NCBI GenBank assembly: GCA_030272155.1
Contig: CP126202.1
Coordinates: forward strand, 310,001 to 374,000
Direction: 5' to 3'
DNA length: 64,000 bases
From: Tetradesmus obliquus
Lineage: Eukaryota; Chlorophyta; Chlorophyceae; Sphaeropleales; Scenedesmaceae
Shown piece by piece: positions 1-64,000 of the stretch. The position numbers and the translations under genes are program-made. The stretch's first letter is position 1, and the number at the start of each line of letters is the position of its first letter. Below the pieces are notes generated by a model that made no database searches, was not told where the DNA came from, and worked only from the letters and a program-made list of their open reading frames with translations.

Positions 1-1266
1 AACAAGCGTTAGTGTGTGCCCTTGCTGTTCAGAGCTGGTGCAAGAGCAAGCAGATCATACCTGATTCACCAGCCAGTGCTGATGCAACTGGTAGGTTGCC
101 AACCTTCCAGTGGAAGTGCACCACCAACTAGGCTGCCAGACAATGAATAGTCTGCCAAAGGCTGCTGCATCTGCAAACCATGCTGACTGGGTGTGTGAGC
201 AGCGTGCCATGCGTAGAAGAACCATGTTTGCAGGAACCATGTGTTCTGAACACCCACCTTGCTGCAGGATGCAGGGCGGAGACCGCCCCGGCTGTCACTG
301 CACAAGCATTATTCATGCACCTGCCAGTGCCCCAAGACACGCACCGCAACACAGGCTGTTGAAACACGTCTGCACCAATCAACATGATCGGATGTAGCTG
401 CTGTGCTGCATACTGACCTATACGCCGTCAACGCAAATCATCAGGCCCTACAATCATCCTCTGAACAGGCAAAGTTGTTCTAAATGGAGGTATGCTGCTG
501 CATTTCAAACACCGCAGCATGGTGGCCTACAGCACTGTACCAAAATGTATACCAAAGCACCAGTCCAACCATATGTTCAGGCACATCACACATGTTTACA
601 TTGTGTGTGAAAGACAAACATCAGCGATGACACACTGTGGCGTGACAGACTTCACCACGATGCCTGTACCACACTGTTTTGTCGCACAATACAGCAGCAA
701 CCACCCAGTGACCTAGCAGCGACCGCAAGGCAAGTAACAGAAAGCCCACAAGCCGCCAAACAAACAAGGGCTGCACTGTAGCACAACATGATGTAAGTGT
801 GTGCACCTGACCGTGGCAAGTATTGTGTCCAGCACACCCTGCTAGAAAAAGGAAGAAACACCCAGCAAGTTGGCATAACAGGTGGCCCACAAACAACAGG
901 CAGACCATCAACCAACCCACCGGATGTTGACCCCAACCACAGCAAGCAGTATTCTGTGGGGCTGGAACTACAAGCTACCGTGACGTTGCAAACCTGCTGC
1001 TAGACATCTGAGCTATCTGGAATGCATAGCAGATGAGGGCCACCAGACGAGCACGTGTAGCATGTGTCTGAGCCAGACGACTGCTTTGGTGTGACGCACT
1101 GGCTGCAGCGCATAGTCTGAAGACATCAAGACTCGTGCTGCCTCACAGGTTGGCAATGCATGTAGTGCATCAGTGCCCAAACTCAACTCATGTACTCGCT
1201 AATTGGACCTACTTGCTGACGACGTGTTAAATGACTACCTTGACAGCTGTGTAGGGTGCGGTGCAC
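1..1266. other. No gene recognised at left edge
   Basis: I see no open frame with convincing protein character and no closing chain of splice sites here. It may hold the 3' flank of the bZIP-like gene that ends at 1267, but no TGTAA motif lies close to that stop on the minus strand. Confidence 0.4.
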
Positions 1267-2098
1267 TCACTGCTGCTCACTGGCTGCCTGTTGCTCCAAT
1301 GCCACAGCAATCTGCTGCTGCCAACCAACAGGCCAGCGCCGCTGTTGCTGCTGCAGCTCACACGCTGCATCTGGCTGGAGCTCAGCTGCTGCATCTGGCT
1401 GCAGCTGTTGCCACATCTGCTGATGCTGCTGCTGCTGCCCTGATGCTGCTGCCATCTGCAGGTGAGAGTAACCATGCTGCTGCTGCTGCTGCTGCGGCGG
1501 CGGTGGCCCCACCAGCTGCCTGTACTGCCGGCACTCCTGCTGCAGCGCCGCCAGCTGCTGCTGCGCCTCCGCCAGCAGCGCCTGCAGGCTGCCGTTGGCC
1601 TGGTGCAGCTGCTGGTTGGTGGCCACAGTGGCCTGCCACTTGCGCGTTACGTCAGCCAGGCGGCCCAGCAGCGCGCTGTGGTCGGACGACAGCGCCGCGT
1701 GACCCGCCTGCAGCTCCGCAACCTTGTTTGTTGCTGCTGCAAGCTGCAGCACAAGTAACGGAAGTGGCAGCAGTAGAGCAGCAGCAGCGCGTGAGCACTT
1801 GTGCCAACGTCCTGGCGTGTTCTAGCTGGCTGTTGCACACAATGTTGTGCGGCTGCTGTAGAGACTTCAGAGCTGATCTATGTTCTGTAACACTATCACC
1901 AGGATGACTGACGCGTCACAGCAAACCTTGCTGCAATAAGCAGCAGGCTTAACGAAGCAGGTAAGTAGTGAAGCTGTTGGCGATAGGTCGTTCACCTGTT
2001 TATTCACAACCTCCTCTTGCCGCTGCTGCTTCAGACGTCGCCGGCTGCCCCTGATGCTTTCAGAGTACCTCTTCTGTTGTACGGCAGGTTGCAGCATC

Positions 2099-2144
<46 letters not shown>

Positions 2145-2742
2145 GCACCAAGGAGGCTGCCGGGCCAGCAGTGCCCTCGCTGCCTACATCTGCACTGGGC
2201 TCTGTCCCACTGAACAATTCCGCCCCTGCTGCTGCTGCCGCTGCTGCATCGGCTGCCATGGCAAGGTTGTTAGCAGTACAGCAGTTGTCGATTGCTGGCG
2301 ATGCACATGGATGCCGGCTGTAGCTGGCCCCAGCAGGGCCGGGGCGCGGCGCTGCTGCAGCCTCCGCAGTGCTTGTTGTAGCCGCAGGTGATGCTAAGCT
2401 GCTGTTGATGTTGGTGTGAGGCAAGCCGTGCCAGTGGCTGCTGCTGCTCCCTGGTTGCACTGCAGCAGCTGAGAAGCCTGCAACCCCACTGGAGCACCAT
2501 TGGCCCCCCAGCTCCAGCAGGTGCGGCACCCGCTGCTCTGCTGCTGCTTCGCCTGACCAAGAAGCGAAATGGCTATGCTCGGCGTCCTCATTTCCTACTG
2601 CGCTGTACGAGAGGGTTGATGGCTCCACGTAGCTCGAGGCGAGTCCGCAAGGAGGGAAGCACTCTTGCTGTAGGCCGGCTGCTGTAGACTGTGTTAAGCG
2701 TGCTTCACTGGTATATATGTCATCAAACATAGCGTGTTGCAT
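1267..2742 (-). CDS. bZIP-like transcription factor, two exons
   Basis: Two exons read on the minus strand: 2742-1996 and 1743-1267. The intron has a CAG|GTGAAC donor and a TGCTGCAG acceptor, and both sides are phase 0, giving 406 aa. The start is the ATG at 2742. The first ~210 residues are low complexity (Ala, Ser, Gly), including a poly-Ala run. Residues ~225-250 are strongly basic (SIRGSRRRLKQQRQEE) and resemble a bZIP DNA-contact region. Directly across the splice junction comes a heptad-patterned coiled coil (LAAATNKVAEL, then HSALLGRLADV), followed by a Gln-rich tail. The residue aligning with the invariant bZIP Asn appears to be Tyr, and the spacing to the first zipper leucine is not canonical. 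DNA binding is therefore doubtful, and a coiled-coil adaptor is the alternative. An upstream exon cannot be excluded. Confidence 0.55.
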
Positions 2743-3503
2743 GATCTGTTGTCAAGCTCTGCCTGCGAACTGGGAAAATCTTGAAGAGGCTTGCTAGGTG
2801 AGTTGATAGGATACATACATTGTTTGCATACATAAGAGTAATTCGCCACATGCGCAAGCCGGTGCTGAAAGTACACTGGCGGTCCAATGCCTGGATACTC
2901 GAACATTGTCAGTAATGGTTACCAGGCAAGAGCACTGGCCTTTTTTGGCCAGTTCATACCCACAACGGGTGAAGATAAACAGGAACACTGTCAGAGTTCA
3001 CGTCAATGTGGCCTTATTATGAGCCTGTGCGTCCGCGTAACATCAGCGTGATGATTACACGGACCACACTGCTGTATCAGGACGGTACGCTTCCTCCCTG
3101 ACGATGCATGCACAACCATATATGCTGCTAACTACACTATTATTCTTTTGAGCGTGCCGTGAGAGTGTGGCGTGCATGCACTGTTGACGTAACACAAACA
3201 CGGCACACCCAGCAGACTCCCTTGGCCTGTCCAGGTCTTGTCGGCCTTATGCTGTGTGCACACCCTTGATCGCACACTAGTACTAGACCATCAAGCAATG
3301 CTACAAATGCTCATTGCCATCAACAGCTGGCGCAACTCTTGATTTACATTTGGCCCTGTATCAAACAGTGCCGCACCGCCGCAGCGCCGGCACAGCACAC
3401 ACAGCACCCACACACAGCAGACACAGCGCCTACCATGCAGCAGAAGAGCACGTGCTCTTCATTCGCTGCAGTGCCAGCCCAAACCCCCACCCCGCGTCCA
3501 TTC
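2743..3503. other. Intergenic, no gene seen
   Basis: This 760-bp stretch separates the start of the bZIP-like gene (2742, minus) from the end of the next minus-strand gene (3504). I found no coding exon. It should hold the bZIP gene's promoter and the neighbour's 3' UTR. Confidence 0.4.
3344..3348 (-). terminator. Candidate poly(A) signal TGTAA
   Basis: TTACA on the plus strand reads TGTAA on the minus strand, about 156 nt past the stop codon at 3504. TGTAA is the usual polyadenylation signal of volvocalean and sphaeroplealean algae. A five-base motif is weak evidence alone; its position is what suggests it. Confidence 0.35.
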
Positions 3504-4662
3504 TCAAGCCATTTCTGCCAAGCGCTGCAGCACATCAGCAGCTCGCTTCGATCGTTGCATGACAAACGGCTCCACGCGCCGCTTCACATCTGCCCAGCTC
3601 TTCACCCCCATCAAGCCGTCCTGCACCTGCTGCAGCCCCTCCTCATCAGCCATGAACAGGTACCCGCTGCGCTTGCCGTGCCGCCGCTCTGCTGCTGCTG
3701 TCTCGGGTGTGGTGATGAAGACCTGCCGCGCGCGGCTGCCGCTCTTGCCATAGGCCTTGAGGGAGCAGGCATAGCTGCGGCTGCCGACACTGATGCTGAT
3801 GATCGAGTTAGGCCTGCTGGATCCGAGTTGGGCCTGCTTGTCTGATTTAGAGCAAGCTGGGTCGTCGGCAGGCGGCGCCGATGCCTCCCCGCTGCTGTCT
3901 GCCTCTGCGGCTGCCTCAATAATGCTGGGCAGCTCAGGTTCCGCATCATGGTCCATGTCAGCCTGCTCCTCTGCAGCTGCCGCTGCTGCTGCTGGTGGTG
4001 GTGGTGGCGCTGCTGCTGCTGCTGCAGGTGGCGCTGGGGTACGTGGGGTGGCGGCAGCGGCAGCATGGGTGTTGCTTGCAGGATCCACTGCAATGATGAA
4101 GCATGCAGGACAACAGCATCAAATGCAGCCAGGCAAGGGTGAGCTGCAGCGGCCGTGTACAGGCCGGAAATAGTGTAAACTCATACATGCAATTCTCACT
4201 CACATTGTGATGAGCGACCAGTTTGTTCCTGGAAAGCCATTTTGCAGTGCCTGCAAGGCCTCTCTGCTGCTACCGGCAAGCTGGCACTGGCTGCAGGTCC
4301 TGCTCTTTCCTGAGAGGCTGCCATCTCACTCCTGGAAGGGGCATAGCGTGTCGATTAGCTCGTCAGCCGCTGTCACATCCGCAATGCGCTGGCTGAGAAG
4401 CACAAGCTGAGCCGATGTGCCTCCATTTAGAAGGCATATTAGCATGGCTGTGTCAGCGTATTGTCGACATGACTTGGCGCCAAAGGTGTTTGCCGCACTG
4501 CGCTGCACTGAGTGCTGGCAGCTGCTACCACGCAGCTCTCACAGCTCACCTTCACCCACATCAAAAGAAAACCTCTTGACAAAGCCAAACCGATCCTGTG
4601 TTGGTAGCAGCAGCAGCAGCAGCAGCAGCGGCAACAGCAGCAAGCATATGGTGAGGGCTAGC

Positions 4663-4693
<31 letters not shown>

Positions 4694-5110
4694 GCAAGGC
4701 GAGTGTGCATTGTCTCGCTCACTATGCAAGCCCGGCTGGGCCAGGCTGTGCTGGCACTGCAGGTTCTCGCAAGTTTTGTCTCAGCGGCAAGCTCCCTTGG
4801 GAGCCAATGTGCTAGTGGGCAAGCGCCGTGTAACTACAATGCTTTTCACTTGGGAGCGCCGACAGCTGCTTGTTCTGCTATGGCGTGGTTTACATTGCTG
4901 TCCTTTCCTGATGCAACTGCCTTCAGCTCCCCAAACAGGCCAGTTTAGCCTCGCAACCCCAACCATGTGAGGGCACTTGAACGCCGTTGATGCTCGCTGT
5001 CGGTCAAACCCACCACAGCTGAGTCTGATAAATGACTACGGCCACACGTTGCTGCACATGTAGCACGCAGTGCATGTTGCTTCTACTGTGCTTATCAGCC
5101 GCCGGCCAGC

Positions 5111-5143
<33 letters not shown>

Positions 5144-5519
5144 CAGCTGCAGCCACCAACTAGAATAGTGCTGAACCTGCAGTTGGGGTGAGGTGGCTTA
5201 CCGTGTAAGAGACTACTAGCTCCAGGGACCATATGTTGTGCTCGTACACTCCCCTGTTTTCAAGCGCACCGAGCGCCAGGTCCTTGATGAGGCGCAGTCG
5301 CTGTGCATCACTCACTGCAGCAGTAGGAGCAGCCATTGAGGCTGCCCGTGTCACCTCAACACAGTACCTGCCGTAGAAAAGCAGCAGGAGGGTCGTACTG
5401 GGAGACACCCTGACAGCAACCATGGCAAAAGCAAGGGGAACAGTGGACGATGCAGCTGCTGTTGCTGCACAGCACTTGGTGGCAAGAAAGCCCACCACTG
5501 CTGTTAGAAATGCAGACAT
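3504..5519 (-). CDS. Unrecognised protein, four exons, 373 aa
   Basis: Exons on the minus strand are 5519-5202, 4502-4330, 4250-4204 and 4087-3504. Donors are ACG|GTAAGC, GGA|GTGAGA and AAT|GTGAGT, acceptors all end in CAG, and phases 0, 2 and 1 close with no frameshift (1122 nt). The N-terminus is hydrophobic (MSAFLTAVVGFLATKCCA, then STTLLLLFYGRYCVEV), suggesting a signal anchor or one or two membrane spans. The next exons read as an ordinary folded region (ADTAMLICLLNGG, QLVLLSQRIADVTAADEL). The last exon has an Ala/Pro-rich linker and then a basic region of ~95 residues (ARQVFITTPETAAAERRHGK). I recognise no family. The 700-bp first intron carries CAG repeats and could hide another exon. 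The ATG at 5519 is the simplest start. Confidence 0.55.
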
Positions 5520-6187
5520 GTCTTCGCGCGATCATTTCTGCAAGGAAATGCATCTACTTGCTGCTGCACTCTGCTTTCCTTTGCTGCTTTTGTCACAGCT
5601 AGCGAAGTGGTTATCTGTAACGGAACTTTTGGCATACTATGCTATGATAGCTGACTTGAGAAAAGCAGCAGCAGAGTAGCTTCAGCGGCAAGAATGGATT
5701 TGCTGAATTCTGGTTCACCAGAACGCACCTCTGTGGTGCTTGCGCGGATTGTCGCGACTGGTAGTTGCTGGAGCAGCAGGGACTGCTGGAGAGCTGCGAT
5801 CACAGGCGACTGCTGTGCACTATGCAGGTACCTGCACCAGTGGCACCTGCACTGCAATGCTGCTAGCCCGCCCTGCCCAGTTGTTTGTCTGCTACAAGCG
5901 CAAGTAAAAACCAAATATGCATATTGAGCGCTAAACGTTTATTATTCAGACAAAGCAATCGCCGGTGTGTCATATACCCAAGCGTGCTGTGTTCCGGCGA
6001 ATTGTCTATTTTGCGGTGCACCGTGCCAACTTAGCCCGTTCTTTTACCATTTTATGGTGTAGATCGTTTTAATACACCAATCTGGCGTTGACCTGTTGCA
6101 GCTGAACATCAGCTAGACGTGGCGTGCTCCTCTGCTTCGACGTATCACCCTCACAGCGGCCGCATCGTGCCTGCCTTGTTACCCATC
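5520..6187. promoter_or_regulatory. Divergent intergenic region
   Basis: Genes start leftward at 5519 and rightward at 6188, so this ~670-bp interval probably carries both promoters. An open minus-strand frame at 5914-5642 might be a 5' exon of the left gene, but I could not join it in phase. I see no clear TATA box. Confidence 0.35.
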
Positions 6188-7105
6188 ATGGATGACACCG
6201 TTTACGGCATCTTCGGAACCAAGCTGGATGACGGGAGCTACACCAGGTGCGCAGATCAGGTGCAGCAGTACTTCACAGCTGCTCATGCGACGAGTGCATC
6301 CAAATAGCGTGCAACTATCACGGCGTGGCAGTAATTCAATCGCTGGTTGTCGCCTGTGTGGTTACATTGAGTCGTTCTCGTAAAGAAACGTTCGGAACAA
6401 CGCATCTTGAAATGCATGCACCTGCACTTGCTGCTACTGCTTCTGCTGCTGCATGCAGGGCTGCAGACGGCTCATGGCCGTATGCACTGCTCAATCACAA
6501 GGGAAACGACCTTACCTACAGGCCTCAGGAGCACCTGTTAAACAACCCGAAGTCGTGTGGCCTTGGCAGGCGGCAGGAGCGCAAGCACTTCATTGCACGT
6601 TGCGTGACTGACATGCAGCTGGTCCCCTGGACAGAGGAGGCCAAGAAGGGCTTCCGCAGCGGCATCTGCCGCGGCCGAGGCCCCTGCAGATACAGGTTTG
6701 TAGTGAATCAGTTACGTTGTATGCTGCGAACACATAGCATGTGACTCAGCACCTGTTGTGTCGCAGCAGCAGCAGCAGCACTGCTGAGCTGCTGAGCAGC
6801 GAGGGTTCTGCAGCAGCTGCCTTTGTGCAACAGCGTTTGTGCAGCACAGCTATAGCTGAGCAGGAATGACTCTGCAGTGTGCAGTCATACATACCCAGGG
6901 AGATCTTTGTCTAACAAACTCAATTTGTGTACTGTCAGGGCTGCAGCTGGCTCAGCGTGATGTTGCGGCATGCATCGGAACCTGCTTGCCCCGTTCCATT
7001 TTTGTCTGACTCGCATCATTGCACTCTACTGAGCACTTTTTGCTGCAGCATCAAAGCTCCTTAAATATGCACATTCACAGCTGCCTATACGCGTGTTGCC
7101 CCGCA

Positions 7106-7140
<35 letters not shown>

Positions 7141-7645
7141 CCACATACTTGCAGGTACTGGCTGCAGCACGTTAATGGCACTCAGGAGGAGGCCTGGAGC
7201 GGCGTGGGAGGGGACGAGCTGATGCCTGTGCTGCGGGAGGCTGTGCAGGTGAGCTGCAGCACATTGGAAGAGCTTTAAAACGTGCTCTGCTTCTTTTGAA
7301 ACGTACTCTGCTTCCTGATGCGCTCATCAACTGAGGCGGTGCAGGTGAGCTGTAGCTCGTTGGGTGAGCTGTGAAGATGCGCTTTGCTTCTTGACGCCCC
7401 GTGACCAGGGTCCGGCGAGGTGGCCAAGCTTGCAGTAATCAGGGTCTTGGCCCAGCATGTACTTTCAGGGTGTAACTCGGCCACTGCTGGCCAAGATCTT
7501 TGCTGCAACTATGTGGAGTCCCTTATACACTGCTCAATAACTGGCACTGTCAGCCCACACAAGCTGTCCCAGAAGTAGTGTGTCAGTAAGCAACACAACA
7601 CTGTTCAACGTGCTGCCCCTAACCGCCGTGACTGCCGCCTCCGCC

Positions 7646-7679
<34 letters not shown>

Positions 7680-10458
7680 CAACCGCCTCCTCTTCCACTG
7701 CCAGGAGTGGCGCCGCGCCACACAGCCCAACGTGCCTGCAGCTGCAGCGCAGGCTGCACCTGGCGATGTTGAGGCGGCTGCACCAGCAGGTGACAACTTT
7801 GATGACACTGCAGACCATGATCAGCAGGAGCCACATCATCATGACCATGATGAGTCAGCAAGCCCTGCAGAGCTGCACACACCAACACCAGCCCCCGCAG
7901 CAGCAGCCAAGCAGCGCGCTGCCGAGGCAGCTGCCTCTGCAGCAGCGGCGGCAGCAACAGCAGCAGCGGCAGCAGCAGCAGGGCACAGCTCAGCAGCAGC
8001 GGCTGCGACACCCAAGCGCGGCAGCGGCACAGCAGCAGCAGGTGCGTCGCGCCAAAGAGGCCCAAGAAGACAAACGGGGCACGCAGCACGCCTGCAGCAG
8101 CAGCAGCAGCAGCACGCCAGGGTGGACCATCAGTGGCGGGGGGTCTGGCGCAGCCTGCAGGGGCTGCTGCTGCTGCTGCCGCTGGCGGTGTGGCCGGCAG
8201 CAGTGCTGCTGCTGCTGCCGCTGGCGGTGTGGCCGGCAGCAGTGCAGCTGCTGCTGCTGCTGCTGCCGGCCCAGGTGCTGCTGGCATCAGCGAAGCGGAG
8301 CAGCTGCTGAGCTTGACAGTTGGTGCAGCAGCGGCGGACCCAAACTGGCGCAACGTGAGTGTGGTGGAGTGATGTATGTTCGGCAGTGCCAGAAAGGCAA
8401 GGCAGCCGGCGAGCAACCACCCTACATTGTAAAAGCATCGATATTGCCCTCGTTTCAGTGAGTGGCCGTGCCTGCTGAAATGCATCGTTGCATTGCATCT
8501 GGGCTTTACAAGCCTTCCAGAACATGCATGCTCTTGCATACATTCATTAGCTGTGAACCAGGCATTGTGTGCAGCACCCGCCCTCGTGGCGCTGGCAACC
8601 AACACGCTGCAGATGGAGCGGCGCAAGGCCATGTGCTGGGCCTTCGAACCATGCATGCGTTCGCCCCTGTAACTGCATGCAACAGTAACCTGTCTGCAGC
8701 ACCCTGCGTCCGTGGCGCTGCTCAACAACGTGGCGCTGATAGAGCGAGAGCAGGCCATCTGCTGGGCACTCAGTAATGCATGCTTCACTCCTGCAGCAAC
8801 ATGCAACTGCAATCTGCTTGCAGGGACCGGCCGTGGTGGCGCTGGCCCACAACGCGCCACGGATGGACCGCCACAAGCATTTCCTGAACATTTGCGATGA
8901 ACATGCTTTCGCCCCTGTGAAAACATGCAATCTGCTTGCAATCTGCTTGCAGGAACCGGCCGTGGTGGCGCTGGCCCACAATGCGCTGCGGATGGAGGGC
9001 CACAAGGCAAGCACTGGAACAAGCCTGCATGCTTTCGCCCATGTCACATCATGTAACTGCAATGTGCGTGCAGGACCGGGCCATGGTGGATCTGATGAGC
9101 AATGTGGCGCAGATGGAGCGGGAGCGCGCCAAAACGGAGCGCGACCGCAACGATAAGGTGTTGCGGCTCGTGATGTACGACGTAGACGTGCTGAAGGTGC
9201 GTGTTGCAGCTGTTGGATGTAAGATGGCGCTGCACGCTCTAGCATGTTGTGCTACGCCGTGCTTGGATGGGGTGCTGCACGTGGTTGTTGCATGTTGTGT
9301 GTACTGCACGACCTGAGCGTGCTGACAAGGCATGCTGCACAGCTGTAGCCTGATCCAGAGTGTGTTGCTTGAATGGGATTCGGCATGTACACCGAGGCCT
9401 GCGCTGCACGGCTTGAGAATGCTACAGTGTGGTTGCTACAGCCTGGTGCTGCGTGGCCTGGGCGTGCTGACGGTACGTGCCGCAATAAACTGTTAGCAGT
9501 GCCGAATCAGCCAATGAGGTGGCTGCTGCAAATTGTGTGTGCTGCTGGTACTGGGGGTGCTGCAGGTGCGTGCTGCACCTTGTGTGAGCTGGACAGGTGT
9601 ATTGTGTTCGCCACGCTCTCTGTCCAGGCGTTATAAATTTAGGACAGGACTGCTTCCTACTAACAGTGGCTGGCAGCTACATTGCTGGACTGCACTTTCT
9701 GTGCATTCATGCATCCACCGACATACCTGCGCCCCGGCTGCTGCTGATGCTGCCGCTGCTACTGCTTCTGCTGTTGCCACGTTATCGCCGTGCTGTGCTG
9801 CTGCCGTGCTGCTGTTTGCTGCTGATGTGCTGCTGATGTGCTGCTGCTGCTACTGCTGCTGCAGGGTGGTGCTGGTGCGGCAGGCGGCCCTGGCCTGCTG
9901 CCTGGGGGCAACCTGCAGGTGGGCAGAACGCTGCTTTTGCTGCATCATCATCAGTGCAGAAGCAGTCAGGGGCAACCAGCTGTGGCCACATTACATGGCA
10001 GCTACAGCTGTCAGTGGCAGGCAGCAGCAGGATGGCTCAAGCTACGACAGTGCAGCATTCCACTTGCGCAGGCGCTGCTGTCACACTGCAGGTGGCTGCA
10101 GGCCCTAAACTGCCCTTGCTGAGCCAAGGCAGCGCCGCAATATGCCAGGCAGTAACAATCTGCACTGTTGTGCTCTGCGTTTTGCTTGCATGCCATAGCG
10201 GTGCAGTTTGCTCACCGTCAACTGCATGTTCGGCGGAGGGTGGAGCAACAGTATAACACAGTGCTGCTGTCCAGAGGTCAGGAATTTCTGAGTGCAGCCC
10301 ACTATGAAGCACAACCTTGTCACTGCCAAGACCTCTGCCATGCAGTGTGCAGAGCCGCGCTCTTCACACACTTGATGCTGCTTTCTGACTTGCTGCTGCT
10401 GCAGGCGCTGCCTGCCAGCATGGCTGGCGCCCGGCTTGTTGAGGAGGAGGCTGACTAG
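6188..10458 (+). CDS. Unrecognised low-complexity protein, nine exons, 398 aa
   Basis: Exons: 6188-6246, 6459-6695, 7155-7248, 7705-8041, 8161-8354, 9074-9196, 9428-9472, 9865-9918, 10405-10458. Splice phases close to 1197 nt. The first ~130 residues look folded and basic (PYALLNHKGNDLTYRPQEHL, RKHFIARCVTDMQLVPWTEE, YWLQHVNGTQEEAWSGVGGD). Next come an Ala-rich acidic/His stretch (DHDQQEPHHHDHDESA) and Ala/Gly runs. A charged helix follows (MVDLMSNVAQMERERAKTER), then a short C-terminus ending LVEEEAD. I do not recognise the family. Exons 7 and 8 are small and rest on phase and splice sites alone. Four partial copies of exon 6 lie before it. One of them, 8953-9006, has an intact acceptor, an AAG|GCAAGC donor and symmetric phase, so it may be a real exon. 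The last exon is repeated downstream. Confidence 0.55.
8568..9073 (+). repeat. Four echo copies of exon-6 start
   Basis: Units of ~125 bp each contain an acceptor (TGCAG) followed by ~55 nt resembling the first part of the exon at 9074. They start near 8570, 8701, 8827 and 8953. Encoded cores are ALVALATNTLQMERRK, ASVALLNNVALIEREQ, AVVALAHNAPRMDRHK and AVVALAHNALRMEGHK, against AMVDLMSNVAQMERER in the full exon. The spacer is also shared (GCATGC.TTCGCCC..GT). The first copy has lost a base and is out of frame. Confidence 0.8.
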
Positions 10459-11500
10459 GCTGCAGTCGCACTGCATGGGTGCAATGAAGCGGCTGGAAGC
10501 CCCTCAGGGCAGAGCCATTGGAGCAGTGTGCTATTAAAATCCGCTACACTGCCTTTACCAGCACTGGCGGATTGTATGCATTGTCAGCTGCGTAGCAGCA
10601 GCAGCCTGCAGCTGGCTTGATCACAAAGCGGGTGGCTTAGGCTGAGCCTTGCCTGTGGCAGCGCCAGTTGTGGCTGGCGCCCGGCTTGTTGAGGAGGAGG
10701 CTGACTAGGCTGCAGCCGCACTGCATGGGTGCAATGAAGCGGCTGGAAGGCCCTCAGGGCAGAGCCATTGGGGCAGTGTGCTATTAAAATCCGCTACACT
10801 GCCTTTACCAGCACTGGCGGATTGTATGCATTGTCAGCTGCTGCTGCTGCTGCTGCTGCTGCTACGCAGCAGCCTGCAGCTGGCTTGATCACAAAGCGGG
10901 TGGCTTAGGCTAGTGCCAGTTCTGGCTGGCGCCCTTCAGGTTGAGGAGGAGGCTGACTAGGCTGCAGCCGCACTGGAGGGTCCGACGGGTGAAATGAAGC
11001 GGCTGGAAGCCCCTCAGGGCAGAGCCATTGGGGCAGTGTGCTGTTAGAATCAGGTGCACTGCCTTGACCAGCACTGGCAGATTGTATGCATCGTCAGCTG
11101 CTGCTGCTGCTGCTACGCAGCAGCCTGCAGCTAGCTTGATCACAAAGCGGGTGGCTTAGGCTGAGCCTTGCCTGTGGCAGCGCCAGTTCTGGCTGGCGCC
11201 CGGCTTGTTGAGGAGGAGGCTGACTAGGCTGCAGCCGCACTGCATGGGTGCAATGAAGCGGCTGGAAGGCCCTCAGGGCAGAGCCATTGGGGCAGTGTGT
11301 TGTTGAAATCCGCTACACTGCCTTTACCAGCACTGGCAGATTGTATGGATCGTCAGCTGCTGCTGCTGCTGCTGCTGCTATGCAGCAGCCTGCAGCTGGC
11401 TTGATCACAAAGCGGGTGGCTTAGGCTGAGCCTTGCCTGTGGCAGTGCCAGTTCTGGCTGGCGCCCGCCAGGTTGAGGAGGAGGCTGACTAGGCTGCGCT
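10405..11500 (+). repeat. Five tandem ~250-bp copies of last exon plus 3' flank
   Basis: The C-terminal coding end (GGCGCCCGGCTTGTTGAGG...GCTGACTAG) recurs near 10427, 10676, 10927, 11197 and 11459. The first four copies are followed by the same ~200-bp flank, containing GGGCAGAGCCATTGG, ACTGCCTTTACCAGCACTGG and TGATCACAAAGCGGGTGGC; the fifth breaks off just after the stop codon. Later units carry a CTG run of variable length before CTACGCAGCAGCC. Only the first copy joins in phase to the upstream exon, so the rest are probably 3' UTR or untranscribed flank. Confidence 0.85.
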
Positions 11501-11639
11501 GGTTGAGTGAGTGAGTGATTACCCAGGCAGCTCTGCAGCTCCTGAGTAAGTTGGGGCTAAGAGGGTGTGTGTGGCCAGGGGCAGCGCTGCTGGGCTTCAA
11601 ACCTTCTACCTGTCCGACTATGCTGAAGTGGCTTCAAAG

Positions 11640-12475
11640 TAAAGTGGCCGGAGCACTGCAGTTGAATGTCCACGGCTCTAAGCACCAGCTCCCCGGCACC
11701 GCAAGCTGGGTCCACAGCATAGCAGTTGAATGTCCACAGCCCCAAACACCAGATCCCAGGCACCGCAAGCTGCGTCCACAGCACTGCAGTTGATTGTCCA
11801 CGGCCCTAAGCATCAGCTCCCAGGCACCGCACGCTGGGTCCAAAGCGCTGCAGTTCAATGTCCACAGACCTAAACACCAGCTCCAGGCACCGCAAGCGTC
11901 CACAGCACTGCAGTTGAATGTCCACGGCTCCAAACACCAGCTCCCAGGCACCGCACACTGGGTCCACAGCACTGCAGTTGAATGTCCACAACCCCAAACA
12001 CCAGCTCCCGGGCACCGCAAGCTGGGTCCACAGCACTGCAGTTGAATGTCCACAGCCCCAAACACCAGCTCCCAGGCACCGTAAGCTGCGTCCACAGCAC
12101 TGCAGATGAATGTCCACAGCCCTAAGCACCAGGTCCTAGGCACCGCGAGTTGGGTTCACAGCACTGCAGTTGAATGTGCACAGCGCCTAGACACCAGGTC
12201 CCAGGCACCGCAGACTGGGCCCACAGCTCTGCAGTTGAATGTCCACAGACCTAAACACCAGCCCCCAGGCACCGCAAGCTGCGTCCACAGCACTGCAGTT
12301 CAATGTCCACAGCCCTAAGCACCAGGTCCCAGGCACCGCAAACTGGGCCCACAGCACTGCAGATGAATGTCCACAGCCCTAGACACCAGGTCCGAGGCAC
12401 CGCAAACTGGTTCCAAAGCCCTGTAGTTCAATGTCCACAGCCCTCAACACAAGATCCCAGGCACCGCAGGCTGAA
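11640..12475. repeat. 64-bp minisatellite, 13 copies
   Basis: GCAGTTGAATGTCCACAGCC begins a unit repeated at 64-bp spacing near 11661, 11725, 11789, 11853, 11913, 11977, 12041, 12105, 12169, 12234, 12298, 12362 and 12426. One spacing is 60 and two are 64-65. Copies differ by scattered substitutions, so this is a genuine diverged array. Sixty-four is not a multiple of three, so reading frames rotate through the array and long open frames here are not genes. Confidence 0.9.
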
Positions 12476-15400
12476 ATGCCGATTAGCCGGTGTTCCCAGG
12501 ATTGAAACAGTGGCTGGCTGGGTTGTGGGTGTGCGGAGTCTGTTGATATGGTAACGAAGATGCAAACATGTAAGGTTATTACCTAGGTGTGTTGCTGTCA
12601 CCGGCCGGTACCACTGCACCAGCGCTACACCGAGCACGTCCTGCTGAAAGTACACTCTGCCCTAGCCAATGACGGGGCGGGATGGCCTGAGGGCGACGTT
12701 GCTGTGTCGGGCAGGCAGTTGGGGCGCATTGCAGATTGACTGTTACATTCTCTACCACCGGTAGACGTAAGCAAGGGTAAACATGCAGTTGGGGTGACAT
12801 GCAGATGGACTGTTACATTCTCTACCACCGGTGAATGTAACAAGGTAGACACCCAACCAAGGCCTGTGCCGCAGCAGCATCAAGTGCTGGGCATGAAATA
12901 CGGCATGCTGTATCACGCCTAAGGGCTGTTCAACACATCACATGACCATCAGCAGCAGTAACTGTGTTCTGCATTTCCATCAGCAACAGGCTTTAGTGGC
13001 AGTCCCATGGCCCGTCGCGCAGCTGCAGGGTGCCACGGATGAGTATGCAACAGATATCTGCCAACACATGCTTGCACAGCTTAGCAGCAGCATATGCGTG
13101 CGCAGCATGTGCATATGTTGCCTAGGGCACAACCGCCCATCATACGTACACGTACACAACTGTGGCGCCATGCTGTTGCGCTGTTGGAATCAGACAGGTC
13201 CACACATGAGCATGCATTCGAGCACCAGCATCCAAAGCTGCAGTGCATATGTTCAGCAACCAGAGCTCTGCACTCGACGCAGTTTGCTCCATGTCTCCTG
13301 CTTAACAACAGTTTATTCGTGTGTCTTGCATGTAACAAGTGAGCCATGGGCACTGCTGCAAAAGGCTGTGTAATAAAGCTGCCAGGGCAGCCAAGTACAT
13401 GCATGTGCAGCAGATTGTGACACAAACCCACCAGTAGCCTAGCATTGCAGCATGCGTTGCATGGGCAGGGCGTGCAGCAGCGCAACTGCTGGTTGCAAGG
13501 TGCAGGATCTAGAGCAACACCTGTGTCATGCACAGGCAGCAGCAGCCAGACCATGCACAGACATCAGCTGTAACAGTTGGTAAGAGCGCAGTGACACCGC
13601 AAGGCACAGGGTATCATAGGCTCCACACACCCACAGCGGAATATGCAGAGCAGCCGGAATCGGCCTGCCTCCATGTCGGTACACACGTCTACGAAGTGCT
13701 GCCGACAGATGTGCTCAAGGCATGCAGACCAGCTTGCAGGACAGTTGCTGAGCTGCCAGCAGCACAATGCTCCATTGACACACGCAAGCTCAAAAGCAAA
13801 CAGTGCTGACACACACAAGCTCCAAGCAACCAGTGCTGACACACCACAAGCTCAAAGCAACCAGTGCTGCTGACACACGCACGAACACCAAGCAAGCAGT
13901 GGTGACACACCACAAACCCCGAGCAAGCAATGCCCACACACCACAAGTCCCAAGCAACAGTGCTAAGACGCCGGCTGACAAGCAACGCTGGTGCCCGTGG
14001 CTCAGAAGTCTGTGTTTGCACGTGCTGTGGGAATGCACGTGGACCGGTACGTAGATCACAGCAAATGTCTGGTGCTGGGTGCTGATACATGCGGCTGAGC
14101 CACATCACAGTTTTAAGCCTCACAACATCCTCAGCACAGAGGTTTTTGGGTTGAGGGTTCAACCCCAGCCAAAACCTCAACTTCACTGTATTAGCCTCAC
14201 AACCTCCTCAGCAAAATCCAGACTGCTGCTGCCACTAGCACTGCAACTGCAGAAGGTGTCAGAGCCGTTGTCTAGTTATTAGTGGGCATAACAAATGCCG
14301 TGCCAAGCCGGCACGCCAAAGCTCAGCAAGCATACGGCACAATGCATGGCAGTCGAGCTTGGAAATTCAGCCATGCACATAGTTCCGGTTGCCCTTCACA
14401 TGGTGTTGGTGCCCATGTATGCCCCCGCCGTTCATGCAACAAGTCTTTAGTACTAGACTAGGTACTAGACTAGGTACACAGGACATGAACACAACAGCCT
14501 GCTCATGCAGGAGCAGCTGCTGAATGATGCTGCTGTCATGGAGCTGGCACAAAGCATTAGAAACACATATGGGCTAGGCTCCAGCACGCCATGATGTGCT
14601 CTGCGCTGCACACAGGGCGGTAAACAGGGTGGCACCAGTGTGCGCTAGACCACCCTGTTGTTTGAAACCCAGGCGTACCATTCAACAGAAGTCAGAGCCC
14701 GGCTAGCAGCCCAACACAGCTGTCCAGATGTCGCCAAACAGTCTCCAATCCGTGTATGTGAAAGCATCTTGCTCTGGTGGTAAGCACGGCACCAGGTGGG
14801 GCTGCCACAAAGTTGTCAAATTGCAGCCGACAATGCGACCCCACTGAAACAGTGCTGCTACGATGCACCTAGACGCATGCGTTGTATGCAGCGCGTGCCA
14901 TGCAGATGTGTTGGGCTGTGCTAAATGCTCGACGCAGTTGTACGCTAATCAAGCAAGGCACAGGGCAAGGCACCACCACGTTCAAATGTGGCTGCGGCCG
15001 TTTCCCTGTGTAAGCACATGCCCGTGATACGCGCCATGCTCAACACAGCTGCGGCGCAAAAAACAGCGCTGCTAGCTACTGTGGCCAGCTACAGAAACCA
15101 AAAGCCGCCAGTATTTCATAACCTACACAAACGCACATGGCAGCAAACTGTGCCGACAAGTGCACTGGCACACATGCTCAGCTGCAGCACACTACGACCA
15201 AACAAGGCACACACACGCACGACCCCAGTGAAACAAACAAAGTGCATCCAACACGTCTGCAGAGGACTTCTGCTGCCGCCTGCCAGCACCATAGTTCAGC
15301 ACGCAGCAACCCCGACCACCTAAAGCATTCACCTCTCCTGGAAAAAAACTGGACGATGCACCACCTGGGCACAAAGAGACGGACCTCCGTCGCAAGGATG

Positions 15401-16809
15401 CACACCGCCACACCCTTGCAGCACGCACGCAGCCGCACCGTCGCAACATGTACGCAACCACACAACTGCAGCACGCATGCATACCCAGGCACCAACCGTG
15501 TGCTAGCAGGCTAGCGCTAGCATGCTAGCCTGCACCTGAGCAAGTAACATGGGGACACTGCAGCACTGCCAAGGGTGAACTGCAGCCGGCAGTCTTGCAA
15601 ACAAGAGCGCTCCATGACCACGCGTACTATGCACGCTGTGGTGTATGGCGGAACACCCACCGTGCTCAAAGCTGCACAGATTGTGAAGATGATCGGACAC
15701 ACCAACATGGTGTGTGCAGGCTACTGTGTAAAAAGGACTCTGGCAAAACCACATGTAGGTGTGTCTCAGGGCTGATGACAACAGATGTTGCATGCGGGAC
15801 GAAACCGCAGGACAAATTGCTACACAAGAACACACACGTTGAAGCCGCTGACATACAAACCTCGACCTAACATGAGCAGCAACTGCAAATGATATGGAGA
15901 AACACACCTATCACATGCACTTATCCGCCCACAGCCGTTACGCTAGCACCACAACAGCACCCACAACACTACCATACATGCACACACAAGCGATCCTGAC
16001 AAAACACACTCGCAAAACAAAGTTCGTGACATACATCATGTGTTTTTGCTGATACACACACCAGATGCGAGGCAAGCCATCAGCTACAGGCGCAGCTCTT
16101 TTAATCTGCAGCAACGTGCAGCAAGTTGTCATAACCGCCAGCATGTTCCCACCAACTACTCATCACAGAAGCATCAAGCAGTGGCAGCAGCACCACACGT
16201 TGCATGCGCATAATCATATCACATGTGATGCCGCCATTCGCCACCCTCCAGCCCTTGCATCCACGCGCGCGTCCCGCTTTTCTGAGAAGATTTGAATGCA
16301 GCCGGCCATAGCATGGCCCCCGAGTGTTTCGTGCATAGGTGTTGCTGCTTCACGCATCACCAGCACATCACACATCACCACACCCCGATGAACCCGCCTC
16401 ATGCGAGGAAAGCGGCACCCGTTCTCTACCCACAGCTGACCTCTCCTCAAACTCCCGCCGTATGCGAAAAAAGCCAACAAACATCACCGCCTGCTCTTCT
16501 GTCAGATATTGCTCCAGCTGCCACAGCTGCTGCTGGCTTCCGACCGCAAGAACGAAAACATCACCAGCTGTTGTTGCTGCATATCGCTCCAACAGCCACA
16601 GTTGCTGCTGACTTCCACCCCACATCAACCAAAACTCATAACCACCCCCACATCCGCCCACCCCCGCAACAACCCAGTCTTGCAGGCCACCACACAAGGA
16701 CAGCAGCCGACGGATACAATCCTGCATGCATGCGCAACAACCCCAAAGAGAGCCTGTAACTCAACCCATCACATGCTCTACTCCTCTCCATGCGCTCGTC
16801 AAAAATGCA
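12476..16809. other. Long stretch with no gene recognised
   Basis: I found no chain of exons with protein-like character in these 4.3 kb. It contains a duplicated ~45-bp element with GACTGTTACATTCTCTACCACC near 12740 and 12810. It also has a short direct repeat, GCCTCACAAC.TCCTCAGC, near 14118 and 14195, and a doubled TACTAGACTAGG near 14452-14477. It may include untranslated or non-coding transcribed sequence. Confidence 0.35.
13765..13965. repeat. Short ~30-bp irregular tandem repeat
   Basis: About six irregular copies built around TGACACAC..CACAAGCTCCAAGCAACCAGTGC. Spacing varies by several bases. Confidence 0.65.
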
Positions 16810-17550
16810 TCAGCAGATCACGCAACCGCATGCTGGCTCCGCCTTCTTGCCATGCGGTTTCCTCATCGCTGTGCCGCTGCCTGCAGCCATGCCTGCAGCG
16901 CTGCATGCAGCAGGCGCTGGCTTGTCCTGCAAGGACTCAGCTCCTGTGCAAGCAGCAACAGCAACCACAGTTGCTTTGCCGTCTCCGCTGTCCCCTGCAG
17001 CACCGGCAGATCCGGCACCTGCCGCTGCACCGCTGTCGTCTACATTGGATGCATCAGCAGCAACCAAACCATGGGCCGCTGCCACAGCCCCTGTAGCTGC
17101 ATCCTCGTCAATGGTGCTGCCTCCCCTCCTTTCCAGCCTCGCTGCTGCATAGGCATCCATGCTGCGCCTGCCAGCTCCGCGCAGCTTGCTGATTGCACCG
17201 GCAATGCCCGAGCTGCTCTTGCGCCGCTCCGCTGCTGCTGCTGCCGCCTCCTCCGCCTGCAGCAGCTGCTGCAGCTGCTGCAGCACCCAAGCAGCAGCCG
17301 GCCTTGCAGTCGGGTCAGCAGCCCAGCAACGCTCAATGACACCCCACACGCCCGCATGCATATTCACCGGCCGCGGAGGCCGGAAGCCGCCTGCCACGCG
17401 GGCCGCATATGCCTCGGTGTCCGAGGGTTTTGAGGCCGGGGTTTGGGTGTACAGCAGTAGTGAGCGGCTGAAGAGCTCGTAGAGGATGACGCCCAGGCTG
17501 AACACGTCCACGGACTCGTTGTAGGGCTCGCCGCGGTATATCTCCTGCAA

Positions 17551-17582
<32 letters not shown>

Positions 17583-20500
17583 ATGCAGTCAAGAATAGAT
17601 AGATGTCACAACACCGGTCTTTAAGGCTGTGGAGGAGCCCGCGATGCACCTGCTTAGTCAGCTGGTTTGTACGAAATACGGGCGCAGCCCATTGTCTCAG
17701 CACACTGCCCTGACATTGGGCCTACAAACCAAGGCCATGTAAATGTAGGAGCCCCTGTGCTGCTTCACGTCAAGCATCACGGCCCACGAACATGCATGCG
17801 CCGAAACCCTGAACCCCTAGGCGCTCAATCAAACCTGCACCCCAAAACAGTTCATCAGCCTTCCACCGCGGCCATGTACATCTAGGATCCCGTGAGCTGC
17901 ATGAGGTCATATGCCAGCGGCCCTGAAACATTCAGGTGTGTAGGCCGTGACCCCTATGACCAAATACAACACCTGCACCTCTTGAACAACAATGGTTTAG
18001 GACTCACCGGGGCCATGTACATGTAGGATCCCGTGTGCTGCGTTAGGTCATACGCCAGCGGCCCTGAGGCGCAGCCGGGGTGGCCGGGGCCATCAAGCAG
18101 CTCCTGGCAGTCATCGTCCTGCAAAAGCAAAAGAAGGTGCAGCAGTACACAGGGCTTAAACCAGGCATACGAGCCTGATGCTAGCAGTATGCAGCCGACT
18201 TGAGGTACAGCCGGGTTGTCCAGGGCCGTCCAGCAGCTCCTGGCAGTTATTGTCCTGCAGAAGCAGCAGGTGCAGGACACAGGGCTTACAACAGGAAACC
18301 GAGTTCAATGAAAAGCAAAAGCAGCGGTGCTAATCCACAGGCCGGGGTGGCCGGGGCCGTCAAGCAGCTCCTGGCAGTCATCGTCCTGCGAAAGCAGCAG
18401 GTGCAGCAGCACATGGGGCTTTGAGCAAGGCAAAGGAGCCTGATGTCAGCAGGATGCAGTGGTGCTGATGCAAAGGCAGGGTGGTGGGGCTAACGCAGCA
18501 GCTGCTGGCAGCCAGAGTCCTGCAGAAGCAGCAGGTGCAGCAGCACATGGGGCTTTGAGCAAGGCAAAGGAGCGTGATGTCAGCAGGATTAAGTCGTGCT
18601 GATGCACAGGCAGGGTGGTGGGGCCTGAAGCAGCGGCTGCTGGCAGTCAGTGTCCTGCAAGCAGCTGGCAGCAGCAGACACTGTTACACAATGCAGTACC
18701 CTGGCCAACATGCGCATCTCTGCATAGATATGGGATCTTCCCTTCATTCTTTATGCCCCTCTCACCTCCATCATGTCCTCCCACAGCATGGAGGCGCCCC
18801 TGAACAATGACGCCTTGAGAGCAAGTGAGCAACGACAACAGCCTCCACTCCACCCTAGAACAAGCTCTCCCTCGCGCTCCAGAATGGGAATGGGCGCATT
18901 CCATCATAAAAGCAAGTTCAGCTGAAAAACGACCAAACTAAAACAACAACCTCGGCAGCCGCTCACCTCCATCATGTCCTCCCACAGCATGGACGCTGTA
19001 CTGCACTGTGTGCATGTGTGTGTTGGCCAGCAGCCGCTGACATCAGGCTCCTTTGCAGTGATGCACTGTGTGCATGTCAGACCGCAGCCCACAAACAATG
19101 GCGACTTCAAGGAATCACAGCCATTTCATTCATGCCAGGCGCCCCTCACCTCCATCATGTCCTCCCACAGCATGGAGGCTGCAGTTGTGGCCGGCATGAA
19201 GCACTGGTCACTTTAAAATCAACATCACCAAAGCTCATCCTGGAATGCTGACCTCCATCATGTCCTCCCACAGCATGGAGGCAGCAGTGGTGGCCGGCAT
19301 GAAGCACTGGTCACTTTATTTTCAACATCTCCAAAGCTCATCCTGGAATGCTCACCTCCATCATGTCCTCCCACAGCATGGAGGCAGCAGTGGTGGCCGG
19401 CACACCATCCCAGCAGCGGCCGCTGATGCTGCCCACATCAGCCAGCGTCAGATGGTCAACCCCACCCGCAGCAGCAGCAGCAGCAGCAGCGGCAGTGTTT
19501 GCGCGGACGCTTCTGGGCGTTGGAGGGCGGCTGCTGCTGCCGGCATGCAGGCTGCTGGCGACGGAAGGGGCACGTGACCAGCTGCTGCTGCTGGCAGCCC
19601 TGTCGTGAGCCTCGGACATGCTGACCTGCAGCAGCAGCAGCAACCGCAGCACATGCAAATTAGTTTCTGCAGCCTGCAAGATTTTGCAAACTAGTGAGCC
19701 TGTCATTTGCAGCTGTCATGGTGCTGCTGCAACACCCGCACAGCATAAACTGGCATGCAGCCAAAACAGCACAACCCAACCGCCCCACGCGCTCACCTCA
19801 TAATCACGCTCCATGTTGGCAGCAGCCAGTATGTCAGTGACATCGTCATAACACTCGCCGCCTGCCACACCCACAGCCCTGAACCCCACACCGCTGTCGC
19901 TGCCACAGTCACCACCTGCTGCCGCTGCTGCTGAAGATGGTGATGCCCGCTGCAGCGCAGATATCGGCACAGACACCCGCGCAAAGCCAGCAGCAGCAGT
20001 AGAGCCTGCTGCAGATCCAGGCCTGCTGCTGCTCCCGCCACCTTGCAGCTGCACTGCCAGAGGAATGCCGCAGCCGGGGCCACTACTAGCCATGCTGTCC
20101 AGTGACATGCGCCTGAGTGCACTTGTAGTCAGCGACTGCCACTCCTGCCGCTGCTGCTCCATAGCGCGTGGCAGCTGCAGCTGCGGCAGAGGATCCGACT
20201 TGGTCTCCAGGCTGGCTCTGGCTCTGAAGGCACTGCGCGCAGCAGCAGCATCGTTTGCTGCTGCCCTCGCCTGGTCTGATACTGCTGCAGCGTTGTCTGC
20301 ATCGGCTGCGTCAGGTGGGTCAATCTGCGCGGCATACAGCGATCGCGTACTGGCGCTGAATGCCACATGCTTTGCAAGCCTGCGTACAGCTGGCTGCTGT
20401 GGCGGCTTGCCTGTCGCTGTGCCAGCTGTACCACCATCAGCTGCTGCAACGGCGTCATTTGCAGCCTTGCTGCTACTGCTGCTGCTGCTGTTGCAGCTGC

Positions 20501-22535
20501 CGCAGCACGAGCTACAAGGCTTCTGCAGCAGCAGCAGCTGCGGCTCGCTGCAACTGTCTCCTGCAAAGGCGGCCACCTCTGCGGTGAAGCTGCCGGAAGC
20601 AGCAGAGCCTGCAGAGACGCTTGCGGCAGCACTGCTGGACTGTGCTGCAGAGCATGCCTTGCCAGCGTCCGTGCCGTCTTGCTGCTGCTGCTGCTGCAGC
20701 TCGGGGCCAAAGAGCAGCACCGGGCAGCCGCCGTTTGATGTGATGAGGTAGGGGCAGGGCGGCGTCTCCAGCATCTGCAGCAGCAGCAGCAGCAGCAGCA
20801 GCAGCACAAGCATACATCAGGCACCCTACAACTCCCTGCAGGTGCATGCGGTATGTGCTGGAATGTGTGACGCAATGCCCGAAGTTGTTGATATCTGCAG
20901 TCACTCATCAATACACAGCAGCTGCTGCAGGCACCCCAAAGTCGCTGAGCTTGGCAGTCTCTCATCGGCATACAGCTGCTGCTGCTGTCAACTCACTATT
21001 GCCGCTGTCCTAGCCACCCACCACGTGCAGGCCAAAGTCGTTGATCTTTGCAAGGGGCAGCTTGCGGCCGGCTGGGGCAGCAGGCTGTGCTTCGGGCTTC
21101 TGCATGAGGATGTTCTCCAGCTTGAGGTCCCTGCAGCAGCAGGCGCAGCACAGCATGGTCAAACTCGGGCCAAAGTTTGGTAAAAGCTGGCCAAACACGC
21201 AGAGCTGGAGGCCGTTTGATATTGTGCGCAGAAATGCACGGCTGGGCCGACACGTATGCCACGAACAGCTGTCCTGCTGCAAGAACAGGTGTAAGATCGA
21301 AGCAGTGGACAATGCCAGGATTTATACCAGCCAACCAAATCTCTGCTACACAACCACATATCAACCACAACCACAAGCTTAAACATCACAAAGTGCCACA
21401 CCTGTGGATGATGCATGGGCTCAGCCCGTGCAGGTGCGCCACTGCGGAGGCCAGGTCCACCGCCCAGGTCAGCGCTGCTGTGTCGCTGTATGCCCGGGGG
21501 AAGGGGTTGACCATCTGCTTGTACAGCACCTGAGCCAGCGAGCCGTCCTGCAGGCAGAGCCATGACGAGACAAAGGACCAGGGCAGAGGAAAGGCAGCGG
21601 CATGAACACGCGAATACGTTGGCCGCAGTTGTCAAGCACCTGAACATTTGCTCGTCCACATTGCAATGCAAGGGTATCTTGAAAGTAAGTTTGTCTGCGT
21701 GATGCAGCAATGTGGCAGGAGAGTAGCCGCCAGGAACAAGTGGGTTGCATTGGGACACACGCATGCTGACAGGCGCCCAATGCAGACACAGGCTGACATG
21801 ATGGTGTTCCGTGGCAAGCGGGGCTGATGATGGAAGTGTTGCTGAGGCTCCGCAGGTCACAAGTATGACGCTGAGGACAGCAGCTGTAGGCGCAGAACCA
21901 GTGCGGCCCGCTGCTGCTGCTGCCTGAGGCCTCACCTGCACATATTCCAGCATCAGCCCCCAGCAGGAGCCATGCTGGCTGCTGCTGCCGCTGCTTCTGC
22001 TGCTGCCGGAGCCCTCGCCAGGCAGGCCCCTCAGGATGCTGCTGCGCTTGCTCAGGCCGATGCTGCCCAGGGCCGGCACACGCAGCACGCTGACAAGCCC
22101 CACAATGTTCCTGCAAGCAGCATTGGGAGACAGTGCAGGGCACAGCGCCAGGCAACATGGTGTTGGACGCTGAGATATCTAGTGAGTTTTGTACTGATGA
22201 ACACTTCTTCCTGCAGATGTGCAGCTGCTGTTGTGGGTGTGGTGTGCGAGGGTGTCGTGCAGGGATCCGGACAGGGCACTGGCAGCCGAAAGCTGTACTG
22301 CAAAACAGCTGTTGCTGCAGCTGCTGTGCTGCTGCGCTGCTGCTGTACTCACGGGTGCTTGGCGTGCTTCAGTGCACGTGCCTCCCTGAACAGCGCCACC
22401 TCAGGCTGCAGGCCTGCTGGGTGTGCTGCTGCAGGGCGCAGCACCTTGACCGCACAGTCCCTCCCGCCCCTGAGGTCCTTGACTCGCAGGACATCCGCGA
22501 AAGCTCCACTTCCTAACTTCGAAACGACCTTGTAC
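16810..22535 (-). CDS. Raf-like (TKL) protein kinase with giant activation-segment insert
   Basis: Eight minus-strand exons: 22535-22353, 22110-21936, 21547-21402, 21130-21022, 20774-19797, 19625-19356, 18118-18008, 17544-16810. All junction phases agree, giving ~901 codons, and at least one 5' exon is missing. Kinase motifs in order: Gly loop GSGAFADV (~8-15), the Lys of DCAVKVL (~30), HPNIVGLV across an intron, HRDLKLENIL (~167), INDFGLHV (~199), then TGSYMYMAPEIYRGEPY (~648), DVFSLGVILYELF and RCWAADPTARP. The YMYMAPE, VDVFS and CW.AD..RP signature is typical of plant Raf-like/ILK-type TKL kinases. All catalytic residues are present. DFG and APE are ~455 residues apart instead of the usual 20-35, the gap being Ala/Ser-rich. 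The protein ends CGCVIC, a CaaX-type prenylation motif. Echo arrays flank several exons. Confidence 0.85.
17728..18007 (-). repeat. Two echo copies of kinase exon end (YMYMAP)
   Basis: The end of the exon at 18118-18008, encoding GSYMYMA with its GGGATCCTACATGTACATGG core, is repeated near 17868-17935 and more weakly near 17733-17790. Both lie downstream of the real donor on the minus strand. Confidence 0.7.
18119..18665 (-). repeat. Four echo copies of kinase exon start (DDDCQELL)
   Basis: Copies of the acceptor plus GACGATGACTGCCAGGAGCT occur near 18250, 18378, 18515 and 18650, upstream of the true exon start at 18118. Divergence increases with distance. Confidence 0.8.
18767..19355 (-). 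repeat. Four echo copies of kinase exon end (SMLWEDMME)
   Basis: CTCCATCATGTCCTCCCACA, the reverse complement of the exon end coding for SMLWEDMME plus the GTGAG donor, recurs near 18767, 18967, 19149 and 19253. The real copy is at 19356. The two nearest echoes also share flanking intron sequence (GCATGAAGCACTGGTCACTT). Confidence 0.85.
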
Positions 22536-23649
22536 CTGCAGCGCAGCAGGTTGCGTCCAAAAGATGGTGAGCTCAGCGGTGTTGGCTCGGGGCACTCGGG
22601 GTAGGAGTGCACCTGCTGCTGCTATCGTATCGACGAACTGAAGAATGGTCATGTCCACGATATCAGTCAACAGATCACCAATACAGGCGCAATCTCAGGC
22701 CTGAACCGTTTGGTCCCATGGACCCACGGGGGCCCGTGCGCAGTACTGCTGCACTGCGTGAAAACTGATCAGCAGCTGTGCGGCTCCTACTTGCTGTTTC
22801 GTCTGCCCGGAGGTCCAATGGCTGACAGGACCAGCGATGTGCCTCTTCCGTTCAGCCCACCTCTGCGTGAACTCGTCTGCGCGAAGCTGTAGAAGATCAT
22901 CTTCATGTAGCTTGTGTGTTGAGGTCATTGGAGATCACGTGCAAGGCTCCCAGGAGCCGCTCTAGCCTTGTTCCACCCAGTGAGCCAGAGGGGCTCCAGG
23001 ATGCCCCTACTACGTCCGTGGTTGCCAGCGAATGGAAAGACTCTACGTGTTCTACCAAACGTCACGTAGAAGGGCCAACAGCGGGCCACGGTGTTAGGAG
23101 AGTTTCAAGCGCCTCTGCAGTGCCTGTTCCCTAGGGGGTACCTTCATGTACTACTTCGCTGCCTCATTGCTCAAACCTATCTTGCATTGTACATAATTGT
23201 TTTGATCTTAACGTTCATGCTTGTGCACAACTGACGCAACAGGGCGAGTGACTGAAGTGCAAGTTCCACAGGGTTTACTTTCTCTCTTAGCTTTTCATCC
23301 ACATGCACGAAGCACTCAATGAGGCTTCAACATCTTCGTTTGATTTGACAATAATTCGTATGTGTGATCAGGCATGCGCTGACATTTCCAAGGTGGTTGT
23401 TTCCTCTGGGAGGATTCCTTCTACTTGCTGTGCTGTCGATCCCGCTGTTAACAGCGTCCAATACGTTTGATACATATTTGTAAACCCCGTGACTCGCCAT
23501 CACACCACCTGGATAAATACAGTGACACTCCCACAAACATGCTGTCAATGTAGGGCAGCAGCAGGACCCTGATGAGGCCCTGAACACTGGGCAGTAGTGT
23601 GCTGCTGCAGCAGCCACATACACACACGCACCGCACTCCCAGCAGCAAC
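22536..23649. other. Divergent intergenic region with missing kinase 5' end
   Basis: The kinase reads left from 22535 and the giant gene reads right from 23650. The kinase's first exon(s) and both promoters should lie here. A possible start at 22652 (MTILQFVDTIAAAG) does not join in phase, so I leave it open. No other coding sequence is apparent. Confidence 0.4.
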
Positions 23650-25214
23650 ATGGGCAGCAATGGCCCCGGCAGTGCGCCAGGCCCGCTGCAGTCGGTCATT
23701 GCTGGCTGCAGAGCAGAGCTGGCGGGCTTGTATGCAGAGGTGGCAGCTGACGGGGCGAAAAAAGCGCGGCGCTGGCAGGATGAGAGCCCCATGCTGGAGA
23801 GCTACATTCAAGGTGCGGCCGGCTGCAATGGTACAAGGGAACTTATTGAAAGGAGAGGAAAGAAATGTTGCAGCCACAGCAAGTGAAGTGTTGAGGGCCC
23901 CATGCTGGAGAGTTACATTTAAGGTAGGAGAGCAAACGACAGCTTTAGAGTTGAATGTGAAAGAAGTTGGCTGCGACCACGGCAAGTGAAGCGTCGCAGT
24001 GGCAGTAGCTCCTGCTGATGTGCATGCTGGACAGCTGCATCCAAGGTAGAAGAGGGAACTGCAGAGTTACAAGTGTGAAATAAGTTGCCTGCAACCACAG
24101 CAAGTGAAGATTAGCAGTGGCAGTGGCAGCAGCTGCTGCAGATGTGCATGTTTATGTGGTGCTACATCCAGATGGGTTGGGCTGCAATGTTTCTGCAAGT
24201 CACAAAACGCAATGCGCTACGGTGGCAGAAGCAGCACCTCTCATAGTGGTGCAATTATGCACTGCTGGCACGCTGCAGCAGGCCTTGAACATAATGTACT
24301 GCCAAGGCCGCTGGCGTTCAGTGTTACTGGCAGCTGGCTGTAACTCTGTCGTCTGCGAACTTCGTTTACTGCATGCTGCTGTGGCCCCACACATTGTTGA
24401 TGGACGGATACATACAGTAAATGCATAGCTACACACTTTCAAGCAATGCTGGACCAGGAGATGTTATGATGCAATGCTAGATGGCCTGCAATGGTCAGCA
24501 GCAGCGCCAGCGTGCTGCCTGCTCATGGATCAATGCCCTGCCTGCAGCCATAACTGGCACGCCCGAGATTGCAAAGTGCTGCTGAGGGGAAGCCGCCGCC
24601 TGCCAGCTTGCCTGCTGCATGGCTTGATAGTAAATCAGTAAAAGTAATAAGCATGATGGCGAATGCCAGCAACATGCGGTCCAGCATGAGCGCTGTGTCC
24701 ACCTTTCCTTGCTGTAGCTCTGTGTACACACCGCACAGTGATGCGTGGGGGCCTGCAGTGGTGCGCAGCCAGCATCAGCGGTGCGTGTCACAGACCGAGT
24801 AGTAGTACTTACTATGCTGGTCGCCTGTAGTGGCAAAGGCAGCGCCAGTATGCTGCCCTGCTCACCGGAGCATGCGCTGCTGCCTGCCCTGCTCACCTGG
24901 CCATGCGCTGCTGCTAACCTGCCATGCGGTCCCGCCTGCCTGCAGCGCTAACTGGCTGTCTGCTGACCTGACTGCTCTCTGGGCGATGCACTGCTGCCTG
25001 CCCTGCTCACCTGGCCATGCGGTGGTGCTGCTACTGCTGCTGCTGCTGCTGCTGCTGCTTGCCTGCAGCGCTGACTGGCACGCGCGAGATCCTGCAGCGG
25101 GAGGCGAAGCAGATGAGCGCAGAGATCGCCAACCTGAAGGCCTTCCTGGACAAAAAGGCGGCAGCAGAGGCAGCACAGCAGGACCCGGCGCTTGCAGGCA
25201 AGTGTTTGCTGGCC

Positions 25215-25245
<31 letters not shown>

Positions 25246-25521
25246 AAGTACGTGGGAGCATGCAATGTGTGCAGTTGTACAGTAGCCACTGCAGCAGAGG
25301 CAGCACAGCACGACCCCTCGCTTTTGCAGGCAAGTGCAGGCACATAGCAGCCAGCTGCACTGCTGCCGCTGCAAGATCATGCAGCGTTCAGTGATGATTG
25401 TATGTAAGTTACTGCAGTCCAAGGAGCAGCAGGCGCAGATGTCTTCTTGCATCTTCTATGTGACTGCTGCGTGCCAGCACACAAACACCGCTGCCGCTGC
25501 TGCTGCCGCTGCTGCTGCTGC

Positions 25522-25571
<50 letters not shown>

Positions 25572-28500
25572 ATGCTGATGCGCCTGTAGGCAGCGATGTT
25601 GCTATCTTGCGGGAGCAGCTGTCAGGCCTGCAGTGCAAGCTGGAGCAGCTGGACACGCAGCTGCAGCAGCTAGTAGCACAGCTGGCTGGTGACTCTACAG
25701 TGCGGCCTGAGGAGCGGAGCATACATGAGACACAGCTGGTGGTGCTGCAGGTGAGGAGTGAGGCGAGGGCTTGCAGAGGATAATGCAAACATAGAGCACA
25801 AACATGCTTGCAGCTGCCAGCTGGCGGCAGCTGTGCTAGGAGCTGCAGCTGCAGCAGTAGGATGCATACAGCAGCACAGCGCACTGGACACAGCAGTGCA
25901 AGCACGTGCAGCTGGAAATGCGGCTGCAACAGCTAGTAGCACAGCTGGCTTGCGGCCCTGCAGTGTGGCCTGAGGAGCGGAGCATACATGAAACCCAGCT
26001 GGTGGTTCTGCAGGTGAGAGGGAGTGTATTGCAGCTGGCATTGCTTATCAATGTGTGCTTGCAGTTATTAGGTGCAGCTGTTGCTAGCAGTGAGGTCTGC
26101 GGGTCTCAGCAAGCATGAGACGCAGCTGGTGGTGCTGCAGGTGAGGAGTGAGAGAGGGGTGTGTGTGACAAACCTGCTGCCAGCTGCCAGGTGTGCCAGC
26201 TGTTGCTAGGAGACAGCTGCAGTAGCACAGCGCACTGGACACAGCAGTGCAAGCACGCGCAGCTGCACACGTGGCTGCAGGACACTCGGCGGCTGCTGCA
26301 GGCCCTGCAGCCTCCATCAAAGGCTGCTGCTGGACACACTGGACCGCTGCTGGATATGCAGCAGCAGCAGCAGCAGCAGCAGCAGTGGTGTATGTGTGCT
26401 GAGGCGTTGCAGTGTCAGCACATCAGGACACGCATGCATTGTGTGCTGACCGCTGCTGGACACTCTGGACACGCGGCTGCAGCAGCTGGTGGCACAGCTG
26501 GTGGGCGGCCCTACAGGGCAGGCAGCAGTGCGGCCTGCAGCAGCCCAGTGCACAGGGCAATCATGCGGTTGCATTTGGGAGCCACAAGAAATCTGCTTGC
26601 AGCTTCACTTGCAGCTGTGGCCGGACCTGCATTTGCAACAGATGCAGCATCCCGTTGACTACAGCACCCATCAATTGTGTGCAACAGCAGCTTTTGGCTG
26701 CAGCATCCTGTTCGCTGCAGCAGCGTAGCGCAGGTGCACTTCCTGCTACGTCTCCCCTCATGCAAGCGTGCTGCCACATCCGTGTCATGTTACCATCAGC
26801 ACCAATGCAAGAGCACCACTGTGCTGCCTGTTGTGTGCTGCTTCTAGGCATGCTTGTTTGCAGGGCATGCGGCGGCTGCTGCAGGCGGCAGCAACTGCTT
26901 TGGTTGCGGAGCTGTTGCACTTGCTGCTACGTTTGACTTCACAGAACCACACTGCTGTGTTCCCATGCCCGTGCAGGACACTCGGCGGCAGCTGCAGACG
27001 GATGCTGCTTGAGACTCAGCAGAGCTGGTGCACTTATGTGCTATGTTGACTTTGCAATGTGCTGGATGTTACAATGCATGTTTGCAGGACACTCGGCGGC
27101 TGCTGCAGGCCCTGCAACCTCCATGTGAGGCTGCTGCTGTGGCTTGCAGCTGATGCACTTGCTGCTGCGTATGACCTCGCAAAAAGACGCTGCCTGTTGC
27201 ATGCATGCAGGACATGCGATGGCTGCTACAGGCGGAGGCTGCTGCTGTAACATCTGAGTTGATGCATGTACTGCTATGCTGCGCCGTGCATGAATGTGTG
27301 CGTGTTGTGCTGCTTTTTATGTGCACGCTTGTAGGACACACGGCGGCTGCTGCAAGCGGAGGCTGCTGCTGTAACATCTGAGTTGATGCATGTACTGCTA
27401 AGCTGCGACGCGCATAAATGTGTGCGTTGTGCTGCTTTTGATGTGCACGCTTGTAGGACACACGGCGGCTGCTGCAGGCGGAGGCTGCTGCTGTGGCTGC
27501 GGAGCTGAAGCGGCGCGAGTCGGCAGCGCGGCTGGAGTCGAACAAGCACAGCGCAGCAGAGGTGCGCATTTCGATAATATGTGAAGCTCATTGACACAGC
27601 GGTGTTGATGATCCACATGCATAATCTGTATCTGTTCGTCTTGAAGTCGGACAAGCACAGTAGAGGTGCCCAGATGTGTGCTTATGTGCGTGCGCACCTA
27701 AGCGTGCTCGTGTGCGCTTATGTGCGCAGCTGTGTGCTTATGTGCGTGCGCACCTAAGCGTGCTTGTGTGCGCTTATGTGCGGCAGGTGTGTGCTTATGT
27801 GCGTGCGCACCTAAGCGTGCTCGTGTGCGCTTATGTGCGCAGGTGTTTGCTTATGTGTGTGCGCACCTAAGCGTGCTCGTGTGCGCAGATGTGCGCAGCT
27901 GTGTGCTTATGTGCGTGCGCACCAAGGCGTGCTTGTGTGCGCTTGTGTGCGCAGCTGTGTGCTTATGTGCGTGCGCACCTTAACATGCTTGTGTGCGCTT
28001 GTGTGCGCAGCTGTTTGCTTAGATGCGTGCGCACCTAAGCGTGCTCGTGTGCGCTTACCTGCGCAGCTGTGTGCTTATGTGCGTGCGCACCTAAGCGTGC
28101 TTGTGTGCGCTTATGTGCGCAGCTGTGTGCTTATGTGCGTGCGCACCTAAGCGTGCTCGCTCGTGTGCGCTTATGTGCGCAGCTGTGTGCTTATGTGCGT
28201 GCGCACCTAAGCGTGCTCATGTGCGCTTATGTACGCTTATGTGCGCATATGTGTGCTTATGTGCACATATGTGTGCTTATGTGCGCAGATGTGGGCTTAT
28301 GTGCGTGCGCACCTAAGCGTGCTCGCTCGTGTGCGCTTATGTGCGCAGCTGTGTGCTTATGTGCGTGCGCACCTAAGCGTGCTCATGTGCGCTTATGTGC
28401 GCTTATGTGCGCATATGTGTGCTTATGTGCGCATATGTGTGCTTATGTTCGCAGATGTGGGCTTATGTGCGTGCGCACCTAAGCGTGCTTGTGTGTGCTT

Positions 28501-30916
28501 ATGTGCGCAGATGTGTGCTTATGTGCGTGGGCACCTAAGCGTGCTTGTGTGTGCTTATGCTCGCTTATGTTTCCTTTTGTGCGCTGTTGCGCGCCTATGT
28601 GTGCTTATGTGCACCTAAGCGTGCTTGTGTGTGCTTATGTGTGCTTATGTGCGTGAGCACCTAAGCGTGCTTGTGTGTGCTTATGTGCGCAGATGTGGGC
28701 TTATGTGCGTGCGCACCTGAGCGTGCTTGTGTGCGCTGATGTGCGCGGATGTGGGCTTATGTGCGTGTGCACTAAGCTTGCATGTGTGTGCTTGTTTGCC
28801 GACGATTTGGTTTTGGCTGGTTGCTTGACGCGCTGCTCGATAACCATGCGCTGGTGTTGCTGGTGTTGCTGCTTCTGCTGCTGCTGCTGCGCAGCTGGGC
28901 CTGTCCGACTTGGGCCAGCTCACTGAGCACCTCCTTTTGATTATACTGTTGTGCTGGATTTCACAAACACCTATTTGCTACTGCTGCTGCTGGTGGTGCT
29001 ACTGCTGTTCTGCAGCTGGGCCTGTCTGACCTGGGCCGGCTCACGGAGCAGCTGGCGGCCACAGAGGCGCGGCTGGACAGGGCCAAGCTGGACAGCTACT
29101 TTCCAAAGATAAAAGGCTTCAGGTGAGACAATATAATATCTGCTGGCATCTGCTATGTTCAACTGAAGAAGTCACTTTCTGGCGCAGTTTCAAGTGGCAG
29201 CAACGGCGTTTACTTTGCCTGCAACACTTCACACTTGTCAAACCATAATGTTGCCAATCCTTGGCTGCAGGTTCTCTGGCGGCGGCAACGGCGTGTACTT
29301 TGCCTGCAAGGACCTGCACCTGTGCGAGGTCGGCACTTGAAATTTGCCGGCATCTGCTATGTTCAACCTATAATCAAGTCACTTTCTGGCGCAGGTTCAA
29401 GTGCCAGCACGGCATATACTTTGCCTGCAACAAGCGTTGTAAAACCTGTCAAACCTTAATGCTGCCGATCCTTGGCTGCAGGTTCTCGGGTGGCGGCAAC
29501 GGCGTGTACTTTGCCTGCAAGGACCTGCACCTGTGCGAGGTCAGCGCGGCATTCAGCCTGGAGCTGGAAGCACTGCCAGCCCAGCAGCAGCAGCAGCAGC
29601 AGCAGCAGGTTCGGCTGAAGGTGGCGCTGTCGGGCGTCTCATCAAGCTCATCAGGCCAGGAGTGAGTGAACGGGCTGTATGTGCGTGTTGATATTTCTGC
29701 ATGTATCAGATCTCGTTTGGTGCTGTGGTTGTCAGCTAGGCGGGAAGCGTGTGGTGGTGTGGGTGGCTCGTGCTGTGCTCGCAATTCATCAGGCCAAGTG
29801 CGCGCTCTTGCCGGGGGCGTGGAAACTCTACTGGCTCATGTTTCACACCTTGTGTTTTCCCCGCCCGTGGCAGTGATGTGTTGTGCAAAAACATGGTAGT
29901 GGCTGGTATCTTTTGATGTGCTTGGTGCATAAGGGTTGTGCCCATGTTCCACCGCTGAAGCACACCTGCTGATCTGCCCGTTCCGTTGTCAGGTTCAAGC
30001 AGCAGCAGCATGCACACGAGCAGCAGCAGCAAGCCAAAGCAGCAGCACGAGCCACCTCGCTCAAGCGCATGCAGCCGCAACCGCAGCCCCCACCCCTGTA
30101 CAGAAGTGGCAGCAGCAGCGCAGCACAGGCTGCGGCACAGCAGCAGACCGCTGCTGCCAGCAATGGCAACCAGGCTATGCCCCATCAGTCTCCTGCAAAG
30201 CAGCAAGCTGATGGCAGCAGTACCGCCACTGATGCTGCTTCTGGTGTTGGAGGGACCCCGGTCAATGGAGCAAGTGCTGCTGCTGCTGCTGCTGCTGCTG
30301 CCGGGGCTGCTGGGGGCAGCTTTGGGGCAGCCAGCAGCAGCAGCAGCAGCAGCAGCAGCCGGCGTGGTGCTGCCGTGGCAAAGTTCATCGGCAAGCTGAG
30401 TGACAAGAAGGGCAGCCTGAAGCAGGTGAGCCGATGCAGGGCCGATGGCCTTGTTGCAATCGCGTGATCGGAAATATTATGATGAGCTGGAAGCAGGTGC
30501 ACTGCCGGTACGAAGCGGTGAGTCGTAGCATGCCACGCATCGCTGGCACTGCTGCAACCTGGTGTGTAGCTGCCGCTACTGTGGCACGCCAGACACACAA
30601 ATGTTACAGCGTGCAGGTTGCTGCCATGCCTGCATGATGATGCGTGGTGTTGACCGCAAGACCTTGCCCTAGCCCGGGAAACAGCAGAGACATGGCTGGG
30701 ACCTGCTGCTGCCACTGCTGCTGCTGCTGTTGTTGCGGCTGCTGCTGCTGCTGTTGCTGCTGCTGCGGCGGCTGCGGCTGCTGCTGCTGCCGCTGCTGCT
30801 GCGGCTGCTGCGGCTGCTGCGGCTGCGGCTGAGTCGTTCTGAGGTGCTCTTCTGGAGTTATACACACTACCGGGGTGTGCCGACACAACGTCAGCCGGGG
30901 GTATGTTCAGGTGCTG

Positions 30917-30949
<33 letters not shown>

Positions 30950-33069
30950 CTTTGTATGACGGTTGCTGCTGCTGCTGCTGCTGCTGTGCCCTGTGCTGCC
31001 ACCAGGCCATCAGGGCTGCCAGTCATGACGGCGCTGCAGCGGGGCCCCTGCAGGGCATGCAGCGGTGAGCGAGACTCAGCCAAAAGATAAAGGTGCTCTC
31101 CGCTGCAGTATCCACTTTATGCTAGAGGAAATTGGCAGGGGCCGCATTGTGTCTGCAACTCCAAAAGACGTTATGCATGTAGTTGCCACGCAGCTTGGTC
31201 TGCATCCACACAGCCGAGAAAGAGCCTCTGCTCTGCTGTCACAGGGCTGTTCATCAAGGCGTTTACGTTGAACTGCCATGAACTGCCCACCTGCTGCTGC
31301 TGCTGCTGCTGCCGCCGCAGGCAAGGCCAGGGCCAGCAGATCCCAGGCTTCAGCCGCCTCGCAGGAGCCTTCAGTGACAAGGCAGCAGCCTTTGGTCAGC
31401 ACATGTCACACCACCACCCTGCAGGGGCCTTGGGCTCCTCATCCAGCTTAGCTGATAGTGCTGCTGACAGTGGTGCTGGCAGTAGCCCTGACCTGGCAGG
31501 CCTTGCAGGGCTGCAGCAGGTGCTGCCAGAAACGCCTCGCAGCATTAGCAGGGAAGGCAGTGCAGCAGCAGCAGCAGCAGCAGTGCGGAGCGAGTCAGCT
31601 AGCTCAAGTATCCTGCATAGTGCTACTTCTATTGCTGGGGATGCCGCTTTAAGTGGCGCTACAATGGCTCCAAGTGTACAAGCTGCAGCGTACCCGAGTG
31701 TGAGTCGGAGCAGCAGCAATGCCAGCAGCCGCAGCGGCGCCCAGCGGCTGTCAGCAGAGTTTGCGAGCTCGCCTGGGCAGTTTGGGCGGCAGGGCAGCGG
31801 GGCCATGCCTGGTGGTGCAGGTGGCAGGTCTGCTGCTGCTGCTGCTGGCAGCAGCAGCCCTGGCGGCAGTATTGGGCATGAGCAGGACGGCCAGCTGAAA
31901 GCAAGGTGAGGAACACACATGTGTTGGAAGCTTCTGCATTTTGGCTTGTGCTGCTGGCAAATCCGCTCTGCTCAACCCCGCTTATATGCAATGACTGCAT
32001 GCCTGCATGTATGTTGCGCCGCCGCGCTCATTGTCTGCTCGTGCCCCTGACCGCACTCCGGCGTGGTGCCTGCAGGCTGCATGGCATTGACCGTATGTTG
32101 ACCGCATGTTGATTTGATGTTGACCGCATGTTGACGGCAGCAAATAAAAGCTATTGCGTGCAGTAACCTGATTTATGGTCGCTGACTGGCTGCCTGCAGG
32201 CTGCAGGGCATGCGTGGCAAGCTGGGCGGCTTAATGGCTGACAGCAAGGCCAAGCTGGCCGACAGCAGGGCGAAGTTGGCACAGAGCAAGCTGCTCAACG
32301 AGTCACGGGCGGCTGCAAAGCACCTGCTGGCAGGTGGGTGCTACTGACAATGTAGCATTGAGCGTTGTTATGTTGGCAACACACTCTTGTCCACGCCCCA
32401 CCACTCCTAACCAACATATTTCATTTTTTAAATATTAGCAGCTGCTGATTGGTGCCCGGGCGGCTGCCAAGCACCTGCTGGCAGGTGGGCACCAGTGCAT
32501 GTGTCAGCCTGCATGCATTGTATCTGTTCTTGTGTCCATGTGTATGTATGTCCATGCATCGCTTGTGTCATTGTTTCAGCCCACATGTGTTGCGTAGTGG
32601 CTCATCTATGGCACCAATGATTCATATGTGCGCTGCATGTTTAATGTCAGACTGCATGCGCCAGACTTGCGGGCCATGCAAGTTGCGGGCTGCGCAAGCT
32701 ACCTATAGACTTGGCTTGCTGACGTGGTGCTCATGTCCATCAGTGACGTCATCACGGTTGCGAGTTCACCAATGTTTTGTTGGCAGGTGGGCGACAGTGC
32801 ATGTGTCAGCCTACATGCGTTGTGTACTGGCTCATCAACAACACCGGTTTGGCAGATCTCTAGTGCTGAATGTGGGTTGCTTGCTTGTAGGCGTTGATGG
32901 GCGGGCACAGGAAGTTTTAGATCATCTCGGACTGCTAGCAATGGCACTCCTTGACAATCGCGTAACCATCATTACCTCTGTGATTGTCATCTACTTTGCC
33001 GCCACTGCAGACTCCAAGGTGCTGCTGGAGGAGGGTAAGGCGGGCCTCAGGAGACTATTCACTCTGACC

Positions 33070-33130
<61 letters not shown>

Positions 33131-33514
33131 GAAATGCTATTGTTGCAGACTCCAAGGTGCTGCTGCTGCTGCTGCTGTGAAATGCTATTGTTGCAGACTC
33201 CAAGGTGCTGCTGGAGGAGAGCAAGGCAGGCCTCAAGACCAAGCTGGCAGGTGGGGCCATGCCACTTGGGCTTGCAGTTGTGACCCTTTTCTGCCTGAGG
33301 GCTATCTGTTAAGGGCTCACTCTGCATGCCAGCAAGTATATTGTGTGTATTGCGTATGGCTAGCTACAGCCAGCGCTGTGCCATGTGTACAGTGATGACT
33401 TTTGTGGCGCCCTGTCAGCAGATGCGCATCAGTACTGCAGCATCATGTGGTTTGATCAGCGCTGGCATGCGCTATGCTGGTGATGCCTTACCTCAACACA
33501 CTGTTCAATCTGAG

Positions 33515-33549
<35 letters not shown>

Positions 33550-33714
33550 AGACTCCAAGGTGCTGATGGAGGAGGGCAAGGCCGGCTTCAAAACAAAGCT
33601 ATCCGAGATCAGCAGCAAGCTGGACGAGCACCTGCATCAGCAGCAGCACGCGGAGCAGCAACAGGCATCGCAGCAGTGGAAGCAGTACCAGCTGCTGCAC
33701 CAACAACAGGCCAT

Positions 33715-33774
<60 letters not shown>

Positions 33775-33924
33775 ACCACCAGGGGAGCCACGAGCAGAAC
33801 CGCCACCACCACCAGCAGCAGCAGCAGCAGCACTTCCAGTTCCGACAGCAGAGACAGCAGCTGGAGACCCATCAGAACCATCTGTTGCACCTGCTTCTGA
33901 ACACCCAAGCGTAGAAGTAAAACA

Positions 33925-33955
<31 letters not shown>

Positions 33956-34307
33956 TTGCCGCCGAGTCCAGACAGCAGCACGCCTCTTCCTGTCTCCCAT
34001 GCAGCAAGCAGCACAGGTGGCTGCGCAGCAACCACAGGCACACCCACAGCACCACCTGACGCTGCTGCAGACCTGCCGCGCATCAGCACAGCAGACCCCA
34101 ACACAGCAGCAGCAGCAACATCACACAAAGCAGCACCTACGCCACCTCAGTCGCGGGCCTCCTTTGAGACCACTGCGGCGCCGTTCCCGGGCGTTGCTGC
34201 AGCAGCAGCTGCAGCAGCCAGCACCGGCGAGCTGGATCGGCAGCTGCTGGATGAGTCATGGGCACGAGATGAGGACGGAGGAGCTGGAGGGCTGGCTAGG
34301 GATGGAT

Positions 34308-34340
<33 letters not shown>

Positions 34341-34703
34341 GTGGTGGTGCTGGGGGTGTGGCTGGCGCCAAGGGCTCAGCAGGGCGGCGTGGCGTGGTGG
34401 TGATGCTGCTGGCTGAGGGCTTGGAGGTGGTAGGGGAGAAGGGCACCAAGGTTTGTGGGCCATTCGTTTACAATGCAGTGTGATGTCTTTCTGCGATGCT
34501 GGCACTTGAGCACTTGAAGGGAAAGGGGTAAAAGGCATGCTGACCATGCTGACTGTGTAGCTGCTTTGATGAACCTTACTGGCTGCAAGATGTCTTGCTT
34601 GTGCTGCTGCATCGCCCAGCTCTGCTACATCATTGGACTCAACCTTATTGGACTGTGTCTTTGAAATACCGTATTGTATTTTTGTCACCAAACCGGAATA
34701 TGG

Positions 34704-34738
<35 letters not shown>

Positions 34739-37429
34739 AGGTGCCCAACATCCGTGCAGCACAGCTGTGCTTGCTCTTCGCTACATCAGACATTTATCAA
34801 TTCAACATGCTCAGCAGAAAGGTTCTGTGCGTCTGCTGCAGGTGCCCAACATCCGTGCAGCACAGCTGGGGCTGGAAGTAGAAGCCGTCCTCAGCGCCAC
34901 ACTCACCTACAGCCCACTGCTGGGCTGGCAGAGCTCAGGTATGGATCTGTAGGGTTCCAAAAGGAGTCTTCACGCCTGTGCTTGGGTGGGGTCCTTCTGA
35001 CTGGAATCTTGAGTTTTATGCGTTGCCAGTGGTTCAGTTGCGTTTTGTGAACGGTGGAGGCGACTGTCAGCGCCACATTGACCTACAGCCCGCTGCTGCG
35101 CTGATAGAGCGCAGGTGGGCAAGAAGCTGGTTGGTGTAAGACTTTTAAAGTTCTTAGCAGATGCTGTGCTTGGCCGCATGTACATGTGCTCTGAGATATT
35201 TTGGTCTCATCTCAGCAGCACGGTGTGCACACTGCTCGCAGGCCGCACATGCACGCTGGGCACGGCACACACTGGTCATAATGCTGCTGTTGCTGCTGCT
35301 GCTGCAGGGCTGTCCTTCGAGGTGCTGTCACTCGAGCGCCAGGTGCAGGGTTCGAACCTACCGCTGCCCAAGACGCTGATCAAGAGCCTGCTGAACGTGG
35401 TGCTGCCATCAGTGAGTAGCCAGCAGCAACAGCAGCAGCAACAGCGATAGCAGGGTGCACAGCAGCATCGGCAGCAGCAGCAGCAGCAGCATGTTCTTCA
35501 CGATCATGAAGCCTCAGCTGCAGCCGCACAACTCCTATATCACGCTGATGCTTTGTACGAGTGTGGCATGCAGCCGACCTGATGCCACCCATGGAGAACT
35601 TTGATTTACTGCGACTGCCTGGCACCCCAACGCCGGCTGCTTCTAGGCACTGCAGCAGCAGCAGGTTGCAATGACTGTACAAAGTGGCAGTGCGTTCTGG
35701 ACTACCAGAGCACACTTTCATGTTGTTGTGTGTTGGCAACTGCAGGTGTTCACTAAGCTGCTGCTCACAAGCCTGCCGCATGAGCTGGGCAAGTTCATCC
35801 TGGACAGCTCAGCAGCAGCAGCAGCAGCCGGCATCAGCAGCAGCAGCAGCAGCAGCAAGCCGGGCCCTGCAGGGGTGTGGCTGGTTGGGGAGGTGTCACT
35901 GGCTGGGCCGCCTACTGCCTGCCTGTCAGCCAACCTGACACGCACTGCTGCTGACATCCCTAGGGGAAAGGCAGACATACGGGACTTCGTCAAGGTGCGC
36001 AAAATCTTGCAAAATTGGTTTTTGCATTCGAGAATTGACACTAGATCTGACACACATTCCAAGGGGAAAGGCAGGCATATGGGACTTTGTCAAGGTGGGA
36101 GCATGCCGGATCAACGCATGGCTTTGATACAACCAAGATAGGCGCTTTAGGCTCCCTGGGTAGCCTGCATGTTGTGAGTGAGGAAATTGCACCGCAGGAG
36201 ACACTCCAGAGGACAAGGTGAACATCAGTGTCTGCGCAATGCATTGAACCTAGTGCTTGGCTTGTTATTATTGTTGGCTAGCTATGTGGTTTGGTTTTTT
36301 TCCGGTTGCAGTCCAATCATAATGAGCAGTAACAAGGATGACGTTACACTAGCCGTATGGCGTGATGCTACTGCTGCTGCTGCTGCTGCCGTATTAACAG
36401 GAGCTGCGCATAGCTCAGAAGGCGCGGGCGCTGCTGGACCTGCCGGAACCCCGACACGCCAAAGCCCTGGCCCTGCTGCTAAACCCTGGACCGTACAGCC
36501 TCGTCCCTGGGCCGTCAGGGTTCAGCAGCAGCCCCGGCCAGGGCTCAGCAACAGCAGCAGCAGCAGCAGCAGGGCCAAACCCTGGTGGTGTCCCGCTCAA
36601 TGGGGGTACAGCGGCGGACCTCAGCAGCAGCAGCAGCAGCAGCAACACTACAACAGCATCCCTTGGTTCAGGGGTTAGCGTGACTCTGAACGACCTGTGC
36701 AGGTTTTACCTGGCACATTCAGACAGCCCGGCTTGGGAGCGCATCTGCGGGGTGTGGCAGGCAGCGCTTGATGCTGCCTGCTGCCAGCTGGCTCAGGAGG
36801 AGGGCCTCGCACCAGCGGCAGCAGCAGCAGCAGGACAAACACCAGACGCAGCAGCTGCTGCTGCTGCTGCTGCCAGCAGCAATGGCGACGGTCACGCCTC
36901 ATCAGAAGGCATCAGCAGCAGCAGCAGTGCGGTTTTGTTTGATTTCCAGCGGCTGATGACCGGGCGCGTTGCTGGCCTGGTGCGCAAGCCTGTGCGGCTG
37001 AGTTGCGGTCTGCGGCGGCTGCTGCTGTCACTCGATGTGGGGGCGGGGCTGGCTGCTGCACGGGACTACTGCGAGAGGGCAGCCAAAGAGTTTGCAGAGA
37101 ATGCCAAGGGGTGAGCATTGTTTGTAATTGTGGCGGTGTTTGTTGTTGCATGGACACAGCTTGGGTGTGCGGGGTGTTTGACAGTGGAGGAGCTATGTTG
37201 AGCGGGCTGGCTCTGTGTTGGTGAGCTGTGGGTTGCGGCGGCGGCTGCCGCTGGAGCTGGCCACTCTTTGTGAAGCTTGAGCTGCTGCACCTCTGAGCTT
37301 CCCAGGGCATATGCTCCCGTCACTGCCGCTGCTGCCGCTGTTGCTGCTGCTGCTGCTGCTGCATCTCCTCTCTGCAGCCGGAGCTGTTGCACCTGTTCAT
37401 CTGATGAAATCATCTGCCCCTCCTGCCCA

Positions 37430-37465
<36 letters not shown>

Positions 37466-40400
37466 ATCTACTGCAGGGAGGACACCCTGCTGCTGCTGCT
37501 GCTGCTGCTGCTGCATCTACTGCAGGGAGGACACCCTGCTGCTGCTGCAGCGCTCCCTGTCTATGCAGCTGGAGCTGCTGCACCTCTCAACTGCTGACAT
37601 CATCTTCCTCTGCTGCACCTGTTGCTGCTGCTGCTGCAGGGATGACACACGCCTGCTGCTGAAGCGCCCCCTTTCCATGCAGCTGGACCTGCTGCACCTG
37701 TTCACCTGGCCATAGCATTGTTGTCCTCCCTGCACCTGCTGCTGCTGCTGCTGCTGCTGATCCTGATGCTGCAGGGAGGACGCCCTGTTGCTGCTGCAGC
37801 GGCCTCTCTCTATGCAGCTGGAGCTGCTGCACCTCTCAACTACTGACATCATCTGCCTCTGCTGCTATTGTTGCTGCTGCTGCTGCAGGGAGGACGCACT
37901 CCTGCTGCTGCAGCGGCCTCTCTCTATGCAGCTGGAGCTGCTGCACTTGTGGCACGGCGCGCTGGCCGCACAGCTGGCAGCCTTTGCGCAGCAATTCAGG
38001 GGCGCTGGGGGTCGGTTGCTGCTGGCTGCTGACAGGGCGGGGTTCAGCGCTGCTGCAGAGGGCTGCAGCTACGAGGGGCCTCTGAGGCTGGAGGTGAGGC
38101 CTTTGGGTTTTTGGTGTTCAACTCCGATTTACCGATTCACATGGTGTTCAACTCCGATCTACCGATTCACAAGGGTTGAGCGCTCGCCGGACGGGGTTCA
38201 GTGCCGCTACGGCGGGCTGCAGCTATGTAGGACCTCTGAGGCTGCAGGTGCGGAGTAGGCCCTGGTGTGATATTGCTTCAACACAAAGTTGCAGGGTCCA
38301 CACATGATTCGGTTTATGTCCTGCAGAGGGACCGAGCACCTTGAGGTGAACGTGGTGCAGAATATACCAAGAGAGGACGCATGTGCCTTGGTAGCTGGCC
38401 GTCTCTTGAGTGGCATGCATGGCATGACTCACAACCTGTACAGTAATGACGTTGGCGCAGTGCAGCTGTGTCGCTTGCATGCGGCTTCTACTGCCAAATC
38501 CTGGCTGCCATGCGTGTACATCACACTGGTCACTTATGCTGCCACCTTCCTGGCACTTGCTTCAAGGCCCTGGTCTGTGCCTGCAGCTGCCGCTGCCTCT
38601 GCTTGCTGATCAATCCAAGGGTTCATGTGTGTTCCAGCTGTGTTTCTTGCACACCGGATTTATTGCCATGTCCTGGGTGCCTCGCATGTACACGACACTA
38701 ATCCATGTTGCTGCCACCTTCCTGTCGCCTGCTGTCAACCCCTGATTTGGGCCTGCAGGTGCCGCTGCCGCTTCTGGCTGACCTGTCTGCTGGCTCGTGT
38801 GTGTTCCAGCTGGCGCTGCCCGACCCCTGCAACGCAGTGCCAACGCTGGCCAGCAAGATCCGCTTCGTGGCGGCAGCCCTGGCCAAGGCGGCTTTTGGGA
38901 CGTGCGAGGATGAGCAGGTGCGCAGCTTTTTTTGGTTGCTTGTGTTTGCAGTAACCCCCGCAGTGCAGTACCCACACTTGCTTCAAAGATCCGCTTCGTG
39001 GCGGCAGCGCTGGCCAAGGCGGCTTTTGGGACCTGCGAGGATGTTCAGGTGAGCTTTTCCTGTCGTGCTTGTGATTGTATAAAAACCTGCAATTAAGTGT
39101 GTAAATTTTCGGAAATGACAGGTGGGTGTAGACACGATGATGCAGCGGCTGCCTGTGTGAGTAGTGTTGATTGGAAGTATGTGGGACCCTGCGGAGGTGA
39201 TTTTGGTGTTTGGACAGGTCCGTCACATGGTTTACAAGTATCCGCCCAGCCGCTGCGCGCTGGGAGGCTTGCCGGTGATGCTGCACGCCCCATTCTGGCC
39301 AGGCCAAACCGTGTTGCACTAGAGGCGTCTGCAGTGGCTGCCTGTGTGAATAAAAAGGATACCAACTGTGTTTGACCCTGCAAAAGTGGTTTTGGTGTTT
39401 GGACAGGTCATGCACATGGTTGACAAGTATCAAGCCAGCCGCAACGCGCTAGGCAGTTGCATTTGCTACTCCAAGCCTCATCGCCGGATGACCAAACGGT
39501 GATGCACAGCAGCCTGCTATAGTGCCTGCGCACGTACTAAGATTGATTAGAATTAACTGGCACCCAACCGTGTTGTTTTCTTTGCATGTCAAGGTCCTTT
39601 GAGTTGTTTGCAAGTGCCATGTGTGCCTTAGCACATTCTGTAGTTGCAGTCTGCTGCGCCAAGCCTCATTGCGGCCTGGCTAGAGCGTGATGCACAGCAG
39701 CCCGTTGCAGTGCCTGCGCACGTACTAAGATTGATTGAAATTAACTGACGTCTGGCACAGTTGTTTTTGTGTCATGTCAGGGTCCTTTGCCTTGTTTTGC
39801 AAGTGCCCTGTGTGCCTCACCACACTTGGCAGTTGCATTTTGCTGCGCCAAGCCTCATTGCGGCGTGGCCAGATTGTGATGCACATCAGGTTGCTGCAGC
39901 AACTGCGTACTACGATTGATTAGAATTAACTGGCACCCAACCGTGTTGTTTTCTTTGCATGTCAAGGTCTTTTGAGTTGTTTGCAAGTGCCATGTGGGCC
40001 TTAGCACATTGAGCAGTTGCAGTCTGCTGCGCCAAGCCTCATTGCGGCCTGGCTAGAGCGTGATGCACAGCAGCCTGTTGCAGTGCCTGCGCACGTACTA
40101 AGATTGATTAGAATTAACTGACGTCTGGCACAGTTGTTTCTGTGTCATGTCAGGGTCCTTTGACTTGTTTTGCAAGTGCCATGTGTGCCTCACCACACTT
40201 GGCAGTGCATTTTGCTGCGCCAAGCCTCATTGCGGCGTGGCCAGATTGTGATGCACATCAGGTTGCTGCAGTACCTGCGCACGTACTAAGATTGATTAGA
40301 ATTAACAGGCACTTAACCGAGTTGTTTGGTTTGCATGTCAAGGTCCTTTGAGTTGTTTGCAAGTGCCATGTGGGCCTTAGCAGTTGCATTCTGCTGCGCC

Positions 40401-43268
40401 AAGCCTCATTGCGGCCTGGCTAGAGCGTGATGCACAGCAGCCTGTTGTTGTGCCTGCGCACGTACTAAGATTGATTAACGTTAACTGCAACTTGGCACAG
40501 TTCATTTTTGTGCATGTCAAGGTTGTTGAATTGTCTGCAAGTGCCATTGCCGTTTGCTGCGCCAAGCCTCATCGCGGCCTGGCCAGACTGTTATGCGCAG
40601 CAGCCTGCTGCAGTGCCTGCTCACGTAATCAGAATAAGTTAGAATCAGCTGGGACGAGGCATGGTTGATACTTATGCTTGGACAGGTCCTTCAGGTTGTT
40701 TGCAAGTGTCCTGGGTGCCTCAGCGCACTGCGCAGCTGATTTTGATGGCGGCAAGCCTCTTCACAGCCTTGCCAATCTGTGATGCACAGCATCATGCGGC
40801 GGTGTTTGCCTATGTAGTTATAATTTATAACAGGCACCTGGGACAAGGTATGGGTGATTTTTGTGCTTGGACAGGTCTTTCAGGTTGTTTTCAATTGTCC
40901 TGGGTGCCTCAGCGCACTGCGCCGCTTATTTTGATGGCGGCAAGCCTCTTCACAGCCTTGCCAATCTGTGATGCACAGCATCATGCGGCGGTGTCTGCCT
41001 GTGTAGTTGTAGTAAATTAGAATCAACTTGGACCAGGCATGGTTGATATTTATGCTTGGACAGGTCTTTCAGGTTTTCAAGTGTCCTGGGTGCCTCAGCG
41101 CACAGCGCATCTTCGTTTGATGGCGGCAAGCCTCTTCACAGCCTTGCCAATCTGTGATGCACAGCATCATGCGGCGGTGTCTGCCTGTGTAGTTATAATT
41201 AATTAGAATCAACTTGGACCAGGCATGGTTGATATTTATGCTTAGACAGGCCTTTCAGGTCGTTTGCAAGTGTCCTGGGTACCTGAGCGCACTGCCCGAC
41301 TTGATTAGATGGCTCCAAACCTCTTCACAGTCTGTCCAAACTGTGATGCACAGCGGCATGCAGCAGTGCCTGCCGGTGTAGTTATAATTAGTTAGAAGCT
41401 ACTGGGACCAGGCATGGTTGATGTTTGTGCTTGGACAGTCTTTAAGATTGTTTGCAAGTGTCCTGGGTACCTGAGCGCACTGCCCGACTTGATTAGATGG
41501 CTCCAAGCCTCTTCACAGCCTGTCCCAACTGTGATGCACAGCATCATGCAGCAGTGCCTGCCGGTGTAGTTATAATTAGTTTGAATTTATTTGGAACAAG
41601 CATGGTTGATATTTGTGCTTGTACAGGTTTTTCAGGTTGCTTGCATGTGTCCTGGGTGCCTCAGCGCACTGCCCGGCTTTAATTGATGGCGCCATGCCTC
41701 TTCACAGCCTGGCCAAACTGTGATGCACAGCGGTATGCAGCAGTGCCTGCCGGTGTAGTTACTATTAGTTAGAATTTACTGGGACCAGGCATGGTTGATG
41801 TTTGTGCTTGGACAGGTCGTTTGCAAGTGTCATGCGGGCCTCAGCGCACTGCCCGGCTTGATTTGATGGCGGCAAGCCTCTTCACAGCCTTGCCAATCTG
41901 TGATGCACAGCATCATGCGGCGGTGTTTGCCTATGTAGTTATAATTTATAACAGGCACCTGGGACCAGGCATGGTTGTTATTTGTGCTTGCACAGGTCTT
42001 TCAGGTCGTTTGCAAGTGTCCTGGGTACCTGAGCGCACTGCGCATCTTCCTTTGATGGTGCCAAGCCTCTTCACAGCCTGGCCAAACTGTCGTGCACAGC
42101 AGTATGCAGCAGTGCCTGCCCATGTAGTTTGAACTGAATAGTATCATTTCTGCTGCTGAGTTGCTGAATATCTCCATATCTTCCTGCACAGTTCAACCTC
42201 CTAATTTGAAAAACCCTCATGTACTCCGTTTGCATGTGACTGGATGCATGCAGGAGGCGCTGCACGAGGCTGCTGCTGAGGCTCTCAACCTATCCACTCC
42301 CTTATTGCACGTTGAATCTCAGAACAAGTCAACCTAATGCAAGCCGTATGCATTTTACACATGCACGCAGGAGGCGCTGCGTGAGGCTGCTGCTGCTGAG
42401 GCGCTGGCAGCCATTGAGGCGGCTGGTGACGCCGGCCACAGCATTGAGGTGCCACCCACACAGGTGAGCTATCTCAACAGCGAGCGCGGGTCTGATGTTG
42501 CTTGGAAGTATTTTGAGCAGCCATTGAGGCAGCAGGTGATGGCGGCCACAGCATAGAGGTGCCAGCAACGCAGGTGAGCACTGGGAACAGAGTAAGGCTA
42601 CTTGCACATAATAATGGAGTTCTGTATCATGCTTGTGATTGCTGCAAGGGCTTTGTTGGCAGCGGACGCCAGCCACAGCATAGCGGTGCCAGCCACGCAG
42701 GTGAGCGGAGCGGCAGCGCATGGTGCATTGTGTTTTGTTAGCTGATGGTATGCCCTGTTGTGCAACTGAGGTGGCAGGGGATGGCAGCCACAGCATCAGG
42801 GAATGGGGAATTGGCCATTTGAACACTGCAGGTGCATGCCACGCTGTGCATGGCGCTGCGCACTCGAGCATCTGCAGGTGCGCCTGCCGCCAGATTTTGC
42901 TTCAAACATGCTTGGAATCACAGATCAGCTACGTCAAGTAGATACGGGTCGTCAGCACGACAAACAGCAATAACCGCACTGCTTCATCATCATCATGTTA
43001 CCATTTAAGCATAACAAGCATTTAAGCCATGACCGCACTGCTTGTCTGACCCATGCCTTGCTGCAGGCGTCAGAGCTGGAGGCTCTGCTGGCAGCCTGGA
43101 GCCAGCAGGCCCTGCAGCAGCAGCAGCAGCAGCAGCAGGTCGGGCATGCAGTTGTCAGCAGCAGCGCTGGCTTGCTGCTGAGGCACGGCAGCAGCCTACC
43201 GCGCAGCACCAGCAACAGCATAGCACCCCTGCTGACATCACAAACTTCTCAGTGTGCAGCGTCGCCTT

Positions 43269-43300
<32 letters not shown>

Positions 43301-44071
43301 TGCGATGGCAGCAGCAGCGGCAGCCTTGGCCGTGTGTCGCTGTCGCGGCTGCAGTTGGGGCTTGTGCTTGATGAGCGGCGGCTGAAGGAGCTGCTGGCTG
43401 GCGGCATTCAGGTGGGCCGTTGGTCATAGTGATGCTGAGAGATAACGAAAAGGTAACTTTTGCATGTCTTTCAAAACCTTTGTATGTCAGCAATGCTTCT
43501 GCTGGTGCTTGATGAACGGCGGTTGAAAGACCTGCTGGCTGGCGGCATTTAGGTGCGCCGTTGGTCAGGTCAATTCTGCGAGATATGACAATAATATTGT
43601 TTACGAGTATGTTTCATCATGACATGTCGGCTCTGTTGGGGCTGGTGCTTGATGAGAGGCGGCTGAAGGAGCTGGCTGGCGGCATTCAGGTGGGCTGTTG
43701 GTCATAGATATGCTGAGGAATATCAAACAGGTAACTTTTGCATGTCTATTTAAATGTTCAGTATGTCAGCACTGCTGGGGCTGGTCTCATCTCTTAATGA
43801 GCGGCGGCTGAAGGAGCTGCTGGTTGGCGGCATACAGGTGGGGCTTCATGTTGGCTGCTGCTTGCTGCTGGTTCTAGTGTTACCAATCACTGCTGCAGTT
43901 GGGCTGCAACAGCTGCTGCCACCGGCGCCAATGCTGCTGCTGCTGCTGCGGCGGCGGCGGCTTCTTCTGCTGTGGCTGCTGCGGCGGCGGCTACTGCTGC
44001 CGCTGCAGGATGCCAACCTAGTGGGCGACTTGCTGGGCTGCTTCGGGGAGCTCTTCACTGCCATATTGTCA

Positions 44072-44107
<36 letters not shown>

Positions 44108-44183
44108 ATGATGCAGGATGTTAACTTGGCGGGAGGCTTGCTGGGCTGCTTCGTGCAGCTCTTCACTGCCACGATGTCACTAG

Positions 44184-44237
<54 letters not shown>

Positions 44238-45342
44238 AGAATGCCAACCTAGTGGGCGGCTTGCTGGGCTGCTTCGGGCAGCTCTTCACTGCCACGCTGG
44301 CGCCAGGCTGGCAGAAAGATTCACCAGGGGCCGCTGCCGACAGCCTCAGCAGGAGCAGCAGCAGCGCATCTGCAGCAGCTGCAGCAGCAAACATAGATAT
44401 CAGCAGCGGCAAAGAAGCTGACCAGAAGAGTGACCAGCTGCAGCAGAAGAGTGAGCCGTGTGGCATGCTGACTGTGCGCAACAATGACGTCACTCGTGTG
44501 AGGGCTGAGCTGGAGTCGGCCTCATTTGTGTCTGCAGTGGCGCCGCGCATTGCGGTGCGGCTGCTGCACATTGTGGCGCTGGCAGTGGTGCTCAAATTCT
44601 TGCCCGGCAGCGGCAGCAGCAGCAAGCGGCTGGAGTATGTCAACAAGGTGAGAAAGTGGCAGGTGGAGGCAGCATATACTACCCAATGTTTTCAGCAGCA
44701 GCCATAGATGCCACTCTCTGATCTTTTGGTGTGACATCCCAACAAATCTGTTGGGGATGGGGGGTCTGGATCTAATGGCAGCACGGGCAGTTCCTGAGAT
44801 GCTGTACATTATTATTATGATAGCGCCTCTAAACCACACAAGTGGCAGTGCGGCACCTGCACTGCACTGGCGTGTGATGCGCAGCGAAGGCATTCAGTGC
44901 ATTGGGGCCTGGCACTGCCGTGCTAGTCGTGTCAACAAGCTGTTGTGGTGCTGGGCGTGCTTGCAGGCCTTCGTTCACGTTGCGCGATAGCATGGGGCAT
45001 TGACAATCTCCTCAGTGCTGCACAACGATCGGCCAATCCGTAGCCGTTGTCTCATTTAAATTTGTTTGCTGCTCGCAGGTCTTTGGCCATGTTGCAGAGT
45101 ACCTGGGCAGGGACTGCCTGGACCTGCTGTTGTGCTTAGATGTGGCAGCAGCAGCGAGCGAGGCCGGCGGCTTGCAGGTCAGCGTGCAGGGCGTGTCACC
45201 CGCAGCAGCAGGAGGCGGCAGCAGCAGCAGTGGTGCTGTTGGCAGCAGCGGCAGCCCCAGCTGGCCCGTGTATGTCATAAACGATGTGAACCTGCTGACT
45301 GTGCTGGACACAGTCAAACTCATCATGGACTATTCCTCGTGA
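23650..45342 (+). CDS. Giant multi-exon gene, ~1880 aa, family unrecognised
   Basis: Exons: 23650-23812, 25069-25197, 25590-25750, 27457-27561, 29016-29122, 29482-29661, 29993-30425, 31006-31064, 31321-31905, 32200-32333, 33197-33250, 33552-34450, 34842-34938, 35308-35411, 35746-35994, 36401-37110, 37889-38093, 38759-38917, 42371-42463, 43067-43411, 44240-44647, 45079-45342. Every junction is in phase (5643 nt). Residues 1-280 are coiled-coil-like (ALTGTREILQREAKQMSAEI, LEQLDTQLQQLVAQLAG, DTRRLLQAEAAAVAAELKRR). Residues 280-1003 are mostly Ser/Ala/Gln low complexity around short charged repeats (KAKLADSRAKLAQSK, DSKVLLEESKAGLKTKLA) and a poly-Gln run. Residues 1003-1880 look folded, with alternating hydrophobic stretches (LEVEAVLSATLTYSPLLGW, TLIKSLLNVVLPSVFTKLLL). 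The start is ATG before GSNGPGSAPG; the stop is TGA at 45340. I recognise no domain. A split into two genes is possible but nothing requires it. Exon 2 ends at a GC donor. Confidence 0.65.
23880..24055 (+). repeat. Echo copies of giant-gene exon-1 end
   Basis: The exon-1 end (CCCCATGCTGGAGAG.TACATT.AAGGT) recurs near 23899 and, more degraded (GCATGCTGGACAGCTGCATC), near 24020. Both are downstream of the real donor at 23813. The first copy has a stop codon at the junction. Confidence 0.75.
24535..25068 (+). repeat. Echo copies of exon-2 start
   Basis: CCTGCAG followed by an ACTGGCACGC-like exon start occurs near 24540 and near 24940 (CTGCAGCGCTAACTGGCTG), before the full exon at 25069. The intervening intron repeats a GCTGCCTGCCCTGCTCACC module several times. 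Confidence 0.7.
25902..26140 (+). repeat. Echo copies of exon-3 end, one with intact splicing signals
   Basis: 25912-26013 repeats the second half of exon 3 (RLQQLVAQLACGPAVWPEER, then HETQLVVLQ). It has its own GTGCAG acceptor and CAG|GTGAGA donor, and its 34 codons run phase 0 to 0, so it could be spliced in without disturbing the frame. A shorter copy ends near 26142. A third relative, carrying TRLQQLVAQLVGG, lies near 26455-26540. Confidence 0.75.
26268..27456 (+). repeat. Six or more echo copies of exon-4 start
   Basis: CAGGACACTCGGCGGCTGCT-type sequence, coding DTRRLLQA, recurs near 26279, 26862, 26977, 27088, 27209 and 27334 before the full exon at 27457. The two copies nearest the real exon are the most similar to it and share their intron spacer (GAGTTGATGCATGTACTGCT). 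Confidence 0.85.
27669..28795. repeat. Intronic ~56-bp minisatellite, alternating purine-pyrimidine
   Basis: About 17 copies of a unit containing CTTATGTGCGTGCGCACCTA followed by AGCGTGCTTGTGTGCG, in the intron between exons 27561 and 29016. Unit length varies from ~55 to ~110 bp because sub-blocks (GTGTGCTTATGTGCGC) expand independently. Long TG/CG alternation and the palindrome GTGCGCAC are the kind of sequence that favours Z-DNA or hairpins. Confidence 0.9.
28891..28930 (+). repeat. Echo of exon-5 start
   Basis: GCAGCTGGGCCTGTCCGACT...GGGCCAGCTCACTGAGCA repeats the start of the exon at 29016 (LGLSDLGRLTEQ), ~125 bp upstream and with its own acceptor. Confidence 0.8.
29180..29481 (+). repeat. 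Three echo copies of exon-6 start
   Basis: Copies near 29186, 29271 and 29392 repeat TTC..GTGGCAGCAACGGCGT.TACTTTGCCTGCAA before the full exon at 29482 (FSGGGNGVYFACKDLHLCEV). The 29271 copy is almost identical through LHLCEV. The other two match each other more closely, suggesting duplication of a two-unit block. Confidence 0.85.
32072..32800 (+). repeat. Echoes on both sides of exon 10
   Basis: The exon-10 start (CCTGCAGGCTGCA.GGCAT) is copied at 32072, upstream of the real start at 32200. The exon end (GGCTGCCAAGCACCTGCTGGCAGGTGGG) is copied at 32461 and more weakly at 32777, downstream of the real donor at 32334. Confidence 0.75.
33010..33551 (+). repeat. Echo series of DSKVL exon, CTG-expanded
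   Basis: GCAGACTCCAAGGTGCTG starts units near 33010, 33147, 33194 and 33549. The 33147 copy runs straight into a CTG run instead of exon sequence. The 33197-33250 copy is intact (54 nt, phase 1 to 1) and is used in my gene model. The 33552 copy opens the long exon. A (CTG)~20 run at 33070-33129 carries the same TGAAATGCTATTGTTGCAG spacer. Confidence 0.85.
34729..34770 (+). repeat. Echo of exon-13 start
   Basis: CTGCAGGTGCCCAACATCCG...GCAGCACAGCTG occurs here and again at the real exon start, 34842, about 100 bp apart. A degraded copy of the exon end (GTCAGCGCCACATTGACCTA) lies near 35068, after the donor. Confidence 0.8.
37250..37888 (+). repeat. Four to five echo copies of exon-17 start
   Basis: Units of ~115-135 bp begin CTGCAGGGAGGAC.C.CTGCTGCTG near 37466, 37517, 37633 and 37770 before the full exon at 37889 (EDALLLLQRPLSMQLELLHL). 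The last echo matches the real exon through LELLHL and then diverges into intron (TCAACTACTGACATCATC). Confidence 0.85.
38190..39050 (+). repeat. Echoes around exons 17 and 18
   Basis: A copy of the exon-17 end (GGGTTCAGTGCCGC...GGCTGCAGCTATG) lies at 38193-38250. A copy of the exon-18 start (TGCCGCTGCC.CTTGCTGA) lies near 38581. An exon-18 end copy (AAGATCCGCTTCGTGGCGGC through GACCTGCGAGGATG.TCAG|GTGAG) lies at 38983-39052. Each sits on the side of its parent exon that bears the copied edge. Confidence 0.8.
39205..42135 (+). repeat. Fifteen-copy ~185-bp decoy-acceptor array
   Basis: Units contain a T-rich tract, (C)AGGTC..TT.AGGTTGTTTGCAAGTG, then GCCAAGCCTC.T..C.GCCT, then GATGCACAGCA, then an AT-rich linker. 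Two subfamilies occur. One, ~39480-40650, has GTACTAAGATTGATTAGAAT linkers; the other, ~40660-42130, has GTAGTTATAATTAGTTAGAA linkers. The two leftmost members (39219 and 39406) still encode exon-like sequence (VRHMVYKYPPSRCALGG and VMHMVDKYQASRNALG). The array fills most of the 3.4-kb intron between 38917 and 42371. Confidence 0.85.
42250..42800 (+). repeat. Echoes on both sides of exon 42371-42463
   Basis: A start echo (ATGCAGGAGGCGCTGC.CGAGGCTGCTGCTGAGG) lies at 42249. End echoes carrying GGC.GCCACAGCATAG.GGTGCCAGC.ACGCAGGTGAGC lie near 42540 and 42665, with a weaker one near 42778. The downstream copies have stop codons in frame. Confidence 0.8.
43490..43845 (+). repeat. Three echo copies of exon-21 end
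   Basis: GGTGCTTGATGA.CGGCGG.TGAA plus CTGGCTGGCGGCATTCAGGTGG recurs near 43504, 43640 and 43795 after the real exon end at 43411 (LDERRLKELLAGGIQ). Spacing is ~130-155 bp. Most copies keep a recognisable donor. Confidence 0.85.
44008..44239 (+). repeat. Two echo copies of exon-22 start
   Basis: CTGCAGGATGCCAACCTAGT (44005) and GCAGGATGTTAACTTGGCGG (44113) repeat the start of the exon at 44240 (NANLVGGLLGCFGQLFTA). Each is preceded by a CTG-rich acceptor tract and followed by CTGTTGCTG/CTGCTG runs where the exon should continue. Confidence 0.85.
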
Positions 45343-45483
45343 GGTCATCAGTCACTGATGCACACATGTGAATACGTGGAAGCATGGGTTGCTCTATTGT
45401 TGCAAAGTATGGTGCCCTTCCAGCTGAAGTGTGCTCCTGGCATGGGCCCGGGGCTGCACCCTGGCAACTCAGTGACTGCCTGC

Positions 45484-45488
45484 TGTAA
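45484..45488 (+). terminator. Candidate poly(A) signal TGTAA
   Basis: TGTAA lies ~140 nt after the TGA at 45342, the expected place for an algal polyadenylation signal. Confidence 0.35.
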
Positions 45489-45917
45489 CAAGCCATTGCC
45501 GCCATTGCCATCGGCTGATCAGCCTCGTGCATATGACTGCTATCAGCAGCCTAGACGTAAAAAGTTTCGAGCCAGTCTTCATCATCAAGTTACCCATCAA
45601 GCCGCAGCATTCACGCCATCGCCCCCGCGCCCCAAATTACGAGCAGGTAACAGTTGCATAGGGCAGCAGCAGCAACCTGAAGGCCTGATAATCGCATTGG
45701 GCGGCACCACTCAGCTGCTGCCCGGTACCATGCAAGCATTGCGACCAGCAGGCGCTGCAAGCGGCTACTGCTGCACCCGGTGCAGCTGTCAGCAAGAAGG
45801 CTATGCAATGTGCTAGGCGCCGACCCCAATTGTTGCTCGACTGCTTGCATGCAACCTTGTGCACAGTCCATGTCAGCACACTGCGTGTTGTGCACAGTCT
45901 GCACTGCACGCTGGCAC

Positions 45918-46020
45918 AACCCACGGCACAGTTTACGGCACAGTTCACGGCACAGCCAACGGCACAGTTTCGGGCACAGCCCACGGCACAGCCAGCGTGG
46001 GCGCCCACGGCACAGCGTCA
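45918..46020. repeat. ~12-bp tandem repeat (ACGGCACAG)
   Basis: About eight copies of CACGGCACAGTT/CC-like units at 10-12 bp spacing. Confidence 0.7.
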
Positions 46021-46825
46021 GCTAAGGCCATCAGCTGCTCAGCAACAACAGGCTGGTAGCAGCAGCCGACAACAACCTGCCAAAAACTGTGTGTGGCCAG
46101 ACCGCAATGCTGTATGGCAACAGCAGCACATGCACATGGTGTCAATCCTGGCAGAAAAAAATCCTGGCAGATGAGCCCAGATGTGGTGGCATGCTGCAGC
46201 ATCCACACTGTCGTGCCGGTCCAGGGAGCCTGCAAGGCAGAGAGAGGATCCTAAGAGGCCTCCAGCATATGTTTCAGCCAGACTCTGCATACGCTGCTTG
46301 CTGCTGAAAACCCTGCATTCCGGAAGTGCACTGCTAGAAAGCGACGGCGTTGCTCCTGGCAAGCCAAGGTATGCGACTAAACAAAGACTACACAGCCCTT
46401 TACATGCCAAGTATGCTCTACTAAACAGAGGCCACATTGCCGTGATATGCAGTGTTTGATGTGGAAACAGAGACGTGCACGGCTCCAAAGTGCAAATATA
46501 GTTGGTAATAAGACGCATTAAAACAGAGAAGGTGCAGCTGCTGCACACACAGTTTGCTGCACTCAACGCAGAATGCACATCTCACAATGTTGTACACATG
46601 TGTATGCACTGTTGGAAAGACACTGCTCAGCTCTCCACATCCGAAGGTGTGTGTGATACAAAGTGACTGCTTAACTCCCATATTGCACGCACACTACTTT
46701 GCATACATGCGCCGCATGCTACACACATCCGAAACCTGCGAGCAGGTTCCAGCCAACACTGAGCTTGTGGGCCGCCCACACATAAATCGTCCCAGCTCTG
46801 CAGGCTGCTAGCCTGACAGGATCTG

Positions 46826-47050
46826 CTGCACATGCGTCCCATGCCTCCATTTAACTCGGGCTTGACAGCAGAGCTGCACATGCGTCCCATGCCTCCATTT
46901 AACTCGGGCTTGACAGCAGAGCTGCACATGCGTCCCATGCCTCCATTTAACTCGGGCTTGACAGCAGAGCTGCACATGCGTCCCATGCCTCCATTTGACT
47001 TGGGCTTGACAGCAGAGCTGCACATGCGTCCCATGCCTCCCAAGTGTTCG
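46826..47050. repeat. 48-bp tandem repeat, five copies
   Basis: CTGCACATGCGTCCCATGCC begins near-identical units at 46826, 46874, 46922, 46970 and 47018. Because 48 is a multiple of three, a frame stays open through the array (16-residue repeat), but nothing else suggests a gene. Confidence 0.9.
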
Positions 47051-47079
47051 ACCCCACTCAAGTAGGGCCGGCCATGTTA

Positions 47080-47230
47080 GGCCCGTGCCACCAGCCTCTG
47101 CACGACTCAAATCAGGCCCATGCCACCAGCCTCTGCACGACTCAAAGCAGGCCCATGCCACCAGCTTCTGCATGAGATAAATCAGGCACATGCCACAAAC
47201 TTCTGCATGTCTCAAATCAGGCCCATGCCA
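47080..47230. repeat. ~35-bp tandem repeat, four to five copies
   Basis: GCCCATGCCACCAGC.TCTGC followed by A.GACTCAAATCAG recurs at ~35-36 bp spacing directly after the 48-bp array. Confidence 0.8.
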
Positions 47231-47962
47231 CATTCGGCGTGTTTCAACACCGAATGACAAACATACACAGGCTTACGTCTCCATAAACATGTTCCAAAAC
47301 TGTTACACCTGCATGCAGCATGCTTGTGCATGCAATTGAGCCCAGCTATAGGCAGCAGCCAGAGCTGTGAGATGATAGATACCGGTATACCGGTAACAAA
47401 AAGTGACAACAGAGTCACGTAAGCCAAAGTCAAGTGTCCCACAGCTTCCACAGAACCAAAAGGGTGCACTGATAAGATAAAGACCCTTTACTGAAGGCAG
47501 TGCCTACACACGAAGGATCATAACACTAGCACAATGATAAGAACTGCTTGTCATTTTCCGGGCGCCTTTGCCAGAACTTGCAGCAATAGAACAAAACAAC
47601 ACTCACTCACTCACTCACTGTGACGCATCACGTTGCACAACATACGGCAGCATGTAAATGAAAGTCGCCTAAAACACAGCGACTCACACGCCCATGGGTT
47701 TTGTTTGTATCCTCTTTCTTTGTTGCATCTGCATAAGCCACAGTGATGCACACGCCTGATAGCTGGCACAGCAGCACCGCGAACATGAAGATGGAAACAT
47801 GCATGTTCACAAGATGGAAACTGGAGTCGCTCTCTGTGTGCCTTGGAATTGGCGGCTGCACAAAACACACAGTGCAGAAGCTGCCAGGCATTTGCATAGT
47901 GGCAGGAGCAGCAACTTCAAGGCAGGGGTGCCATGGCGCTCCAGCTGTGCTTGCAAGTGTCA

Positions 47963-48304
47963 CTAGCTCCTGGCAAGAATGCACAGCTGCGCCCAGCAAG
48001 CCAGCAGCACGCACAAATCTCGAACCGCTGACGTACACCAAAGCAGCCCAAGGCTATTGCACTGCTGCGCTGCTAGCACCTCCTGCCCTTGCTGCTGCTG
48101 CTGCTGCTGCTGTTGCTGCTGCTGTTGATGGTGCTGATGGCTGGCAGCCCACTTGTGGCGTGCCACAGCCTCGCAGCAGTACTGCAGCACACATGGCAGC
48201 ACGAACCCCAGCAGGATCTGCAGTGCGAGCTGGTGATTGATGCACGACAGGTACACCGCATCTGCATCTGCATCTGCGTCCGCTGCAGCTCCGCCTACAC
48301 CGCC

Positions 48305-48344
<40 letters not shown>

Positions 48345-48749
48345 CTGTTGGATCCTCCCAGCAGCTCCACGCGCATCCACGTGATGATCCCATCTCCCAT
48401 TCAGCTGTCGCGCTGCCGTCTCGTACATCGCGGATGTTGCTGCACACTGCAGGCGCCAGCTGCAGCATGTACAGCAGCAGGCGGGCCAGCTGCACCGGTG
48501 CAGCCAGCTGCACAGGCAGCGGGGAACCCAGGGAGTGCCACAGCAGCGATACAACTCCACCTCGGAAAGCGAAGGCAGAGAACTGGCTCTCGGGCTCATC
48601 TGCGAACCATCTGCAGGCAGGCAGGCAGGCAGGCAGGCAGGCACGCAGGCAGGCAGGTAGGCAGGCAGGCACGCAGGCAGGCAGGCAGGCAGGCGGGCAG
48701 GCAGGCAGGCACGCAGGCAGGCAGTCAGGCAGTCAGTCAGTCAGTCAGT

Positions 48750-48789
<40 letters not shown>

Positions 48790-49448
48790 TGGCGTCGCAG
48801 CATAGCAACAATGGTGTCACAATGGTGTCACAGCATAGCAACAATGGTGTGTTACTGGGGATAGGTCAGTGCTGCCAGGCTGCTCACAGGTATTGCTGAC
48901 ACACGCCAGCCAAGACACTGGGCACAAAAACGTGTGCCTCCCCATGCAATGTTGCAAATCGTGTGGCTGCTTCTGGATGTCACCTGCTATCCACGCAGCT
49001 GCTGAAACCGCAGCGCACTGCCTAGCAGGTGCAGACTCATACTATGATGGTTGCGCGCAGATTGTTCAGTTATCACGCACCTGCCGACAGCCGGGCACTG
49101 GCCATAACCCCTGAAAGCCGCCACGTGCAGGATGCAGCCCCTCAGCAGCAGCAGGATGCTGGTGCGGTGCGCGAGGTACACCATTGGCCACCAATGCATC
49201 AGCACCAGCTGCAGCATGGCCAGCAGTGCAAGGCCGTGCCCCATGCGCTCGCATGCCATCAGGTTGACAGTGCGAGGGATGTTGAAAAGTGGGATGTAAG
49301 ATAACAGCATCGTTGTGTTGCCTGGTGCGCACATGGCCAGGAAGAGCCATGCGCTGCATGCATCTAGTTTTCGCAGGTACGGTGTGTAGTGCTGCCAGAA
49401 GGACTGCTCCAGCTCAGGCTGGTCAAACTTGAGTGTTACAGCGTCCAT
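47963..49448 (-). CDS. Multi-pass membrane protein, three exons, ~272 aa
   Basis: Minus-strand exons are 49448-49081, 48610-48427 and 48229-47963. The first junction is well supported (AG|GTGCGT donor, phase 2, restoring Arg before WFADEPE). The second uses a weaker GAT|GTACGA donor in phase 0. The third exon could instead start at 48217. Hydrophobic segments suggest four spans: WLFLAMCAPGNTTMLLSYIP (~35), GLALLAMLQLVLMHWWPMVY (~75), LARLLLYMLQLAPAVC (~165) and LALQILLGFVLPCVLQ (~185). A poly-Gln run and a final hydrophobic stretch (LCVLLACWAQLCI) follow. The start is the ATG of MDAVTLKFDQPEL. I do not recognise the family. The C-terminus is uncertain; more exons may follow. The first intron ends in a long CTGC tetranucleotide repeat. 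Confidence 0.55.
48611..48792. repeat. GGCA/CTGC tetranucleotide microsatellite
   Basis: About 45 GCAG/GGCA units with CACG, TAGG and TCAG variants. On the coding (minus) strand this reads CTGCCTGC and abuts the acceptor of the exon starting at 48610, so the microsatellite forms the pyrimidine-rich tract of that intron. Confidence 0.9.
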
Positions 49449-50955
49449 TTGAAATGCGTTGACTGCAGCTTGAGGGAAGCCATGCTACAGGACAAGCAGC
49501 AGCAGCAACGGCAGCAGCAGGAGCAGCAGCAGCAGCAGCACACCGACTTCAGCGTGGCTTGCGCTTGCAAAGCAGAGGATACTATGCGTTTAGTGCCTTC
49601 TAAACACGTATGTGCATCGTCAAGCGCGTGGACGGACCTGCCTTGCCTCCGTTGGTAACCCCTGCCAGCACCAGCAGTCCGGAGCCGGGCTAGTTGCATA
49701 CGACCTCAGAGTTGCTCGCCGGCAAAGAAATACATCTGCGTCTGTGACAATGTCTCTTTTGACAGCGCTTGGGCAGCGTCAGGCCCGTGCTATGCGTGGC
49801 AGTCGTGTTCACCCTACGGAACCATGCCCATATACAGCAGGAAGCTCGACATAAATGCTGTAATAAACGTTGAAAGGTGGCCAAGTTTTATTCGAACCGA
49901 ATGCACCCTTGGTCTAATAGAGAAGCACAGACGACGGGACTAATGATGACACACTACGCTACCAGGTGATTACCCTCTTAATTACACCTTCGATCACCAG
50001 ATACCCTCTTGGTTGGTACTCATAGTTTCCTCACGACATGATTAGAAGCCGCAACAAACCTGGCAGCTGCTGCCACGCGTTGCACCCGCTATGCTGACAT
50101 GCTGTTGAAGTTCGCACAGGCCTGCCAACCAGACTGAGGCAGTTGCCGGCAGAGCCCTGCTGGCCCACCAGTTTAAGAAGTTGCCGGAAATAAATTTCAG
50201 TTTACAAAGGCTGTGTGCGGCACAATGTGTGCAACACAGCTGTGTGCACCAGCGCCATGGACGTCACTGACGCCGGTGACCGGCAGCCTGAATTATTATC
50301 ACCCTGCCTCCATCTTCCGAAGGCTTCTGGGATGTGATTGGCATAATTTAACATTGGCCAGCAAACAGAACATCAACGGCTTCAAGTTGGCACCCTTGGC
50401 ACCGCGCTAACAGGCCCTATGCATGCAAGCCATGAAGTGTTCAACTCTGGAAGTGTCACTGAGTGACTGCATTTGGCTGGCGGCAGCAACGCCACTGCAG
50501 CTGGGCACATCTTTGTGGCTACTGCATGCCGATGCTTGCACTCCCACCATGCTGCAGTCATTGGTGCACAAGTTGGAAGTTACACAGCTGTGTACCTGCA
50601 GGTAACTTCGCCCTTTTGAGAGCCAATGGCTGGCTCATTGGGCAGACAAGAACACCAACTTGAACGCTTGTCACAAACACTCCCGTCGCCCATTCTCTGG
50701 TGCCCTGCACATGCTGCAACTCCAACTCCTGCTGCTGCTGCTGCTATTGCAGCATTACCGTCACCAGCCCCGCACCTTCCGCTACACTAGTGCACTACAA
50801 TCTGCTGTACCCAACTGCTGCCTCCTGGCTGCCTAACCACAGCTAGCTGCTGCTGCTGAAGCTGCTGCTACTGCTGCTCAAGCTGCGACGCTCTCAGCGA
50901 GCATCCTGCAACAACAGCAGCTTTAAGTCTCACTCATGCATCTGCTACTGCTGCT
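49449..50955. other. No gene recognised
   Basis: I see no coding exon chain between the membrane-protein start (49448) and the LYRM2-type gene. A CAG repeat lies at 49496-49540. Confidence 0.35.
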
Positions 50956-51300
50956 GCTACTACTACTTGAAGCCAATCCCTTTGTCCAGCATCTGCGGCC
51001 GTGTCCTGCAGCAACAGCAGCAGCTCGATCCCGCCATTCCTCTACTGCTGCTGCTGCTACGCCTGTTGCTGCTGCTGCCGCTGCCTGCTGAATCCAATAG
51101 TCTCCTTCAGCATGTGCAGCCGCAACCAGCATCGTCAGCAGCAGCAGCAGCTGCAGTCGCGTGCCCACATTCCTCTACTGCTGCTGCTGCTGCTGCTGCG
51201 CCTGCTGCTGCTGCCGCTGCCTGCTGAATCCAATAGTCTCCTTCAGCATGTGCAGCCGCAACCAGCATCGTCAGCAGCAGCAGCAGCCGCAGTCGCGTGC
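50955..51300 (-). repeat. Three echo copies of LYRM2 exon-2 end
   Basis: GCTGAATCCAATAGTCTCCT plus TCAGCATGTGCAGCCGCAAC occurs near 51087 and 51225, and a degraded relative near 50970. All three follow the gene's stop on the minus strand and resemble the last ~45 nt of its final exon (51345-51400). Confidence 0.8.
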
Positions 51301-51340
51301 CCACATTCCTCTACTGCTGCTGCTGCTGCGCCTGCTGCTG

Positions 51341-52086
51341 CTACCTGCTGAATCCAATCGCTTCTTCCAGCATCCGAAGCCGCGTCCTGCCGTCACTGAG
51401 TGCGTACTTTATGTCGTATGGCGCCGCCTTTTCCCGCTGCAGTTCAAACTCGCGCCGCACCTCAGACAGCACGTCTTCTGTTTGAAAGACACAAGGTGTG
51501 CGGCACAAACAGGCGCAGCAAGTGAGAAACAGAACAAAACAAAGCCATGCAAAAGATTGACAAGGGACGGCGATGCAAGGGTGGTGGGTGTGCAAAGCAA
51601 GCAGTGCTGTTCTGCAACCGCAGCTGCTGCTGCTGCTGCTTGGCCTTGCGTGGCAACCTACATTAAGGCTGAAATGCACATGATAAGGTGTTGCACAGAC
51701 AGGTTAAACACATAAAGCGTTGCTTGAGAATGATGAGGTTGCTGGCACCTGCTGGCCAGAGCCTGTTTCTGCTTGTGCTGCTACTGGTGCTGCTGCTACT
51801 GCTGCTGCTACTGCTGCTGCTACTGCAACACCATGCCTGCACGCAACGGTCACGTTCAACAAGCTAAAAACTAGTCTTAAGACGTAGTATTACATGAGTT
51901 TATCCACAACGGATTTGATTCCGCACGTGCATCGTGTAATACAAGACGCAGCCTGTCCTGCACGGCATGCTGTCGTTGCTCGTGCGTACCTTTGTTTCCG
52001 GCCGGCAGCGACCTGGCAGCACGAATAAACTTGCGGTATACGCTGATTACTTGGCTACGCAGCACGAATCTCTGCAGCTCTGCCAT
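51341..52086 (-). CDS. LYRM2: LYR motif-containing protein 2 (LYRM2-type)
   Basis: Two minus-strand exons, 52086-51990 and 51477-51341, give 77 aa. The AAAG|GTACGC donor is phase 1 and the acceptor is AAACAG. Exon 1 encodes MAELQRFVLRSQVISVYRKF and a basic helix ending ARSLPAGNK. Exon 2 encodes EDVLSEVRREFELQREK, then DIKYALSDGRTRLRMLEEAI and a short end. Order and spacing match human LYRM2: the F.LR..V...YRK.. helix, a P turn, the EFE/EFR element with R...K, then a final amphipathic helix with L..LE. The LYR tripeptide is VYR here, and the phenylalanine that usually follows is present (KF). LYR/Complex1_LYR proteins act in the mitochondrial matrix in complex I or Fe-S assembly via acyl carrier protein; LYRM2 is tied to complex I. 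Length is slightly below the usual ~88 aa, with no obvious long presequence. Confidence 0.8.
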
Positions 52087-52578
52087 GTGTAGCTGGTTGA
52101 GTGCTCTCAGCTGTCTGTGTGTGGAGCAGACACACACGCAGAGGTGTCCAAAGCCTGCCCTGCACCCACGCCACTACGAGTTCTAAAGTTCAACGAAACG
52201 AGTGACTATGATTGTTAGCAAGTCAACGCAATGAAGCAGCATTGTCTCGGTGACAGTGGCATGGCTTCTGAAACTGAAACCCTGGATGACACATGATATG
52301 GATGACACCCACCCTGTCACACACCACATTCACCACACCCACCCACTTCCATACATGACAAGAGCTGTCGGCATGTACCGTCGCCATGCACCTGCCCTGC
52401 CACCAAACATACATCGCTGATGCAGCTGTGCACTGCCTCCCATACTAAGCAGCAGGGCTGGCGTGCCAAGCAGCCAGCCTGAGCAGCAAAGCTGTCTTGC
52501 TACATTCTGCCACACAACCAACGCTGCTGCACAGAACTGGCTTTTTCCAGAGCTGTCTGGAGTTCTTGAATTCTGTAA
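52087..52578. other. Short intergenic region, no gene seen
   Basis: Between the LYRM2-type start (52086) and the TPR-CS gene stop (52579), both on the minus strand. It should contain the LYRM2 promoter and the neighbour's 3' UTR. Confidence 0.4.
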
Positions 52579-52667
52579 TCAGGCCGCGGCGCTGATGCGC
52601 TGCCATGCAGCTGCCCTGAGCAGCGCCAGCCGCTCACACCTCACGCGCTTGTGGCGGTCCAGCAGCG

Positions 52668-52703
<36 letters not shown>

Positions 52704-53081
52704 GGCAGCCGTTGGAAACATGGGTGCTGTTGGCTATCATCAAGTTGTAGGTTGTGCATACCTCAGCGGTCCCCTGCCACACTCGCTGCGCACGCTGAAT
52801 CATTGTGATGTACGAATTCGTTCCTTATGCGTCAGATAAAGCGGCCAAGTGAGTCAACTGGGTGCACACGTCTGCCGGTCCTGCAGCAGGCAACGGTCTT
52901 TGCACATTGGCACATGCCGGCAATGGGTGCACAACTCGCCATTTTACAACTGCCAGTGCTGCATCAGCTGCAAAACTCACCTGCACCTTAGAGCGCGTCT
53001 CCCGCCGTGCCGCCTCCTGCAGCCTCTGCTGCTCCTCAGCCGCTGCAGCTGCAGCGTGCTGCGCTGCCACCTGCAACACGT

Positions 53082-53126
<45 letters not shown>

Positions 53127-54201
53127 CAAGCAGCTGTGTCAGGATCAGGATGGCAGGATCGGCAAGTGTGCCTTGCGCTGCAAGATCACCAAAGGGTCAA
53201 ATACCCCTTTTGAGCCTCATCACTGGTGGCAGGTCGGTGTAGCCCTTGGCAGCATTGTCCCAGCCAATGCCCGGCATATAAAGCCACAACAGTTTGATCC
53301 GCTGCACCATCATTGCAGCACATGGACAGCACGTGGCATGTGTTGTTGATTATGACAACAGCATCACCATCCTCACCGCAGATGGCAGGTCGCTGCAGTG
53401 CTTCAGTTCATCGTCCCACCCAATGTCAGCCAAGCAGAAATACTTGAAACTCTGAAGGGTCATAAATGATTAGGATCTCACTGCGGGTGGTAGGTTGCTG
53501 TAGTCCTTCAGCCCATCGTCCCAGCCAATGTCAGCAGCGGTGTAAGTTTGTTGGATTGTATGCCTGCAGATGCTTCATTCATACATGAGGAGAAGTCCCA
53601 ATAAGGAGCCAACAAGGGAGCACAGGAAGTAGCAAACTCAGACAAATCCCCACAAACCAATAAATAGTGTATATGGTCAAAGGTTTGAACAATAATGCTC
53701 ACTGCGGGCGGCAGGTCGCTGTAGTCCTTCAGCGCATCATCCCAGCCAATGTCAGCCGGGTCATCAGCAAAGAGGCGCGGCCACCAGCTGGCGCTGTGCT
53801 GCCACGGCCTGCAGCAGCAGCAGCAGCAGCAGCAGCAGATGAAGCCATATAAACAATCAGGTTTGGCCATGTGATGGCAAGACGTCTCACGGCTGTGTTG
53901 TGGCAGTTGTCCACGGGAGCTTGTTGCACCAACAGGTTGTCTTGCGTGCATCATGAGTCAAGTTGGGTTGATGTAGGGCCATGCTCTAAATAGGTGCAAA
54001 GAGCATGTGGCACTTGCAGTAACGCCATCATCATGCGCACCTCTCATACAGTTCCAGGTTCAATTTGGCCAGCTGCAGCAGCAGCCGCCCTTCGCCATAC
54101 TCCCCAGCAGCAGCAGCAGCAGCAGCAGCAGCTATACTGCTTCCTGCTGTGCAGACAACAACGTCATCACCTACAGCAGTACCACTAGCAGCACCTGCAA
54201 C

Positions 54202-54232
<31 letters not shown>

Positions 54233-56603
54233 CTGCCAGGTGGGCTGAAGGTCCATATGCTCTCCTCCGGCACGATGCCCCTGGCCAGCTCCCCTTGCAA
54301 CAAAACCTCGCCCGTGGTTTTGTGCTGCACCCTGATGGCATAGGGCTCAAGCAGCACGATGAGCTGGCGGGCAGAGGTGATGCTGTCAGGCAGGCCCAGC
54401 AGCTGCACCAGCACCTGGTTTTAGAGAGGGGAAAAGCAAACACGATCACAAATCAGAGCAGCTGTGGTGTCACTGAGCAGAGCAGGGCATGCATGCATGC
54501 ATGATGCTGTGATGGTGAGATGATGTCAGGCAGGCCCAGCAGCTGCAGCAGCACCTGGTTGAAGACAGCAGAACAACAGGCAACGATGACAAATCAGTGC
54601 AGCTGTGTATTGTCACTCAGCAGAGAAGGGCATGTGCGCAATGTGATACTGTCAGGCAGGCCCAGCAGCGGCACGAGCACCTGGTTCAAGACAGAACAGA
54701 ACAAAAAAGCAACGATGACCAATCAGTGCAGCTCTGTGAGTTGACTGAGCAGGCCCAGCAGCTGCACCAGCACATGTTCAGGCAGCGGAACAAGCCACGG
54801 TCAATGTATCAGTGTAGCTGTGTATTGTCACTCAGCAGGGAACGGCATGTGCGCAATGTGATGCTGCCAGGCAGGCCCAGCAGCTGCAGCAGCACCTGGT
54901 TTTAGACAGCAAAACAAAAAAGCCACAATGACAAGTCAGTGCAGCGGTGTATTGTCACTCAGCATGGAAGGGCATGTGCGCAAAGTGATGCTGTCAGGCA
55001 GGCCCAGCAGCTGCAGCAGCACCTGGTGTTAGACAGCAGAAAAAAGCAACGATCACAAATCAGTGCAGCTCTGTGGGTTGACTGAGCAGAGCAGGGCATG
55101 AGTGTACAAAGCTGTGAGCATATGATGCCGTCAGGCAGGCCCAGAAACTGCAGCAGCACCTGCGCACGTGCACAGCGGAGGTGCAGGCCGCAATATAACA
55201 TATCCTGTGCAGCTGACGTAGCCGAGCAAAGCGAGGCATGTGCATGTTCAAGATGTGTTTGGTTTGCAGAGAGAGGTGTGTGGCTGCTGTGTTGCGTATT
55301 CGTCAAAGTTTGACAAGTAATGGCAGCATTTACAGCTGGCGGCTAAGGCTTATCTCCTGACCCTGGCAGGCACCAATTTCACTCAAGCAACCTGACTTCA
55401 CAGTTGTACTCAGGGAAGGCATAACAGCACAGCAGGTTCCTGCAGCAGCTGAGCCACACAAACGCTCATCAGCCTGTTTCCAGCCCTGCTCAACACCACA
55501 CCACACACACCTCGCTGACATGCATAACAGCACTGAAGGTCACTGCAGCAGCTGAGCCACACAAATGTTCCCTTTTACATCAACCTGTCTCCACCGCTGC
55601 TCAAATCCACACCCCCGCACCTCGCTGGCTGTCTGCCTCCAGCGGATGGGCAGGTCGGCCGGCTGGTACCACACCGCCTCCGCATCAGGCGGCAGCTCCC
55701 TGTTAGATGTTTAAAACAGTGTCATATGACATGTGTTAGTAACACATAGTTGGCCAATTTGTTGACAAGTGGCACTGCACAGTACAACACAAGCACATGA
55801 GGGTTGTGTATGAACAGGCAAGACGCCGCTGGCTTCCAATGCAGTGAACAAAATAGCAAGACCATTGGGTTAACCGCCGTTGACCAACACTGCAATTTTT
55901 AGATTAAATACATACAATATTGCTTGTGGTAGTCTGCCGCAGATCTGCACCACACCCACCTGGCATTGTAAATGCCCCTGCTCAGTGCGAAGGGGTGCTT
56001 ATCAGGTCTTTCCAGGATACATCTAGCCGCGTGACACACTGCTCGGCACACTTGGCAGTATACTGTATATTACTGCTCACCTTGCATCATATACCACCCT
56101 GCTCAGTGCGAAGGGGTGCTTATCAGGCCTTTCCAGGGGCATGCCGTCAGCAGCCACCAGGCTGAAGTGGCTGTACGGCAGCGGCAGCACAGGCACCAGC
56201 TGCTGCTGGGCGTCACCTGCTGCAGCCACCAGCTGCAAATCATCTGGCTCCTCACTGGCAGCAACTGCTGCCGCCCCAGGATGGGTTGGCGGCAGCTGCT
56301 GCACAGCCACTGCTGCTGTTGGAGCTGGCAGTTCCGCTGCTTTGCTTGTTGCTTCAGCTGGCTGGGAATCCACATCAGCGGCTGAGGGTCTGCCAGGAGC
56401 GCTTGTACTAGCGGAAGCCGACTGCTGCTGCTGCTGCTGCTGTGCATGCGTGGGTTGCTGTGCTGCTGCATGAAGGTCAGCCAGCTCTGCTGTGACTGTG
56501 TACAGCCGCACCAGCAGGCTGCCCTGCTGCTGTCCAAGCCCTTGTTCGCAGCTACTGGACAGTTCTCCTAGCGATCGGTCATCGCATGTCCCGCTGTCCA
56601 TGG

Positions 56604-56647
<44 letters not shown>

Positions 56648-57102
56648 GCCCTGTCACCGTGGCCGTTCAGCAGCAGCTGCTGCAGCTGTGGCCAGGCAGC
56701 AGCCAGGCTTGACATGCTGCTGCAGGTCTGCAGGAACGCCTCCGCTGCTGCTGCGTTGCTGCCAAATTGCACCTACATCAGCAGGCACAGCAGGATCACA
56801 GAAGTTGGCACCAACAGGGGCTGCTTCTGCTCAGTCACGTGCTGCTGACGCACACACGAGACAGCAAGCGCAAACACGCATGAGCTGCAGCTAACCACGC
56901 AAGCAGGTCTGCATGCTACAGTTTGAGGTTTTGGTACCATGGTTGACATCATCTCTGGCCAAGCTACAACAGGCTGACCCTTAACGCCATCCAGTGTACT
57001 TAGAGTAGTGAATAACATATCGAAAGGCACGGTCTTGTATGAAGCGGTAGCAACCGGCAGCACTCACTGTGCATGTCAAGCTTCCGACTGCGCCTGGTGA
57101 AG

Positions 57103-57152
<50 letters not shown>

Positions 57153-57996
57153 ATCGCCACTCGTGTCAGCCCCACTGCCAACCGGCCCACGCCAGCCAGC
57201 TGTGCCAAGCCTGACAGCAGCAGCACGCGCTGCCGCCCTGACAGGCTGAGCCTTGGCGGCGGCTGGCCACCCTGCTGCTGCTGCTGGTGGTGGTGGTGGA
57301 GGTAGTGCTGCTTTGCCTTGATGTGTACAGTCACAACCAGCAGTGCATCCTGCAGAGGCAAGGCATTCAATAAGTGAGTTGGTGTTTATGCTGCGTTGGG
57401 TGCCGCACCACGGAGTGGCACTCCGCGGCAGCACTACTTGCGTCATCATCAGCCCCTTACCTTTGCATGCTGCTGTGCAGCCCCAGCTACATCGGCGCCA
57501 GTCGACAGCCACCCCCGCCACCACCTTAGCATCCGCTGCTGCTGCTGCCAGCACCACTGTCTGCTCGGCATCATTCAGCAGCCCCTGAGCTGCCGTCAGT
57601 AAGTCCACAGCATGAAAATGAAGATGTGCTTTAGGGTGTTTGCTGCATATGTCAGCACATTGATTAGCGTCACTCGCTTCACCCTCTCCAGCCCCTCACC
57701 TTGTCACTTTGCGGCCCCGCAGGCAGCCCCAGCTGCATGAGTGCCAGCCGACAGCCTACCCCACCGCCTCCGCCACCATCCGCTGCTGCTGCTGCTGCTG
57801 CTGATGATGACGATGATGATGATGATGATGATGATGATGCTGGTGCTGCTGCCGCCAGCACCGCTGTCTGCTCAGCATCGTTCAGCAGCTCCTGAGCTGC
57901 CGCCAGCTTGCTCTGCAGCTGCCTGCGCAGCTGGGCAGTGTCAGCAGCAAAGACCGAGCCTGCTGATGGTACTGCTGCTGTGAGTTTGCCCTCAGG

Positions 57997-58043
<47 letters not shown>

Positions 58044-58134
58044 TGCTGGAGGTGCTGTCTGACAGCAGGTTGAGGGCTGTCAGGTACGCCTTAGCAGCAT
58101 ATTTGGGTCTGCACTGCGGTGGCAGAGGCGGTGC

Positions 58135-58166
<32 letters not shown>

Positions 58167-61100
58167 GGCCGCCAGCCATGTGGGCATCCCCTAGTGCAGT
58201 GTAGCACTCCAGCAGCAGCTGCAGCAGCTGCCTGGAGTCAGGCAGCACCTGTCCGGTGACATCATCATCAGCATCAGCAGCAGATGTAATGAGTGCAGGT
58301 GCGACTTATGCAACGGCATGTGTGTCATACATCATGCAGATGTGCTGTTCCAGCCAAGATGACGATGTCAAAGCTGCAAGGGTCGCCACAGCTAAGGCCA
58401 GCAACAGCTGCCGCAGCACAGTTCAGATGCTGGCGTTGCATATCGGTCACCAGGTGGACAACAGAAAGACACAAAGTTTGGCACCGCATGACGCAAGACT
58501 TTGAGGAAGGCCTGTGCAAAAGGAAATGCAGAGATTCAACCTCAGCGTGCGTAGGGATCCGGCATATGCTCACCATGCCACGCAGCGCCGCCTCAGCAGC
58601 AGCAGCAGCCTGCTGCGCCTGCTGCCACCTCCTCAGCTTCAACGACAGCTCAGCCTGCAGCAGCAGCAGCTCCACAGCCGCCACTGTAGCTGCAGGACCA
58701 TCCTTCTTCAGTAACCTGCTACTGCTGCTGCTGCTGCTGCTGCTGGTGCTGCTGCTGGTGTTGGGGTTGGCTTTCAGCCACCTCACAAGCATCGCCTGGC
58801 ACTTCGAAAGGCATGCGCCCTGCTGCTGCTGCTGCTGCTGCTGTGCCTTGACCAGCTGGAACATGGCCTCCCTCAGCTCAGCATGCTGCTGCCACTGCAG
58901 CTCGCTGCTGCTGCTGCTGTTGGCAATTGCCAAGCTACTGCTGCTGCTGCTGCTGCCAGTGATGGAAACGGCTGTTTCTGTTGTTTGCTGCTGCTGTTGC
59001 TCAAGCGTGCTGTTGCTGAGAGGCAGTGCAGGGCCTCTGACGAGATGGGCAGTGTCTTCCACTGTGCAGCCACCATGACTGTCCAGCTGCTGCTGCTGCT
59101 GCTGCTCCAGCTGCTGCAGCAGCATGTCTGCCAGCTGCTGCCGCGTCAGCTGCCTCACTGTTGCCACCAGCTGCTGCTCGCACTCGCCCTGCTCAGCGCT
59201 GCCTGCAGGCCACACACAGGCAGCAGCCAGCAGTTAGCAGCCACAGCAGGTGCATATGCAGCTGTGAGCCACAAGGTTGAAATAAAATAGGAAAATAATA
59301 ATAATAATAATAAAAATAATAATTAAAGTAAAATATAATAATTTGAGCCATACCTCAGCCGCTGCTGCTGCCGCTGCTGTTGCACGCTGTCAATTGTCGT
59401 CTACCATGTGCTGTGACCTCACAGATGATGCCAATCAGGCGCATGCCAATAGCGCTGAATCCAGAAACCTGAAGCCCTGAAACATGTCACAAGGACGCAA
59501 CCCTGCAGGCTGATGTCAGGCCAAGCACAGCCTTCAGCAACACTATGCCTGCACTTTGCCACTGATGCGTAGCTGTGTGCGCTTCATTGGTTGCGCCTTA
59601 CCGCGCTCTGACTTGCAGTAAGCCTCCAGGAACGCCGCAACAGCCTCCGGCCACCTGGACATAAGGGAGTGAGGGAGAGCAGCAGCAGCAGCGGCAGCAG
59701 CAGCAGCATCAGCAGAGGGTGGCGAAGCGCGGCAACCAGCAGGCAATCTGGCTGTTACAACATCTGGCCGCGCGGTCACACAGAACGCGGCAGAGTACAC
59801 AGCAGCAACAGCACCAGCAGAGAGTGGTGAAGCGCGGCAAACAGCAGGCGGTCTTGAAACGCGCAAGCGCCCTCATGTATGATGACACATCGTTTTAGTG
59901 ATGCCTGTGCTGCCAGCATCCAATCTTCTTGTAACAGCCACAACCTCAACCCACAAACCACACCAACATGTGCAGTGCTGCCAGGGCTCTGCCTCTCCTC
60001 CAGTGGCCCTTGGCCCAGCCGGGAGCCAAATACGCAGCATGCACCACCATCACATGCCTAAGAATGCATCTGCTGCTACCCATCAAACAACAAAGCAAGA
60101 CACGCACAAGCGCCCTCCTTGACTATGACACGTCCTTCATGTTGCCACCTGTGCTGCCGGCAGCTTGTAATCTGGCAACTTCCAGGACCTTAATTCCTAC
60201 TCACCTCTGCAGTGCTGCCAGCGCCCTGCCCCTCCTCCAGTGGCCCTTGGCCCAGCAGGCGCCAGCCGCACAGCATGCACATGCCATCTCACACCTGAAA
60301 TGTATCTGCTGCTGCCACCATACACAAACACAGTGACACACCATTTCCTGTTGCTGCTGTACTGCCCGTTGCAACGTTTAACACTCAAACGTGAAGTAGC
60401 AAAAGCACCACGACACGTTGCACCCACCTGTGCAGTGCTGCCAGTGCTCTGCCTCTCCTCCAGTGGCCCTTGGCCCAGCCAGGAGCCAGCCGCACAGCAG
60501 CAGCAGCGTCCTGCAGGGCAGCCTGCTGCCGGCCTGCTTTCAGCAGCGCTGCACTCCTGTTGCTCAGCAGCAACCGCAGCAGGGCGGGGTCCTCTGAGGG
60601 AGCCAGCAGAGACATTGCGGCGCTGTATCTGCAGCACAGAAAGCAGTTAGGATGTTAGAGAGGAGCAGCAGCAGCAGCAGCAGCAGCAGGGCGGGGTCCT
60701 CTGAGGGAGGCAGCAGGGCCATTGCGGCGCTATACCTGCAGCATAGAAAGCAGTTGGGGTGTGAGAGCAGCAGCAGCAGGAGCACAGGTTCCTTTGCAGG
60801 GGCCAACAGGGACATTGCAGCGGTGAAACAGCACAACAGCCAGGGTTTGGGGTCGACAGGGATATGATGTCAGCCATGGTTGGGGTTGATGAGAGCAGCA
60901 GCAGCAGCAGCAGGAGCAGCAGCAGCAGCAGCAGGGCTGGGTGTACACCAGTCCTCTGAGCGAGCAACAGGGCCGCTTTGGAGCTTTACCTGCAGCACAG
61001 CCACATTTGGGGAGGGGAATCGATCCTCAGCCAGCCATCCGCAGTCCTCGTTTGCGTGCCCTCAAGGCAGTGTCTGCGGCACAGGTGCATAGTTTGGCCC

Positions 61101-62032
61101 AAGAGGCCGCAGCCACCTCTTGCAACAGTGCAGCTGCACACGGGCGAGCTCAGGCTGCCACTCAAGTGGCATTTCACACCACGATAGGTGCGCCGCCCTG
61201 TGTGTGAAGCAGGACTGTGCCTATGAGGCAGGATTGTGGCTTTTGACAAGGAGACTGCATGTGCTGTGAAGCAGAATCGTGGTGCAGGCAAACCTCGACG
61301 CAGGTTGTAGCTGTGGCCGCTGCCCACCTGTCTGCTGCCTTGTCTGTCTCAGGCTGCTGCTGCAATTCGGCCACACATCTCCAGAGAGCCAATGCATGTG
61401 CTGCCTACTTTGACATCTGCTGCCAAACTATGACAACCCCTCATGCTGAGAAGCGCCAGTCACCTGTCTGCTGCCTTGCCGTAGTTGCCACAATGTGCTA
61501 CATGCCTTCTGCTATACCTCCACAACCCAGCAGAAGCATCACTGGCCTGATTGCATGCAGTTTTTGAAATCTCTCTGTCGAGCTCACGCACGGGATGCCG
61601 CCCACCTGTCTGCCGCCTTGCCGTAGTTGCCGCGAGCCATCTGCTCCGCTGCTGCCTTCTTGAGATGGGCCAGCTTCATGGCCCTGAGGGTGCAGCAGCA
61701 GCAGCAGCAGCAGCAGCGGCGGCATTGTTTACAGCAGTTATGACAGGCTACGATGTAGTTTACAGTGTGGCAGTGATGGATGCCGCTCCATGCAACAGCA
61801 GTACTCAGCACTGACCAGGCTGGCCTAGTACCACTGGGCTGGCAGCCCAGGCCTCAGTGTGGAGACACCACACAGCTCGCTGGTTCAGGTATAGCTGCAG
61901 CCAAGCACAACCTGCTCTTACTTCAAGTTGCTTGATCCCATGTTGTTGGTGGGTGTGCTTGGAAGTCGAGGTGTTGGTGGTGGTTGCCTCTGCTGCTGTT
62001 GCTGATCCTGCAGCAAGTGCAGCTCCTGCTGC
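52579..62032 (-). CDS. TPR and NudC-type CS-domain protein, ~1110 aa
   Basis: Thirteen minus-strand exons, all in phase: 62032-61922, 61683-61606, 60628-60428, 59654-59602, 59202-58574, 58248-57700, 57349-57068, 56772-56081, 55699-55621, 54414-54041, 53808-53703, 53070-52981, 52668-52579. The first exon starts in phase 2, so a 5' exon is missing. The N-terminal third has tetratricopeptide helices: KKAAAEQMARGNYGKAADR; LLLSNRSAALLKAGRQQAAL and AVRLAPGWAKGHWRRGRALA; RWPEAVAAFLEAYCKSER. The middle has helical segments broken by Ser, Ala and Gln runs. Residues ~885-1050 form a CS/NudC-like domain: IRWRQTASEVLV, LIVLLEPYAIRVQHKTTGEV, LLQGELAR, EESIWTF, a ~45-residue Ser/Ala insert, LLLQLAKLN, then SASWWPRLFADDPADIGWDD. 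A charged coiled-coil tail ends ISAAA. TPR plus CS recalls Sgt1-type co-chaperones, but the CS type and length differ. Confidence 0.8.
53220..53530 (-). repeat. Three echo copies of CS-domain exon end
   Basis: CTCAC.GC.G.TGGCAGGTCG plus CTGTAG..CTTCAG...ATCGTCCCA recurs near 53225, 53380 and 53480, after the real exon end at 53703 (DDALKDYSDLPP). Similarity falls with distance. Confidence 0.8.
54500..55170 (-). repeat. Six echo copies of CS exon start
   Basis: CAGGCAGGCCCAGCAGCTGC plus AGCAGCACCTGGTT, the reverse complement of an acceptor plus VLVQLLGLPD, recurs near 54528, 54652, 54750, 54867, 54993 and 55132, upstream of the true start at 54414. Spacing is ~100-135 bp. Intron spacers are shared (ACGATGACAAATCAGTGCAG). 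Confidence 0.88.
55950..56040 (-). repeat. Echo of exon ending at 56081
   Basis: CCTGCTCAGTGCGAAGGGGT plus GCTTATCAGG.CTTTCCAGG occurs here and inside the real exon at 56099-56140. This copy is on the donor side. Confidence 0.85.
57465..57605 (-). repeat. Echo of exon 58248-57700 end
   Basis: The segment encoding GLLNDAEQTVVLAAAA repeats ELLNDAEQTAVLAAAA of the upstream exon and ends in a plausible AAAG|GTAAGG donor. It carries the later GC-rich part too (CGACTGGCGCCGATGTAGCT), so it may be an included exon in some transcripts, but it lacks an obvious in-phase acceptor. Confidence 0.65.
59278..59345. repeat. AT-rich AAT-repeat tract in intron
   Basis: About 65 bp of AATAATAATAAT-like sequence in an otherwise GC-rich region, inside the intron between exons 59602 and 59202. 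Confidence 0.85.
59960..60260 (-). repeat. Two echo copies of TPR exon end
   Basis: GCAGTGCTGCCAG.G..CTGCC plus CCTCCTCCAGTGGCCCTTGGCCCAG recurs near 59972 and 60211, after the true exon end at 60428 (GHWRRGRALAALHR). Confidence 0.85.
60640..60995 (-). repeat. Three echo copies of TPR exon start
   Basis: GGGCGGGGTCCTCTGAGGGA-type sequence plus GCCATTGCGGCGCTATACCTGCAG recurs near 60690, 60785 and 60950, before the real start at 60628 (YSAAMSLLAPSEDPALL). CAG runs of different lengths sit in each unit. Confidence 0.85.
61320..61490 (-). repeat. Two echo copies of first TPR exon end
   Basis: CACCTGTCTGCTGCCTTG followed by CCGTAGTTGCC occurs near 61453, and a shorter copy near 61327. The real exon end is at 61606 (GNYGKAADR). 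Confidence 0.75.
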
Positions 62033-62330
62033 CTGAAACACAGATGCACCAGATACGCATCATACAATAAGCATTGTACTGAAGCGAATACAATTACAAG
62101 GTAGCTGCAGGTGATGGAGGAGCGAAGCAAGCAGGTGTTCGATTCGAACGAGCGTCACTAGGTAGGTCACTAGGGCCTGGACAAGTTGCTTGATAGCCCT
62201 CGTATCAGCCTAATGTTTTACGCGTCATAGAACATTTCAGTTGCATCACATTCCGTCCAGGTTCTCTGAAGTCTTGCTAGTCTGCTTCATCGTCCTTCAC
62301 GCACTTTGCCCTCTTCCAGACCTAGCGCCA
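62033..62330. promoter_or_regulatory. Divergent interval, probable shared promoter
   Basis: The TPR-CS gene reads left and another gene right from this ~300-bp interval. The missing first TPR-CS exon should be here or just beyond. I see no clear TATA box. Confidence 0.3.
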
Positions 62331-62587
62331 ATGTCTGAAGACCACTTCATCTTCACATCTAAGTTTCAGTCGCGCATCAAGGCGCTGACGGTCGTGGCCA
62401 CCATGGCCACTCTGCTAGGCTGCCTCACTGCAGATTGGGAGGATCGCTACGGCGAGCGCCACGTCTTCTCAGAAGTCAAGCCAGCAATCAAGAGGTTCTT
62501 CAATGAACTGTATGGCGTCAACAACCCTGCTGCAACGAATGGAGCAGCACCACAAGGCAGCAGCAGCAGCAGTAGTAGCAGCAGCAG
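62331..62587 (+). CDS. First exon of an unrecognised small protein
   Basis: Starts MSEDHFIFTSKFQSRIKALT and continues VVATMATLLGCLTADWEDRY, then GERHVFSEVKPAIKRFFNEL and a Ser run. The exon probably ends at CAG|GTAGTG (62587, phase 2); read through, it meets TAG at 62589. The segment around residues 18-35 could be one membrane span. The sequence reads as genuine protein, but I do not recognise the family and could not place the following exon. Confidence 0.5.
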
Positions 62588-62939
62588 GTAGTGGCGTGCT
62601 GCAGTGTCTGGCGCCTCTCACACAAGACTATCCACAAGACTCTACCCACCACCTGGCTGGTTTCTATCGCGATTCTTCATCCAGCAACCATTCAAAGTGC
62701 AGATCGCAGCGCACAGCGTCTGCCCTGGGCACTCCCATGCTCCACACCTGGCTGCTGGTTGACTGCAGCAACACCACCAGCTCCGCCATGTGAGTTTCTG
62801 CCACTGTCCAGCAGCGGCGGCAGCAGCAGCAGCCACCAACAACCTCAGCATCAAGCGACTTTCACATGTGTCATCTACCCATGTCTATTGGCACGGCAGC
62901 AGCGGCAGCAGCAGTGCTGCTGCTGCAGCCGCAGCAAGT

Positions 62940-63068
62940 ATGGCAAGCAGCCCTGCCGATCGCCAGGCACGCCTTTGGCAGCAGGCAGACAGCCAGTCTG
63001 TTAACATGGAGTTTTCAAAGTTGTTTGAGCATGCAACCCAAACGGATCAAGTTTACATTGTTCAGCAT
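62940..63068 (+). CDS. Possible exon of a rightward gene
   Basis: An ATG opens MASSPADRQARLWQQADSQS, then MEFSKLFEHATQTDQVYIVQ, ending at a good CAT|GTAAGC donor in phase 0. It may be the first exon of a separate gene or an inner exon of the one starting at 62331; its phase does not match that gene's donor as I placed it. A strong donor-like site (AACG|GTACGC) near 63655 may mark another exon. Confidence 0.35.
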
Positions 63069-64000
63069 GTAAGCATCTGTGTGCACTGCTGCCAGCCACC
63101 CTGCTGGCAGCAGCAGGGTAGGTGGCAGCTGACACAATGCCATCTGTGCGGTCTGTGTTCAGCCATAATATCATCGCATAGTCACTTACAGAGGTGGCAT
63201 GAGTGGCTGGAGTCCGTCTTCATGCCTCATTCTGCCCTTTTTTGCTGCACGGTTGTGTGTGTTTCAAGCAATGCGATGCACCTGCCTCCCACGGCGCTAA
63301 GGGGGTGCTTACCACGGTGCTGTCCACAGTGCTTACCACGGTGCTGTGCACCGCAGCAGCAGCAGCAGCAGCAGGCTGCATGCTTGCAGCAGCCGCACAT
63401 CTCACTGAGCATGTTATGTGCCAGGCAGACAGCACCATCACGTGTGTCAGGCATGCATGCACAACTGTGCAGCTTCTGCACTGAGTTCTGCGTACTACCT
63501 GGCCTGACACTGCATGATGTGGATGCTTCGCTGACTGGCACAGCTGACATGGCCTGCAGCATACCAACCTTGTATCACCATGCTCTGCGGTCATGTAGAT
63601 CACGACCTTGTGCTGTGCAGTGCATCTGGTGTCTTGGCCGTGAATGCTGCAACGGTACGCCACTCAAGCAACGTAGTTGTTGAGTGCTGGTCTGTGCAGT
63701 GGGCGGCAGCAGGTCAAGCAGCAGGTTCTTCCGTACTCTTGCTATGGTCTTGCTGTGGCTTGACTGGTTGTCGTGTTGTCGTGTAACACACGGGTTGTCG
63801 TGTAACACACAAATTGTGGAATTGTGGTTGGATGCTGACGATGCAGCATGATGCTTGTGGCAACCAGGTGGCAACAAAAAACACCCATGACGTTGTTCAC
63901 AGAGAGTTTGCATATGGCATGTTGTGTAGAAGGGCGAATTGTATGTGGCTCCTGGATCACGAGGAACCAAGGTATATCTATTGCGTTGCTGAATCAAATA
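63069..64000 (+). other. Right edge, gene structure unresolved
   Basis: Probably introns and further exons of the rightward gene(s). I cannot support specific exon boundaries here. It contains a CAG run at 63353-63372 and two ACACACGGGTTGTCGTGTAA-like copies near 63785 and 63803. Confidence 0.3.

Follow-up and report, generated by a model that had tools for sequence, protein, structure and literature searches.

Exon-edge copies in the introns of Tetradesmus obliquus look like short local duplications sorted by splicing

The window considered here is a stretch of 64,000 nt from the chlorophyte Tetradesmus obliquus (contig CP126202.1, positions 310,001 to 374,000), analysed together with five 40-kb stretches (S1-S5) of other T. 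obliquus contigs, for a sample of 264 kb. A Pfam search of the 9.9-kb read-through frames returned kinase pieces only, and the genes were then taken from our own gene finder, kept in a segment version with length limits, the plain HMM version having drifted to micro-exons and been dropped. The five genes predicted in the window were partly merged by the finder, and "introns" longer than about 1 kb may be intergenic. Three genes were compared with homologues: a protein kinase and a 1694-aa gene in the window, and a histone deacetylase (HDAC) gene in S5, which aligns with HDAC1 of PDB 4bkx (E 1.5e-155, longest gap one residue); echo counts beyond these three rest on gene-finder models. The two window genes are as follows.

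16811..22534, minus strand: protein-kinase gene, eight exons assembled, the gene's first exon excluded; 901-aa open chain with kinase Pfam pieces
22534-22353, 22110-21936, 21547-21402, 21130-21022, 20774-19797, 19625-19356, 18118-18008, 17544-16811, minus strand: kinase exons
29016..45342, plus strand: 1694-aa gene, 18 exons, putative 5' end; phase-consistent chain, homologues P0075-P0077
29016-29122, 29482-29661, 29993-30425, 31006-31064, 31321-31905, 32200-32333, 33197-33250, 33552-34450, 34842-34938, plus strand: exons 1-9 of the 1694-aa gene
35308-35411, 35746-35994, 36401-37110, 37889-38093, 38759-38917, 42371-42463, 43067-43411, 44240-44647, 45079-45342, plus strand: exons 10-18 of the 1694-aa gene

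The kinase assembly is 98% identical to the T. obliquus protein P0001 over 100% of its 901 aa. The 1694-aa gene forms a single phase-consistent exon chain, in which homologues clearly back nine of the 17 junctions, alignment being poor or one-sided at most others. Exon edges of both genes recur in the adjoining introns as local copies, called echoes here; offsets below are in nucleotides.

18755..19402, minus strand: end of kinase exon 19625-19356, four downstream copies at 103, 206, 389, 590
18118..18676, minus strand: start of kinase exon 18118-18008, upstream copies at 136, 267, 401, 536 (a stricter scan recovers 136 and 267 only)
17733..18008, minus strand: end of kinase exon 18118-18008, downstream copies at 141, 278, one of them with an in-frame stop
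29138..29545, plus strand: start of exon 29482, upstream copies at 211 and, weaker, at 296
32306..32823, plus strand: end of exon 32200-32333, downstream copy at 151; further repeat 32778-32823, assigned by us to this array
33006..33600, plus strand: start of exon 33552, upstream copies at 355, 541
34739..34868, plus strand: start of exon 34842, one upstream copy at 101, with 27 identical exon nt and a flank unrelated save for CTG/CAG
34891..35116, plus strand: end of exon 34842-34938, one downstream copy at 176
35954..36097, plus strand: end of exon 35746-35994, one downstream copy at 100, intron flank non-homologous
37245..37950, plus strand: start of exon 37889, four upstream copies at 114, 249, 363, 412
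38035..38253, plus strand: end of exon 37889-38093, one downstream copy at 154
38463..39077, plus strand: exon 38759-38917, both edges echoed, start copy upstream at 172, end copy downstream at 131
42254..42706, plus strand: exon 42371-42463, start copy upstream at 117, end copies downstream at 110, 237
43346..43842, plus strand: end of exon 43067-43411, three downstream copies at 141, 278, 426
44004..44299, plus strand: start of exon 44240, two upstream copies at 123, 231

Elsewhere in the window, echoes lie at edges known from finder models only, and an intron carries a minisatellite of another kind.

7237..11497, plus strand: arrays at predicted exon edges 7248 (end), 9074 (start), 10458 (end)
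50948..61631, minus strand: echoed edges in predicted genes, among them 61606 (end), 60628 (start), 56081 (end), 53703 (end) and 54402 (start)
39141..42146, no strand assigned: intron-only minisatellite, unit of about 189 nt, about 15 copies, no exon-edge echo

A permissive self-BLAST placed on the gene models gave 46 arrays in the window. Of these, 31 span a single predicted exon edge, in agreement with the more than 30 copied edges of the initial annotation; a strict scan (30 exon plus 5 splice nt, at least 77% identity, within 1.2 kb) found echoes at 21 of 93 testable window edges. Up to about 15 copies per edge had also been reported, and here the numbers are lower: echoed edges have 1 to 5 copies, and the high-copy window arrays are not echoes in the gene models. 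Besides the minisatellite above, array 27662-28799 (about 20 x 56 nt) lies inside a predicted intron and touches no exon, and the only exons that array 11652-12473 (about 13 x 64 nt) overlaps are predictions past the kinase stop codon, taken as spurious. In S1, array 10459-10638 touches both exons of one short intron.

Across the 264 kb, the strict scan found a local direct copy at 60 of 591 testable exon edges, after dropping 126 low-complexity edges (36 in the window) and an uncounted set of edges of exons shorter than 24 nt. By the same test, none of the 591 edges had an inverted copy within 1.2 kb, and two had a direct copy more than 5 kb away in the same locus, which serves as a chance control. 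The duplications are thus local and direct, and their frequency is very uneven, from 1 of 116 edges in S2 to 17 of 79 in S5, about 25-fold between loci. In the three homologue-compared genes 26 of 64 edges are echoed, a figure that is not a genome rate, as these genes were picked for being in the window or visibly array-rich. The copies differ from their exon at about 13% of compared sites, which, in line with the initial argument, makes collapsed reads an implausible cause.

The orientation of the echoes is nearly constant: an exon start with its acceptor is copied upstream of the exon, and an exon end with its donor downstream. This polarity had been described as holding without exception. 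In the strict scan 102 copies obey it and 8 copies, at 5 of the 60 echoed edges, break it, so that it is near-complete. The exceptions are units holding whole predicted exons at S1 23264 and S4 28125, a likely exonised copy in the window at 33197 that matches exon 33552, and two edges resting on putative gene models (window 50934 and S3 34357). In the three compared genes, 48 copies follow the polarity and 1 opposes it; the anchored BLAST set before filters has 140 with it and 21 against, many of these belonging to a coding-repeat array in S5.

Repeats are also commoner at junctions than elsewhere, contrary to the outcome that the initial annotation had named as a refutation, with 60 of 591 edges against 53 of 1748 intron-interior and 20 of 527 exon-interior windows in the same scan, part of this excess being a matter of detection. 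The coverage profile by distance from the junction rises toward the deep intron and is hard to read because the copies themselves fill introns; it was replaced by windowed tests. The BLAST arrays include 78 over one junction and 18 confined to introns, compared with 841:650 (56%) in a random-placement null with decay and the same detection, and with 32-55%, depending on the assumption, in a formula null without decay. Full-length arrays of at least 80% identity stand at 19:7, about 1:1 being expected, older full-length arrays at 17:2 (null 195:143) and partial arrays at 42:9 (null 200:69). The strict scan at offsets of at least 80 gives 57 edges to 26 introns; these ratios differ, and the size of the excess over random placement therefore depends on the method.

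The spacing of the echoes is shifted relative to that of intron-only repeats. The nearest offset at 57 echoed edges was never below 83 nt in the strict scan, and offsets under 80 nt occurred in 0 of 57 echoes versus 11 of 37 intron-only repeats (Fisher p 1.2e-5). The limit is not absolute, as permissive BLAST includes a 48-nt repeat that takes in just 9 exon nt (33130-33205, touching the start of 33197-33250) and a 67-nt repeat at S5 6254. The reading frame is ignored, offsets modulo 3 (0/1/2) being 17/21/19, while exon-internal repeats have a length that is a multiple of three in 5 of 7 cases. The unit of the 78 single-junction arrays has a median of 124 nt (25-75%, 105-160; 10-90%, 95-235), and the median echo offset, about 131 nt over 57 edges, is far below the length of the adjoining introns. 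Introns are longer where echoes lie, with a median of 555 nt against 285 nt without them; the mean intron of T. obliquus, 462 bp, is the longest among five algae in one table of a published comparison (PMC5966456).

Taken together, the echoes are probably tandem duplications from break repair that have been filtered by splicing. Short local direct duplications, mostly of 85-250 nt, would arise often in this alga, most plausibly through repair of staggered breaks or paired nicks; the directness and locality of the echoes (60 direct copies to no inverted one) and their size, close to the 50-200 nt class, are features of such duplications. Splicing would then decide which survive. Within an exon, mainly frame-keeping duplications would persist, and within an intron those of any size; across one junction, survival would require that the second splice site lie far enough away, here about 80 nt or more, to leave the original site in service. 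The survivor would keep its whole exon at one end, with the copied edge and its own splice site in the intron, and later tandem steps may multiply the copies, lengthen the introns and let the copies drift. Wide echo spacing, offsets that disregard frame at edges and exon-internal repeats that mostly preserve it are what splicing selection would leave, this filter being in our reading the presumed cause of the spacing. The polarity needs no separate rule, because a direct duplication over one junction of a still-working gene must look so, and the "rule-bound" system initially described finds no support. The pattern looks like ordinary short duplication sorted by splicing rather than a dedicated copying system.

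Copies and exons have diverged roughly as expected where only the exon is constrained. Over 114 copies, mismatch by codon position is 0.114/0.071/0.190, close to the 2:1 pattern that arises when an unconstrained copy drifts away from an exon under constraint, in tests that exclude copies below 70-72% ungapped exon identity. The synonymous share of codon changes, 0.47 versus 0.23 for random changes, is a little above the rough expectation for a free copy, and stops occur in 11 of 1191 copy codons. Strong coding constraint on the copies was set aside, the codon-position pattern giving it no support.

The intron flanks agree less well with simple duplication over a splice junction, the mechanism originally suggested, of which the local and direct character stands, while about half of the echoes are without the expected intron flank. 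With the S5 coding-repeat array (13.9-15.4 kb) left out of all flank counts, those on copy pairs included, the flank is detectably homologous in 56 of 126 copies, in 66 of 121 by a tolerant test and in 38 of 70 when only the nearest copy is taken, compared with 74-76% in simulated tandem duplications and 87-88% of those with exon identity 0.88-0.95. Among the nearest copies, homology extends no more than 10 nt into the intron in 18 of 37 of the end type and in 7 of 35 of the start type, and full-unit homology is present in part of the echoes. Gapped, run-collapsed alignment, used to see whether ungapped comparison or the growth of CTG runs had produced the flank loss, leaves the shortfall in place, though smaller for acceptor-side copies. 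For exon 2 of the HDAC gene, whose end was hand-corrected to 19547, these flank tests and the BLAST-array, codon and copy-pair tests used the finder's 19445. Simple tandem duplication does not predict a similar exon part and splice motif beside dissimilar flanks in about half of the copies, which is left unaccounted for; to explain it by recurrent copying of short tracts from the exon would bring in a further step.

Exon edges might themselves be the templates, the first or last ~30-50 exon nt and the splice motif being repeatedly rewritten or re-created in the adjoining intron by short-tract gene conversion or template switching, whatever the flank, a reading to which we give a minor but real chance. 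Exon-part identity is equal with and without a homologous flank (end 0.888/0.887, start 0.861/0.861), and the same holds between copies: unrelated-level flanks occur in 27 of 32 end-type pairs, with a mean exon-part identity of 0.885, and in 34 of 51 start-type pairs, with 0.835. Of 11 near-identical copies (exon identity at least 0.95), only 3 have a homologous flank, a share that simulation puts at 0.91-0.93. The copy probability is also highest inside the exon, with 59 of 548 windows centred 20 nt inside the edge having a copy versus 16 of 488 centred 20 nt into the intron. However, in end echoes without flank homology (n=26), donor positions +4 and +6 have identities of 0.50 and 0.38 and +5 has 0.88, a pattern at odds with a copied or converted tract, and some arrays are plain tandem with homologous flanks, such as that of exon end 43411. 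No report of re-copying from exons was found in the open-access literature. If true, it would amount to exon-mastered concerted evolution that enlarges introns and supplies ready-made exon edges, and the decoupling of exon part and flank, if upheld between strains, would point to it.

It is rather unlikely that the copied edges are kept by selection as functional decoys, whose splice sites would be recognised by the splicing machinery and thereby modulate splicing or its timing. Splice dinucleotides are intact in 99 of 106 copies, namely 42 of 43 in the three genes (neutral expectation 0.86, p 0.014; exon 33197-33250 left out) and 57 of 63 elsewhere (0.83, p 0.08), but the excess over neutral is small and the copies are non-independent. 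True donors score 9.1 bits overall, and 11.5 in the exons to which the end copies without flank homology belong; these copies come close, with a median donor score of 10.7 bits (n=26). Against this, the exon part changes much as an unconstrained copy would relative to a constrained exon, and echo frequency differs strongly between loci.

Still less probable is a fault in the gene models, with the copies being genuine alternative exons or exon ends, even if the finder frequently took copies for exons (of its 449 predicted exons, 38 were removed for this reason). The homologues aligned across the junctions hold no copy sequence, with no extra exon piece made of it in those of the compared genes, and the kinase protein P0001 holds none; at 43411/44240, P0075 has about 80 extra residues that are unlike the copies. 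Offsets are multiples of three no more often than chance, and stops are present, as noted. In the three compared genes, copies as coding exons were rejected save for the candidate 33197-33250, the copy at 355, which resembles the start of exon 33552 and fits the reading frame as an 18-codon exon. The steady supply of proto-exons proposed initially is represented here by this one candidate.

A mobile element or introner-like family inserting at exon edges is very improbable and was rejected: the copies do carry splice sites, as introners do, but three echo arrays, among them those of exon 38759-38917 and of the end of exon 43067-43411, and one intron minisatellite matched their own locus only in a search of the 104.7-Mb genome that skips simple repeats and very common words, no dispersed copies being found for them, and each echo matches its own exon, with no inverted copy at any of the 591 edges.

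Tandem duplication over an intron-exon junction is known from single genes, and the initial view that no named mechanism matches was too strong. In T. obliquus, such duplication marks about one in ten exon edges of 264 kb, unevenly and with near-strict orientation, and the genome thus offers a natural assay of how far apart equal splice sites must be for a copy to be harmless and of the source of added intron length and of new exons. In the available text of one report (PMC4974935), a tandem duplication of intron-exon structure is described for the potato RdRp gene, together with the genes ATP2A1 and ATP2A2; as in the echoes, a short genic segment with splice signals was duplicated in tandem, and the potato duplicate crossed a junction. 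Unlike these cases, the echo sits within the intron and lengthens it, with no new intron or exon bar one candidate, and many edges of one gene can be affected, often with several copies each. In a rice study, insertions came most often from tandem duplication, with an enrichment at 50-200 bp (PMC7971508), and small tandem duplications are ascribed to repair of adjacent nicks or breaks there and to Pol alpha-primase fill-in (PMC8355091); they share with the echoes the direct and adjacent arrangement, the size range and independence from mobile elements. Many rice duplications fit a perfect tandem duplication, and the available part of that paper gives no tie to splice junctions, whereas the echoes are in excess at exon edges and many of them lack homology in the intron flank. 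In Drosophila, novel intron positions have been attributed to tandem duplication or intron sliding (PMC2891723, as far as its available text goes), with a similar regional duplication around proto-splice sites; there new intron positions result, while in T. obliquus introns grow. Introners likewise multiply splice sites within genes, but, as described in the accessible part of PMC9860276, they form dispersed families, whereas the echoes are local copies of one exon.

Local direct copies of exon edges in the adjoining intron, splice site included (echoes), were borne out as real and are also present outside the window, as 60 of the 591 edges of all gene models over 264 kb were echoed by a strict test (30 exon nucleotides plus 5 splice nucleotides, at least 77% identity, no more than 1.2 kb away). 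The sample comprised the window (G000:C12:310001-374000) and five 40-kb stretches, S1-S5, from contigs C1-C5 (loci L009-L028) of the genome of 104.7 Mb and 17 contigs. Its exons are predictions of a purpose-written gene finder whose training set was first the kinase gene and later its own output, and the edge count excludes 126 low-complexity edges and the edges of exons below 24 nt. Some loci are rich in echoes, whereas S2 has hardly any compared with S5: 21/93 edges in the window, 5/109 in S1, 1/116 in S2, 9/98 in S3, 7/96 in S4 and 17/79 in S5. No inverted copies were found at any of the 591 edges, and a whole-genome search with three echo arrays and one intron minisatellite gave matches at their own locus only.

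By self-comparison, the 264 kb contain 110 near-tandem arrays, 46 of them inside the window. Of the 110, 78 cross one predicted exon edge, nine of these also holding a predicted exon. The others are intron-only (18), intergenic (5), exonic (4), touching two exons (3) or containing exons (2), and one of the last two (17733-18676) is really both echoed edges of a single kinase exon. Other repeats noted in the window are listed below.

Tandem repeats in the window
39141-42146: intron-only minisatellite, 189-nt unit, about 15 copies, two-unit higher-order period, at this locus only by whole-genome search
27662-28799: minisatellite, 56-nt unit, about 20 copies, rich in GTGCGCA/TAAGCG
11652-12473: minisatellite, 64-nt unit, about 13 copies, past the kinase stop codon
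46825-47040: tandem repeat, 48-nt unit, 4.5 copies, 98% identity, apparently of recent origin
48613-48789: (GCAG)n tract, about 44 units

To avoid reliance on our own gene finder, three genes, selected for position in the window or richness in arrays, were tied to homologues. The assembled kinase (eight exons, minus strand) is 98% identical over the whole length to a T. obliquus protein, P0001, which backs the entire exon chain and points to T. obliquus, or a strain very near to it, as the source of the DNA. A second deposited protein, P0002 (NCBI OEZ86_004407), falls 260 residues short of P0001 and misses most of kinase exon 20774-19797, probably by annotation error; the missing sequence is present in P0001 and in the open frame. 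The 1694-aa gene has 18 exons with consistent phases, and 9 of its 17 junctions are clearly backed by Scenedesmus sp. NREL 46B-D3, Raphidocelis and Pleodorina proteins, most others having one-sided or poor alignments; at 43411/44240, the Scenedesmus protein carries about 80 residues dissimilar to the copies. The HDAC1-type deacetylase in S5 has nine exons and matches HDAC1 of PDB 4bkx (E 1.5e-155) with gaps of at most one residue; tandem units of about 250 nt with coding sequence lie in its 3' part (S5 13958-15223). Of the 64 internal exon edges in these genes, 26 carry one or more copies (HDAC 8/16, kinase 3/14, 1694-aa gene 15/34).

The initial annotation proposed a rule without exception among the edges it checked, with copies of exon starts upstream and of exon ends downstream of the exon. 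This orientation is nearly strict, with 102 copies following it and 8, at 5 edges, against it over the 591 edges (48 and 1 in the three compared genes), yet it is not upheld as a separate rule. Direct duplication across exactly one junction leaves the intact exon at one array end by geometry, and other outcomes, such as copying the whole exon or interrupting it, tend to change the mRNA; thus, polarity requires no more than direct duplication and a functioning gene. This need has left clear traces. The nearest copy, at 57 edges in the strict scan, is never closer than 83 nt, compared with 11 of 37 intron-only repeats below 80 nt (p 1.2e-5); the offsets at edges fall into all three frames (17, 21 and 19), and five of seven exon-internal repeats have a length that is a multiple of 3. 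The permissive BLAST list contains nearer copies, a 48-nt repeat with 9 exon nucleotides (33130-33205) and a 67-nt one (S5 6254). Modelled introns have their 5th percentile of length at 97 nt, so the spacing limit seems to resemble the space required by a splice site.

As to whether such repeats are commoner at junctions than elsewhere, copies were found for 60/591 edge windows, 53/1748 intron-interior windows outside echoes and 20/527 exon-interior windows (odds for edges of 3.6 against introns and 2.9 against exons). Random duplication often strikes a junction because the unit length is similar to intron length, and exon-anchored copies remain recognisable for longer, raising the detected share. 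A simulation including both effects expected 56% of detected duplications to cross a junction; 78 of 96 did so by BLAST arrays, and windows at offsets of at least 80 gave 57 at junctions versus 26 in introns. The youngest full-length arrays (at least 90% identity; 4 junction, 3 intron) are too small a set to decide. Thus, an excess over chance is likely, its magnitude varying with the method.

Introns adjoining echoed edges have a median length of 555 nt, roughly double the 285 nt of the others; the published mean intron length of T. obliquus, 462 bp, is the highest of five algae in one table of PMC5966456. A 54-nt copy at 33197-33250, which fits the reading frame and is similar to the start of exon 33552-34450, may have turned into an exon. 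Separately, a repeat at S1 10459-10638 touches both exons flanking a predicted 97-nt intron, which could have arisen by tandem duplication.

Exon-copy mismatches by codon position (0.114, 0.071 and 0.190) are about those of a free copy set against a constrained exon, with stops in 11 of 1191 copy codons and a synonymous share of changes of 0.47, versus 0.23 for random changes. Splice dinucleotides are intact in 42/43 copies from the three genes tied to homologues (expected 0.86, p 0.014) and 57/63 outside them (expected 0.83, p 0.08), which is weak evidence because the copies are not independent. Acceptors over the 264 kb, from the matrix of an early, discarded gene model, show an upstream three-base periodic (CTG)n-CAG and no plain pyrimidine tract.

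If the echoes were simple tandem copies, the intron beside the copied edge should match too, and simulated copies with exon identity of 0.88-0.95 kept recognisable flanks in 87-88%. The observed share, at exon identity of at least 0.88, was 25/63 by a strict test and 31/59 by a tolerant one. Among 27 end-type copies (exon end plus donor) of the compared genes, the exon part differs by about one base in ten, whereas intron positions +7 to +26 have a median ungapped identity of 0.30; the corresponding flank of 16 start-type copies (exon start plus acceptor) reaches 0.70, placing the contrast chiefly at donors. Likewise, windows centred 20 nt inside the exon edge have copies in 59/548 cases, versus 16/488 when 20 nt into the intron, and the contrast is also present when two copies of one edge are compared. 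In echoes without flank homology, the donor GT (23/26) and the G at +5 are retained, whereas positions +4 and +6 are not. Candidate explanations are exon-templated re-copying, selection for decoy splice sites and duplications that took up filler DNA. Intron indels larger than those simulated could account for part of this decoupling, which is the feature that should receive specialist attention.

The likely cause of the echoes is tandem duplication by break repair, filtered by splicing, which is known in kind. Widespread exon-edge echoes had no earlier report in the open-access literature searched. Small tandem duplications in mouse and human cells are made by fill-in at break ends, according to PMC8355091, and a potato gene described in PMC4974935 had its intron-exon structure duplicated, resulting in a new intron.
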